Positions 1-39,184 of a DNA stretch of 39,184 nt are shown here, piece by piece (the first letter of the stretch is position 1; every line of letters starts with the position of its first letter). The notes under the pieces were generated by a model, which was not told where the DNA came from, did not search any database, and worked only from the letters and a program-made list of their open reading frames with translations. This DNA is from Paludibacteraceae bacterium (GTDB lineage Bacteria > Bacteroidota > Bacteroidia > Bacteroidales > Paludibacteraceae). The stretch covers positions 1 through 39,184 of the forward strand of contig JAKSKV010000030.1 of the NCBI GenBank assembly GCA_024401555.1, in the 5' to 3' direction. Both the position numbers and the translations under genes were made by a program.

Positions 1-335
1 ATTCGAATGATGTCGAGAACAAAATCAACGCCATCACTAATTCGGCAAGCGATGTGGCAACAAAGGTATTGGAGTTCCAAACTTTGAAAGCGAACACCGA
101 GGCGTCCATCCGCAACTATGAGTTGGCTATCAAGAATAGCAACAATCAGTTGGAAATCGCACAATGGCAATACCAAATTCAACAATTGCAATACCAACAA
201 TCAATCATAGACAACGAGGTTCGTGCGTTGCAAGTACAAGGTAATGTGTCTATGACAAAATGGATTGTTGGCGGTGTTGCGGTTGTTGCGGTTTTGGGCA
301 TCGTCATTTTCGCCACGAAGTACAACAAGAAATAA
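1..335 (+). CDS. Tail-anchored coiled-coil protein, 3' part of an origin-spanning gene
   Basis: The reading frame is open to base 1. It joins in frame to the ATG at 39166, giving 117 residues (354 nt) if the molecule is circular. The N-terminus is acidic and aromatic (MLGDYDYSNDVENK). A Gln/Asn-rich helical, coiled-coil-like body follows. One C-terminal membrane segment (GGVAVVAVLGIVIFATKY) ends in a short basic tail. This matches a tail-anchored membrane protein. The next gene has the same layout, so the two may be distant paralogues or partners in the particle membrane. I do not recognise the family. An internal GTG at 54 is not needed as a start. Confidence 0.8.
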   Translation, partial: SNDVENKINAITNSASDVATKVLEFQTLKANTEASIRNYELAIKNSNNQLEIAQWQYQIQQLQYQQSIIDNEVRALQVQGNVSMTKWIVGGVAVVAVLGIVIFATKYNKK

Positions 336-345
336 GTTTTCTGCT

Positions 346-711
346 ATGGAAGATTTCGATTTTTCAAGTTTCCAAAACGGAGGCGAGGCGGGAGGTTTCG
401 ATTACGCATCACAGGCGGTACAGGCTATGGATGCGGTAATGACCACCATTGCGGAGGTCAAGAGCGCAAAAGCCAATTACGAAGATTTGGTCCGTCAGCA
501 CAAAGCCTACCTGCAACAATGCAGGTCGCAAGAGGAAATTGCGAAAATGCAGTCTTGGATTGACTACTACCAAACGATAGTCGATTTGTTGGACGAGGTT
601 ATCGAAAAGAGAGAGAAGATTGACAAGAAAAACAACACGAAGAGAGTGCTGATATTCGGAGGTGCTATTTCGGTTGCGGTATTATTAACTTATCTAGCGG
701 TAAAGAGATGA
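346..711 (+). CDS. Tail-anchored helical membrane protein (virion candidate)
   Basis: 121 residues. The ATG at 346 follows the previous stop closely; an upstream in-frame start at 265 would overlap the membrane segment of that gene and is unlikely. The N-terminus is acidic and aromatic (MEDFDFSSF), the middle is a long amphipathic helix, and one C-terminal membrane segment (VLIFGGAISVAVLLTYL) ends in VKR. The layout copies the preceding protein. The stop overlaps the next ATG (ATGA), showing tight translational coupling. Function unknown; a minor membrane protein of the particle is inferred from context. Confidence 0.8.
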   Translation: MEDFDFSSFQNGGEAGGFDYASQAVQAMDAVMTTIAEVKSAKANYEDLVRQHKAYLQQCRSQEEIAKMQSWIDYYQTIVDLLDEVIEKREKIDKKNNTKRVLIFGGAISVAVLLTYLAVKR

Positions 712-1832
712 AAAGAGGAATGTTAGGTTCGGCAGAAGTCGATGTTTACAAATATTGGAGCGGTGGGAAAAACTCACACGAACTGAAATGCAACGAGACA
801 ATCCTGTATTCGGAGATTGACCTGTCGCAGTCTTACGCACAATTCTGCAAGACGCAGGAGGCTTTGCAGGTATATTACAACAAGATGGATGAATTGTACC
901 TCTGCTTGAAAGCGGTGGAGTTTTGCGGGGATAATGACGATTTGTTGCGGTGTGCGGGGGCGATCATCGGAAATTGGAAATCCGATGGCTCTTTGTCTAT
1001 GCGATTCGAATCAATCGAGGACGAAAACCGCTATTTGGACGGATTGGTAGCAGAGTTGAGAGATTTGCTTTCTCCCGAAAACGACACCGATGTCGAGGTT
1101 CTTAATGCAGAGTTCGACGATTGGTTCGAAGAGAATGTGGTGCAATACAATTATTACAACACACCGCTTGGCAAGTCAAGGACAATTCCTGTCGGAATGA
1201 ACGGATTGGGAGCGACAACAGGAAACGATTCGTATTCGGAGCAGATGAAAGGTTCTGCGATGTCGCTACTATACTATGTCGCTGACAAGGACAAACTTTA
1301 TGACGGATGCAGGGATGAGGATGAGATGCTTATGAAAACATACTCTTCCGTCAAATCGGTAAATTGGTTCGCTAACCAAGACACCAATATGACGCAGAAA
1401 TCAATCGAGAACTGCATCAAGAGCGGTATTGCGGAGCAGACCGAGGGCAAGTCTCCCGATGATGTTGTAGAAGGACTGAAACACGATGATGAAAACGGAG
1501 TGAACGGATTGGGATATGTTCCTGTCGAGTTGATTGTCACTTTGGTTGTCACGGCTATCGTAATCGCCTGTAAGTTGATCTCAAACCTTGTGAAATCGAA
1601 ATACGCGGCGAAAGCACAACAAGTTATGGCAGAGGAATACCAACCCGACCCATACGGATATGCACCCGAAGAGGATGATTTCATCCGCAACGCAAAGGCA
1701 CAAATCAACCAAATGTTGGAAGAAGGTTCGGAGATGTCCATCGGAGAGATTCTTGCGGTTGTCGCAATCGCAGGTGTTGGTATTTTCGGCTCTGCAATGA
1801 TTTTGAAGAAAAATGCGAAAAGCAGTAACTAA
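708..1832 (+). CDS. Large protein with two C-terminal membrane segments, virion candidate
   Basis: 374 residues. About 270 soluble residues are followed by hydrophobic segments near residues 273-294 and 346-365. Between them lies a Pro/Tyr- and acid-rich stretch. The motif GMNGLG occurs at 163-168 and GVNGLG at 264-269, the second just before the first membrane segment; related GLG motifs occur in three other proteins here. No enzyme motif is visible. It is coupled to both neighbours by overlaps (ATGA upstream, 20 nt downstream into lysozyme). A structural membrane protein is likely by context only. Confidence 0.8.
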   Translation: MKRGMLGSAEVDVYKYWSGGKNSHELKCNETILYSEIDLSQSYAQFCKTQEALQVYYNKMDELYLCLKAVEFCGDNDDLLRCAGAIIGNWKSDGSLSMRFESIEDENRYLDGLVAELRDLLSPENDTDVEVLNAEFDDWFEENVVQYNYYNTPLGKSRTIPVGMNGLGATTGNDSYSEQMKGSAMSLLYYVADKDKLYDGCRDEDEMLMKTYSSVKSVNWFANQDTNMTQKSIENCIKSGIAEQTEGKSPDDVVEGLKHDDENGVNGLGYVPVELIVTLVVTAIVIACKLISNLVKSKYAAKAQQVMAEEYQPDPYGYAPEEDDFIRNAKAQINQMLEEGSEMSIGEILAVVAIAGVGIFGSAMILKKNAKSSN

Positions 1833-2367
1833 TTACATACCGCTATTGACCGCACTTTCACTATCCTTGATTGGTTTAGGGGGTGCGGTTTTGGCGGTTG
1901 CAAACAAAAGGAGAAACGATATGACGATAGGAATTGACGGAATTAACCTCATCAAGCACTTTGAGGGTTGCCGATTGGAATCTTACCAAGATTCGGTAGG
2001 CGTGTGGACAATCGGTTACGGACACACACAGGGAGTGTTCGCAGGTCAAAGGATCACACAGGCTGATGCGGAGGCATTGTTGCGACAGGATTTGGCGAAT
2101 TTCTCAAAGAGTGTTTCAAACATCGTCCCATCGAATGTTTCGCAAAACCAATTTGACGCATTGGTTTCGTTCGCCTACAACCTAGGTGTAAAGAACCTCA
2201 AAACCTCTACCCTGCTGAAAAAGGTAAAGGACAATCCGAATGACCCGACAATAGCGGACGAGTTCGGAAGATGGGTGTACGCAGGTGGAAAAAAATTGAC
2301 AGGTCTCGTCCGCAGAAGAGAGAGCGAGGCTAAACTTTATTCGACAGGAGAGTTGATTTATGGATAA
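1813..2367 (+). CDS. Membrane-anchored GH24 (T4-type) lysozyme
   Basis: 184 residues, predicted to cleave the glycan strands of peptidoglycan. The triad is E51 (HFEG), D60 (YQDSVG) and T66 (WTIGYGHT), with the same 9 and 6 residue spacing as T4 lysozyme E11/D20/T26. A hydrophobic N-terminal segment (residues 8-31) precedes the enzyme domain, so the full-length form is anchored or is released slowly like a SAR endolysin. An internal ATG at 1921 sits 7 nt after GGAG, so a second soluble form of 148 residues is possible. It overlaps the gene before it and the spanin-like gene after it, forming a lysis cassette. It could act in lysis, in entry as a virion enzyme, or both. Confidence 0.93.
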   Translation: MRKAVTNYIPLLTALSLSLIGLGGAVLAVANKRRNDMTIGIDGINLIKHFEGCRLESYQDSVGVWTIGYGHTQGVFAGQRITQADAEALLRQDLANFSKSVSNIVPSNVSQNQFDALVSFAYNLGVKNLKTSTLLKKVKDNPNDPTIADEFGRWVYAGGKKLTGLVRRRESEAKLYSTGELIYG

Positions 2368-2932
2368 AATCAAAGGCATACTGATAACAATCCTGTTGTT
2401 CGTTTCGGTGGTTGCGATGTTTGTAATGACATACCACCTTTACAGGCAACAAAAGGTCGAGTGCGACAGGCTACAAAGCAATATCGAGGCTTTGAGAGGT
2501 GATATTGAGAGGGGGTTCAGCAAGGACAACCACGCAACCGCAACCATCAAGCAACAAACACTCACAAAGTCGGAGTTGAAAGAGATCATCCACGATGAGT
2601 TGAAGAGTTTGGACATTAAGGAGAGAGATGTCAAGCAGGTTATCATCACAGGCGAGGAGACAAAGGCTGATGTGGCGATAGACACGATTGTGGAGAACGA
2701 TTCCTGCCCAACCCTACCCGAATACCGATACGCAGACAAATGGGTCGATCTTCGTGTGGACGGAGATTCGGCTCACATAAAGGTTCGCGATTCGCTTTTG
2801 ATAGCCAACCACGCAAAGACAAGGAGATTCCTGTGGTGGACTTGGAAGAGATATTCGGGCAAGACAACCATAAAAAACTACTCTCCGTATTCGGAGATAA
2901 CAAGTGTTACAAGCATAGATGTAGAACAATAA
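2360..2932 (+). CDS. Spanin-like inner membrane protein (DUF6549-like)
   Basis: 190 residues. There is an N-terminal membrane segment (about 7-24), a coiled-coil stretch (about 28-95) and a compact C-terminal domain with the block RRFLWWTWKRYSGKTTIKNY and a Ser/Thr/Glu-rich end. I recognise this layout from Rz-like proteins that follow lysozyme genes in Bacteroides phages (DUF6549-like, from memory). The gene overlaps the lysozyme stop by 8 nt. The expected role is disruption of the outer membrane after the wall is cut, acting from the inner membrane across the periplasm. No separate outer-membrane lipoprotein partner is seen. Confidence 0.72.
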   Translation: MDKIKGILITILLFVSVVAMFVMTYHLYRQQKVECDRLQSNIEALRGDIERGFSKDNHATATIKQQTLTKSELKEIIHDELKSLDIKERDVKQVIITGEETKADVAIDTIVENDSCPTLPEYRYADKWVDLRVDGDSAHIKVRDSLLIANHAKTRRFLWWTWKRYSGKTTIKNYSPYSEITSVTSIDVEQ

Positions 2933-2944
2933 AAAAAAAGAGAT

Positions 2945-3307
2945 ATGAGCGGACATTTTATCAAGGAACTTGCGGAGTACGAATTGAGACCAACCGCAAT
3001 CGAGAGAACGAAAATTAACGGAAACGATGTGGTATTCTACGGATTTCCGTTGCCATCGTGCAAAGGAGAGGATGATGATAAGTGGCTCATCCAAATCTAT
3101 GTATGCACAACTACTTGGGATGGTGGAACATTGGAACGCACAGGATTCGTGAACGGAGTTCGTGATTTTACCTCTCGATGGTCGGAAAGGAGATGGTATA
3201 GTTACTATCAGTCAAAGGATTTCCCATATCCGATTTTCGAATACGGAAACATCAACACCAACGAGGGTTACAATAGCGGAGACAACTATTACGGACAACC
3301 TACATAA
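2945..3307 (+). CDS. Hypothetical Tyr/Asn-rich protein with GYN-YYGQ tail
   Basis: 120 residues, soluble, aromatic-rich and probably beta-rich. The C-terminus carries GYNSGDNYYGQPT. A similar segment (QYNHGENAYYGQTQ) occurs in the protein at 30965-31246 in the capsid region. The start lies 12 nt after the spanin-like stop, in the A-rich context typical of this genome. I do not recognise it. A particle or lysis accessory role is inferred from position only. Confidence 0.72.
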   Translation: MSGHFIKELAEYELRPTAIERTKINGNDVVFYGFPLPSCKGEDDDKWLIQIYVCTTTWDGGTLERTGFVNGVRDFTSRWSERRWYSYYQSKDFPYPIFEYGNINTNEGYNSGDNYYGQPT

Positions 3308-3319
3308 ACGGATTGACCT

Positions 3320-3634
3320 ATGGACGCAGGATTGACAAGAGACATACTCACACTCATCATCGCTCCGATTGTGACCGCACTGATAGCGGGTGTCGGATTC
3401 TTGGTAAAGCATTGGCTCAACCAAGCGGAAAAAAAAAGACAGGCTGAAATTGCGGAAAGAAACGAACGCAGGGACAAGATTGAGCAGAAACAGGATGAGA
3501 TGGAACAAGACCTCAATACCCTACTCGCTATGTTGTCTAGTTGCGACAAGCAAGACTGCAAGGTTCGTCCGCTTGTTGTCAATTACCTGTTAGAGAGGGC
3601 GAAGAAGAAAAATGTTACTAACAACTTAAACTGA
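3320..3634 (+). CDS. Small membrane protein with charged coiled coil, holin candidate
   Basis: 104 residues. One N-terminal membrane segment (about 8-28) is followed by a highly charged coiled coil (QAEKKRQAEIAERNERRDKI) and a Cys-containing tail. Single-segment proteins with a charged cytoplasmic tail are used as holins by some phages. Its place beside lysozyme and the spanin-like protein supports that, but many virion-like proteins here share the shape. Holin function is a guess. Confidence 0.72.
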   Translation: MDAGLTRDILTLIIAPIVTALIAGVGFLVKHWLNQAEKKRQAEIAERNERRDKIEQKQDEMEQDLNTLLAMLSSCDKQDCKVRPLVVNYLLERAKKKNVTNNLN

Positions 3635-3642
3635 TAAAAAAA

Positions 3643-4140
3643 ATGGAAGAAAAGAGAGGATTCTATTATGTGGTTGGAAAAATCACTTCGTTGGTAGGAG
3701 CAGGAATGTTGCTCTATTTGTGGTTGGACAAGACTTTTATGCGTAAGGGCGATATGGTTCAAACGCAGGACGGAAAGAACGCACTCATCATCACTGACGA
3801 GAACAAGGCAACCTACCTCAAACAACACCCGAATTACAAGGATTCCAATGTGCTTGAAATCCCTAATGAGACGGACATCGTTTTGTTCGACACGAAGGCA
3901 CTCGTTTCGGTTCATAACATTATGCCACGCACAGGAGAGTTCGCGAACGGAAAGGACATCAAAATCGGTGGAAACTTCGCTCCTTACCTTCCATCTTCAA
4001 GCGACACGGAAGAGTACCAATTCTCCGATCATATCTACAACGATATGACACGCAACGATGGTAGCACGGCAATGTATATGAAAGACCAAAACTTCATCGA
4101 ACTTACCTGTTGGAGAAAGATTTGGTGGTTCTCCGTGTAA
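3643..4140 (+). CDS. Membrane-anchored hypothetical protein
   Basis: 165 residues. An N-terminal membrane segment (about 12-28) precedes a mainly beta, acidic domain containing MVQTQDGKNALIITDENKAT and a Trp-rich end (CWRKIWWFSV). The start is 9 nt after the previous stop. It is the last gene before a strong terminator (4158-4196), so it closes the late operon that crosses base 1. Not recognised. Confidence 0.75.
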   Translation: MEEKRGFYYVVGKITSLVGAGMLLYLWLDKTFMRKGDMVQTQDGKNALIITDENKATYLKQHPNYKDSNVLEIPNETDIVLFDTKALVSVHNIMPRTGEFANGKDIKIGGNFAPYLPSSSDTEEYQFSDHIYNDMTRNDGSTAMYMKDQNFIELTCWRKIWWFSV

Positions 4141-4157
4141 TCGGGCGAAATCATTAA

Positions 4158-4196
4158 GCCGTAGGCTCGTTTTTAGACCGCCTACGGCATTTTTTA
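4158..4196 (+). terminator. Intrinsic terminator of the late operon
   Basis: Perfect 9-bp inverted repeat GCCGTAGGC (4158-4166) and GCCTACGGC (4180-4188), followed by ATTTTTT. It lies 17 nt after the last late-operon gene. Confidence 0.85.
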
Positions 4197-4208
4197 ATTC
4201 AAAAACGA

Positions 4209-4254
4209 TAAAGAGTATGGTTGATGTGGTAATAATCGCTAAAAACGAAGGAAT
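4209..4254 (+). repeat. Direct repeat, upstream copy of the glycosyltransferase start region
   Basis: 46 bp matching 4428-4473 with two mismatches. Both copies contain a start codon and the first codons of the same reading frame (DVVIIAKNEGI). The copies are 219 bp apart. This one leads into a truncated frame. Confidence 0.85.
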
Positions 4255-4285
4255 ACCATATTTGCCAAAAGAGCAAAAAAAATAA
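4217..4285 (+). pseudogene. Truncated glycosyltransferase 5' remnant (22 codons)
   Basis: ATG at 4217 encodes MVDVVIIAKNEGIPYLPKEQ and then KK before a stop. The first eleven residues match the start of the intact glycosyltransferase at 4436. The following IPYLPK resembles the normal continuation of this fold better than noise would. It looks like the stump of an older paralogue left when a new glycosyltransferase body was acquired downstream. A very short expressed leader peptide is the alternative. Confidence 0.6.
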
Positions 4286-4316
4286 AAAGGAACGCGAAAT
4301 AATCACATTCCTTTTT
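4284..4316. terminator. AT-rich bidirectional terminator-like hairpin
   Basis: Inverted repeat AAAAAGGAA (4284-4292) and TTCCTTTTT (4308-4316). Runs of A before and T after could serve either strand. It lies between the remnant and the intact glycosyltransferase. Confidence 0.5.
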
Positions 4317-4427
4317 AATTCGTTATCGCCCTAAGGATAGACGCGGGTTCGATTTTACAGGCGAGGCTGTTACTCGCAAAACGATATGCAAATATATGTA
4401 GATATTATTTCATAACAAAATGTTTTT
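4317..4427 (+). other. Non-coding interval with small hairpin and T-loop-like word
   Basis: No gene is seen. It contains GCGGGTTCGA (4344-4353), a ten-base word also found in the T arm of the tRNA-like element at 21410-21419. Here the 3' strand needed to close a T stem is absent. A small hairpin GCGAG/CTCGC follows. The last 50 bases are AT-rich and may hold the promoter of the glycosyltransferase, but I cannot place boxes with confidence. Confidence 0.4.
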
Positions 4428-4473
4428 TAAAGAGTATGATGGATGTGGTAATAATCGCTAAAAACGAAGGAAT
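4428..4473 (+). repeat. Direct repeat, start of the intact glycosyltransferase
   Basis: Downstream copy of the 46-bp repeat at 4209-4254 (two mismatches). It covers seven or eight untranslated bases and the first codons of the intact gene. Confidence 0.85.
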
Positions 4474-5110
4474 TTATGTCGAGAAGATAATCAACTCGAT
4501 AGACAAGGATTGGCACATCGTCTATGTAGCCGACCGATGCACCGACAACACAATCGAGCAACTCGATGCGTTGCGTGAAACTAGGGAAAATCTAACAATC
4601 ATAGACACAACAAAGATGGATTTGACAGGTAGGCAAACATCTACCTGCCGTAACCTCGGACTGAAATACACCAATGCGGGTAGCGATGTCCTATTCTTGG
4701 ACGGAGACCGATATGCCGTTGGCGGGTCTTACAAGGATGCGGTGGACGGAGCGAAAGCGGAAATCGTTTGTTTTCCTTTGCAGGTGGATTCCCGCACACC
4801 GCAGTCATTCTCCGACACATACGGATGCGTGAATAGCGGATTCTTCTCCTGTGGAATCTTTTTCCGCAGGTTTGCGATCGAAAAGGTAATCAAGTGGCAA
4901 GGCTCTCTATTCAATAACGAACTGCAATACGAATGGGGAATCGAGGACACCTCATTGGGGGATTTGTGCTACCACCTTGGCTTAAATGCGGAACTGACCG
5001 ACAAATGCGTGTTGCAGGGAGAATTTACCTATGCGACAATATCAAAGACCGCAAGGCTGAAAAGGTTTATTTTCCGTGAACCGCTAAATGTAAAATGGCT
5101 AAACAACTAA
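4436..5110 (+). CDS. GT-A fold glycosyltransferase (family 2-like)
   Basis: 224 residues. The N-terminal strand VVIIAKNEG and VADRCTDNT form the nucleotide-sugar binding part. DGDR at 89-92 is the DxD-type metal site, and the ED pair at 170-171 (WGIEDTSLGD) is the usual catalytic acid region of GT2 enzymes. No membrane segment is present. The likely role is transfer of a sugar to a host surface glycan (superinfection exclusion or seroconversion) or to a virion protein; the substrate cannot be read. Two adjacent ATG codons begin the gene. Its 5' end is duplicated 219 bp upstream, suggesting cassette replacement. Confidence 0.85.
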   Translation: MMDVVIIAKNEGIYVEKIINSIDKDWHIVYVADRCTDNTIEQLDALRETRENLTIIDTTKMDLTGRQTSTCRNLGLKYTNAGSDVLFLDGDRYAVGGSYKDAVDGAKAEIVCFPLQVDSRTPQSFSDTYGCVNSGFFSCGIFFRRFAIEKVIKWQGSLFNNELQYEWGIEDTSLGDLCYHLGLNAELTDKCVLQGEFTYATISKTARLKRFIFREPLNVKWLNN

Positions 5111-5125
5111 AACGAAAAAAAAGAT

Positions 5126-5467
5126 ATGTACTTCGACAACTGCAAAACAATAGAAGAGTGCAAGGAACTTTACAAGCGACTTGCCAAGACGATGCACCCC
5201 GATATGGGAGGTAGCACCGATGATTTCCAAGCGATGTTCGATGAATACACGGAGGTGGTTGCGGATATGACCGCAGAGCCATCGTTCCTGTCGGACGAGT
5301 ATGTGACACTAGCGAAAGCGGTGGCGGGTGTGGTAAAGGCACAAAAACCCGAAATCTACAAAACTCTTGAAGGAGTTGCGAGATTCGCTCCTGCCGTTTT
5401 GTCTCTATTCGAGGACAACAAGACCGCAAAGAATGTAAATAAATTTTTAGGTAAATTGGACTTATGA
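5126..5467 (+). CDS. Small J-domain (DnaJ-like) protein
   Basis: 113 residues. Residues 1-45 form a J domain with the HPD motif at 24-26 (LAKTMHPDMGG), the site that stimulates DnaK ATPase. No Gly/Phe or zinc region follows; the rest is a short helical, partly hydrophobic tail. Similar short J-domain proteins occur in Bacteroides phages (from memory). A likely role is recruiting host DnaK to particle assembly or replication complexes. The stop overlaps the next start by 4 nt. Confidence 0.85.
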   Translation: MYFDNCKTIEECKELYKRLAKTMHPDMGGSTDDFQAMFDEYTEVVADMTAEPSFLSDEYVTLAKAVAGVVKAQKPEIYKTLEGVARFAPAVLSLFEDNKTAKNVNKFLGKLDL

Positions 5468-6009
5468 AAACAAAGACAAAGAAAATACTGAAATACACCA
5501 TCTTCGGTGGAATTGCGACAGGTGCGGGTGTTATCCTGTACCTCACTTTCAAGACCAATGTGAAAAGCGAGGACGCAAGGAGATACACACCCAAATATTT
5601 TCCATTCTCCGACCTGTTCAAATCGGAAAAGGCTGACGCATACGGAATCGACAACACAACGGACGATCCGACAATCAACGATAACTTAAAGGCACTCTGC
5701 AAGGCGGTAGTCGATCCCGCTTTGGATGAGTACGAAAGACTATACGGAAAGCCTAACGCAAAGGTCAATAGCGGTTATCGCAATGCGGAGGTCAATGTGT
5801 TAGCCAACGGAAAGCCGACAAGCCAACACACGAAAGGAGAGGCGGTGGATATTACATTGGGTAGCAAGGAGAACAACAGGCGGTTGTTCGACATCGTGAA
5901 GAGACAGGCGAAATTCGACCAACTCATCAACGAGTACGATTTCAGTTGGTGTCATATATCCTTCAAGCGGACAGGATATAACCGACAGGACGCAAGAGAA
6001 GAGAAATAA
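5464..6009 (+). CDS. Membrane-anchored M15-family peptidase (DD-peptidase-like)
   Basis: 181 residues. A membrane segment (about 10-28) precedes a peptidase M15A/M15_3 domain. Zinc ligands are visible as H122 and D129 (SQHTKGEAVD) and H164 (WCHISF); SGYR at 103-106 is also typical. The enzyme should cut peptide stems or cross-links of peptidoglycan on the periplasmic side. With the anchored lysozyme it makes a second wall-cutting enzyme tied to a membrane. This suits a virion membrane used in entry, or lysis. It ends a co-directional run and is followed by back-to-back terminators. Confidence 0.88.
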   Translation: MKTKTKKILKYTIFGGIATGAGVILYLTFKTNVKSEDARRYTPKYFPFSDLFKSEKADAYGIDNTTDDPTINDNLKALCKAVVDPALDEYERLYGKPNAKVNSGYRNAEVNVLANGKPTSQHTKGEAVDITLGSKENNRRLFDIVKRQAKFDQLINEYDFSWCHISFKRTGYNRQDAREEK

Positions 6010-6040
6010 CCACACAATATTCATACTATTTATTTCATCG

Positions 6041-6075
6041 AGCCTACTAGTCTGCGAAGATTGGTAGGCTTTTTT
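6041..6075 (+). terminator. Terminator of the rightward genes
   Basis: AGCCTAC (6041-6047) pairs with GTAGGCT (6064-6070), followed by a T run. It ends transcription from the glycosyltransferase/M15 side. Confidence 0.8.
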
Positions 6076-6081
6076 ACGCAC

Positions 6082-6117
6082 AAAAAAACTAGCACTATCC
6101 TCACGGACAATGCTAGT
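6082..6117 (-). terminator. Terminator of the leftward operon
   Basis: On the minus strand ACTAGCA (6117-6111) pairs with TGCTAGT (6094-6088) and is followed by a run of seven T. It lies just beyond the end of the RadA-like gene and faces the rightward terminator. Confidence 0.8.
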
Positions 6118-6145
6118 CAAATGGTATGTCAAATCCTTTTTAGGT

Positions 6146-7783
6146 CTATCTAACTGCGAATTGCAGGTTTCCCGCTTTAAAGCGGTTCTTCTCGGTGGTT
6201 GCCACCATATCCTCAACATTTACAACGATGTCCACATCGTGACCGAAATCAGCACCGCCACGGAACGCACCATCTTTGGTGCATTGGAAGATTCCCACCG
6301 ATGCAACATTGCCTGTCATTGATGCCCACTCTTCGGGAGAGATACGCATATTAGTCACGGAATCGAAGAACACAACATCGTATTTTGTGATGTCGAGAGG
6401 CAATTTTTCAGCAAACGAAATGTTATCGTTAGCCACATTGAACCTGCGGATCTTCTCTTGCAAAGTATAGCCGAACTTTTCCTCGCTTGCGATATACAAC
6501 ACCTTCAATCCCAAATCCTTTGACAGGTACTTTGCGAATTGGATGGCGAATGTACTCTTTCCGCTACCCGCCTTTCCGTAAATCATACACTTGAAATTGC
6601 GTGACGGATTGCCGAAGAACGATTCCCATCTGCCATCGAAATCAATCGTGTCGAAATCGGCACGGAGCAAATCCTGTGACGAAATAGTGGAATCCTTCTC
6701 CTTGTTCTCAAACGGATTCTCCACACTACCTAGACCACGGCAACCTTTCTTTGCGATTGATCCAAGCACACCACGGAGTTGTCTCTCTACCGCCTCCACC
6801 TTTTCGGTCTTGCCGTTGATGTAATCCTCGATCGCCTTCTCCATAGCGGAAACGATTTCCTTGTTGTCCGCATCGGTAGCCAACTCCTTCAATTTCGCCA
6901 AGATGTTCTCCGCATCCTTCTTTCTGCCCTCTCTCTCCTGTACCTTTGAGATGAAGTTCTTTGAAATCTTCGTTGTATCGTCAATACGCATACTATTGAC
7001 GATAGCCTTGCACTTTTCGTAACCCGAAATCTCGATCGTGTCGCTACCCTTTACCTTCTTCGCATCAATGTCTCGCAACAGGCGGATAAGTTCCTTTTGC
7101 ACTGACATAATCTCGTCAGCATATTTGCTATCCTTGCGGATTTTCTTCTCTTCGATGGCTCGTTGGATAGAACGGAGGATTCCTTCGGGATTGTAGTCTC
7201 TGCTCGCTCTAATCTCCGAAAGTTTCTTGCCGTGCATACCGATGTATTTTTTAAGCAACGATACCTCGACAGGGAATGATGCGACAGGTGTCTTTTGGCT
7301 CTCGATGTAGGCTTTTTGTGCCTTGTCGAAATCCTTTTTGCTAGATTTTGTCAAAAGATTCTCATTGGCGGAATTGTTTGTTCCGTCATAACATTGCAAT
7401 CCGTATGTATAAGATTGTTCATTGGCAACAACATCAGTGATGCGGTATTCGGTTTGACCAATCTTAACATACTGACCCACCTTGAATTTAGCCTTTTGTT
7501 GCTTTGACTTCTTCGCTTTTGGCTCTTTCTTTGGTTTTGGTTGCTTTGCGGGTTTCTCCTTTGGCTTTTCCGTTTTCTTGACAGGTTTCTCACCCTCTTC
7601 CTTGATGTTGGCAATCTCTCCGTTTACCAACTCGATAACATCGTCAATAGATTGACGAAACTCCGCATCATCGTACATATCCCAAATAGGCAATGTCGAT
7701 TCTACTGCGTCAATTACCTCTTTGGAGAGGTGCTTTTTGACCTCTCCATACTTGCTTTGAAATGATTTGTAATCTACTTTCAT
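6146..7783 (-). CDS. RadA/RecA-like ATPase with polyvalent N-terminal region
   Basis: 545 residues. Residues 1-60 are a helical domain, 62-100 a Lys/Pro-rich linker, and 100-340 carry small domains including a beta segment (FKVGQYVKIGQTEYRI) and helical stretches. A RecA-fold ATPase follows: Walker A GKAGSGKS at 403-410, Walker B VVFFDS at 470-475, and TKDG...KNRF at 502-535 as in RadA-type proteins. GCRGLG at 347-352 marks the border before the ATPase. The fusion of several small domains to an ATPase fits the polyvalent proteins of phages and conjugative elements. A role in recombination or processing of element DNA is inferred. It is the last gene of the leftward operon. It is not an obvious packaging ATPase. 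Confidence 0.85.
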   Translation of the reverse strand: MKVDYKSFQSKYGEVKKHLSKEVIDAVESTLPIWDMYDDAEFRQSIDDVIELVNGEIANIKEEGEKPVKKTEKPKEKPAKQPKPKKEPKAKKSKQQKAKFKVGQYVKIGQTEYRITDVVANEQSYTYGLQCYDGTNNSANENLLTKSSKKDFDKAQKAYIESQKTPVASFPVEVSLLKKYIGMHGKKLSEIRASRDYNPEGILRSIQRAIEEKKIRKDSKYADEIMSVQKELIRLLRDIDAKKVKGSDTIEISGYEKCKAIVNSMRIDDTTKISKNFISKVQEREGRKKDAENILAKLKELATDADNKEIVSAMEKAIEDYINGKTEKVEAVERQLRGVLGSIAKKGCRGLGSVENPFENKEKDSTISSQDLLRADFDTIDFDGRWESFFGNPSRNFKCMIYGKAGSGKSTFAIQFAKYLSKDLGLKVLYIASEEKFGYTLQEKIRRFNVANDNISFAEKLPLDITKYDVVFFDSVTNMRISPEEWASMTGNVASVGIFQCTKDGAFRGGADFGHDVDIVVNVEDMVATTEKNRFKAGNLQFAVR

Positions 7784-7801
7784 ATCGTTGTTTTTAATTT
7801 G

Positions 7802-10800
7802 TTATTTATTCGCCTTTGCTTTCGCTTTCGCAATCTTAATCTTCGCCTTTGCGAGAATAAGCAACTTGCGTTTGCGGTCGAGGTCGGGCGATGGTGCGGC
7901 TTTCGGTTCGGTTTTCTTTCCAGCAGGAATGTTCGCTTTGTTTACCGACACTTTCTTCCAATTTCCGTTTTTCAGTTTCTTGTTCTCGTCCTTGAAATAT
8001 TCCGCAACTTGGCTAGGCAACAACTCGACCTTGAACTGCAACTCTTCCATTAATGAGATGAACTTGTCAATCTTGTTGTCCTGCACATTGCAGATTTGGT
8101 TTCCCGAATAATAGTTAAAGGTTCTTCCTCCCTCCAACTCTTCGAAATCATTCAGCCTACCCTGTAATCTTTTGTATGTGGTCGCATCCTTGACGCAGAA
8201 AGCGAGGTGCGTCTTATATGCCCACGCAGAGCCGTTGATAACCAAACTCGTTCCTCTTGTGAGGTCGAACTTGCTCTCGTTGGTGTCTCTCATCTTCTCC
8301 TTGATAACAGGAAGGAATTGTGATAGGGAGTAAGTTGAAAGTACCATCTTGTCTCCATTGCTTTGACCGCCCAATTTTTTAGGCACTAGCAACCCTTTCA
8401 TAACCTCTCCATCGTGCGTTGTGAACGAAATCAGTTTAGCACCTTCGGGTTTGTCCTTGTATGCCCTCAAAATGTTTCCTACGATGATTTCTCGCACCTC
8501 TTTGTCCACATTGCTCTCCTTCGTGATCTCCAACCAATTGTTCAATGTGTTATCATCGGCACTAGCACTCAAACCATAAGAGAAAGCACGAATGTTCATC
8601 AGTTTTTCGTAACCCTCATCCTGTATGTCAAATTCGACAACCTTTTGTGAATTGGCAACTGCAAATGCTATCGACACATTCGATTGTGCGTATGGGTTCT
8701 TCGTCTTGTTTCCGATTTCAGTGCCCAAGCAAATCGCTCTTGTGTTCATAGAATCCAACACGCAGGAGCGACCGCAGTGGAAGAACTTAATGACACCCGC
8801 CCTCTGCTTTGACGAACGCAATTTCGCAATTTGTCCGTTGAATTTCTTGTCAGCACCCTCTCGGTACTCCTTGATTGCCACATCGACATCGGTTCCGGCT
8901 CCACCTTTGATAGTGATTCTCTCTCGGATTCGTGCGGTCTCTTCCTGCACCTTGTTGTTGAAATTCTCGGTGTATGTTGCCATAAGGTCATTGTAGTATT
9001 GCTCCATCGCATTTCCGATAGAACTTGCCTTTTCGACCGCTTTTTCCCTTGAATGTTCCCCGCCCATATAGTTTTTCATCATCACACGGATTTCGTCCGC
9101 TGAATATGGTTTGCGGAGAACCTTACATTCGAACTTTCCTACATATACCGCATCGGAGAACTTACTCTCTCCACTGCTAGAACCTCTCAAAAGACGCAAT
9201 TCGCCAATTTGTGACGCATCCAAATCCATCGCCTCCACCGACAGGTCATATTCGCCTCTTTCGACAAGTTGATGCACCAACTTGTCATATCGGTCTTGGA
9301 TTGATGTATAGAACTCTTCCTGTTCCTCGCAAGTAAGCACAGGAATGTGTCCTGTCAATTTCATAATATCGACATCTTTCTTTTCGCCCTTTTTATTATC
9401 GTCCTCCTTGTTCGCACCGATAGGGTCATTCAACTTTTCGTTGATTGCTTGGTTTTCCTTCAAGAAATCGGTTGCAACTCGGTCTCCGTATTTGTTCATA
9501 AAGTCGGAGGTGTCGATGATTCCTGTACTCTGCTTTTGGTTTGAGGTTGAATTCGCGTCCAAAGACCTCAATTTCTTCTGCATCATCATCATCAATCGTT
9601 TCTCGGCAGGAATAGCCGAAATGATGTAATCGTATGATGGTGGCAACTCCTTGATTTGTCCTGTTCGGTTGATTCGACCTCTCTTTTGCACCTCTTTGTT
9701 CACATCCAACTCCATTTGTGCGATGATCATCACTCTCGGCTTTACCTCTTCGGGTTTTAGGTTGGTGTTCTTGGTGGTTGCGTGTGCGGACGCACCTGTC
9801 GCACCCGATGAGTTGATTACCAAAACATCTACCTTGTTGTTTTGGAAATTTCCGAAAGCCTCCGCTCTCGTCACTCTCTTTCGGTTGACAATCTTTCCTC
9901 TCGTTCCCTTATCGTTGGTGAACAAGACTTTCTTGTCTCTACCTGTAACCTCTGCCACGGAGAATCCCGCAGATTCAATCTTCGACACAATGTAGTCGAT
10001 TGGGGACAAAGAAATGCCCGAACTTGCCGTTGCGATTTCATCCATCAATTTGAAATAGTAGTCCTGTCCGTCAACAGGCAACTCCGCAATGTCGATATAA
10101 GAAAACTCGGTATCTCCGCTCTCCTTGTCTCTTACTCGGTATTTCAAACACGATGTGATAGCCTTTTTCAACACACAGGCAAAATCGCAGTCGAACTCCT
10201 TGTCGCTCTCGATTTCCATATCCTTGATGAAACTCTCCATCGTGGACGATAGACCGATTACAACCTTCTTACCCTCGTTCAATCTTCGTATTGCGTGGTT
10301 AGCCACCGCATCCGCTTTGATTGAAAATAACATTTGATTCACGATCATAAACAACTTTGAGAAGATAGGGTCATTGGAGATTCCTAGATTTTTTGATGTT
10401 TTGACCGTGTCGAATCCCGAATCAGTATTAACGGCTTTGATGCCATTCAAAAATGGCATCACATATTCCTGTTCAAAGAAGTTGATTTTGTTGATGATTG
10501 ATGTAATGTAGTCGCAAGTTGCACGATGCTCCTTCTCCAAATCGGGAACTCCGAAAGTCTGCTCTCCCTCTTTGTCCAAAGTGATGTAGTTCACTTTGAT
10601 TTCCTCTCCGAAAATACTCTCTCTTCGTATCATTTGACCTTCCGCAACGATGTCGGACGATATAACCTCCTGCAAAGCCTCGCCTCCGTCTTGAATCGCT
10701 TGAATCAACTCCACATCGTTCAATCCGCTCTCGGAGATACAGGTCTTACCCGCATATACAACTAGGTTTTCGGGTCTCTTCGCAAATGTGGCTGACAGGA

Positions 10801-11827
10801 ACAACACTCCGTTAGCCATCTTCGACAACTCGTTGAAACAATAGAATTGGTTTGACCCGCCCAACTCGACATCGGACGAATCCCACCACTTTGTAGATAT
10901 AGCCTTTGAACCGCTGATGTTGTGCGATTCATCGAAGATGAAGAACGCATTTGGTGCGATGTCCTTCAACCATTTGTATTTTGAGTGAGCGGGACCCTCA
11001 ATCCTGTCTTTTGTCTTTTTGTCGGTCTTGAAAGCCGTACCCAACTGCGAATAGGTGGTAAGGATATATCCGTATTCTTTCGGCAATTTGCCCGATTTGA
11101 AAATATCCTCTCTCTTCTTCTTGTCTTTCAACGGCTCATAGACAACCACCATTTCGTCATTCTCGTTCAATGTCTTAATTCTCGCGTCTCCTTTGCCGTT
11201 GGTCTCGATGTTCACGATAAAAGGTTTCAAATCCTTGTATCCGATGTCGGTCAAATCTCGATAATTGTCGGAGAAAAGACCAGGGTTTTCGGTGCAATAC
11301 ACAGGGATGAGGTTATGCACGATTGCGTAACGAATCAAAGAGGACGCAACCCTGCCCTTTCCGATTCCTGTTTGGTCTCCGATGATCATCGCCTGTTTTC
11401 TCGTTTCGTGATTGTAGATAGCCAATGCCACCGCATCCACCTGTTCAGCGAACAATCGCTCTTCGATTTCCTCTCTGCTCCATTGCAGTCTCTCGCACAC
11501 ATAGTCGGTCACATTACCGCCTACCGCCTCGGTTAGTTTGCGTAGAGCCTCGTGAATGTCATATCCCATCGAATCGGGTGTCTGCGTTGTCAGCCTACGG
11601 ACATCGGATGCGGGTGTGTATGCCATACCCAATCCCAAACCTTCGGGGATGATCCTGTCCAAATCCTTTCCCCTCAAAACCATTTCCTGTGCATCCAAAT
11701 TCTCGGATGGCACAAAGCGGACCACCCGCACATTCAGTGACGCATCGGTGTCTGCCGATGTGCAGAAAAACTTGCCTTTCTCTCCCTTGATGGAGAAATA
11801 ATGCCGTTGAATTTCAATTAGTTTCAT
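7802..11827 (-). CDS. Strawberry-notch-type superfamily 2 helicase
   Basis: 1341 residues from the ATG at 11827; the frame is open 32 codons further but that lies in the intergenic hairpin region. Walker A is GDQTGIGKGR at 150-159, the DESH box is at 299-302 (FIFDESHNI), and LSATFAK near 344 is motif III. The C-terminal helicase half carries SSGATGASAHATTKN and EVQKRGRINRTGQ. These are hallmarks of the Sbno helicase family. The end is a basic tail, DLDRKRKLLILAKAKIKI, shared with the methyltransferase next door. In mobile elements such helicases pair with N6-adenine methyltransferases and are thought to modify or protect DNA after entry. Confidence 0.9.
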   Translation of the reverse strand: MKLIEIQRHYFSIKGEKGKFFCTSADTDASLNVRVVRFVPSENLDAQEMVLRGKDLDRIIPEGLGLGMAYTPASDVRRLTTQTPDSMGYDIHEALRKLTEAVGGNVTDYVCERLQWSREEIEERLFAEQVDAVALAIYNHETRKQAMIIGDQTGIGKGRVASSLIRYAIVHNLIPVYCTENPGLFSDNYRDLTDIGYKDLKPFIVNIETNGKGDARIKTLNENDEMVVVYEPLKDKKKREDIFKSGKLPKEYGYILTTYSQLGTAFKTDKKTKDRIEGPAHSKYKWLKDIAPNAFFIFDESHNISGSKAISTKWWDSSDVELGGSNQFYCFNELSKMANGVLFLSATFAKRPENLVVYAGKTCISESGLNDVELIQAIQDGGEALQEVISSDIVAEGQMIRRESIFGEEIKVNYITLDKEGEQTFGVPDLEKEHRATCDYITSIINKINFFEQEYVMPFLNGIKAVNTDSGFDTVKTSKNLGISNDPIFSKLFMIVNQMLFSIKADAVANHAIRRLNEGKKVVIGLSSTMESFIKDMEIESDKEFDCDFACVLKKAITSCLKYRVRDKESGDTEFSYIDIAELPVDGQDYYFKLMDEIATASSGISLSPIDYIVSKIESAGFSVAEVTGRDKKVLFTNDKGTRGKIVNRKRVTRAEAFGNFQNNKVDVLVINSSGATGASAHATTKNTNLKPEEVKPRVMIIAQMELDVNKEVQKRGRINRTGQIKELPPSYDYIISAIPAEKRLMMMMQKKLRSLDANSTSNQKQSTGIIDTSDFMNKYGDRVATDFLKENQAINEKLNDPIGANKEDDNKKGEKKDVDIMKLTGHIPVLTCEEQEEFYTSIQDRYDKLVHQLVERGEYDLSVEAMDLDASQIGELRLLRGSSSGESKFSDAVYVGKFECKVLRKPYSADEIRVMMKNYMGGEHSREKAVEKASSIGNAMEQYYNDLMATYTENFNNKVQEETARIRERITIKGGAGTDVDVAIKEYREGADKKFNGQIAKLRSSKQRAGVIKFFHCGRSCVLDSMNTRAICLGTEIGNKTKNPYAQSNVSIAFAVANSQKVVEFDIQDEGYEKLMNIRAFSYGLSASADDNTLNNWLEITKESNVDKEVREIIVGNILRAYKDKPEGAKLISFTTHDGEVMKGLLVPKKLGGQSNGDKMVLSTYSLSQFLPVIKEKMRDTNESKFDLTRGTSLVINGSAWAYKTHLAFCVKDATTYKRLQGRLNDFEELEGGRTFNYYSGNQICNVQDNKIDKFISLMEELQFKVELLPSQVAEYFKDENKKLKNGNWKKVSVNKANIPAGKKTEPKAAPSPDLDRKRKLLILAKAKIKIAKAKAKANK

Positions 11828-11868
11828 ATTTATTTGGTTGTTATAATTTTTATATGTTACTTTGCATC

Positions 11869-11890
11869 GGTTCGAGGAGTTTCTCGAACC
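11869..11890. other. Intercistronic 8-bp hairpin
   Basis: GGTTCGAG (11869-11876) and CTCGAACC (11883-11890) flank a 6-nt loop, between methyltransferase and helicase genes. No T run follows on the minus strand, so it is more likely an RNA stability or processing element than a terminator. Confidence 0.55.
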
Positions 11891-11940
11891 CCAAAAAGAG
11901 AGGAGGAACCCGTATATTCCCAAGACATTGTGTCGGGCGG

Positions 11941-14550
11941 TTAGTTCTTCCTCTTTGCTTTTCTATTTGAAAAGAAAGAAATAAGCAATCCATAGTCTTT
12001 GTTTATGTCAATCACAAGCCTAAACCGAACACCATCTTTTGTTGTTTCATACACTCTTCTATTCATTTTCTTTTCATCAACAATAGGTTCTACCGACTTA
12101 ATAATTTCACACATTTTCACTATTTCATCCGCAGTAACATAATCTTGCTTTACTCCGTAATGTTTTACCAAGATATGTTTTGAACCATACTCATAATCAT
12201 TTGTGATTATTTTTAAGGTGTTAAACAATCCTAACAAATCTCTGATTTGAATAAATTTTGCAGAATCGGTCTCTACAAACGCTTCGTAAATAGCATTCTC
12301 ATCATCAGTCAAATCCATATTGCCAATTTCCATAATGAAATTGGCAATTTTCCTTTCGTGTTCAGTTTCTGCACCGCTTAATCCGCTCAAATCAATTTTC
12401 CCAACTTTCGCCTTCGCCTGTGCAATCTTAATCTTCGCCTTTGCGAGAATCAGCAACTTGCGTTTTCGGTCGAGGTCGGATGATGGTGCAGGCGTGTTGG
12501 TTGTTGAGTTTTCGGTTGCATTCTTTAACTCATTGCTATATTTCCCAATAAGTTCCTTAATTCCTTTTTTAGTATTAGGCAATTCTATGTTCAAGAAATC
12601 TTCTATCAAACCTCTCGCAACTTGATTTCGATACATCCAAATAGCAAGTGATTCATCGTCAATTCCCCAAGTGTTACCATTGGCAAATTTGACAATGTTA
12701 TAACATACCCTATCCGAATTTTCGACAACCCTCTTCTTATCTTCCGATATTTTGCTATATGTTTCTATTGCCTTGTCAAACAACTTTTCAAGACCTGCCT
12801 TTTGAGCCTTTTGTCGATATTCGTCATAATTTGCAATTGATTCATATTCATTTCTATCGAGGTCGGATGATGCGGATTGTGCGTTCTTTATGAAAAGTTC
12901 GTCAAACAATGACATAAACTTAATGACATCATCTTCTTGGCTGAAAACGAAACGCAATCCATCGCAGAAGAAAGATTCTTTTGTGAAATGTTCTTTCGTC
13001 TTATCGTATATAGAATGACACCATATATTCAAGAACGAACCTTTTTGGGTATATCGTCCGTTCAAGATATAATCCAATTTGTCTCCGTCTATGTAATAGG
13101 TTTTGCTTTCATTCATTATCGCAAAACCAATTTTCTCTCCTTTGAACAAAATATCCTTTGCCGTGTAATCTTCGGGGTAATTTTTCACAACTCTCTCATT
13201 TGAGAATGTAACCAAAGAAGATTGCACAGGTGCTTGCTTTGTTTCCTGTTTCTCGATATGTCCGACCATCCTGTCCCAATACTCCGACAGGCTCTCGATA
13301 GGCTTGTCGAGTTTCTCGTCATACTTGTGCCAAATAGCGGTAGGCTCTGCGTCCCATTTCTTGCGTCCGTCAATCAGTAGCATAACAATAGGGTATGTTG
13401 TACCCTGTTTCGCATACAGGTCTCCGCTGATATAAAGAATATCAATGAGGTTGTATTGGCGATTTAGGTAAGAGACAAAGACATTGAAATCCCCGAACAA
13501 ACGATCATCTTTCCAAAATGCCTTTTTGTGGTCATACATCTTGCTAACCAACTTACCGCCAACGATGATGGCACACCTTCCGTTGTCAGCCATATTCTCC
13601 AATGCCAAGATTGCTAGTTTGTGGTCTAAAACCTCAAATGTGTACTCGATCTCCTTGTTTCCTTTCCGTCCTTTGCGTACAAGGAAATCTTTTTTAGACA
13701 ATCTTCCGAACGGAGGGTTTGTTATTACACCATTGAATTGGTTGTTTGTCCTAATTGTTGATGCATCGAGATTAGTCACTTCCACGAAACCTTGCGTCAG
13801 CAAATTCTTATAACGGACATCATCCAAATCGTTTACCCAAGTGTTATCGACAGGCAATGCGATTGTTAGCATACCATTTCCTGCCGATGGTTCTAGATAG
13901 TGTGCGTGTTTACTATTGAAATTAACGAACTCTCCCGCCAAAAATGCGATCGGTGCGGGAGTTGAGAATTGTTGCAAGAAATTCGCTCTTCCGTCCTTTG
14001 GTGAGATTGTCGGTTGCAAATCGTATATGTCGCGAATCTTTTCGAATCGGACACGGAGAGATTCTCCGTTGTTTGCAATCTTCCTTGCCGATTTCACAAC
14101 ACCCAACTCTGCCTGTTGGATAATCTCGTTCGGGTTAGTAAGTCCGAATTGCGTAGCGACCTTTTTTAGTTTATTCGCATCTACCTTTTCTCCATTATCT
14201 AGCAATGCCTCTATTGCGTATGGGAACAACCCTGTCTCAATTTCATCGTCTTTACCGCCCAATATTTTGATTAAATCTCTATATTCGGGAATAGAAGAAT
14301 TGATTACCTCAACTTTGCCATTAACATACTTATGACAAATCCTCAAATAATGCCATCCTCTATCTGTAACTTTCTTTTCTTCCCATCTTCGGTCTGCATA
14401 AGTTGTTCCCGAATAATAGTCGGATTCCATCAACCACGGCTCCCCATCAACTTGATGTTCGCACTCACGGACTTCATATCCTTTGCTTGGATTTGGTTTT
14501 TTGTTCGTCAGTTCAATAGAATTGACATTGATATTATTGACTTTCCCCAT
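11941..14550 (-). CDS. N6-adenine DNA methyltransferase, polyvalent protein
   Basis: 869 residues. QQFSTP (193-198), EPSAGNG (220-226, the SAM-binding motif I) and NPPF (278-281, the catalytic motif IV) define an N6-adenine methyltransferase core at about 180-430. Unknown domains surround it. Two copies of a SSDLDR boundary motif occur, near residue 567 and near 690. The second continues into the basic stretch RKRKLLILAKAKIKIAQAK that also ends the helicase. A small domain with alpha and beta segments closes the protein. Likely roles are self-modification against restriction or marking of replicated DNA. It lies between the LRAT-like gene and the helicase in one operon. Confidence 0.9.
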   Translation of the reverse strand: MGKVNNINVNSIELTNKKPNPSKGYEVRECEHQVDGEPWLMESDYYSGTTYADRRWEEKKVTDRGWHYLRICHKYVNGKVEVINSSIPEYRDLIKILGGKDDEIETGLFPYAIEALLDNGEKVDANKLKKVATQFGLTNPNEIIQQAELGVVKSARKIANNGESLRVRFEKIRDIYDLQPTISPKDGRANFLQQFSTPAPIAFLAGEFVNFNSKHAHYLEPSAGNGMLTIALPVDNTWVNDLDDVRYKNLLTQGFVEVTNLDASTIRTNNQFNGVITNPPFGRLSKKDFLVRKGRKGNKEIEYTFEVLDHKLAILALENMADNGRCAIIVGGKLVSKMYDHKKAFWKDDRLFGDFNVFVSYLNRQYNLIDILYISGDLYAKQGTTYPIVMLLIDGRKKWDAEPTAIWHKYDEKLDKPIESLSEYWDRMVGHIEKQETKQAPVQSSLVTFSNERVVKNYPEDYTAKDILFKGEKIGFAIMNESKTYYIDGDKLDYILNGRYTQKGSFLNIWCHSIYDKTKEHFTKESFFCDGLRFVFSQEDDVIKFMSLFDELFIKNAQSASSDLDRNEYESIANYDEYRQKAQKAGLEKLFDKAIETYSKISEDKKRVVENSDRVCYNIVKFANGNTWGIDDESLAIWMYRNQVARGLIEDFLNIELPNTKKGIKELIGKYSNELKNATENSTTNTPAPSSDLDRKRKLLILAKAKIKIAQAKAKVGKIDLSGLSGAETEHERKIANFIMEIGNMDLTDDENAIYEAFVETDSAKFIQIRDLLGLFNTLKIITNDYEYGSKHILVKHYGVKQDYVTADEIVKMCEIIKSVEPIVDEKKMNRRVYETTKDGVRFRLVIDINKDYGLLISFFSNRKAKRKN

Positions 14551-14559
14551 AATCTTTTT

Positions 14560-14925
14560 TTACATTCCAAACAACAACCCGCCTAATAGCGACATTGCGT
14601 AGTTATTAACCTGTGTGCTACCAAACAATATCTCATCGCTACCGATGAATCCACGAACGAAATGTTCGCAGTTGAAATTCACGAAATCGAATTTCCTGCC
14701 GACCAAACTCTCCGCATAGGCTTTCAAATCCCTGTCGCTTTCGAACTCCCACCAACACAACACCTTGCGTCCCTGCTTTTCGGTCGCATCATCCAAAGGC
14801 TCGATCGTGACATCGCCAGATATTGTGTTGTGGTAAGCGGTAACACCATCCGACAGGATATAGTGGTCGATGAGCAAAGACGATAAAGCATCGTTTGTCG
14901 ATGTTTTGATTAAAATGTATCTCAT
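14560..14925 (-). CDS. LRAT/NlpC-P60-like cysteine enzyme
   Basis: 121 residues. The motif NCEHFV (85-90, C86) is the hallmark of the LRAT/H-rev107 group of permuted papain-fold enzymes. H21 (DHYIL) and H32 (AYHNT) stand where the two family histidines are expected. The C-terminus is hydrophobic (YAMSLLGGLLFGM), which may bind membrane. Members act as acyltransferases, phospholipases or peptidases; the substrate here is unknown. Its start overlaps the upstream stop (ATGA). A lipid substrate would be of special interest in a virus with many membrane proteins. Confidence 0.78.
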   Translation of the reverse strand: MRYILIKTSTNDALSSLLIDHYILSDGVTAYHNTISGDVTIEPLDDATEKQGRKVLCWWEFESDRDLKAYAESLVGRKFDFVNFNCEHFVRGFIGSDEILFGSTQVNNYAMSLLGGLLFGM

Positions 14926-15110
14926 TTCGCTTTCTTCTTTAATGCGACCAACATCTTCTTGGTCTGCTTTACATTGCCCGCCATCCTGTTAAGGTAAGCC
15001 TTTGTGAAGGCGGGTGACTTGCCCAAATTCCTCTTCGCCTCACGCACCTCTTCCGACTGATGAGCCAATCGTTTTGTGAGTATTTTGATGGAAAGTTTAT
15101 CTCCTGTCAT
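14922..15110 (-). CDS. Small basic helical protein, first gene of the leftward operon
   Basis: 62 residues from the ATG at 15110; an in-frame ATG at 15143 would overlap the promoter and is less likely. It is Lys/Arg-rich and probably all helical (TKRLAHQSEEVREAKRNL). A nucleic-acid binding or regulatory role is possible. It starts 22 nt downstream of the proposed promoter and is coupled by overlap to the LRAT-like gene. Confidence 0.7.
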   Translation of the reverse strand: MTGDKLSIKILTKRLAHQSEEVREAKRNLGKSPAFTKAYLNRMAGNVKQTKKMLVALKKKAK

Positions 15111-15131
15111 ATCGTTATGATTTTTACACCA

Positions 15132-15163
15132 CAAACATAACAAAACACTTAAAGTAAAACAAG
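15132..15163 (-). promoter_or_regulatory. Bacteroides-type promoter of the leftward operon
   Basis: On the minus strand, CTTG (15163-15160) is followed after 20 nt by TATGTTTG (15139-15132), a full match to the TAnnTTTG -7 box. The distance to the first ATG is 22 nt. Confidence 0.7.
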
Positions 15164-15349
15164 AAAAGAAAACACTTATTTTTCTGACTATCAGCGGTTT
15201 ATAGTATTATAATCGTGTACGCAAGTTGTTGGTATGATATAAGATATTATCGTATATGTTATGGAATGTGTGTGCTATATGGACGATAGTTGAAATGAGA
15301 TTAGGATATAAAAATTAAGACAGGAAACCCGCAAACAATATTGTAGTAT

Positions 15350-15357
15350 TATCTTTG
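15350..15357 (+). promoter_or_regulatory. Candidate -7 box of the integrase promoter
   Basis: TATCTTTG matches TAnnTTTG. No good TTG box lies 19-21 nt upstream. TTGTAGTATT just before it also occurs at the promoter downstream of the integrase (16712-16721). It implies a long leader of about 300 nt before the integrase start. Confidence 0.45.
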
Positions 15358-15429
15358 CGGTAGAAACACGAACCGAACAGGTTGATTCCGCATCAAATCA
15401 ACATCATTTTCATCACGATTCGGTCGGTT

Positions 15430-15450
15430 TTGTTTCTCATTTGTTTCTCA
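15430..15450 (+). repeat. Tandem pair of TTGTTTCTCA (copies 1 and 2)
   Basis: Exact ten-base copies at 15430-15439 and 15441-15450, 11 bp apart (one helical turn). Two more copies lie just upstream of the integrase start. Confidence 0.7.
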
Positions 15451-15621
15451 ACAACACCGAAACATTTGATTTTAAGGTAGATAAAAGGCAAAAATCGAAT
15501 ATAACAAATTCCTTCCGATTATTATATCCACTTTAATTTCTTATTATTGCTATTGTATTTTTGATTTTTGTATATTATTTCTTTGTATTTTCTTATGTTT
15601 TGCCTTTCGTTTTTACTATTT

Positions 15622-15643
15622 TTGTTTCTCATTTTGTTTCTCA
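15622..15643 (+). repeat. Tandem pair of TTGTTTCTCA (copies 3 and 4)
   Basis: Exact copies at 15622-15631 and 15634-15643, 12 bp apart and 13 nt before the integrase ATG. The position suits an autoregulatory or arm-type integrase site. Confidence 0.7.
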
Positions 15644-15656
15644 CGAAAGGTTTGTT

Positions 15657-16652
15657 ATGGTAGTCAAGTTAAGGAAGAAAAAAGAGCGGACAGGAAAGGT
15701 AAGCCTGTTCCTAGACAAGTACGATAAGGGCAAAAGAACTTACGAATACCTCCGAATGTACCTCACAGGAAACAAGGAAGAGGATGAGATCACATTGGCG
15801 GTGGCTCAAAGAATCTGCGATGAGAGAAATAAGGCTGAACAAGACGAGAAGGAACTGAAACTAAACACCGCGATCCGCAACTGCACTATACACGATTTCG
15901 TTGACGCCTATTGCGGGTCTTATAAAAGGATAAAACTATGGATAAACCCATCCGACAAGATAAGGCAGATATGCAAAGACTATGAACGGCTTTTCATCGA
16001 AAAGATAAGCAATAGCGAGTTGAACAACACAACGAAGAGAAACTACATAACTATGTTTCGTGTGGTCAAGAACAAGGCGATAGATATGGACGCAATTCCG
16101 CTATACAAATCGCCAAAATACAAGATAAAGGCTACACCGCACGAACGGCAATTCCTGTCGATGGAAGAGGTAAAAGAGATAGCGAACCTAAAATTGGAAG
16201 GAAACAACAACCTAGTACGCAATGCGTTCGTCTTTTCCTGTCTAACAGGATTGCGTGTCTCCGACCTAAAATCGCTAACTTGGGATAACATAAAAGAGCA
16301 GGATGGCTACAAACGCATCGTTTTCACGCAAACCAAAACGAAATCAAGGGAATACCTAGACATATCCGACAATGCCTACAAGTTCCTAGGAGAAAGGAAA
16401 ACAGGCAAGGTATTTCCCTGTAACCTGCGAGATTACAATCTAGAAAAGGTTATGGAACTGACTAATATAAAGAAACATATCACATTCCACTGCGGTCGGC
16501 ACACCTTCGCAATTATGATGTTGGGGTTGGGTGTGGACATCTACACTCTGTCTAAATTGCTAGGTCATAGCGACATAGCGGTAACACAGGTCTATGCGAG
16601 GATTCTCGACAAGGGTAAGCGATCAGCGGTGGATTTGATACCGAAAATATAG
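15657..16652 (+). CDS. int: Tyrosine recombinase (integrase)
   Basis: 331 residues from the ATG at 15657. The longer frame from 15561 would add an implausible Phe/Val-rich leader and cover the repeat pair. The N-terminus is a basic arm-binding region (VVKLRKKKER), followed by a SAM-like core-binding domain (about 75-150). The catalytic domain has R200 (TGLRVSD), a likely Lys in TKTK near 227, H278-x-x-R281 (HCGRH), H304 (LGHSD) and Y313 (TQVYARI). It is full length with all catalytic residues. It should integrate and excise the circular element; the repeats upstream are candidate arm sites. Confidence 0.95.
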   Translation: MVVKLRKKKERTGKVSLFLDKYDKGKRTYEYLRMYLTGNKEEDEITLAVAQRICDERNKAEQDEKELKLNTAIRNCTIHDFVDAYCGSYKRIKLWINPSDKIRQICKDYERLFIEKISNSELNNTTKRNYITMFRVVKNKAIDMDAIPLYKSPKYKIKATPHERQFLSMEEVKEIANLKLEGNNNLVRNAFVFSCLTGLRVSDLKSLTWDNIKEQDGYKRIVFTQTKTKSREYLDISDNAYKFLGERKTGKVFPCNLRDYNLEKVMELTNIKKHITFHCGRHTFAIMMLGLGVDIYTLSKLLGHSDIAVTQVYARILDKGKRSAVDLIPKI

Positions 16653-16710
16653 GATTTCATTGGCATTTGTCAAAAAATCGCCTGTGGTGTAAAATTTTTC
16701 ACTAAATTCT

Positions 16711-16740
16711 TTTGTAGTATTTTCTTTTTCACTACATTTG
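16711..16740 (+). promoter_or_regulatory. Bacteroides-type promoter of the Shine-Dalgarno operon
   Basis: TTTG at 16711-16714, an 18-nt spacer, then TACATTTG at 16733-16740 (TAnnTTTG). It lies 45 nt before the first gene of the four-gene operon. Confidence 0.65.
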
Positions 16741-16767
16741 CGTATAATTTACATTTAGTATGAATTT

Positions 16768-16778
16768 AACAGGAGGAC
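16768..16778 (+). promoter_or_regulatory. Strong Shine-Dalgarno motif, copy 1
   Basis: AACAGGAGGAC, 6 nt before the ATG at 16785. The same 11-mer precedes the next three genes. Confidence 0.8.
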
Positions 16779-16784
16779 AAAGAA

Positions 16785-16967
16785 ATGAGAAAGAGAAACT
16801 ATTTATGTGAAATCATTAAGTTCTATCGCTTAAATAGCGAATCGAAAGATATAGACATCAAGTCTGCCGTCATAGATTATGACTTCGGACAAGGAACAGG
16901 ATGGAGCGAAATTCGCATAAACAATGCCTTTAAAGCGATTAAGTTTATTTTGAATGATAACAAATAA
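16785..16967 (+). CDS. Hypothetical 60-aa protein
   Basis: 60 residues, helix and strand mixed, basic N-terminus (MRKRNYLCEIIKFYRL), acidic middle. The start is fixed by the Shine-Dalgarno motif 6 nt upstream. It is first in a four-gene operon that ends with a Cro-like HTH gene. The stop is inside the next Shine-Dalgarno motif. Not recognised. Confidence 0.75.
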   Translation: MRKRNYLCEIIKFYRLNSESKDIDIKSAVIDYDFGQGTGWSEIRINNAFKAIKFILNDNK

Positions 16968-16976
16968 CAGGAGGAC
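16966..16976 (+). promoter_or_regulatory. Strong Shine-Dalgarno motif, copy 2
   Basis: AACAGGAGGAC, 5 nt before the ATG at 16982, overlapping the stop codon of the previous gene. Confidence 0.8.
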
Positions 16977-16981
16977 TAAAT

Positions 16982-17365
16982 ATGAAACTGAAAGCACTAA
17001 TCAACAGGATTGACAAGTTCAACAAGGAGTTGGCAGACGCAATCAAGGAAATGGACGGAAACAACGAGTTCGTAGAGATCGGTTCGACAATCATAGGGGA
17101 ATTTACCCCTATTGATCCTATCGAGTACCAAGTGGACGGAGATAGCATCCACATCGAATTTGACGGAGAGGAATACACACTGACCTACGAAGAGGAATTT
17201 GACGAGTGTATTGACAGGAACGGAGATTTTAGTTTTTACGATGATAACTACCTAATTGATAGTATCAAGGAGTACCGCAAGCGAATCCGCAAATCGTTGA
17301 AGGTATGGCGTAGTGAAAACCCAGATGCGGAGTTGGAGAACGAAGAGATAGGGGACGAAGAGTAA
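16982..17365 (+). CDS. Highly acidic hypothetical protein, possible DNA mimic
   Basis: 127 residues with about 36 Asp/Glu against about 15 Lys/Arg. A helical N-terminus, a central beta region (EYQVDGDSIHIEFDGEEYTL) and an acidic C-terminus (AELENEEIGDEE) are visible. Strongly acidic small proteins of mobile elements are sometimes DNA mimics that block restriction or other DNA-binding defences. That is only a possibility here, since no family is recognised. The start is set by a Shine-Dalgarno motif. Confidence 0.78.
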   Translation: MKLKALINRIDKFNKELADAIKEMDGNNEFVEIGSTIIGEFTPIDPIEYQVDGDSIHIEFDGEEYTLTYEEEFDECIDRNGDFSFYDDNYLIDSIKEYRKRIRKSLKVWRSENPDAELENEEIGDEE

Positions 17366-17371
17366 ACAACA

Positions 17372-17393
17372 GGTGGCGGGGAAACCCGCTACC
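17372..17393 (+). other. Intercistronic 9-bp hairpin with GAAA tetraloop
   Basis: GGTGGCGGG (17372-17380), loop GAAA, CCCGCTACC (17385-17393). One G-T wobble. No T run follows; the next Shine-Dalgarno motif starts 3 nt later. It may stabilise the upstream transcript or tune translation of the next gene. Confidence 0.65.
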
Positions 17394-17396
17394 TCT

Positions 17397-17407
17397 AACA
17401 GGAGGAC
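17397..17407 (+). promoter_or_regulatory. Strong Shine-Dalgarno motif, copy 3
   Basis: AACAGGAGGAC, 5 nt before the ATG at 17413. Confidence 0.8.
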
Positions 17408-17412
17408 AGGAT

Positions 17413-17721
17413 ATGACAAATGAGCAATTATCGAAAAAATCAAGTATAGCACTTGACCACTTTCGCAAGGCGAATAGCATTGTCTCAAAATGTGCCAAAC
17501 AAATTGCGAAGGACAAAGGTTTTAAGAATTGGATGATGTTCGATGCCAGCCTAACACCAAGCGGGGAAACGATTGTAAATTTCGACCAATATGGTTCTTT
17601 TGCAGATATGGATTTAGAGTTAATGATAGGTTCAACCAAAGAGCAAATAATCAATAGTTTAAGTAGATGGAATATTGATGACAAGTGCGAAGGCGAAACA
17701 CTAAAACTATTGAAAGAGTAA
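17413..17721 (+). CDS. Hypothetical 102-aa protein
   Basis: 102 residues. A basic helical N-terminal half (LDHFRKANSIVSKCAKQIAK) is followed by a mixed domain with FDASLTPSGETIVNFD and an acidic helix. The start is set by a Shine-Dalgarno motif and the GNRA hairpin lies upstream. Not recognised; it sits between the acidic protein and the Cro-like regulator. Confidence 0.75.
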   Translation: MTNEQLSKKSSIALDHFRKANSIVSKCAKQIAKDKGFKNWMMFDASLTPSGETIVNFDQYGSFADMDLELMIGSTKEQIINSLSRWNIDDKCEGETLKLLKE

Positions 17722-17728
17722 ACAACAT

Positions 17729-17739
17729 AACAGGAGGAC
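17729..17739 (+). promoter_or_regulatory. Strong Shine-Dalgarno motif, copy 4
   Basis: AACAGGAGGAC, 5 nt before the ATG at 17745. It decides that start over an upstream in-frame codon at 17685. Confidence 0.8.
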
Positions 17740-17744
17740 GAGAT

Positions 17745-17933
17745 ATGATAGGAGCAACAATCAAGCAATTGCGTGAGGCACAGGACATCAACCTCTACAC
17801 CCTAGCAAAGATCACAGGACTAGGGATCACGCAGATTCGCAAGATAGAGGATGGCGAGACATCGCCAAAGGTCGATACCGCAGAGAAGATTTTAGACGCA
17901 CTAGGCTATCGGTTACAGGTAGTCAAGAAATAA
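17745..17933 (+). CDS. Small XRE-family HTH regulator
   Basis: 62 residues, a single helix-turn-helix domain: TIKQLREAQDINLYTLAKI, then TGLGITQIRKIEDGETSPKV as recognition helix and following turn. The length is typical of Cro-like or antitoxin-like regulators. It is last in the Shine-Dalgarno operon, and converges on the repressor gene across a shared terminator. It probably controls its own operon or opposes the repressor. Confidence 0.85.
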   Translation: MIGATIKQLREAQDINLYTLAKITGLGITQIRKIEDGETSPKVDTAEKILDALGYRLQVVKK

Positions 17934-17937
17934 CGGA

Positions 17938-17967
17938 GAGGGGTAAGCAATTACCCCTCTTTTTTTG
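17938..17967 (+). terminator. Strong terminator between convergent genes
   Basis: GAGGGGTAA (17938-17946), loop GCAA, TTACCCCTC (17951-17959), then eight T. The 3' arm overlaps the stop codon of the leftward repressor gene. Confidence 0.88.
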
Positions 17968-18484
17968 TACCCATCAATATCTCCAACATCCTGTCCTTCT
18001 GCTCCACCAACCTTTCCAACTCCTCTACCCTCTTCCTGTACCTGTCCGAATCGCCACCATCGGTCGCAGATTCCCCGACCGAATGGATGAACATATCTCC
18101 CGCTCCATACAACAACCAATTCGGATTGAGATTCGGGTATTTCTTGGCGATCCCTTCCAATGTCAATCCTGTATCCTTGCGGAAATCATCGACCGACAAA
18201 CCATAGGTTTGGCAGAAAGAACGAATCCTATTCCGTGTCTCATCATCATACATCGGCTTGTATTCATCCTTATACATACATCCCTTACCTGTCAATAACC
18301 ACTCGGAGGATATATGGGGAAAATTTTCTAACATCGCCCTTACCCACTTTGTAGATATGTCTGTCTTGTTGCTTATTGCCTTATATAGCACACCTTTACT
18401 CGCCCCTATCTTCTTTTCAACATAACCTACCGAAACGCCCTCTTTTTCTATAAAAAGACTAATCCTGCCCAAAAAATTATCCAT
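17951..18484 (-). CDS. Prophage-type repressor with duplicated HTH-like module
   Basis: 177 residues from the ATG at 18484; starts at 18490 or 18535 are possible, but the longer form would run through the operator. Two related modules are visible. The first runs from RISLFIEKEGVSVGYVEKKI to ISSEWLLTGKGCM. The second runs from RIRSFCQTYGLSVDDFRKDT to LNPNWLLYGAGDM. A coiled coil (RYRKRVEELERLVEQKDRML) ends the protein and probably makes it a dimer. The WLLxGxG element is typical of Bacteroides phage-type repressors. No S24 self-cleavage domain is present, so induction must work without RecA-driven autoproteolysis of this protein. Confidence 0.85.
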   Translation of the reverse strand: MDNFLGRISLFIEKEGVSVGYVEKKIGASKGVLYKAISNKTDISTKWVRAMLENFPHISSEWLLTGKGCMYKDEYKPMYDDETRNRIRSFCQTYGLSVDDFRKDTGLTLEGIAKKYPNLNPNWLLYGAGDMFIHSVGESATDGGDSDRYRKRVEELERLVEQKDRMLEILMGTKKEG

Positions 18485-18495
18485 AATCATAATTT

Positions 18496-18524
18496 TTTCT
18501 ACCAAATATTTGCAAGAGTAGAAA
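18496..18524. promoter_or_regulatory. Candidate operator (inverted repeat) on the early promoter
   Basis: TTTCTAC (18496-18502) and GTAGAAA (18518-18524), 15 nt apart. Its centre (18510) falls on the -33 box of the proposed rightward promoter, so a bound repressor would block early transcription. Confidence 0.6.
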
Positions 18525-18540
18525 TTTTTATCCACTTTTG
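18509..18540 (+). promoter_or_regulatory. Candidate early rightward promoter
   Basis: TTTG at 18509-18512, a 20-nt spacer, then CACTTTTG at 18533-18540 (one mismatch to TAnnTTTG). It leads to the early genes starting at 18620. Confidence 0.5.
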
Positions 18541-18572
18541 TATAATATTTTATTCGAACTTAATTTACGGCA

Positions 18573-18580
18573 CAAAGATA
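18573..18580 (-). promoter_or_regulatory. Candidate repressor promoter -7 box
   Basis: Minus strand TATCTTTG matches TAnnTTTG. It would transcribe through the operator into the repressor gene. The -33 element is weak. Confidence 0.5.
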
Positions 18581-18619
18581 CAACTAAAAACAAAGAAATA
18601 ACAATAAAATACAAACGAT

Positions 18620-18832
18620 ATGGGAAAGAAAATTTTATGCGTACTAGGTTTCGTGATTGGATTCGCGATTATGTGTTGCGAGGGAAAGCAAGACGGTACA
18701 CCCGAAGAGGCGGGTTTCTATGTGGCGAAAGCAATAGGTTTCTCGATGTTCGCTCTTTGCTCCCTTCCGATGTGGAGAGAAGAGGATAAATTTTGGAAGA
18801 AAGGCAAAGATGAAGAATCAAGAAATAATTAG
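18620..18832 (+). CDS. Small early membrane protein
   Basis: 70 residues: a hydrophobic N-terminus (ILCVLGFVIGFAIMCCEG), a second hydrophobic stretch (AIGFSMFALCSLPMW), and a charged tail. It is the first gene after the early promoter. The position suggests superinfection exclusion or control of lysogeny, but nothing in the sequence proves this. It overlaps the next gene by 23 nt. Confidence 0.65.
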   Translation: MGKKILCVLGFVIGFAIMCCEGKQDGTPEEAGFYVAKAIGFSMFALCSLPMWREEDKFWKKGKDEESRNN

Positions 18833-19079
18833 GGAGATATGGTTCGAAGAGGTCTCCGTATCGAAGATGCGAGACCTCAAAGACAAATTCGCACAGGGTT
18901 TGGGGATCGCCTACACATCGGTAGATAAGCGGATAAACGGAAGTTACCCAACCAACGATTTCGAATTTATTATGATGGTCGAAATCCTGTCGAGAGTGGT
19001 AAATGTAGAAAAGTGGCAAAAAGAAATTAACGAAGTTAAGAGACGATATGGAATGTACGAATTTGCGGAACTACGATGA
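18810..19079 (+). CDS. Hypothetical early protein, possible DNA-binding
   Basis: 89 residues, helical and charged. FAQGLGIAYTSVDKRINGSY resembles a helix-turn-helix with a recognition helix (YTSVDKRING), as in small phage regulators, but the match is weak. It overlaps both neighbours (23 and 32 nt), so the early genes are translationally coupled. Confidence 0.68.
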   Translation: MKNQEIIREIWFEEVSVSKMRDLKDKFAQGLGIAYTSVDKRINGSYPTNDFEFIMMVEILSRVVNVEKWQKEINEVKRRYGMYEFAELR

Positions 19080-19494
19080 TGAGATTCGCTTGCTTGACAT
19101 CAAGCACAAAGAGAGAGTGGATAGTCTAAATAAGACCATCGAAGAGATAAACGAGAAATGGGCGAACGAACGCGCGGAGATTGTCCGCAGGAAGGTGGAG
19201 AAGGAGTTAGCACTCTCTTCGGTCGATTACCTTCAAGAGTTCATAGACATAGACCTAGCAGGTAAGTTCATCAAGCGGAGTACAGGTTGGATTTACCAAC
19301 ACAACTACGATGTGGATTCGCAAGAGCCTACCGAAGTGCGTAATGTTCCCGCCCACAGGAGAGGATCAAGATTGTTCTTCATCCGCAAGGAGTTGCAGGA
19401 TTGGATGATGCAGAAAAAGAGTTTGAACGCACCCGCCGTGGACAATAGCGAGGTGGAGAGAAGAGCGAACGAGTATTTGGCGAAACACAAATGA
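19048..19494 (+). CDS. Excisionase-like HTH protein with coiled-coil N-terminus
   Basis: 148 residues. Residues 10-65 form a coiled coil. The rest carries a winged-helix module like HTH_17/excisionase: LAGKFIKRSTGWIYQHNY, then RRGSRLFFIRKELQDWM. Proteins of this shape act as recombination directionality factors or regulators in Bacteroidota elements. It lies in the early operon, where excision functions are expected on induction. Confidence 0.72.
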   Translation: MECTNLRNYDDEIRLLDIKHKERVDSLNKTIEEINEKWANERAEIVRRKVEKELALSSVDYLQEFIDIDLAGKFIKRSTGWIYQHNYDVDSQEPTEVRNVPAHRRGSRLFFIRKELQDWMMQKKSLNAPAVDNSEVERRANEYLAKHK

Positions 19495-19525
19495 TAAACG
19501 ATTAACGGATTTATTTTAGGAAGGT

Positions 19526-20425
19526 ATGAAAGGTTTCATTTTTTTACTACGCAAGATCATAGAGTGGAGGTGGTTCAAGTTTCCGCACCATCTTCAAATG
19601 TTCATCTATCTTCTTGAAATGGCGAACCACAAGAATGTGCAGTTCGGCAAAACGGAGGTAAAGCGGGGGCAGTTACTGACGAGCCACCGCACCCTGCGTG
19701 AAGATTTGGGGTGCAGTTTGGAAACCATCAACAAGGTGCTGAAAGACCTTGTTGAAACAGGAGAAATCACAAAGGAAAGCACAGGTAACGGAACACTGAT
19801 TTCGATACCCAACTACAACGAATTTCAAGATTTGAAATACCTATTAAGTGTATCGCCTACCGATACACTTTCCGATACACTTGGTGGTACACTTGTCGAA
19901 ACACTTGTTGGTACACTTTCCGATACAAAAGGCAGAACAAATGGTAGGACAAAGGGTAGAACGAAGGGCGATACACAAACCGAACGCAAACCGAACACTA
20001 ACCGAAACTATACAAAGAATGTAAAGAATGTAAAGAATGTAAAGAAGGAGGAAGAAGAAAAAAATTCTTCTTCATCTTCCACCACCACGCAATCAAAAAA
20101 CGATTTTTTCAAAAAGATAAAAAGCGAAAATGTTGCGGAATATCTCAAAGCACAAAACGAATTGTGGCGGGAGAATATGATGGTTTCGCTCCACATCGGC
20201 AAGAACGATTCTTTGCTCGACCGATTGATCAATTCGTTCCAACAGGAACTGATTTCGACAGGTGCGGTCGAGAAAGAGGAAAACGATTTGCGTCGGCATT
20301 TTTTGAGTTACGCACGAAAGGCTTTGAAAAATGACGATGCGTTCAAACCCGCAAAGGTGGAGCGGATGGCTGATGCGAGTGCCTACGGCATAGCGGAAAA
20401 AGATTACAACGATAATTGGAACTGA
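19526..20425 (+). CDS. Replication initiator with internal repeats (O/DnaD-like)
   Basis: 299 residues. Residues 1-105 look like a winged-helix DNA-binding domain (LLTSHRTLREDLGCSLETIN as recognition region). Residues 112-152 are a four-residue repeat (DTLS, DTLG, GTLV, ETLV, RTKG) encoded by 12-bp DNA repeats. KNV repeats, a Glu run and a Ser/Thr run follow. The last 100 residues are a helical domain that may bind the loader. Position before a DnaC-like gene, and repeats inside the coding region, parallel lambda O, whose gene holds the origin. It should bind its own repeats and melt the origin. Confidence 0.8.
   Translation: MKGFIFLLRKIIEWRWFKFPHHLQMFIYLLEMANHKNVQFGKTEVKRGQLLTSHRTLREDLGCSLETINKVLKDLVETGEITKESTGNGTLISIPNYNEFQDLKYLLSVSPTDTLSDTLGGTLVETLVGTLSDTKGRTNGRTKGRTKGDTQTERKPNTNRNYTKNVKNVKNVKKEEEEKNSSSSSTTTQSKNDFFKKIKSENVAEYLKAQNELWRENMMVSLHIGKNDSLLDRLINSFQQELISTGAVEKEENDLRRHFLSYARKALKNDDAFKPAKVERMADASAYGIAEKDYNDNWN
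19846..19992 (+). repeat. Candidate replication origin: 12-bp iterons plus inverted repeat
   Basis: A perfect 10-bp inverted repeat (AAGTGTATCG at 19846-19855, CGATACACTT at 19861-19870, 5-nt loop) leads into about eleven units of exact 12-bp spacing from 19861. The first five units share the core TACACTT or AACACTT; later ones drift to ACAAAGG types. The repeats keep the reading frame, encoding four residues each. Iterons with an adjacent hairpin inside an initiator gene are a classic origin layout. Confidence 0.7.
20014..20049 (+). repeat. 9-bp tandem repeat in the initiator gene
   Basis: AAAGAATGT repeated three times and then AAAGAAGGA. It encodes KNV repeats. It could be an AT-rich unwinding element next to the iterons or simple slippage. 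Confidence 0.75.
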
Positions 20426-20427
20426 TT

Positions 20428-21018
20428 ATGGAGAATATAAACAACAACGAGCCGATTTCGGTGGATTTAGCGAAAGATGCGGACGGATTGTCCGTGCGAC
20501 CTTATGAGTACCGATTCCAAATCAAGGATGCGGAGAAATACCTACGATGGGGATTGCAGTACCTGTTCGGAGAGAAATACACTTGGCTGAACGAGTACGG
20601 CAAGATAGCCGAGTGGATGAGCGACAACAAAGGCAAGAGCCTGTTGCTGATAGGCGGTTGCGGTGTCGGAAAGAGTGTGATAGGTTGCAGGATCATCCCT
20701 CACATCATCAAGAAGGTGTTGGGCAAGACATTCGAACCAATCTCCGCACCCAAGTTCGCTAGGCTCAAAGAGTTGCCGAGAAAGATGATATGGTACATCG
20801 ACGATTTGGGAACTGAACGCAGGGTAAGGGATTTCGGCACGGAGGTGGACAACTTTACTGACCTGTTCGAAGATTTGGAGAGTTATGGCGGAATTGCCGT
20901 AATAACCACAAATCTCAACTCGACCGAGTTTAGAGAGAGATATGGCGATCGTAATTATGACCGAATTAGGTCGAGATTTTGCATCGTAGCGATTAACCAC
21001 GAATCAATGAGGCAATGA
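20428..21018 (+). CDS. DnaC-like helicase loader ATPase
   Basis: 196 residues from the ATG at 20428; a TTG at 20416 is the only longer alternative and overlaps the initiator stop. Walker A GGCGVGKS is at 76-83, Walker B WYIDDLGTE at 122-130, sensor ITTNL near 159-163, and YGDRNYDRIRSR near 172-183 carries the arginine finger region. These are typical of DnaC/IstB-type AAA+ loaders. No replicative helicase is encoded in the window, so it probably loads the host DnaB helicase at the origin inside the upstream initiator gene. Confidence 0.9.
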   Translation: MENINNNEPISVDLAKDADGLSVRPYEYRFQIKDAEKYLRWGLQYLFGEKYTWLNEYGKIAEWMSDNKGKSLLLIGGCGVGKSVIGCRIIPHIIKKVLGKTFEPISAPKFARLKELPRKMIWYIDDLGTERRVRDFGTEVDNFTDLFEDLESYGGIAVITTNLNSTEFRERYGDRNYDRIRSRFCIVAINHESMRQ

Positions 21019-21197
21019 TAGGCACGAAGAATAAAAACGCGATAGAGAGCCTTAGAATAAGGCTTTTCAATTACGGCAGGATTGAGAGCCTTATGGAGAA
21101 GGAGACGCAATACTGCATAGACGATTGCGACAGGTGCAAGAACGAGGATTGCCTGTTCGGTCGGAAAAAGAAAGGTTATCATAACAAACAATCCTAA
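21015..21197 (+). CDS. Small Cys-rich protein, possible zinc binder
   Basis: 60 residues. Four cysteines in CIDDCDRCKNEDC could bind a metal. The tail is basic. The start overlaps the loader stop (ATGA), so it belongs to the replication operon. Not recognised. Confidence 0.7.
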   Translation: MIGTKNKNAIESLRIRLFNYGRIESLMEKETQYCIDDCDRCKNEDCLFGRKKKGYHNKQS

Positions 21198-21208
21198 AAT
21201 AAATCTTC

Positions 21209-21239
21209 AAGCGGTTCAATCGTGACGAGGCGACCGCTT
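21209..21239 (+). other. Hairpin upstream of the tRNA-like RNA
   Basis: AAGCGGT (21209-21215) and ACCGCTT (21233-21239) pair over 7 bp with a 17-nt loop, ending 4 nt before the acceptor-like strand. It may be part of the same RNA or a processing signal. Confidence 0.45.
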
Positions 21240-21243
21240 ACAC

Positions 21244-21437
21244 GGATAAGACCACACGCAAGAGAGCGGTGGAACGGAACGATGGAGTGTCGCACTATGC
21301 GGAAATCGTCTGCATAATCTCAAACTTCAAGTTTGTTTCGAATCAATTATGTTATTTTCTAGGTTAATGAATTTACGCTCGTCACTAAACCTAGCGACCA
21401 ACCATCCTTGCGGGTTCGAATCCCGCCTTATCCACCA
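21244..21437 (+). ncRNA. tRNA-like structured RNA (194 nt)
   Basis: GGATAAG (21244-21250) pairs over 7 bp with CTTATCC (21427-21433), followed by A and an encoded CCA (21435-21437). A canonical T arm precedes it: GCGGG, loop TTCGAAT, CCCGC (21410-21426). Between them lie a bulged hairpin (21252-21272), a long-range 5-bp stem GATGG/CCATC (21281-21285 with 21402-21406), a hairpin CAAACTT/AAGTTTG (21321-21335) and a hairpin CTAGGTT/AACCTAG (21359-21394). The total is far longer than a tRNA and shorter than a usual tmRNA. No normal D arm or anticodon arm fits. It may be charged or processed like a tRNA. An attP copy of a host tRNA 3' end is the main alternative. Confidence 0.5.
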
Positions 21438-21466
21438 CTTTTTATTAACTAAACATTAATAGCATT

Positions 21467-21748
21467 ATGGCAGTTTTGATTCGTACAAACGGAAAGAAGG
21501 AAGAGGTCAAGCCGAAGAACGGCAAGAACTTCTCGCTAGAAGAGTTAAGAACAAGCATCGGTGGCGGTTGGATTGAGTGCCTACCCATCCCTAGCGGGAT
21601 GGGTACGATTGTCTGCGATGAGGAAGGCAAACTGAAAGGGTTGCCGATGAACGAGGTGGCAACGCACTTTATGTACTTGTGTTTCGGAATATCGAGCGAT
21701 TACCTGTGCGGTGATGTGCTTGTCGCTGACGATGGAGAGATAGATTAA
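21467..21748 (+). CDS. DUF3846-like small protein
   Basis: 93 residues. The order of segments (an N-terminal variable-region strand, SLEELRTSIGGGWIECLPIP, DEEGKLKGLPMNEVAT, then CGDVLVADDGE) fits the DUF3846 family known from plasmids and phages of many bacteria. The function of that family is not established. It is followed by a long hairpin. Confidence 0.72.
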   Translation: MAVLIRTNGKKEEVKPKNGKNFSLEELRTSIGGGWIECLPIPSGMGTIVCDEEGKLKGLPMNEVATHFMYLCFGISSDYLCGDVLVADDGEID

Positions 21749-21752
21749 TGAC

Positions 21753-21813
21753 AGGCGGGTATGTAGTGGCAATTATTAATATTCCTTATAACACCACGCC
21801 ACCTTACCCGCCT
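21753..21813 (+). other. Long intergenic stem-loop
   Basis: AGGCGGGTA (21753-21761) pairs with TACCCGCCT (21805-21813); inside it GTGGC (21766-21770) pairs with GCCAC (21798-21802). The 27-nt loop is AT-rich. No T run follows. It may be a structured 3' UTR or a regulatory RNA. Confidence 0.55.
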
Positions 21814-21863
21814 AAAAGATAAGGCACTTGAATGTGTTTCTATTTCCAAAATTTTCATTAGTT

Positions 21864-21896
21864 CCCATCCTCCTGCGATAGTGCCGATGGGTTTTG
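21864..21896 (+). terminator. Weak terminator-like hairpin
   Basis: CCCATC (21864-21869) and GATGGG (21886-21891), followed by TTTTGTTT. The loop is long (16 nt), so efficiency is doubtful. Confidence 0.4.
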
Positions 21897-21921
21897 TTTA
21901 ACGATTAAAAAAGTAGATAGT

Positions 21922-22245
21922 ATGATATTGGTAATTTACAAAAATGTCAAAAAAGAGATAGAAAAAGTGCAGATTGCACCTGAGAAGTACACCCTCAAAG
22001 AGTTGAATGTTTTAATGGATGGGTACAACGAATCATCACCAAAATATTTAGCAGAACTAAAAGAGGTTAATGGTGACGAAGTTGGGTTGTTCGAATTTCT
22101 CATTGGAGAAGGGAAGTACAAGCAACTCCATAACATCAACGAGATAATTGGTCTCCTTGATGATTTTATAGAGAGAGTTGATAATTTAAGTCTTGATGTC
22201 AATGGTGTTAGGCGAAAATTAGAACTTTTGGAAGAGAACGATTAA
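21922..22245 (+). CDS. Hypothetical 107-aa early protein
   Basis: 107 residues, acidic, helix-rich, with LKELNVLMDGYNES and a C-terminal coiled-coil-like helix (RRKLELLEEND). More AT-rich than the neighbouring genes, which may indicate separate acquisition. Not recognised. Confidence 0.7.
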   Translation: MILVIYKNVKKEIEKVQIAPEKYTLKELNVLMDGYNESSPKYLAELKEVNGDEVGLFEFLIGEGKYKQLHNINEIIGLLDDFIERVDNLSLDVNGVRRKLELLEEND

Positions 22246-22295
22246 AAAGTAGATTGTTACCGAGCGAAAATTAAACGATTTTAAATGATTAGATT

Positions 22296-22496
22296 ATGAC
22301 AAAAGAAGAGGCGATTTCCTTTCTCAAGGAGAATAAAGGATCAAGGGTTAGTCATAGGTTTTTCTCAAAAGGAGAATGGATAGGATATGACGAAACAGGA
22401 TTGATCTGCGAAAGCGGATATTTGCTTGAGAGTGAGTTTTTTGCGATCCGAACAAACAAAAGTTGGAACGATGGTTGGTTTGTAGTAAAGGAATAG
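22296..22496 (+). CDS. Hypothetical 66-aa protein
   Basis: 66 residues with MTKEEAISFLKENKGSRVSH at the N-terminus and a Trp-containing end (SWNDGWFVVKE), probably a small beta fold. The next small gene also begins MTKEE. Not recognised. Confidence 0.65.
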   Translation: MTKEEAISFLKENKGSRVSHRFFSKGEWIGYDETGLICESGYLLESEFFAIRTNKSWNDGWFVVKE

Positions 22497-22499
22497 AAT

Positions 22500-22643
22500 A
22501 TGACAAAAGAAGAAATGGTTTACAGGGAACTTGGTATTCCCTGTCCTATAAGGAGCAACCCCAACAAAGGCTACATAAAGCAAGACAAAGCCGATGAGAT
22601 GATTACCCTAATCAACGAGATATTTGGCAAAAACACTAATTAA
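22500..22643 (+). CDS. Small hypothetical protein (47 aa)
   Basis: 47 residues, MTKEEMVYRELGIPCPIRSN through EIFGKNTN. The ATG is 3 nt after the previous stop, and the region would otherwise be non-coding. The spacing and the MTKEE start shared with the upstream gene support it. Not recognised. Confidence 0.55.
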   Translation: MTKEEMVYRELGIPCPIRSNPNKGYIKQDKADEMITLINEIFGKNTN

Positions 22644-22654
22644 ATTCAACGAAA

Positions 22655-22942
22655 ATGAGCAATAAACCAAAATTTAATGTAGGCAACACCGCTTGGTGCA
22701 TCCTGCACAACAGGATAGTTCCTGTGATCATTAGAGGGAGAAAGAACTACAACGATAAGAGCCTGTACTCGGTTGTGACCTTCCTACCCTATTTCGGTGC
22801 GGACGATTTGTATTACACAACAATCTTTGAGACGGAACTTTCACGGACACCCGAAGAGTTGATCGAGAAGGTAAAATCGTTGGATTTCACGAAGATGTTG
22901 GAGAGTGTGATGAAGATGGTGCAGGAGTTGGAAAACAAATAA
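22655..22942 (+). CDS. Hypothetical 95-aa protein
   Basis: 95 residues. A beta-rich first half (FNVGNTAWCILHNRIVPVII) resembles a small SH3-like barrel. The second half is helical (LIEKVKSLDFTKMLESVMKM). Not recognised; part of the early small-gene run. Confidence 0.68.
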   Translation: MSNKPKFNVGNTAWCILHNRIVPVIIRGRKNYNDKSLYSVVTFLPYFGADDLYYTTIFETELSRTPEELIEKVKSLDFTKMLESVMKMVQELENK

Positions 22943-22952
22943 ACGGAACGAT

Positions 22953-23213
22953 ATGAAAGACATAATCAAGATGCTTACCTGTATGGTTTTCGGACACGAA
23001 TTGTTCGTAGAGGTGTTCGCCACCGAATACAGGTGCAAGAAAGGCAAATACAGGTACAAGGTTTGGGAACGCACATATTGTGCGAGGTGCGGACAGGTAA
23101 TCTCAATGCGGGAGGTTCGCACCCTCTCCCGCACCGATATGTTGAAGGAAGGTTGGTTCATCGTTGATTGCTCTTATCAAACCGCCACCGATACCATACT
23201 CGGAATTATATGA
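22953..23213 (+). CDS. Hypothetical protein with CARCG motif
   Basis: 86 residues, with cysteines at CMVFGH, YRCKKG and YCARCGQVI, a pattern that could bind zinc. It begins 10 nt after the previous stop. Similar small Cys-containing early proteins are common in Bacteroidota phages, but I cannot name a family. Confidence 0.68.
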   Translation: MKDIIKMLTCMVFGHELFVEVFATEYRCKKGKYRYKVWERTYCARCGQVISMREVRTLSRTDMLKEGWFIVDCSYQTATDTILGII

Positions 23214-23262
23214 ACGAACAAAAGATACACTATGCTTTTATTGGAAGTTTTAAAAGAAAATT

Positions 23263-23535
23263 ATGAAAGCAAAAATATTAAAAACAGTTAGGAAAAAAGC
23301 AAGGAATACCGCACGAATAGAATCAATATCTTGGGAATATAATCCTTGGCGTATTACAGGTTATTCTGCGAGTGTTGGTTATGGAAGTAAAGAAGATGAA
23401 AGAGATTATAAAGACATACTATCGTATGGTATGACAAGTAAAGAGTTCGACAGGCTCGTAGAGATAAGATATTGGGAATTACATCGAACCGAATATCTCA
23501 ATAAATACAATCACAAACGCCAAATTAGGTGTTGA
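23263..23535 (+). CDS. Hypothetical basic protein, last early gene
   Basis: 90 residues, strongly basic at both ends (KAKILKTVRKKARNTAR and YNHKRQIRC), with a Tyr/Trp-rich middle. More AT-rich than average here. It is followed by a strong terminator. Not recognised. Confidence 0.65.
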   Translation: MKAKILKTVRKKARNTARIESISWEYNPWRITGYSASVGYGSKEDERDYKDILSYGMTSKEFDRLVEIRYWELHRTEYLNKYNHKRQIRC

Positions 23536-23578
23536 TAGCACCAATTTCGTGTTTTTAAAGAAAAAAAATTAATATTCG

Positions 23579-23616
23579 GGCGGTGCATCGGGCGAAACCG
23601 ATACACCGCCTTTTGT
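23579..23616 (+). terminator. Strong terminator ending the early region
   Basis: GGCGGTG (23579-23585) with CACCGCC (23604-23610), and ATCGG (23587-23591) with CCGAT (23598-23602), separated by one mismatch; a T run follows. Confidence 0.85.
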
Positions 23617-23712
23617 ATTTCCTATCCGAAAAACAAACGAAATACAAAAGAATATAATGCGAAAATGTATAAAAAATCGAAAAATTGCGAAAAATCAAAG
23701 AAACGATTTTTG

Positions 23713-23744
23713 TTTGTTTTTCAAATCCTTTTTGTACTACTTTG
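23713..23744 (+). promoter_or_regulatory. Candidate late promoter
   Basis: TTTG at 23713-23716 and, about 21 nt on, TACTACTTTG (23735-23744), an imperfect TAnnTTTG. It is the only promoter-like site between the early terminator and the first late gene at 23793. Confidence 0.4.
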
Positions 23745-23792
23745 TTTTTGTTGTAAGACACTGATTTATAAAACAATATCACAAGCAAAAAG

Positions 23793-25604
23793 ATGGTTGA
23801 AACGAATATAAACATCGCTGACGAAAAGAACAGACAGGCGGGAGGAGGAAAGACAACCGCTGATAATTTCTCTTCGCAGGATGGTAGTGTAGTGATCGTG
23901 CAGGATGGAGAAGTCATTGACCTGTCAGTACCTGTTGTAACGGAAGAGAGAGACGGATTGGAGACATCGCTCGACAAGCGGTTGGCAGACCATTCGTACA
24001 ACAATATTATGATTTTGGAGCAGACATTCGAAACACCCGAAGAGGCTAGTGCCTTCCTGTGTTCGAAAGACCCTCAATACTACCCTGTCGCAGGTCAAAT
24101 GATGCAGTATTCCGACCGCAACGGAAACTTGCATTTGGTGCGGTTCAACGGCTCTTACATCATCGACCGCACAGGCAGGAAATCATCTTGGGGAGACATC
24201 GTGTTCGACAAAAGGAATAATTGCTACCTGTTGTTCGAAAAGGTTACGGCAAGTTCGTTGCGGTTCGCTCGTTGCTACAACTCGCCTTATTGGACTATCA
24301 ATAACCATTCAGCCTCCTATAAGTATTGGAGATTCATCGGAACGAATAATATCGGTTCGATTGTTATGACAGGGAACGATTCTAATGTTATGGCTCTCAC
24401 GAGAGACGGAGGAAATACATTCACGGAGATGCCAACGATGCGTAGCGGTTATCATTGGAGTATCAAGGAGGCAAGGAAATACCTTCAACCTTATGAGACA
24501 TTCATTGATGTTGTTACTAAAAGTTACTCTTTCTCTTCGAACACAACAAGTTGGATTGACCAATACATCTTCGATGCGAACGGAAATTTTCTAGGGCAAC
24601 AAAACCTACAAACGATTCCAAGCACAAGAACTATGGCAGGCGGAATCCGTATCGCAAAATTATGCGATGCGGAGTTTGTCCGCAACGATAATGGTAGTTA
24701 TAGTTTTTATGTCATTTTCCAAGATTTGCAGAACAACCGATATTTGACCGATTTGGAGAATCGTGTCTTGCGTATCGATGGAGGCTACAATGTAACATAC
24801 ACCGACAACGGAGAGTTATTAGTCTATCCGAACGAGGCTGACAGGGCGGGTGCGATGAACTCTTACCGCATCAGCACCGACTTTGAAATATTGGAGACCT
24901 ATCCGAATTGCCACTCTCTCGTCTATACCGACAAGGGTATCGTGGAAATTAGACACGATTCAATCAAGGTGGACGGAGTTGATGTGGAGATTCCTGTCCC
25001 GCTTGGTAATATGATGCTCACATCGGGTGCGTGGAACGGAAAGAACAATGTGATGGTAATCACAGGAACGCACGAAGATATTGACAACAAGGGCAATTAC
25101 GGATTCCTCATCGACCTAACAACGAAAAAGATTGTCAATACGGAGAAATGGGAGGAGATTCCTGTCATTCCCGATGGCATTGAGGGTTTGATTTCCGTTA
25201 AGGGCAACAAGATTTATGAGGCAAAATTCGGAGACAAGTTGCGTTATGAAAACGGCTCTCTCAATGTCGATTATAGCGACAGGATCGAAGAATATAAGAA
25301 CTACCGAATGACCGCATACGGCAACAAGGAACACTTTGAGTTGTGGTCTATCTCCGCAAGGCAATACCTTTTGGAAGGTCAGTTGGTCTATTCGGACGAA
25401 TCCTGCACCGAGGTTGCGGGAACCATCACACGAATCGGATCACTGAACAATCCGAACGATGTCTATGTGCAATTTGCGGGTTCGCAAAATATGGAACTAT
25501 ACCTCTTCCACGAATCCAAAGTGCCTAACACCATTGCGACAACAAAGGCTTTGATGGAGTTAAAGGACAAGTTGCAGGAATTAGAAAACAAAATCAATAA
25601 ATAA
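23793..25604 (+). CDS. Candidate receptor-binding spike with Asp-box
   Basis: 603 residues, the longest late protein. Residues 1-60 are low-complexity. The body is beta-rich with an Asp-box (LTRDGGNTF at 202-210), as in BNR/sialidase-type propellers, and many repeated strand-turn units. The end is a coiled coil (LMELKDKLQELENKI). First gene after the early/late boundary. The long beta body with a terminal coiled coil suits a trimeric or vertex spike that binds the host surface. AGGGKTT near residue 16 is not a credible P-loop. No enzymatic residues can be assigned. Confidence 0.75.
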   Translation: MVETNINIADEKNRQAGGGKTTADNFSSQDGSVVIVQDGEVIDLSVPVVTEERDGLETSLDKRLADHSYNNIMILEQTFETPEEASAFLCSKDPQYYPVAGQMMQYSDRNGNLHLVRFNGSYIIDRTGRKSSWGDIVFDKRNNCYLLFEKVTASSLRFARCYNSPYWTINNHSASYKYWRFIGTNNIGSIVMTGNDSNVMALTRDGGNTFTEMPTMRSGYHWSIKEARKYLQPYETFIDVVTKSYSFSSNTTSWIDQYIFDANGNFLGQQNLQTIPSTRTMAGGIRIAKLCDAEFVRNDNGSYSFYVIFQDLQNNRYLTDLENRVLRIDGGYNVTYTDNGELLVYPNEADRAGAMNSYRISTDFEILETYPNCHSLVYTDKGIVEIRHDSIKVDGVDVEIPVPLGNMMLTSGAWNGKNNVMVITGTHEDIDNKGNYGFLIDLTTKKIVNTEKWEEIPVIPDGIEGLISVKGNKIYEAKFGDKLRYENGSLNVDYSDRIEEYKNYRMTAYGNKEHFELWSISARQYLLEGQLVYSDESCTEVAGTITRIGSLNNPNDVYVQFAGSQNMELYLFHESKVPNTIATTKALMELKDKLQELENKINK

Positions 25605-25632
25605 CTAAAATCAAACAACAAACAAAACTATT

Positions 25633-26589
25633 ATGAGTGTTTCAAAAGCAATCAAACAGGTTCTTTCAATCGTAAAGCAGATGCGTGATGCGTTGCTCGG
25701 AAAGAAGGTTTACAAGAGTTTCAAAGTGACGAACATTAAGGTAACTGATGTGTTCGCACAAATCTTTCAATTACTTAACCCCGATAAGCCGTTCACATTG
25801 ACGGACTATAATGTTTTGGGGTATTTCCCCGACGAAACACATTTCAATGGTCTATGTATTGAAATTTGTATTCCTCCGCAACAATTCGACATTCTACCGC
25901 AAGGAGGAGTATTTCGTATTCCCGCTCCATTGCTTTTTATTTTTACCGATGGAAAAACAACAAAGATAGAAATAACCGATGATTACATTGCGTCTTTGAT
26001 TTCAGTTAAGGAATCTCCTTGGGAGTGGGCAGGTTCTAGTGAGTTGTTCTTCGGAGAAATCGACTTGACTGACGTAATAGCAGTCGCAGGGGAATTTGAA
26101 TACAAGCAATTACCCGACTATGTGTGCGAAATTGAGATTGTAGAAAGTGTCACAAGAGATAGTACAGGATATGCACCTAGATGTCAAGACGGAATCAAAC
26201 CTCAATTCTCATCCATTTTGGATAACAACAATAGAATCGGAAGGTCGGTAATGATTTTGGGAACCGATGGAGAAATCAAATTGGGTTCTCCTGTTTACAA
26301 CAACACAAGAGAAGAACAAGGTATAATCGTTCCTCGTTACGAATTGGAGATTGAACAGGGAGAATACGCAGTCGTTTTGGATGTGGTTGTCGATGATGTC
26401 CAAAAATTATACATTATGGCAGGAACTGATATGGACTATTACACCGAATGGGTAAAAAAGCACCAAATCTCATCTTGCGTATTCAGCGGAGCAGGACAAG
26501 CGACTTTGAGCAGATTCAGCGGTAGCAAAGGAATCTTGAATTTGGTAATCGGAATATTTGCACCACAAACCTCTCCTGCAAATGAGTAA
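25633..26589 (+). CDS. Beta-rich virion protein with N-terminal anchor helix
   Basis: 318 residues. An amphipathic helix (SVSKAIKQVLSIVKQMRDAL) precedes a mostly beta body. The N-terminal helix resembles that of the protein at 26816 (KIIKQGVDKIIDIL), so the two may dock to the same site. It is AT-richer than its neighbours and may be a variable host-range protein. Not recognised. Confidence 0.75.
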   Translation: MSVSKAIKQVLSIVKQMRDALLGKKVYKSFKVTNIKVTDVFAQIFQLLNPDKPFTLTDYNVLGYFPDETHFNGLCIEICIPPQQFDILPQGGVFRIPAPLLFIFTDGKTTKIEITDDYIASLISVKESPWEWAGSSELFFGEIDLTDVIAVAGEFEYKQLPDYVCEIEIVESVTRDSTGYAPRCQDGIKPQFSSILDNNNRIGRSVMILGTDGEIKLGSPVYNNTREEQGIIVPRYELEIEQGEYAVVLDVVVDDVQKLYIMAGTDMDYYTEWVKKHQISSCVFSGAGQATLSRFSGSKGILNLVIGIFAPQTSPANE

Positions 26590-26806
26590 CCTATTATCAC
26601 AACAAGACAAGCAAAAGCACTTTATCGTAGGTGCTTTGCTTGGCTTTGTTTCAATCCTACTTGCGATAGCGGGGGGATTGTATAAGGAAATCAAAGACAA
26701 GTCACAGGGCGGTAAGTTCGACCCGCAAGACCTACTCGCAACTATTTTGGGTGGTTTGGTCGGACAGGCGGTTTCGCTCATCATCTTTTTGTTAATCTTT
26801 TTATAA
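26582..26806 (+). CDS. Two-segment small membrane protein (YfiM-like short form)
   Basis: 74 residues from the ATG at 26582, overlapping the previous stop. Two hydrophobic segments (FIVGALLGFVSILLAIAGG and LGGLVGQAVSLIIFLLIFL) flank KEIKDKSQGGKFDPQDLLAT. I recall similar short proteins with DKQKHF and this loop in Bacteroides phages, annotated as YfiM/DUF2279-like. A holin or membrane-organising role is possible. Confidence 0.75.
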   Translation: MSNLLSQQDKQKHFIVGALLGFVSILLAIAGGLYKEIKDKSQGGKFDPQDLLATILGGLVGQAVSLIIFLLIFL

Positions 26807-26815
26807 TCATTCAGT

Positions 26816-27268
26816 ATGGCACTAGGTAAAGACACAAAAATTATCAAACAGGGAGTTGATAAAATCATTGACATTCTAGAAGGTGGCGGTAGCGGAGAAA
26901 TTGCAGAGGTAAAGAAAGTTATTTTTTGTGAGATTGGCGATAATGTACTAGAAGATACTGAACCAATCATACAGGAAGGTGTAAAGGTTTTCGTAGGAAA
27001 TGGTCGTTATCAATTTAATCGAAATGGATTGGAAGTAATTCTATTGACCGAAGATGATTATGTACACGAAAATCTAGATAATGTTGCGGGAATTGTCGAG
27101 GTTAGAGCAGGAGAATTTTCATCGAAAATTTTGAAAAACATCGGTATAACTATTACTTCTTTCGAAGGAGGTATGATGAAAATTCATTGTTTGAAAAGAT
27201 TAGAAGAAGGCAACCCCGATTCCGTTAATTTCGTAGTTGAGATTGAATGTGCTAGCAGAGTAGAATAA
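26816..27268 (+). CDS. Beta-rich virion-region protein with anchor helix
   Basis: 150 residues. The N-terminal amphipathic helix TKIIKQGVDKIIDILEGG resembles that of the 318-aa protein. A Gly linker and a beta domain (VKKVIFCEIG ... VNFVVEIECASR) follow. AT-rich like the 318-aa gene. Possibly a second spike or a vertex component. Not recognised. Confidence 0.72.
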   Translation: MALGKDTKIIKQGVDKIIDILEGGGSGEIAEVKKVIFCEIGDNVLEDTEPIIQEGVKVFVGNGRYQFNRNGLEVILLTEDDYVHENLDNVAGIVEVRAGEFSSKILKNIGITITSFEGGMMKIHCLKRLEEGNPDSVNFVVEIECASRVE

Positions 27269-27282
27269 TAATTAATAATATT

Positions 27283-27699
27283 ATGGTAAAAGTAGGAATG
27301 ACTTTGAGGCAATGCGTGGATCACGCCAACCTTATGCCCACAATGGGTACTTTGAAACAAGTGAGCGAGGCGAAGGCTCTTCGCTTTAAGTTTATCGACC
27401 GATTCTCCCCTGCGGAGATGGAGAGATTCGGAATCACGAAGGACGAACGGACAGGACGATATTTCGTGGACGATGCGAACGCACCGAAGGGTGTAGATGT
27501 GACTTTGGAGGACAACGAGGTAAAGTATTTCCAAAATTTCATCGACACATTGGATGCGTTAAAGATGGTGTCAATCGGAAATGTGGACCTCTACAACAAG
27601 GTTAAGGGTATCGTTGTCGAGGAAGAGGTAAAGGCAGATGCAGGTGCAGACGAAACACAACAACCCGCAGACGAGCCTGTTGTGAACGGATATGAATAG
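27283..27699 (+). CDS. Hypothetical 138-aa late protein
   Basis: 138 residues, mixed fold, with ALRFKFIDRFSPAEMERFGI and a disordered acidic, Gln/Pro-rich tail (GADETQQPADEPVVNGYE). No membrane segment. The next small gene overlaps its stop by 8 nt. Not recognised. Confidence 0.72.
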   Translation: MVKVGMTLRQCVDHANLMPTMGTLKQVSEAKALRFKFIDRFSPAEMERFGITKDERTGRYFVDDANAPKGVDVTLEDNEVKYFQNFIDTLDALKMVSIGNVDLYNKVKGIVVEEEVKADAGADETQQPADEPVVNGYE

Positions 27700-27862
27700 G
27701 AATATATTGAGAGGTTTTCTGCTCGGTTGTGCCTGTGTGGTGTTCAGTATAACTTACTGCATCATTCTAGCATCACAAGAGAGTAAAGATACGATCCCAA
27801 CACTATTCGCAGGTGTGATCGGGCAGGTTCTCTCATCCTGCATCATCTACTTTTTCGGATAG
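27692..27862 (+). CDS. Small two-segment membrane protein (56 aa)
   Basis: 56 residues, starting MNRNILRGFLLGCACVVFSI. A second hydrophobic stretch (FAGVIGQVLSSCIIYFFG) ends the protein. It overlaps the previous gene by 8 nt and its stop lies in the stem of the following terminator. Layout, overlap and hydrophobicity support a real gene. Confidence 0.65.
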   Translation: MNRNILRGFLLGCACVVFSITYCIILASQESKDTIPTLFAGVIGQVLSSCIIYFFG

Positions 27863-27887
27863 GGTTTCGTTACCCTATCCTTTTTTT
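27857..27887 (+). terminator. Terminator after the first late block
   Basis: GGATAGGGT (27857-27865) pairs with ACCCTATCC (27872-27880), followed by seven T. Confidence 0.85.
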
Positions 27888-27955
27888 GTTTTCAATACCC
27901 GCATTGAGAACACCAATAGAAATACTAACATTCACAATCTAAATTCGCAACGCAA

Positions 27956-28324
27956 ATGAAAAACATATACCCGATGAAACTATACAAGCGGATTTTCAAG
28001 GAGATACTCAAATCGGTAAGCGAAGAGGTAGAGGTCGCTCCCGAAGAACTGATCACTAGCAAGAACGAGGATTGCTTTTGTGCGAGGATGGCGATGTGTC
28101 ATTGCCTGTCGGAACACATCACGGACGGAGAGATAAGCAGACTGACAGGAATGTCGCAACAGGTTGTGAGCAGAAATAAGATACTCTACCCGCAAAGGCA
28201 ACGGCAAAGCACCACGATACGCATCATCACACGCATCATCAAAGAGACGATAGACACGCACATTACCGCCTACAAACAATCCACAAACATCACGCAAACG
28301 GAAGGATCGCACCCCACAACATAA
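27956..28324 (+). CDS. HTH protein resembling DnaA C-terminal domain
   Basis: 122 residues. The segment from DCFCARMAMCHCLSEHITDG through EISRLTGMSQQVVSR has the helix order of DnaA domain IV/TrpR-like HTH modules (a helix with aR-A, then IS-LTG-S-Q-V). The C-terminal third is Thr/Ile-rich. A second ATG at 27974 is possible. It sits alone between two terminators and may regulate late genes or bind the genome. The DnaA link is a pattern judgement only. Confidence 0.6.
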   Translation: MKNIYPMKLYKRIFKEILKSVSEEVEVAPEELITSKNEDCFCARMAMCHCLSEHITDGEISRLTGMSQQVVSRNKILYPQRQRQSTTIRIITRIIKETIDTHITAYKQSTNITQTEGSHPTT

Positions 28325-28353
28325 GCCTGTCGGCACAAATCGGGCAAGGATAG

Positions 28354-28397
28354 ATTCGCGTCAATCCCAATATCGGGAGAAACGCGAATTTTTTTTA
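28354..28397 (+). terminator. Terminator just before the 28401 start codon
   Basis: ATTCGCGT (28354-28361) pairs with ACGCGAAT (28382-28389), with an inner CCC/GGG, then eight T. The next ATG is only a few bases further on, so the hairpin may attenuate or insulate that gene. Confidence 0.8.
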
Positions 28398-28400
28398 TTT

Positions 28401-29006
28401 ATGGACAACGAGAAAGTTTTTTGTTTTCCCTATTCGGACAGGGGAAATGACCTTGCAACGATGATGGCTTGCAACGGAGGAATGAACGGATGGCAAAACA
28501 ACCCATTCATCTACCTTGTGTGGATGAGTATGATGAACGGAGGCGGGTTCGGTGGTTTCAACGGAGCGGAGAATTTCAACTCCCGACAAATCTCCGCTTT
28601 GCAGGACACCATCAACACCAACCACAACAACGATTTCATTATGGGTGCGGTAAAGGAGAACGAGTGTAGCCTTAAAAACCTGCAAAATTCGGTCACTTGC
28701 TCAACATCGCAAATCCAAGAGCGATTGACCAACATCGCCAACGGAATCCAACAGGGATTCTCATCGGTCGCTTACGAAAGTCAAAAGCAAACCTGCGACA
28801 TCATCAATGCGGGTAAGGAGAACACGCAACGCATCATCGACACTCTCAACGGACATTGGAACTTGCAATTGTCACAGGCTTTGCAAGATACCAAGGGCGA
28901 GTTGTCGCAAGAGAGACAAAGTGCCTACATCATCAGCAGGTTAAGTCCATTGTTCGCAACTGCGACTGCGACAACCGCAAATGCGACACCTGTTGCGGGT
29001 GCTTAA
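28401..29006 (+). CDS. Gly/Asn/Met-rich then coiled-coil phage structural protein
   Basis: 201 residues. A Gly/Met/Asn-rich first 60 residues (MNGGGFGGFNGAENFN) is followed by long helices with QTCDIINAGKENTQRIIDTL and a final SQERQSAYIISRLSP. This pattern is familiar from abundant but uncharacterised proteins near capsid genes in many gut phages (from memory). It probably is a virion or scaffold-like component. The hydrophobic stretch near residues 35-50 is short. Confidence 0.72.
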   Translation: MDNEKVFCFPYSDRGNDLATMMACNGGMNGWQNNPFIYLVWMSMMNGGGFGGFNGAENFNSRQISALQDTINTNHNNDFIMGAVKENECSLKNLQNSVTCSTSQIQERLTNIANGIQQGFSSVAYESQKQTCDIINAGKENTQRIIDTLNGHWNLQLSQALQDTKGELSQERQSAYIISRLSPLFATATATTANATPVAGA

Positions 29007-29021
29007 AATCGTTTTTTTTCG

Positions 29022-29048
29022 GGGGTGGCGAATCGCTACCCCTTTTTT
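29022..29048 (+). terminator. Terminator with 3-nt loop
   Basis: GGGGTGGCG (29022-29030), AAT, CGCTACCCC (29034-29042), then six T. Confidence 0.85.
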
Positions 29049-29079
29049 CATTAATCATTAACTAAAAACGAACTGAATT

Positions 29080-29535
29080 ATGTTATTCAAGGATTTGAAA
29101 GGCGGGTCTCCGCTTTATGTTTTGGACGCAAAGACGATAACCGCATCCGTTATCGAGGCTCAATCGGTGTCAAAGCCGTATTTCTCCGCAAACTTCGGTA
29201 TGCCGACAATGGTTGTGGACATCATCGCACAGGTGGATGGAAAACCACGAACCTACACATTCAAGCAGGACACCGATATGGGATTCGACAATGCCAACTA
29301 CCAAGTGATCGCAACCGACAGGGAAACTATTGTGCGAGAATTGGAGAATATGAAGGGTAAGAGCGAACAGGCTCTCAAACAGGTGGAGTTCCACGAGGCT
29401 ATCATCGAGCGGTGCAACGAGGAGTTGGAGAGATTCAAGACCGCACCCGCAACCGAACCCGAACCTGTTACCGCAATCGAGGAAAAACCGCAACCTAAAC
29501 AGGGATTCGGAGGCATCCGAATGTACGGATTCTAA
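29080..29535 (+). CDS. Hypothetical small virion-region protein
   Basis: 151 residues. A beta-rich N-terminal domain (DLKGGSPLYVLDAKTITASV) is followed by a coiled coil (ELENMKGKSEQALKQVEFHE) and a Pro/Glu-rich tail ending GFGGIRMYGF. I recall proteins of this shape in Bacteroides phages next to the Gly/Asn-rich protein, without known function. Its own terminator follows at once. Confidence 0.72.
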   Translation: MLFKDLKGGSPLYVLDAKTITASVIEAQSVSKPYFSANFGMPTMVVDIIAQVDGKPRTYTFKQDTDMGFDNANYQVIATDRETIVRELENMKGKSEQALKQVEFHEAIIERCNEELERFKTAPATEPEPVTAIEEKPQPKQGFGGIRMYGF

Positions 29536-29550
29536 CCTAGAAACAAAAAA

Positions 29551-29577
29551 AGCGGGAGTTCCCTTCCCGCTTTCTCT
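29551..29577 (+). terminator. Terminator flanked by A and T runs
   Basis: AGCGGGA (29551-29557) pairs with TCCCGCT (29565-29571); T-rich on the 3' side and a run of A on the 5' side. Confidence 0.75.
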
Positions 29578-29658
29578 CACAACTACCCTCACAGGCGGTT
29601 GTATGAGCAAATGCTTTACTCTCTTTTTTCTTGAAATTTTATGTATTCGACCACAAAT

Positions 29659-29811
29659 ATGGAGAATTTAAGCCAAAACAACACCGAAAACCGCAAGGAA
29701 TGTTGCGGTAACTGCGACACCTGTTTGTATTGCCGAAACCGAAAATACAAATCGGATAAAAGTAAATACAAAAAAATACAAACGGAAAACGCAACAAAAC
29801 CAAGAAAATAA
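29659..29811 (+). CDS. Zinc-knuckle-like microprotein (50 aa)
   Basis: 50 residues. KECCGNCDTCLYC has cysteines spaced two residues apart, as in small zinc ribbons; a basic, Lys-rich tail follows. It lies in an otherwise empty 350-nt stretch between a terminator and the 356-aa gene. The dense cysteine pattern argues against chance. It may bind nucleic acid. Confidence 0.5.
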   Translation: MENLSQNNTENRKECCGNCDTCLYCRNRKYKSDKSKYKKIQTENATKPRK

Positions 29812-29889
29812 AAGAATAGTCAAGTAATAGTTTTTCGCTTTGAAATACAAACTACTTAATAGTCAATTTGTTATCAAAGAATAAAGGGA

Positions 29890-30960
29890 ATGAAAAAAGG
29901 CACAAAAATAGGCTTGGCGGTAGGATTCATTGGAATCGGAGGTTTCCTCATTTGGAACACGATTTCAAGGGCGAAGAATTTCGCGAACAACCTCGTTGTC
30001 ACTCCTATGTGGTACGGCAAACCGAAGGATATGCAGGTATCTATGCAGGGAGTGAAATTGCCTTTGGCGGTTGATTTCGTGAATCGTAGCGATTTCAGTG
30101 TCAGTGTCCGTCTTAATTCGTTCGATGTTGTCAATTCAGCGGGTAAGGTTATCGCAAATAACACATCAGCGACCAATACAATAACCATTCCCGCTAACGG
30201 AACAGGAAGGATGCCTGTCGATGTTTGGATTCCGATAGCGACATTAGCGACAATCATCGTTTCAGCGGTTCAGTCTATCGCTAACGGAGACATCGAAATC
30301 ATCCAAAACAAGTGCAAGGAATTGGTGGACGGATGCACGATGAAATTCGGATTGACAATCAACAACATCGCAAATGTTGCGTTGAGTGTTGTTTTGGACG
30401 AGAAGGAAGAGATTCCTGTCGAGCAACCTGTCAGCGGTTTGGGTTTGGTCGCGAAAACTCAACGGAGAATCGGATCAATACAAGACTACATCGACCTCAT
30501 TCCGAGCGAGAGCAAGTTACTTCGCAACGATGATTACATACAAAGCAATGTATCGCCCGAAGAGACCGCATCGTTCATACGCAAGATGGCGATAAAATAC
30601 CGCAAGGACACCGAGCAACTAGCCTATGCGTTGGAGCGGAACACAATCGAAGAGACGGTGCAGGCTATCTTCGATTTCGTCTACTCGTACATCAAGTACG
30701 AAGAGGACGCACCCGACAGAGAACAGGTTCGGAGACCATTGCGTACACTTTATGAACAAAAGGGCGATTGCGACTGCTACGCAATGTTGATTGCGTCAAT
30801 TTGCGAGAACCTAGACCTCAATTACAAGTTGCGTATTGCCGAGTACAACAACCGAGGCTATTACCAACACATCTACTGCATTGTCGAGGGTTACACCTGC
30901 GACCCTGTGTTGGACACTTGTTTTGAGGAGAAGAGACCAACCAAGAAAAAAGATTTTTAA
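29890..30960 (+). CDS. Membrane protein with LEA-like and transglutaminase-like domains
   Basis: 356 residues. A membrane segment (about 6-22) is followed by a beta-sandwich region (about 45-170) reminiscent of LEA14/WHy domains. PVSGLG occurs at 180-185 with QRRI at 191-194. A transglutaminase-like domain (about 215-342) follows with C294 (KGDCDCYAML), H327 (YYQHIYCIVEG) and D338 (CDPVLD) as the likely triad. Such domains act as proteases, amidases or cross-linkers. In a virion membrane it could process or cross-link structural proteins or attack peptidoglycan during entry. The reaction is not known. Confidence 0.78.
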   Translation: MKKGTKIGLAVGFIGIGGFLIWNTISRAKNFANNLVVTPMWYGKPKDMQVSMQGVKLPLAVDFVNRSDFSVSVRLNSFDVVNSAGKVIANNTSATNTITIPANGTGRMPVDVWIPIATLATIIVSAVQSIANGDIEIIQNKCKELVDGCTMKFGLTINNIANVALSVVLDEKEEIPVEQPVSGLGLVAKTQRRIGSIQDYIDLIPSESKLLRNDDYIQSNVSPEETASFIRKMAIKYRKDTEQLAYALERNTIEETVQAIFDFVYSYIKYEEDAPDREQVRRPLRTLYEQKGDCDCYAMLIASICENLDLNYKLRIAEYNNRGYYQHIYCIVEGYTCDPVLDTCFEEKRPTKKKDF

Positions 30961-30964
30961 AGAT

Positions 30965-31246
30965 ATGGCAGGATTCGGACTACAATTTTTGGACGGAGTT
31001 GGGGATGCGTACAACCAACCTGTTTTCCGCACATACGATTACGAAAATAGCGGTATGGTGCGATTCACTGACGGAGGTCAGTACAACCACGGAGAGAACG
31101 CATATTACGGACAAACGCAGGATTGCCGATGCGACTACCGCAACGAGGATGATTCCGACAAGACGAGCGGATTGCTCAAAGCACTAATCATCTTCGGAAT
31201 CGGAATGGTGGCGGGTCAAGGATTGAGAAAACTTTTCAAGGACTAA
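30965..31246 (+). CDS. Tail-anchored protein with YYGQ motif
   Basis: 93 residues from the ATG at 30965. A soluble Tyr/Asn/Asp-rich region with QYNHGENAYYGQTQDC precedes a C-terminal membrane segment (about 70-86). The motif is shared with the protein at 2945-3307. The start is 4 nt after the previous stop. Function unknown; virion membrane protein by context. Confidence 0.78.
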   Translation: MAGFGLQFLDGVGDAYNQPVFRTYDYENSGMVRFTDGGQYNHGENAYYGQTQDCRCDYRNEDDSDKTSGLLKALIIFGIGMVAGQGLRKLFKD

Positions 31247-31252
31247 CGAGAT

Positions 31253-31630
31253 ATGGCACAAAAGTATAAAGTAACAACGGAGACAACACCACTTCGTCTC
31301 CGCAGAGAGCCTAACGAGAAGGACGATAGCAACATCATCGCTAGAATCCCCAAAGATGCAATCGTAGAAGAGGCGGGATCGGGAGTTATCACACCTGTCG
31401 CAGGTTGGAAATACATCTCCTACAACGGACAATTCGGATGGGCATCGTCTCTATACCTCACACCTATCGACGAGAACGGCAACAAGACCGCAGAACCCGA
31501 CAAGTCAAACCCTGTCAAGGACGAGGACACATCGGGCAACGGAGACAAGAAAGAGCCGAACGGAAAGGCTTGGATGATTGCGGGTGCGGTCACAATGGCT
31601 ATCGGAGCGGTGCTGAACTTGGTTTTGTAA
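31253..31630 (+). CDS. Bacterial SH3 domain protein with C-terminal membrane anchor
   Basis: 125 residues. Residues 4-72 form a bacterial SH3 (SH3_3-like) domain: TTPLRLRREPN, WKYISYNGQFGWASSLYL. A disordered charged linker and one membrane segment (about 106-125) follow. Such SH3 domains bind peptidoglycan or peptides. A tail-anchored wall-binding protein suits attachment of a particle membrane to the cell wall, or assembly at the envelope. Confidence 0.82.
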   Translation: MAQKYKVTTETTPLRLRREPNEKDDSNIIARIPKDAIVEEAGSGVITPVAGWKYISYNGQFGWASSLYLTPIDENGNKTAEPDKSNPVKDEDTSGNGDKKEPNGKAWMIAGAVTMAIGAVLNLVL

Positions 31631-31664
31631 AAATCACATCAATAATTAAACAACATTATCAGTT

Positions 31665-31916
31665 ATGGCAGACACTAACACTAGCGATGAGAAAGGCTTT
31701 TTAGGTCTTTCAAAGACCGCACAAAAGTGGATTGGAATCGGTCTTTTGGTTGGAGGTTTGGGCATCGGCACTTACGCGATCGTGAAGAAGAGCAAGAGCA
31801 AGGATGGCAAATCACTCAACGGAGTTAAGAAGAGCAAGAAGAGAATCGGCAAGCACACATCGGGCAAGAAGAGCAAGAAGAGTAGCCGTGCGAAGTATCT
31901 TCTCAAAGGGTTTTAA
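31665..31916 (+). CDS. Single-segment membrane protein with basic tail
   Basis: 83 residues. One membrane segment (about 22-40) and a highly basic tail (KKSKKRIGKHTSGKKSKKSS). The basic end could bind the genome under a membrane. It shares an LNGV...KRIG pattern with the next protein (LNGV...QRRI). Probably a virion membrane protein. Confidence 0.78.
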   Translation: MADTNTSDEKGFLGLSKTAQKWIGIGLLVGGLGIGTYAIVKKSKSKDGKSLNGVKKSKKRIGKHTSGKKSKKSSRAKYLLKGF

Positions 31917-31942
31917 GTCGAACAATTAAAACAAATACTATT

Positions 31943-32341
31943 ATGAAAGTGAATTGGAAGAACACCGCTATGAAGTTGGCGGGTACTTTGACAGGCGTAG
32001 TGGTTGGCGGTGCTTTGAAGAAGGCACTCAACGAGAGTAACGCAGTTGAAGGATTGGCGGGTAACGCAAAGAACTACATCGTTCCGTCTTTGTTGGCGGC
32101 TGGCGGTGCGGTTGTCTCCGCAAGTGTGAACGATGATTTCATCAAGAACGCAGGATTCGGTATGACCGCAGTTGGCGGTGCGGGTATCGTGAACGAGTTG
32201 ATGGGCAAAGAGGTGATCACCCTTAACGGAGTTCGTGGTCTAGGCAGAATGCAACGCAGAATCCCTTCACAGGTCGCTACAAGAGGTGTCGGAACACTCT
32301 CTTTGGAGCCAGGTATGTCGGGCGTTCAAGGTTGTTTCTAA
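31943..32341 (+). CDS. Gly/Ala-rich multi-segment membrane protein
   Basis: 132 residues, with hydrophobic Gly/Ala-rich stretches at about 12-25, 45-62 and 70-85, then GVRGLG (96-101) and QRRI (104-107). It lies directly before the candidate capsid gene. Small hydrophobic Gly-rich proteins of this type are common membrane components of lipid-containing viruses. The GLG motif could be a processing site. Unknown family. Confidence 0.78.
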   Translation: MKVNWKNTAMKLAGTLTGVVVGGALKKALNESNAVEGLAGNAKNYIVPSLLAAGGAVVSASVNDDFIKNAGFGMTAVGGAGIVNELMGKEVITLNGVRGLGRMQRRIPSQVATRGVGTLSLEPGMSGVQGCF

Positions 32342-32387
32342 TCGAGAGTAAAGAAAGTAAGTAATAATCATTAAAATTCGTAAAAGA

Positions 32388-32984
32388 ATGGCAAATTCAG
32401 TATTCGCAGGTACATCTATGAGTACCGCAAGAGTGGAGTTTATGGAGCGTACCAACCTCGTTCCCGCAGAGGTCATCGCAGGTTTGAACAATATGTCTAA
32501 GAAATTGGCAGATTGGACGATCTACGGAACAAAGGTGATGGGTGGTGCTACCACAAAGGAGATGTTTGAGGCAAAGGACACAACTCGTGATTCAATCACT
32601 AACCTCAACAACGCAAAGTTGGAGGCAGGTCAGTATTTCCTTTTGGAGAAGATTCGCGTGTTGTCGGCACAAGTGGAAGCAGACACTGACGAGGCATTGG
32701 CATCGGCAGATTTCGACATCGCAAACTCGGCAATCCTTAACGGAGAGTTGGAGATCGAGGTCAGCGGTAAGACCGCATTGCCACGCACATCTTGCCGTGT
32801 GTTCGACAAGGTAGCGGAGGCAGGAGACGGACTTTGCGGTTGCTACAAGTTGGCTAACCCTGTTATGATCGCTCCTCAATCCCTCATCAATGCGACCATC
32901 CGCATCAATAGTGCGGTTGCATCGTCATTGGAGAAGGAGGCGGTTCGCATCGAGTTGATTGGTTGCAAGGTTATCCCTGCTTAA
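32388..32984 (+). CDS. Candidate major capsid protein (single jelly-roll-like)
   Basis: 198 residues. The first 75 residues are helical. From residue 80 on, alternating strands suggest a jelly roll: QYFLLEKIRVLSAQVE, ILNGELEIEVSG, CGCYKLANPVMIAPQ, LINATIRINSA, then AVRIELIGCKVIPA. The order 'position of strands, pro-rich turn, inducing strand, final IELxGxxxxP' resembles the C-terminal part of jelly-roll capsid proteins of tailless viruses. A terminator follows directly, as is common after highly expressed capsid genes. No signal or membrane segment. Structure prediction would decide; an abundant non-capsid virion protein is the alternative. Confidence 0.72.
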   Translation: MANSVFAGTSMSTARVEFMERTNLVPAEVIAGLNNMSKKLADWTIYGTKVMGGATTKEMFEAKDTTRDSITNLNNAKLEAGQYFLLEKIRVLSAQVEADTDEALASADFDIANSAILNGELEIEVSGKTALPRTSCRVFDKVAEAGDGLCGCYKLANPVMIAPQSLINATIRINSAVASSLEKEAVRIELIGCKVIPA

Positions 32985-33020
32985 TCAATCATCTTCAAGT
33001 AAGCCACGAAGTAAGAGAAA

Positions 33021-33058
33021 AGGCTTTGTGCGGTAGGTATCGTACAAAGCCTTTTTTT
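33021..33058 (+). terminator. Terminator after the candidate capsid gene
   Basis: AGGCTTTGT (33021-33029) pairs with ACAAAGCCT (33044-33052), followed by a run of T. The genes that follow belong to the same direction, so it may act as a partial terminator that boosts the relative level of the upstream gene. Confidence 0.85.
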
Positions 33059-33083
33059 GTTTCTAATCAAAAAACAATCGGTT

Positions 33084-33971
33084 ATGTTATTTTCAGTTCC
33101 AATCACAGGCAAGGAGACAATCGTAGATACCCCGCTTAATTGCAGGAGCATCCGTTCTTTCTATTTCCATAACAGGTACGGAAAGACTAGGATGTTCACG
33201 AGCGAGAGCGATATGGACGATAGTTTCCGTGGGTTCGTCACAATCACTATTGACGGACGGAGAATTTGCGACAATCTTTGGGTTTTGCCATTTATGGACT
33301 TTCCATCGGACAATATCGTGTCCGAACCGAAAGATTGGAGACGCATTGCGATTCCGTGCCTAAAAAACACTGAAATGTCCGAAATCAAGATAGAGACTAG
33401 GAACGATTCGAATTTGGACTTTGAGGTTGTGTTCGAATATTCCGATACTGAGGTCGAATCCGAACACTTCTACCACATAGAGAGTTATCCGTTTGGCGTT
33501 GCGAACGGAATGCCCGAAAAGGAAGATAAGCGACCATACTCGGTTAAGTTGGTTAATATCGGGAAAGAGTTCCAATTGCAAACACACGAAGAGGCGGAGA
33601 TGATTTTCGTGAACACGATGTTCCTCGACACGATTAGTTATATGAGACCTCCTTTCCCATTGCTCACGAAGGAAGGTTTCCGATTCGCCTATGCGACACT
33701 ATACTATAATTCGCACAGACAATACCCATCGACATACCCTTTTGCGGATTTTAGGCTTACCATTTCCGACCTCGGTGATGTTATGCCAAGCAAAATGCCG
33801 TTGGATTTGATTTCGGTGGACGGACGGAACTCTTGGAAGGACGCACTATACCGCCTTAACGGAGGGTTGTCCAAACACCCAAAATTCAAGTTGGACATAG
33901 ATGGCTCTTTGGGTCCCGACACTCCATCAACGATTGCGACAATATACCTTATCCACGATTGTAAATTTTAA
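33084..33971 (+). CDS. Beta-rich virion protein, second capsid or penton candidate
   Basis: 295 residues from the ATG at 33084 (a TTG at 33057 lies in the terminator and is rejected). Many strands, for example FRGFVTITIDGRRICDNL, FEVVFEYSDTEVES and FRFAYATLYYNSH. No membrane segment or enzyme motif. With the 198-aa protein it forms a small/large pair reminiscent of two-capsid-protein viruses, but that is inference. It lies before three small beta proteins. Confidence 0.75.
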   Translation: MLFSVPITGKETIVDTPLNCRSIRSFYFHNRYGKTRMFTSESDMDDSFRGFVTITIDGRRICDNLWVLPFMDFPSDNIVSEPKDWRRIAIPCLKNTEMSEIKIETRNDSNLDFEVVFEYSDTEVESEHFYHIESYPFGVANGMPEKEDKRPYSVKLVNIGKEFQLQTHEEAEMIFVNTMFLDTISYMRPPFPLLTKEGFRFAYATLYYNSHRQYPSTYPFADFRLTISDLGDVMPSKMPLDLISVDGRNSWKDALYRLNGGLSKHPKFKLDIDGSLGPDTPSTIATIYLIHDCKF

Positions 33972-33982
33972 AACAAGATATT

Positions 33983-34345
33983 ATGAATAGCAAGCAATAC
34001 CAACGAATCGACATCACAATCCCTAGCGGTGTGACACACTACAATGTGCAGGAGCAACTCCGTAGCGACTACAAGTATGCGACAGGACTTTTCTTTTTCT
34101 GCGACAAACCGCTCACAGGAGTGACCTGCGGAGTGAAGATTGACGGAAACGAAATCCTTCCAATCGGTAGCGAGTTGGATTTGTTCCGTTGGAATAACCA
34201 AATAAGCCGTAACGAGGCTCTTTGGGATTTTTCGGACGATAGAATCGAATCATCGCAAAAGACAATCGACATCCACTTCGACATTCCCGAAGGCGGTTAC
34301 TATGCCGATGTGAAATTGTCGCTTATGGTTTTGTTGAAGAACTAA
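33983..34345 (+). CDS. Small beta-sandwich protein, jelly-roll candidate
   Basis: 120 residues, nearly all strands: RIDITIPSGVTHYNV, GLFFFCDKPLTGV, GVKIDGNEILPIG, KTIDIHFDIPEGG, DVKLSLMVLLKN. The strand count fits a single jelly roll or other beta sandwich. It is 12 nt after the previous gene. Likely a minor capsid or vertex protein; no family recognised. Confidence 0.74.
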   Translation: MNSKQYQRIDITIPSGVTHYNVQEQLRSDYKYATGLFFFCDKPLTGVTCGVKIDGNEILPIGSELDLFRWNNQISRNEALWDFSDDRIESSQKTIDIHFDIPEGGYYADVKLSLMVLLKN

Positions 34346-34357
34346 AACGAGGCTATT

Positions 34358-34729
34358 ATGTTGAGGTTATATAAATTGAAAGTTCCCGCTCACAAATTGG
34401 GGAAATCGTTTAGATACGATTTCCCCATTGCGGGTAACGGAAATATGTTGGTCGGTGCTTTCGCAAGAATTAGAGGATTCGAATCGTGCTTTGCGAAATT
34501 GTCTATCTCGACCGATGGAAGGATTGTGGTTCCGTCAATAAAGGTAATGACTAAACCTTGGATTAGACCATCAGCGAACAATATGCTCGTTCCTGTCGAT
34601 TTCGAGAGGATGGGCAACAAAATCACATTCGTTGTCGAAGAGTTTGTAAATCCGTACATATTAGGCACGAAAGGAATCGTTGAGCAGGAGTACACGATTG
34701 ATGTTTACATTAAAAGCAAGGAGCAATGA
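34358..34729 (+). CDS. Small beta-rich virion-region protein
   Basis: 123 residues, beta-rich (KLSISTDGRIVVPSIKV, NKITFVVEEFVNPYI, EQEYTIDVYIKS) and basic. Its stop overlaps the next start (ATGA). Likely a minor capsid component together with its neighbours. Not recognised. Confidence 0.74.
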   Translation: MLRLYKLKVPAHKLGKSFRYDFPIAGNGNMLVGAFARIRGFESCFAKLSISTDGRIVVPSIKVMTKPWIRPSANNMLVPVDFERMGNKITFVVEEFVNPYILGTKGIVEQEYTIDVYIKSKEQ

Positions 34730-35127
34730 TTAAGACACTTATCGACATAGAGAAAAGGAGATACGCACAGGAAGGCTACGATACCATCGTGTCTAGCGAG
34801 GACATCAATGTTGTCGATACCGAGATGTGCGTCAATCTAGGCAATGACACCATTATCCTAACAGGCTTCGTATTTGACGATGACACCACCTGCGGAGAGG
34901 ACGAGAGAGTTACAATCGTCTCCCCTAGTGACGCAATCAGCGAGAACGCATCCAAGTTGGCGTCTTTCGGAAACGGAAGATACAAGGTTATGCGTGACTA
35001 TATGATTGTGAAGAGACTTAATTCGACAACGATCGAGTATTTGAAGAGAGGTGACGATGAGACGCAAGGAACACAATCGCCTTTGACAATCAGTTTCATC
35101 CGAATTTCCCCTGCGAAGAGAAAGTAA
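34726..35127 (+). CDS. Small virion-region protein
   Basis: 133 residues, with a helical N-terminus (KTLIDIEKRRYAQEGYDTIV) then strands ending LTISFIRISPAKRK. Coupled to the previous gene by overlap. Not recognised. Confidence 0.73.
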   Translation: MIKTLIDIEKRRYAQEGYDTIVSSEDINVVDTEMCVNLGNDTIILTGFVFDDDTTCGEDERVTIVSPSDAISENASKLASFGNGRYKVMRDYMIVKRLNSTTIEYLKRGDDETQGTQSPLTISFIRISPAKRK

Positions 35128-35151
35128 TTTATCAACCAAAATAGTAATAGT

Positions 35152-36117
35152 ATGAATAGAGAATTGGACATCACAAACCTTTTGGACAATGTGAGAACGA
35201 GTTTTGAGAACTGCACCTCAATCAACTACACTTTCGTCCTGTATGACCGCAAGATGGAGTTGAAAAACAAATTGCAGGGATCATCCACAACCGCGAACAA
35301 ACAGGAGAAAGCGGAACAGGTGCTTTCGGCACTAGAAAGTTACCTTCAAAGACACCCCGAAATAGCGAAGGTGGATGCCGATTTCGGTGGCAGGAAAGTG
35401 AGCCAACGCACCAACACAAGTTTCATCCTCCGCTCAAACGATGATGAGACAACCGAGGAACTTCGCAACCAATTGGACGAGATGAGCAACGAACTGAACA
35501 AGTTGCGTTCCGAGAACGATGCGAAGGCTAGCCATTTGGAGCAAAGGATGGAGGCTATCAAATCAAACAACGAGAAGAACGAGAAGGTGGACATCGAAAA
35601 CACCGACTACACCGCAATGATGGGCAACACCATCCAAATTTTGACAGGATTGGCGGGAATTCCCGATGATTGCGTTGATTCCAAAGGACAAATCACGCAA
35701 TTCGGATTGGGCAAGCTGATGGAACGCAAAATCAAGGAGGACATCGAGAAGAACAACCGCATCACGAAGATAGAGGCTCTTTCATCGGAGAACGAGCGAC
35801 TAAAATCGCAGATCGAGGAGATGCGTAAGGAATATCAACGGATGGAGGACGAGTTGGAGCAATACGAAGAGTATCAAAGGCAGACCGAGCCTCTATTGGA
35901 GGAATTGCAGAGCCTACGCACGAAATCGGGATTGATTTCAGCGGGATTGGGCAATGTTTTAGGCAATGTAGTTGGCTCACTCGCACAAAAATACAACCTA
36001 GGTGCTTTGTTGGGTGTGGACAACGCACAACAGGAGCAACCCGCACAACAACCACAACCGCAAACCGCACCGCAGGTTAGACCTCTTGTAAGAGCGGTGG
36101 ATGCGGACGAGGAATAA
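35152..36117 (+). CDS. Coiled-coil structural protein with hydrophobic Gly-rich segment
   Basis: 321 residues. Coiled coils at about 98-148 and 190-258 flank a conserved-looking region (YTAMMGNTIQILTGLAGIPD). A Gly/Leu-rich hydrophobic stretch (about 261-290) could insert in or lie on a membrane. The tail is Gln/Pro-rich and ends acidic. Probably a scaffold or tether between membrane and capsid. Not recognised. Confidence 0.76.
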   Translation: MNRELDITNLLDNVRTSFENCTSINYTFVLYDRKMELKNKLQGSSTTANKQEKAEQVLSALESYLQRHPEIAKVDADFGGRKVSQRTNTSFILRSNDDETTEELRNQLDEMSNELNKLRSENDAKASHLEQRMEAIKSNNEKNEKVDIENTDYTAMMGNTIQILTGLAGIPDDCVDSKGQITQFGLGKLMERKIKEDIEKNNRITKIEALSSENERLKSQIEEMRKEYQRMEDELEQYEEYQRQTEPLLEELQSLRTKSGLISAGLGNVLGNVVGSLAQKYNLGALLGVDNAQQEQPAQQPQPQTAPQVRPLVRAVDADEE

Positions 36118-36136
36118 CCAATAAAAGACTACTTCG

Positions 36137-36322
36137 ATGGCTAAATACGAAATAACAATCACAATCAACGCGAACGATGCCCGACAAGCACAGGAAATCG
36201 CAGACGCACTGCAATCGGCAAGCGACAAAGTGACAGGCGATGAACTATGCGGAATGATGCGGATTTTGGCAAAGAATCCGTCATACATCAAGATGGCAAA
36301 AGTCGCGTCAAAATTCGCTTAA
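36137..36322 (+). CDS. Small hypothetical protein (61 aa)
   Basis: 61 residues, strand then helices (YEITITINANDARQAQEIAD). It ends 3 nt before the next start. Resembles small phage proteins with an alpha/beta fold, but no family is clear. Confidence 0.7.
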   Translation: MAKYEITITINANDARQAQEIADALQSASDKVTGDELCGMMRILAKNPSYIKMAKVASKFA

Positions 36323-36325
36323 AAT

Positions 36326-36835
36326 ATGAGTGTAAAGACAAAGGCATTGAGCAAGGTCGCATCACTGAAAAAGAATCCCTACTTATTGGTGGCGACGATT
36401 TCGGTAACGGCAGGATTGGCTATCTTCGGCGGAATCAAGACCTACCGATTCATCAAGAGCAAATCCGCACAAAAGGATGCGGAGAAGGACAAGGCGAAAA
36501 TACAAGAACAGGCGAGAGAGCAGGTGTTGGAACGCAGGATAACCGATTCGGACGCAAAGGTTTACGCAAAAGACCTTTTGGACGCAATGGACGGATTCGG
36601 AACTGACGAGAGCAAGATCAAGGAGATCATCCTAGACAACAATCCGTCAGCCACCGATTTACAGGCAATCGTGGATGCGTTCGGAACACCCGAATACGGA
36701 ACATTCGGAAAGCCTATGTGGGGCAACGGAACACCTCTCAACCTAATCGAATGGATCAAGAAAGAGGTTGATACATCAACTAGCCTGTACGAATCGCTTA
36801 AAACGAAATTCCAAACATCGGGTTACACATTCTAA
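36326..36835 (+). CDS. Membrane-anchored annexin-repeat-like protein
   Basis: 169 residues. A membrane segment (about 19-37), then a charged coiled coil, then a domain with AKDLLDAMDGFGTDESKIKE and DLQAIVDAFG. The GFGTDE core (90-95) is the signature of the annexin repeat, whose loop binds calcium and phospholipid. Only one repeat is present, so the match is partial. A membrane-bound virion protein that senses or binds lipid is a speculative reading. Confidence 0.75.
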   Translation: MSVKTKALSKVASLKKNPYLLVATISVTAGLAIFGGIKTYRFIKSKSAQKDAEKDKAKIQEQAREQVLERRITDSDAKVYAKDLLDAMDGFGTDESKIKEIILDNNPSATDLQAIVDAFGTPEYGTFGKPMWGNGTPLNLIEWIKKEVDTSTSLYESLKTKFQTSGYTF

Positions 36836-37239
36836 TGAAACCAATATCAATCATCGCACCTGCTTTGATAGCGGGTGCGGTTTTAATCACAGGAGGCAAG
36901 GATATGGCAACAACAAAAAAGACAACCAAGAAAAGCACCGCAAAGAAAGCGACTGCAACTCCAAAGAAGAAAGTTGCGAAGAAATTGACAACAAAGCAAC
37001 TCGACGCATTGAAGAAGGGTCGTGAGGCATTGAAGAAGAAACAGGCAACCGCAAAGAAAGCCGTTCGCAAGGAGTTGGCAAAGACCAAAAAGGCGGTAAA
37101 GAAGGCTACATCGAAGATTATGATCTCCGCACGAAAGAAGGCTACGAAGGTCGCATCAAAGAAGATGGACAACCTCACAAAGAATTTGAAGAAGAAGGGG
37201 TTGGCGGGAGCAAAAAAAACGCAAAGACAAGACAAGTAA
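36835..37239 (+). CDS. Histone H1-like lysine-rich protein with hydrophobic N-terminus
   Basis: 134 residues, about one third Lys, with AKKA and TKK repeats like bacterial Hc1/H1-type proteins (KKSTAKKATATPKKKVAKK). The first 20 residues are hydrophobic (PISIIAPALIAGAVLITGG). An internal ATG at 36904 in a typical local start context would give a soluble form lacking that segment. It could condense the genome in the particle, tethered to the membrane in the long form. The start overlaps the previous stop. Confidence 0.8.
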   Translation: MKPISIIAPALIAGAVLITGGKDMATTKKTTKKSTAKKATATPKKKVAKKLTTKQLDALKKGREALKKKQATAKKAVRKELAKTKKAVKKATSKIMISARKKATKVASKKMDNLTKNLKKKGLAGAKKTQRQDK

Positions 37240-37243
37240 GTTT

Positions 37244-37483
37244 ATGGCAAAGCAAGTGATCAAGCAATATATGAGCAAACACCCGATAATGACATTCTTT
37301 ATCGGCACAGGTTTGGTAGCCTCTCTCTACGGAATTGTGAGAGCGATCACAATCAGCAAAGAGGACTACGAAAAGTACAAACAGGATTTGGAAAAAATCA
37401 TCGGAGGGCAAGGCGAAGATGACACAAAACCAAAATTCAGCGACATTGAAACGGAGAGTAATGACCAACCAATTTATAACTGA
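37244..37483 (+). CDS. Single-segment small membrane protein
   Basis: 79 residues, a basic N-terminus, one membrane segment (about 15-34), then an acidic tail (EDDTKPKFSDIETESNDQ). The start is 4 nt after the previous stop. Virion membrane protein by context. Not recognised. Confidence 0.76.
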   Translation: MAKQVIKQYMSKHPIMTFFIGTGLVASLYGIVRAITISKEDYEKYKQDLEKIIGGQGEDDTKPKFSDIETESNDQPIYN

Positions 37484-37485
37484 TT

Positions 37486-37650
37486 ATGGCGAAGAGAAGA
37501 AAGAATAAAAGTTTGAGAGGAACGGAGGATAACGAGCAATCCTTCTTGTTGGAGCATCCGTTCGTTTCGTTTCTCCTTATCCAATCGGGAGCAGGATTTG
37601 GTGCTTACCTAGTACGCACATTGATTTTGAAAGCAAGAGGTTTGGAATAA
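37486..37650 (+). CDS. Small basic protein with weak membrane segment (54 aa)
   Basis: 54 residues: MAKRRKNKSLRGTEDNEQSF, then a hydrophobic stretch (FVSFLLIQSGAGFGAYLV) and a basic end. ATG is 2 nt after the previous stop and the stop is 15 nt before the next gene, a tight fit that supports a real gene. Confidence 0.68.
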   Translation: MAKRRKNKSLRGTEDNEQSFLLEHPFVSFLLIQSGAGFGAYLVRTLILKARGLE

Positions 37651-37665
37651 CAAAAAGATACGATT

Positions 37666-39147
37666 ATGATAGAGTTACTAGCACCTGTCGCTCTAATGGC
37701 AAGCGGAGGTTATATGATTTACAAGTCAAGCGGAGAGGGAGACGGAAACAAGACCCCTAAAACAACCGCACCAAAGACCGAAGAGCCAAGTGGTCCATCG
37801 GCTTTGCAGAAATTGCAGATGGAGGCGGAATTGAACGCAAAGACACCTGTCACGAACAACAACTCATCGGCAATAGTCGATGATGCGAACGCAAGAGGCA
37901 GGGAAACCGCAACCAACGAGGGCAAGACATCTCAATCGACAAAGAGTGCTTTGTATTTCGGAGACAAGAACGGAGTGTATGATCAATTTTACGATTACAC
38001 GAAGGCGAATGGTGCTGACGAAAACCTGTTTGACGGAACACGATTGGTGGTAGATGCATCCGCACACGGACAATACTATCGTAGTCGCATCATTTCCCCA
38101 TTCTTCGCTGAAACTCAACCACTCGCTTGGAACTTGGGTAGCAAGGCTTATCAAGCATTCGGAGATTCGGATGTTGATAGAATGACATTCAAGAATAACG
38201 AAGTCTTGTTGGTTCGTTCCGCTTATCGTGGAGAATACAGGCAAATCGCCTTTGTTTTGGAGGTATTCAATCCTTTCAATAGGATTACACAATTGCAACA
38301 AATCATCATCCGAAATGTGAAAATTGCGGGTAAGGCTTGTCATATCGTCAATGATGGTGGATGGTGTCACGAAGGTTTGCAGGATGGAAATATGTCAATT
38401 ATGAATAAAATGTACACTATCGATTCCGATTCAACGGATAATTTGCACGGCACACTGCACGATGTTCCCGCACCGTTCATTTGGGAATGCGACATCGCTA
38501 TGCCAAAGAGAGGTTCGGTGTTGATCCCGATCTTCCTGCAAGTTGCGACAACAACACTATCTTCCGAGAACACGAAAGACCTATACACGCACTTTGACGA
38601 TACCGCCAAGGCTCGTTATATCCGTTACGAAGGAAAGAAGAGGTATGGAGAATCAAAATGGATTTCCCCTTCTAGTAACAAAATGTTGTGCTACCCTATA
38701 AGAGAGGATATGGATGAAGGTGTTATGAAGATTGTCTATAATGACCTATCAGCACCTCCATCATTAAAGGATGGGGATTTCTCCTGCGACATCACCCTTT
38801 CGAGCGGACAAAATTTCTCCGTGAACAAAACTAAACTTAACAACGGAGATTATGATATACACGCCTTGAATTGCTCCTTACCCGAACATCTTGCGTTGAT
38901 GCACTCTTATCGTGCGGGTTACGATTCAAACGATGCGTACCAAAAATCATTTATCGGAGATTACGAAGGTAGCATTCCGTATGTGATGAAGAGCGGTCAG
39001 TATTATGTGAGCGAGGCTTTGGGAGACTGCATTATGGGCATCACGAAGGGATTCCCATTGGAGACCGACTTCCCGAAGTTGCTCAACCAAAGTTATTCGA
39101 AGTATAGTTTCAAAAACGACTTCGCCCACAAGAACTATTGTTTTTAA
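37666..39147 (+). CDS. Membrane-anchored large ectodomain virion protein
   Basis: 493 residues. A short N-terminal hydrophobic segment (ELLAPVALMASGGYMIY), a disordered Ser/Thr/Asn linker (about 25-95), then a beta-rich ectodomain of about 400 residues. EVFNPFNRITQLQQIIIRNV resembles a LEA14-like strand set, as in the 356-aa protein. No catalytic motif. A vertex or spike-base protein anchored in a particle membrane is a reasonable reading. Followed after 18 nt by the origin-spanning gene. Confidence 0.76.
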   Translation: MIELLAPVALMASGGYMIYKSSGEGDGNKTPKTTAPKTEEPSGPSALQKLQMEAELNAKTPVTNNNSSAIVDDANARGRETATNEGKTSQSTKSALYFGDKNGVYDQFYDYTKANGADENLFDGTRLVVDASAHGQYYRSRIISPFFAETQPLAWNLGSKAYQAFGDSDVDRMTFKNNEVLLVRSAYRGEYRQIAFVLEVFNPFNRITQLQQIIIRNVKIAGKACHIVNDGGWCHEGLQDGNMSIMNKMYTIDSDSTDNLHGTLHDVPAPFIWECDIAMPKRGSVLIPIFLQVATTTLSSENTKDLYTHFDDTAKARYIRYEGKKRYGESKWISPSSNKMLCYPIREDMDEGVMKIVYNDLSAPPSLKDGDFSCDITLSSGQNFSVNKTKLNNGDYDIHALNCSLPEHLALMHSYRAGYDSNDAYQKSFIGDYEGSIPYVMKSGQYYVSEALGDCIMGITKGFPLETDFPKLLNQSYSKYSFKNDFAHKNYCF

Positions 39148-39165
39148 CGATTAAAAGATACGATT

Positions 39166-39184
39166 ATGTTAGGAGATTACGATT
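39166..39184 (+). CDS. 5' end of the origin-spanning tail-anchored protein
   Basis: ATG at 39166 gives MLGDYD and a split codon; with bases 1-2 it becomes TAT and the frame continues as YSNDVENKI and onward to the stop at 335. The combined length (354 nt) is a multiple of three with no stop. This start has the same AAAAGATACGATTATG context as the gene at 37666. Confidence 0.8.

Follow-up and report, generated by a model that had tools for sequence, protein, structure and literature searches.

Among the described viruses closest to the element analysed here, SPV1 (Portogloboviridae) is tailless with circular dsDNA, the Helvetiavirae carry a packaging ATPase, and FLiP has a circular ssDNA genome of about 9 kb. 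Simuloviridae have been described as temperate, tailless viruses with an internal membrane, extrachromosomal proviruses, genomes of 16–19 kb and two single jelly-roll shell proteins, while PhiCjT23 is reported to have a small circular ssDNA genome of 7642 nt. In PMC8812541 the single jelly-roll shell protein of SPV1 is reported to take the basal position in the Helvetiavirae branch, a packaging ATPase is given as a shared core gene of the Vinavirales (PMC9502842), and the FLiP and Odin groups are reported to be without one (PMC5894146).

The window, that is the whole 39,184-bp stretch of DNA analysed, very probably represents the entire circular genome of a temperate virus of a Bacteroidales bacterium, one with a jelly-roll capsid and no tail. 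Our best reading is that it belongs to a widespread group of tailless viruses of which the literature searched gives no description. This reading draws on genes and predicted structures, from which particle, lipid and packaged DNA are extrapolated, not seen. The SPV1 capsid protein is the best PDB match of the window's 198-aa protein, but SPV1 has an archaeal host as opposed to the bacterial one here. Chains of SH1 (Helvetiavirae) are among the ten best Foldseek matches of the same model; of the two single jelly-roll major capsid proteins typical of Helvetiavirae, however, the window has one confidently predicted single jelly roll, the 198-aa protein, and one probable single jelly roll, 33983–34345, and neither profiles nor Walker A motifs revealed the packaging ATPase of that group. 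FLiP and PhiCjT23 share with the window a Bacteroidota host, a membrane (suggested here by genes) and a double jelly-roll protein, the PhiCjT23 capsid ranking 21st among the Foldseek matches of the window's 295-aa model, but the small circular ssDNA genome typical of Finnlakeviridae contrasts with the closed contig found here. PRD1/PR772 P3 and PM2 P2 also match the 295-aa model, and lytic enzymes are likewise among the genes; the Vinavirales have a packaging ATPase, whereas none was recognised here, and the window adds an SPV1-like single jelly-roll protein. Of the Bamfordvirae traits, a double jelly roll is predicted for a protein that may or may not be the major one (33084–33971), profiles and Walker A motifs gave no packaging ATPase, and the Caudoviricetes (Duplodnaviria) traits TerL, portal and HK97 capsid were absent from the profile matches listed for 55 of the window's 56 ORFs.

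Genome form and early genes

The window forms a closed circle, since a 117-aa ORF runs across its joined ends (39166 over the end to 335), as ORFs also do in two syntenic relatives, contigs C81 and G324. Out of 178 mechanically called ORFs, 56 were picked by hand (34 late, 22 early), and Pfam, NCBIfam and PHROGs profiles were run on 55 of them, with 18538–18789 omitted. Three large genes lie on the minus strand: a RadA/Sak4-like ATPase recognised by its C-terminal domain (6146–7783; PF13479 E 1.9e-7; phrog_6891 ATPase E 2.7e-24; Sak4 E 1.2e-9), a strawberry-notch-type helicase (7802–11923; PF13871 E 4.5e-21, PF13872 E 2.3e-17; 8 of 26 context loci) and a DNA methyltransferase-like protein (11941–14550; phrog_6263 E 2.1e-6; Pfam Eco57I at 0.0078, below cut-off). 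The RadA-like family was found in five of the 26 context loci, a set that includes many short contigs, and in six of seven further loci.

The sequence-only reading had described a lysogenic element with an integrase and its own replication genes, and profile searches recovered these on the plus strand as a tyrosine integrase (15657–16652, presumed start; PF00589 E 3.7e-19), a DnaD-like replication protein (19526–20425; phrog_2514 E 2e-25) and a DnaC-like helicase loader with a Walker A motif (20416–21018; phrog_3277 E 8.4e-20). Each match was obtained for one of the 55 proteins and is attributed by us to the ORF named; the integrase and the DnaD-like protein have homologues in relatives. A search of the own genome with 801 bp around the start of the integrase gene gave no attB, the best second match having an E of 0.016. 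Tandem integrated copies are another possible source of a contig that closes on itself.

A conserved late block with many membrane proteins

Late genes had been proposed to run from 23793 over the end to 6009. They are indeed densely packed on the plus strand throughout that range, but the part that recurs in other Bacteroidota begins only at 29890 and continues over the contig end to about 3307. This block is syntenic in 26 context loci; three proteins at 23793–27268 have no match in these loci, and four at 27283–29535 have matches in one or two. Since the 198-aa family served as the seed in the search for the 26 loci, all of them have that gene by design; it also occurs, together with the transglutaminase-fold family, in all seven further loci.

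Membrane proteins are enriched in the late genes, although the 'about twenty' first counted was too high: a Kyte-Doolittle segment at a threshold of 1.6, under which a few more proteins that appear hydrophobic by eye fall, is carried by 14 of 34 late proteins as against 2 of 22 early ones, and 200 shuffles of the late proteins gave a mean of 5.1 and a maximum of 11. Judged by gene content only, the virion would have an internal membrane.

The block, which like all genes described in this section is on the plus strand, opens with a membrane-anchored transglutaminase-fold cysteine enzyme of 356 aa (29890–30960; PF01841 E 6.4e-6, above cut-off), present in 26 of 26 loci and with its Cys...His pattern in 23. 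Next come a small C-terminally anchored protein (30965–31246, start set by homologue length; 3 of 26 loci), an SH3-like tail-anchored protein (31253–31630; PF08239 E 0.0043, below cut-off; segment at residues 107–125; 11 of 26), a small membrane protein (31665–31916; residues 22–40; 19 of 26) and, directly ahead of the putative capsid gene, a protein that is hydrophobic by eye with no segment at 1.6 (31943–32341; 21 of 26). Downstream of the jelly-roll genes treated below are conserved proteins of 133 aa (34726–35127; 15 of 26), 321 aa with a coiled coil (35152–36117; coiled-coil Pfam matches below cut-off; 18 of 26) and 61 aa (36137–36322; 19 of 26), an N-anchored protein of 169 aa (36326–36835; weak annexin-like PF00191 E 6.2e-4, below cut-off; residues 19–37; 16 of 26) and a 493-aa protein confined to close relatives (37666–39147; 3 of 26). 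The last of these had been the first capsid candidate and was dropped: short-peptide scans and phages yielded no relatives.

Across the contig end lie the 117-aa membrane protein (39166–39184 then 1–335; residues 94–112) and a tail-anchored protein of uncertain start (265–711; residues 128–146), both with homologues in contig C12 of genome G014, and a 374-aa protein with two membrane segments (708–1832; residues 273–291 and 348–366; 3 of 26 loci). Wall enzymes had been expected among the late genes, and profile matches identified an N-anchored phage lysozyme (1813–2367; PF00959 E 1.1e-47; residues 11–29) and an M15 peptidase whose N-terminal hydrophobic stretch, seen by eye, falls under the threshold (5464–6009; PF08291 E 3.1e-11). 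The N-anchored DUF6549 protein between them (2360–2932; PF20186 E 1.6e-21; residues 6–24) may act as a spanin.

Predicted jelly-roll proteins

Jelly-roll candidates had also been suspected in the late region, and the predicted structures of both proteins folded agree. The 198-aa protein (32388–32984, plus strand) was modelled by AlphaFold2 with pLDDT 90.0 and pTM 0.85 as a single jelly roll. In Foldseek against the PDB its top match is SPV1 (6oj0_A, E 7.7e-4), followed by PBCV-1, SH1 and KHP30 entries; similarity to the SPV1 capsid protein is modest (TM 0.48/0.52), with 17% identity in the structural alignment, and the family profile gave no capsid match against PDB sequences. 'Protein spackle' matches in that profile search (E 0.014 and 0.03) were taken as chance. 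We propose on the strength of the model that this protein is the major capsid protein.

The 295-aa protein (33084–33971, plus strand; pLDDT 73.8, a medium confidence, and pTM 0.76; folded from a 10-row alignment, 14 sequences minus four distant rows) is predicted to be a double jelly roll: 42 PDB entries match it at E≤0.001, 37 of which are, by their titles, capsid or scaffold proteins of the double jelly-roll type, and it resembles those of PRD1, PM2 and PhiCjT23 with modest query TM of 0.35–0.48. We infer from the model a second capsid or vertex protein. The adjacent 120-aa protein (33983–34345, plus strand), whose family has matches in 26 of 26 loci, is probably a single jelly roll akin to the C-terminal half of 33084–33971 (hhalign 87.5% to that half, 29% to the N-terminal half), and the 123-aa protein that follows (34358–34729, plus strand; 9 of 26 loci) is a possible paralogue of it (hhalign 38% over 113 columns).

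These roles could also be exchanged, the double jelly roll forming the main shell of an aberrant Bamfordvirae-type virus and the 198-aa protein serving as penton or minor protein. The double jelly-roll matches are statistically the stronger (E 1e-5 versus 7.7e-4), and in PhiCjT23 the vertex protein is reported to be distinct from the double jelly-roll protein of the shell. Clear homologues of the 295-aa type, however, occur in only 9 of the 26 loci as against 26 for the 198-aa family, a comparison biased by the seeding, and in the tRNA-bounded proviruses described below a pair of small proteins (129 and 95 aa, or 113 and 91 aa) comes after the 190–195-aa protein and ahead of the coiled-coil one. 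We regard this exchange as possible, yet unlikely.

Less probable still is a more far-reaching idea, that a Bacteroidia virus lineage combines an SPV1-like single jelly roll with a double jelly roll whose halves are paralogous to the neighbouring single jelly-roll gene, and would thus be a living record, between Helvetiavirae and Bamfordvirae, of the duplication behind double jelly-roll capsids, with the RadA-type ATPase recruited as packaging motor. A single-domain profile did not match the 295-aa protein of the window itself; of its two matches in relatives, one was always weak.

Distribution and relatives

The lineage is not rare, as it was found in 3 of 300 genomes sampled from the family, 20 of 393 from the order, 43 of 395 from the class and 8 of 395 from the phylum, counts that all include the own genome, that were obtained with two different profiles and, for the phylum, that include four genomes already in the class count. 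The class is regarded as Bacteroidia on the ground that a Bacteroidales MAG is matched by a genome from the genus of the window. Up to five places of the family occur in one genome, and the own genome holds two different members, the window and C81. Two distant relatives are proviruses of 26.6 and 28.2 kb bounded by tRNA-derived direct repeats (44 and 21 bp, at tRNA genes); these are two of seven stretches, the other five having no tRNA-linked flanking repeat. The RadA-like ATPase is the one P-loop ATPase common to the window and both proviruses.

A homologous block is present in the cultured Persicobacter psychrovividus, where the 53,207-bp complete plasmid pPP10 (NZ_AP025302.1) carries block genes in the same order with the helicase and RadA-like ATPase, but has other replication genes and, unlike the window, ParA/ParB. 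Its capsid-like gene, annotated as a hypothetical protein, differs from a second copy by 26 synonymous and 0 nonsynonymous changes and is under purifying selection. The closing contigs of the window, C81 and G324, together with pPP10 as a complete plasmid, suggest a circular replicon that may be a phage-plasmid. A functional temperate virus would be consistent with the integration at tRNA repeats in two distant relatives, with the self-closing contigs and with the purifying selection seen in the capsid-like gene.

The database entry of pPP10 as a plasmid, its Rep, ParA and ParB genes, and the fact that jelly rolls also occur in cellular proteins (the glycoside hydrolase 8ah3 ranks 50th for the 295-aa model), might instead point to a plasmid or integrative element making a surface or compartment structure, or to a domesticated virus remnant. 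We consider such a non-viral origin very unlikely: none of the 55 proteins of the window that were scanned matched a relaxase or conjugation family in Pfam or NCBIfam at E≤0.001, pPP10 is typed as non-mobilizable, lysozyme, M15 peptidase and spanin-like genes adjoin the block, and several copies per genome, two of them tRNA-flanked cases, and purifying selection speak for a virus.

A search of 50,697 phage records yielded no homologue, and one of 120 relatives no convincing CRISPR spacer against 23793–39184; a CRISPR lead in G089 was discarded as lying without a repeat array. Flavobacterium columnare prophage fF4, considered as a described member, is reported to be a myovirus resembling transposable phages. 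Bacteroides phage BS-TP4, which shares the strawberry-notch helicase within a 5,391-aa protein and has weak integrase and helicase-loader matches, was likewise set aside; it has an annotated portal protein.

Tailed-phage hallmarks and packaging

At the profile level the initial claim that terminase, portal, HK97-type capsid, sheath and baseplate genes are missing was upheld among the Pfam, NCBIfam and PHROGs matches listed. None of these functions is among the 22 Pfam and 16 NCBIfam families that 55 of the 56 ORFs matched at E≤0.001; the best NCBIfam match was a gene-transfer-agent endolysin model (6e-43), taken to be the lysozyme. With PHROGs, no head or tail family was among the best 25 of 58 families matched by the 55 ORFs, and 30 of these proteins read singly gave no structural matches beyond weak ones to whisker, scaffold and tape-measure models (E 0.0034–0.085), belonging to 28401–29006 and the coiled-coil protein. 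In the tRNA-bounded G1353, Pfam gave no tailed-phage hallmark in the 24 of 39 ORFs scanned; one of its proteins, of 157 aa, matches 'head protein' and 'tape measure' PHROGs (3e-16, 1.1e-14) through a section to which endolysin profiles align as well. For G1331 the reading was by eye. The negative hallmark search and the predicted jelly-roll folds both support the tailless temperate virus proposed at the outset.

A simple Walker A scan of the window returned the RadA-like and DnaC-like P-loops and two chance-looking motifs, and therefore no candidate terminase ATPase; nor was a packaging ATPase recognised among profile matches. The 6146–7783 protein was rejected as one because its matches are of RadA/Sak4 type, which suggest recombination, so that a role in packaging is put forward conjecturally. 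The lack of a recognised packaging ATPase, and the co-occurrence of two different members (the window and C81) in one genome, might indicate a satellite packaged by a helper virus, but the element has genes for replication and lysis as well as capsid-like ones, and the FLiP and Odin groups are likewise reported without this ATPase, making such dependence highly improbable. A tailed phage with terminase, portal and HK97 capsid diverged beyond recognition is scarcely credible, for although most late proteins lack a family match and the coiled-coil protein has weak tape-measure matches, the matches listed include none of those three functions, the Walker A scan no terminase candidate, and the predicted folds are jelly rolls instead.

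Proposed life cycle and significance

For the tailless virus that we favour, we posit that the genome would persist as a circle, as a phage-plasmid, or integrate, as the integrase gene and tRNA-bounded relatives suggest. Upon induction the late block would build an icosahedral shell whose main component is the 198-aa jelly-roll protein; the 295-aa double jelly roll and the small jelly-roll proteins would occupy the vertices or supply a second shell protein, and many small anchored proteins would lie in a lipid layer beneath the shell. The anchored lysozyme, M15 peptidase and transglutaminase-fold enzyme would breach the cell wall when the virus enters and leaves. DNA loading would do without any recognisable packaging ATPase of the HerA/FtsK type and might involve the RadA/Sak4-like ATPase.

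One large gut prophage survey is described as keeping only contigs with tailed-phage hallmarks or with matches to Microviridae, Inoviridae or known double jelly-roll profiles (PMC12629997), so that at least that survey would miss viruses lacking all of these features. Persicobacter psychrovividus NBRC 101262 offers a cultured strain in which the virus reading can be tested. Such viruses would give the single jelly-roll side of the virus world representatives from bacteria, and how double jelly-roll capsids arose would become a question open to testing.

Predicted capsid folds

The proposed major capsid protein of the window, 198 aa long (32388-32984), was modelled confidently with AlphaFold2 from 29 sequences (pLDDT 90.0, pTM 0.85). 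A Foldseek search of this model against the PDB returned SPV1 first (E 7.7e-4, probability 1.00, TM 0.48/0.52), and, judging by their titles, nine of the top ten entries are viral capsids, namely those of SPV1, PBCV-1, a plant virus, SH1 and phage KHP30. Since SPV1 was the sole PDB match with E≤0.001, the capsid-fold likeness is suggestive rather than overwhelming. Against a viral structure library the model gave 31 matches at E≤0.001, many unnamed and of mixed kind: capsid proteins of giant and of small viruses are among them, and so is a tail spike. The neighbouring 295-aa protein (33084-33971), modelled from ten sequences as two beta domains (AlphaFold2; pLDDT 73.8, pTM 0.76), had 42 PDB matches at E≤0.001. 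Of these, 37 are double jelly-roll capsid or scaffold proteins by title, among them PRD1, PR772, PM2, PhiCjT23, PBCV-1, iridovirus and vaccinia D13, the last of which we take to have a double jelly-roll fold; the other five stand at ranks 27, 30, 34, 35 and 41.

Profile comparison of the adjacent 120-aa family (33983-34345) with the 295-aa family scored 87.5% for the C-half and 29% for the N-half, with 38% over 113 columns for the protein at 34358-34729, a faint 13% for the 198-aa family and at most 2.2% for six other late families; the two halves of the 295-aa protein did not detect each other (0.2%). A single-domain profile matched eight proteins (257-397 aa) from relatives at two places, one of each two always being weak (E >0.01), and did not match the window's own 295-aa protein. 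On these results, we regard a possible paralogy of the 120-aa-type and 295-aa domains as a moderately supported lead.

Conserved core and variable region

Core genes were counted as profile matches (E≤0.001, up to three rounds) in 26 context loci, several on short contigs. The plus-strand transglutaminase-fold protein (29890-30960), the 198-aa protein, on which the search for these loci was seeded, and the 120-aa protein were present in 26/26; next in frequency, on the same strand, were 31943-32341 (21/26), 36137-36322 and 31665-31916 (19/26 each), 35152-36117 (18/26), 36326-36835 (16/26) and 34726-35127 (15/26). The 295-aa profile matched 24/26 loci, with a clear full homologue in just nine, the others being 120-aa-type matches. 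On the minus strand, the strawberry-notch helicase (7802-11923) was found in 8/26 loci and the RadA-like ATPase (6146-7783) in 5/26. Seven further loci from the class and phylum matches all carry the transglutaminase-fold and 198-aa families, with the 120-aa family in four and the RadA-like ATPase in six at the threshold used.

Three proteins at 23793-27268 were matched in none of the 26 loci and four at 27283-29535 in one or two each, which marks 23793-29535 as a variable region upstream of the conserved block. Two proteins of this region that have no relatives, of 603 and 318 aa, may, at a guess, serve in host binding. The related contig G014:C12 encodes an 886-aa repeat-rich protein (L006:9978-12638).

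Membrane proteins and wall enzymes

ORF listing and translation bore out the late array of the sequence-only reading, showing it to be compact and on the plus strand. Kyte-Doolittle membrane segments occur in 14/34 late versus 2/22 early proteins, compared with means of 5.1 (maximum 11) and 2.1 (maximum 6), respectively, in 200 shuffles. The wall-active repertoire comprises a lysozyme (PF00959, E 1.1e-47) and a DUF6549 spanin-like protein, both with N-terminal anchors, and an M15 peptidase; the Cys...His motif of the transglutaminase-fold enzyme is kept in 23/26 loci by a simple pattern. A 121-aa protein (14560-14925, minus strand) contains the string NCEHFV, presumably an LRAT-type, lipid-acting motif, replaced by NCEDFA in the G014:C12 relative; a Pfam search at E≤0.1 gave nothing for it. 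If it is a lipid-modifying enzyme, it would fit a membrane virus.

Tailed-phage hallmarks and ATPases

The absence of terminase, portal, HK97, sheath and baseplate genes, on which the proposal of a tailless virus leaned, held at E≤0.001 against Pfam and NCBIfam for 55/56 window ORFs. The same ORFs gave no head or tail family among the 25 listed of 58 matched PHROGs families, and 30 window proteins searched singly gave head/tail-type matches that were weak at best. Matches to a simple Walker A pattern fell on the RadA/Sak4-like protein, the DnaC-like protein and two motifs that look like chance, the strawberry-notch helicase being a further NTPase. For the lack of a recognised packaging ATPase, PMC5894146 offers a precedent in the FLiP and Odin groups.

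Two distant, tRNA-bounded proviruses also encode a RadA-like ATPase, there joined in one protein with an ArdC-type part of anti-restriction and zincin character (L134:11174-13459, minus strand; L133:7560-9872, plus strand), as identified by Pfam and PHROGs in G1353 and by eye in G1331, which also encodes a second P-loop protein. The fusion hints that the protein might enter a new host along with the DNA. The strawberry-notch helicase shares 29% identity over 90% with gp3 (5,391 aa) of Bacteroides phage BS-TP4 (PQ571277.1), a phage in which a portal and a tail spike are annotated. An 83-bp repeat (7815-7897 and 12407-12489, 89% alike) gives the helicase C-terminus and the interior of a methyltransferase-like protein a shared stretch, about DLDRKRKLLILAKAKIKIA, and a shorter piece recurs at 12851-12872.

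Circular and integrated forms

The window spans one contig (39,184 bp) from end to end, out of the 159 that make up a 3.52-Mb genome. It has no terminal repeat, and joining its ends creates a 117-aa ORF (39166 across the junction to 335) whose post-junction part is homologous to a relative's protein. C81 (43,506 bp; L008-L010), a second, divergent group member in the same genome, closes via a 51-bp overlap built of a 12-bp repeat, with a 297-aa gene spanning the joined ends; two related elements share one population or cell. In the IMG/VR contig G324 (45,930 bp) a 118-aa gene crosses the joined ends, all residues but one lying on one side. No ORF was found across the joined ends of G014:C12 (46,702 bp), which lie between the homologues of 14560-14925 and of 15561-16652, two genes that are close together in the window save for one 124-aa ORF. 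Circular genomes are the best fit to these observations. Contigs that close in this way would also arise from tandem integrated copies.

Integration is indicated in relatives by direct repeats reaching a tRNA gene end in two of seven stretches tested. G1353 has a 44-bp repeat at 4455 (within tRNA-Met, 4424-4498) and 31075, delimiting 26.6 kb, and G1331 a 21-bp repeat at 3937 and 32123 (in tRNA-Pro, complement 32122-32199), delimiting 28.2 kb, with an integrase-family ORF adjoining the tRNA. Pfam matches in G1353 (24/39 listed ORFs) comprise an integrase, HTH regulator, M23 peptidase, ArdC/zincin, transglutaminase-like protein and weak annexin, and no tailed-phage hallmark; a 157-aa protein has partial head-protein and tape-measure PHROG matches, its best being an endolysin PHROG (25 of 27 families listed).

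A related block also lies beside Rep, ParA and ParB on pPP10, a circular 53,207-bp plasmid of a cultured Persicobacter psychrovividus strain, and a partial related copy on megaplasmid pPP1. By simple uncorrected counts, the two capsid genes differ at 26 synonymous and 0 nonsynonymous sites, and pN/pS is 0.02-0.19 in each of four further stretches. This synonymous excess indicates that the compared proteins are maintained by selection.

Distribution and placement

The late block and parts of the minus-strand block are syntenic with the two contigs that carry relatives of the 493-aa protein (37666-39147; tblastn, 56 chosen window ORFs). These two relatives, both divergent, were the yield of 61 genomes; one lies elsewhere in the source genome and the other in a different species of the genus. 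Profile matches to the 198-aa protein occurred in 3/300 genomes of the family sample, 20/393 of the order and, with a wider profile, 43/395 of the class and 8/395 of the phylum, each count including the source genome and the last two sets having five genomes in common; one genome (G731) holds five matches. Three IMG/VR records and, among 72,556 plasmid records, two P. psychrovividus replicons match the group. Searched by tblastn, the 198-aa protein, two distant homologues of it, the transglutaminase-fold protein and the 493-aa protein had no homologue in 50,697 phage records, the single match (18% coverage, E 0.9) not being counted.

In the model that we propose, the gene content, the predicted folds, the closing of contigs, the provirus ends of relatives and the action of selection are supported; particle, membrane, packaging and lysis are inferred. 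The element would exist as a temperate circle or provirus, its late genes would build a jelly-roll shell around a membrane rich in protein in which the wall enzymes would sit anchored, and its genome would be loaded, conjecturally, with the RadA-like ATPase.

Predicted folds place the group nearest to SPV1 and SH1 among single jelly-roll viruses and to PRD1, PM2 and PhiCjT23 among double jelly-roll ones, and it satisfies every tested feature of none of the families considered. The group is undescribed in the titles and abstract starts of the literature searched (compared: PMC7761591, PMC10645730, PMC12946183, PMC8812541, PMC5894146, PMC9502842, PMC9719478, PMC12629997, PMC11324519), which covered few subscription papers and no bioRxiv preprints, so that a description elsewhere is possible. 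We rate it as belonging among the tailless jelly-roll viruses, a known kind, within which it is possibly a new high-level lineage.
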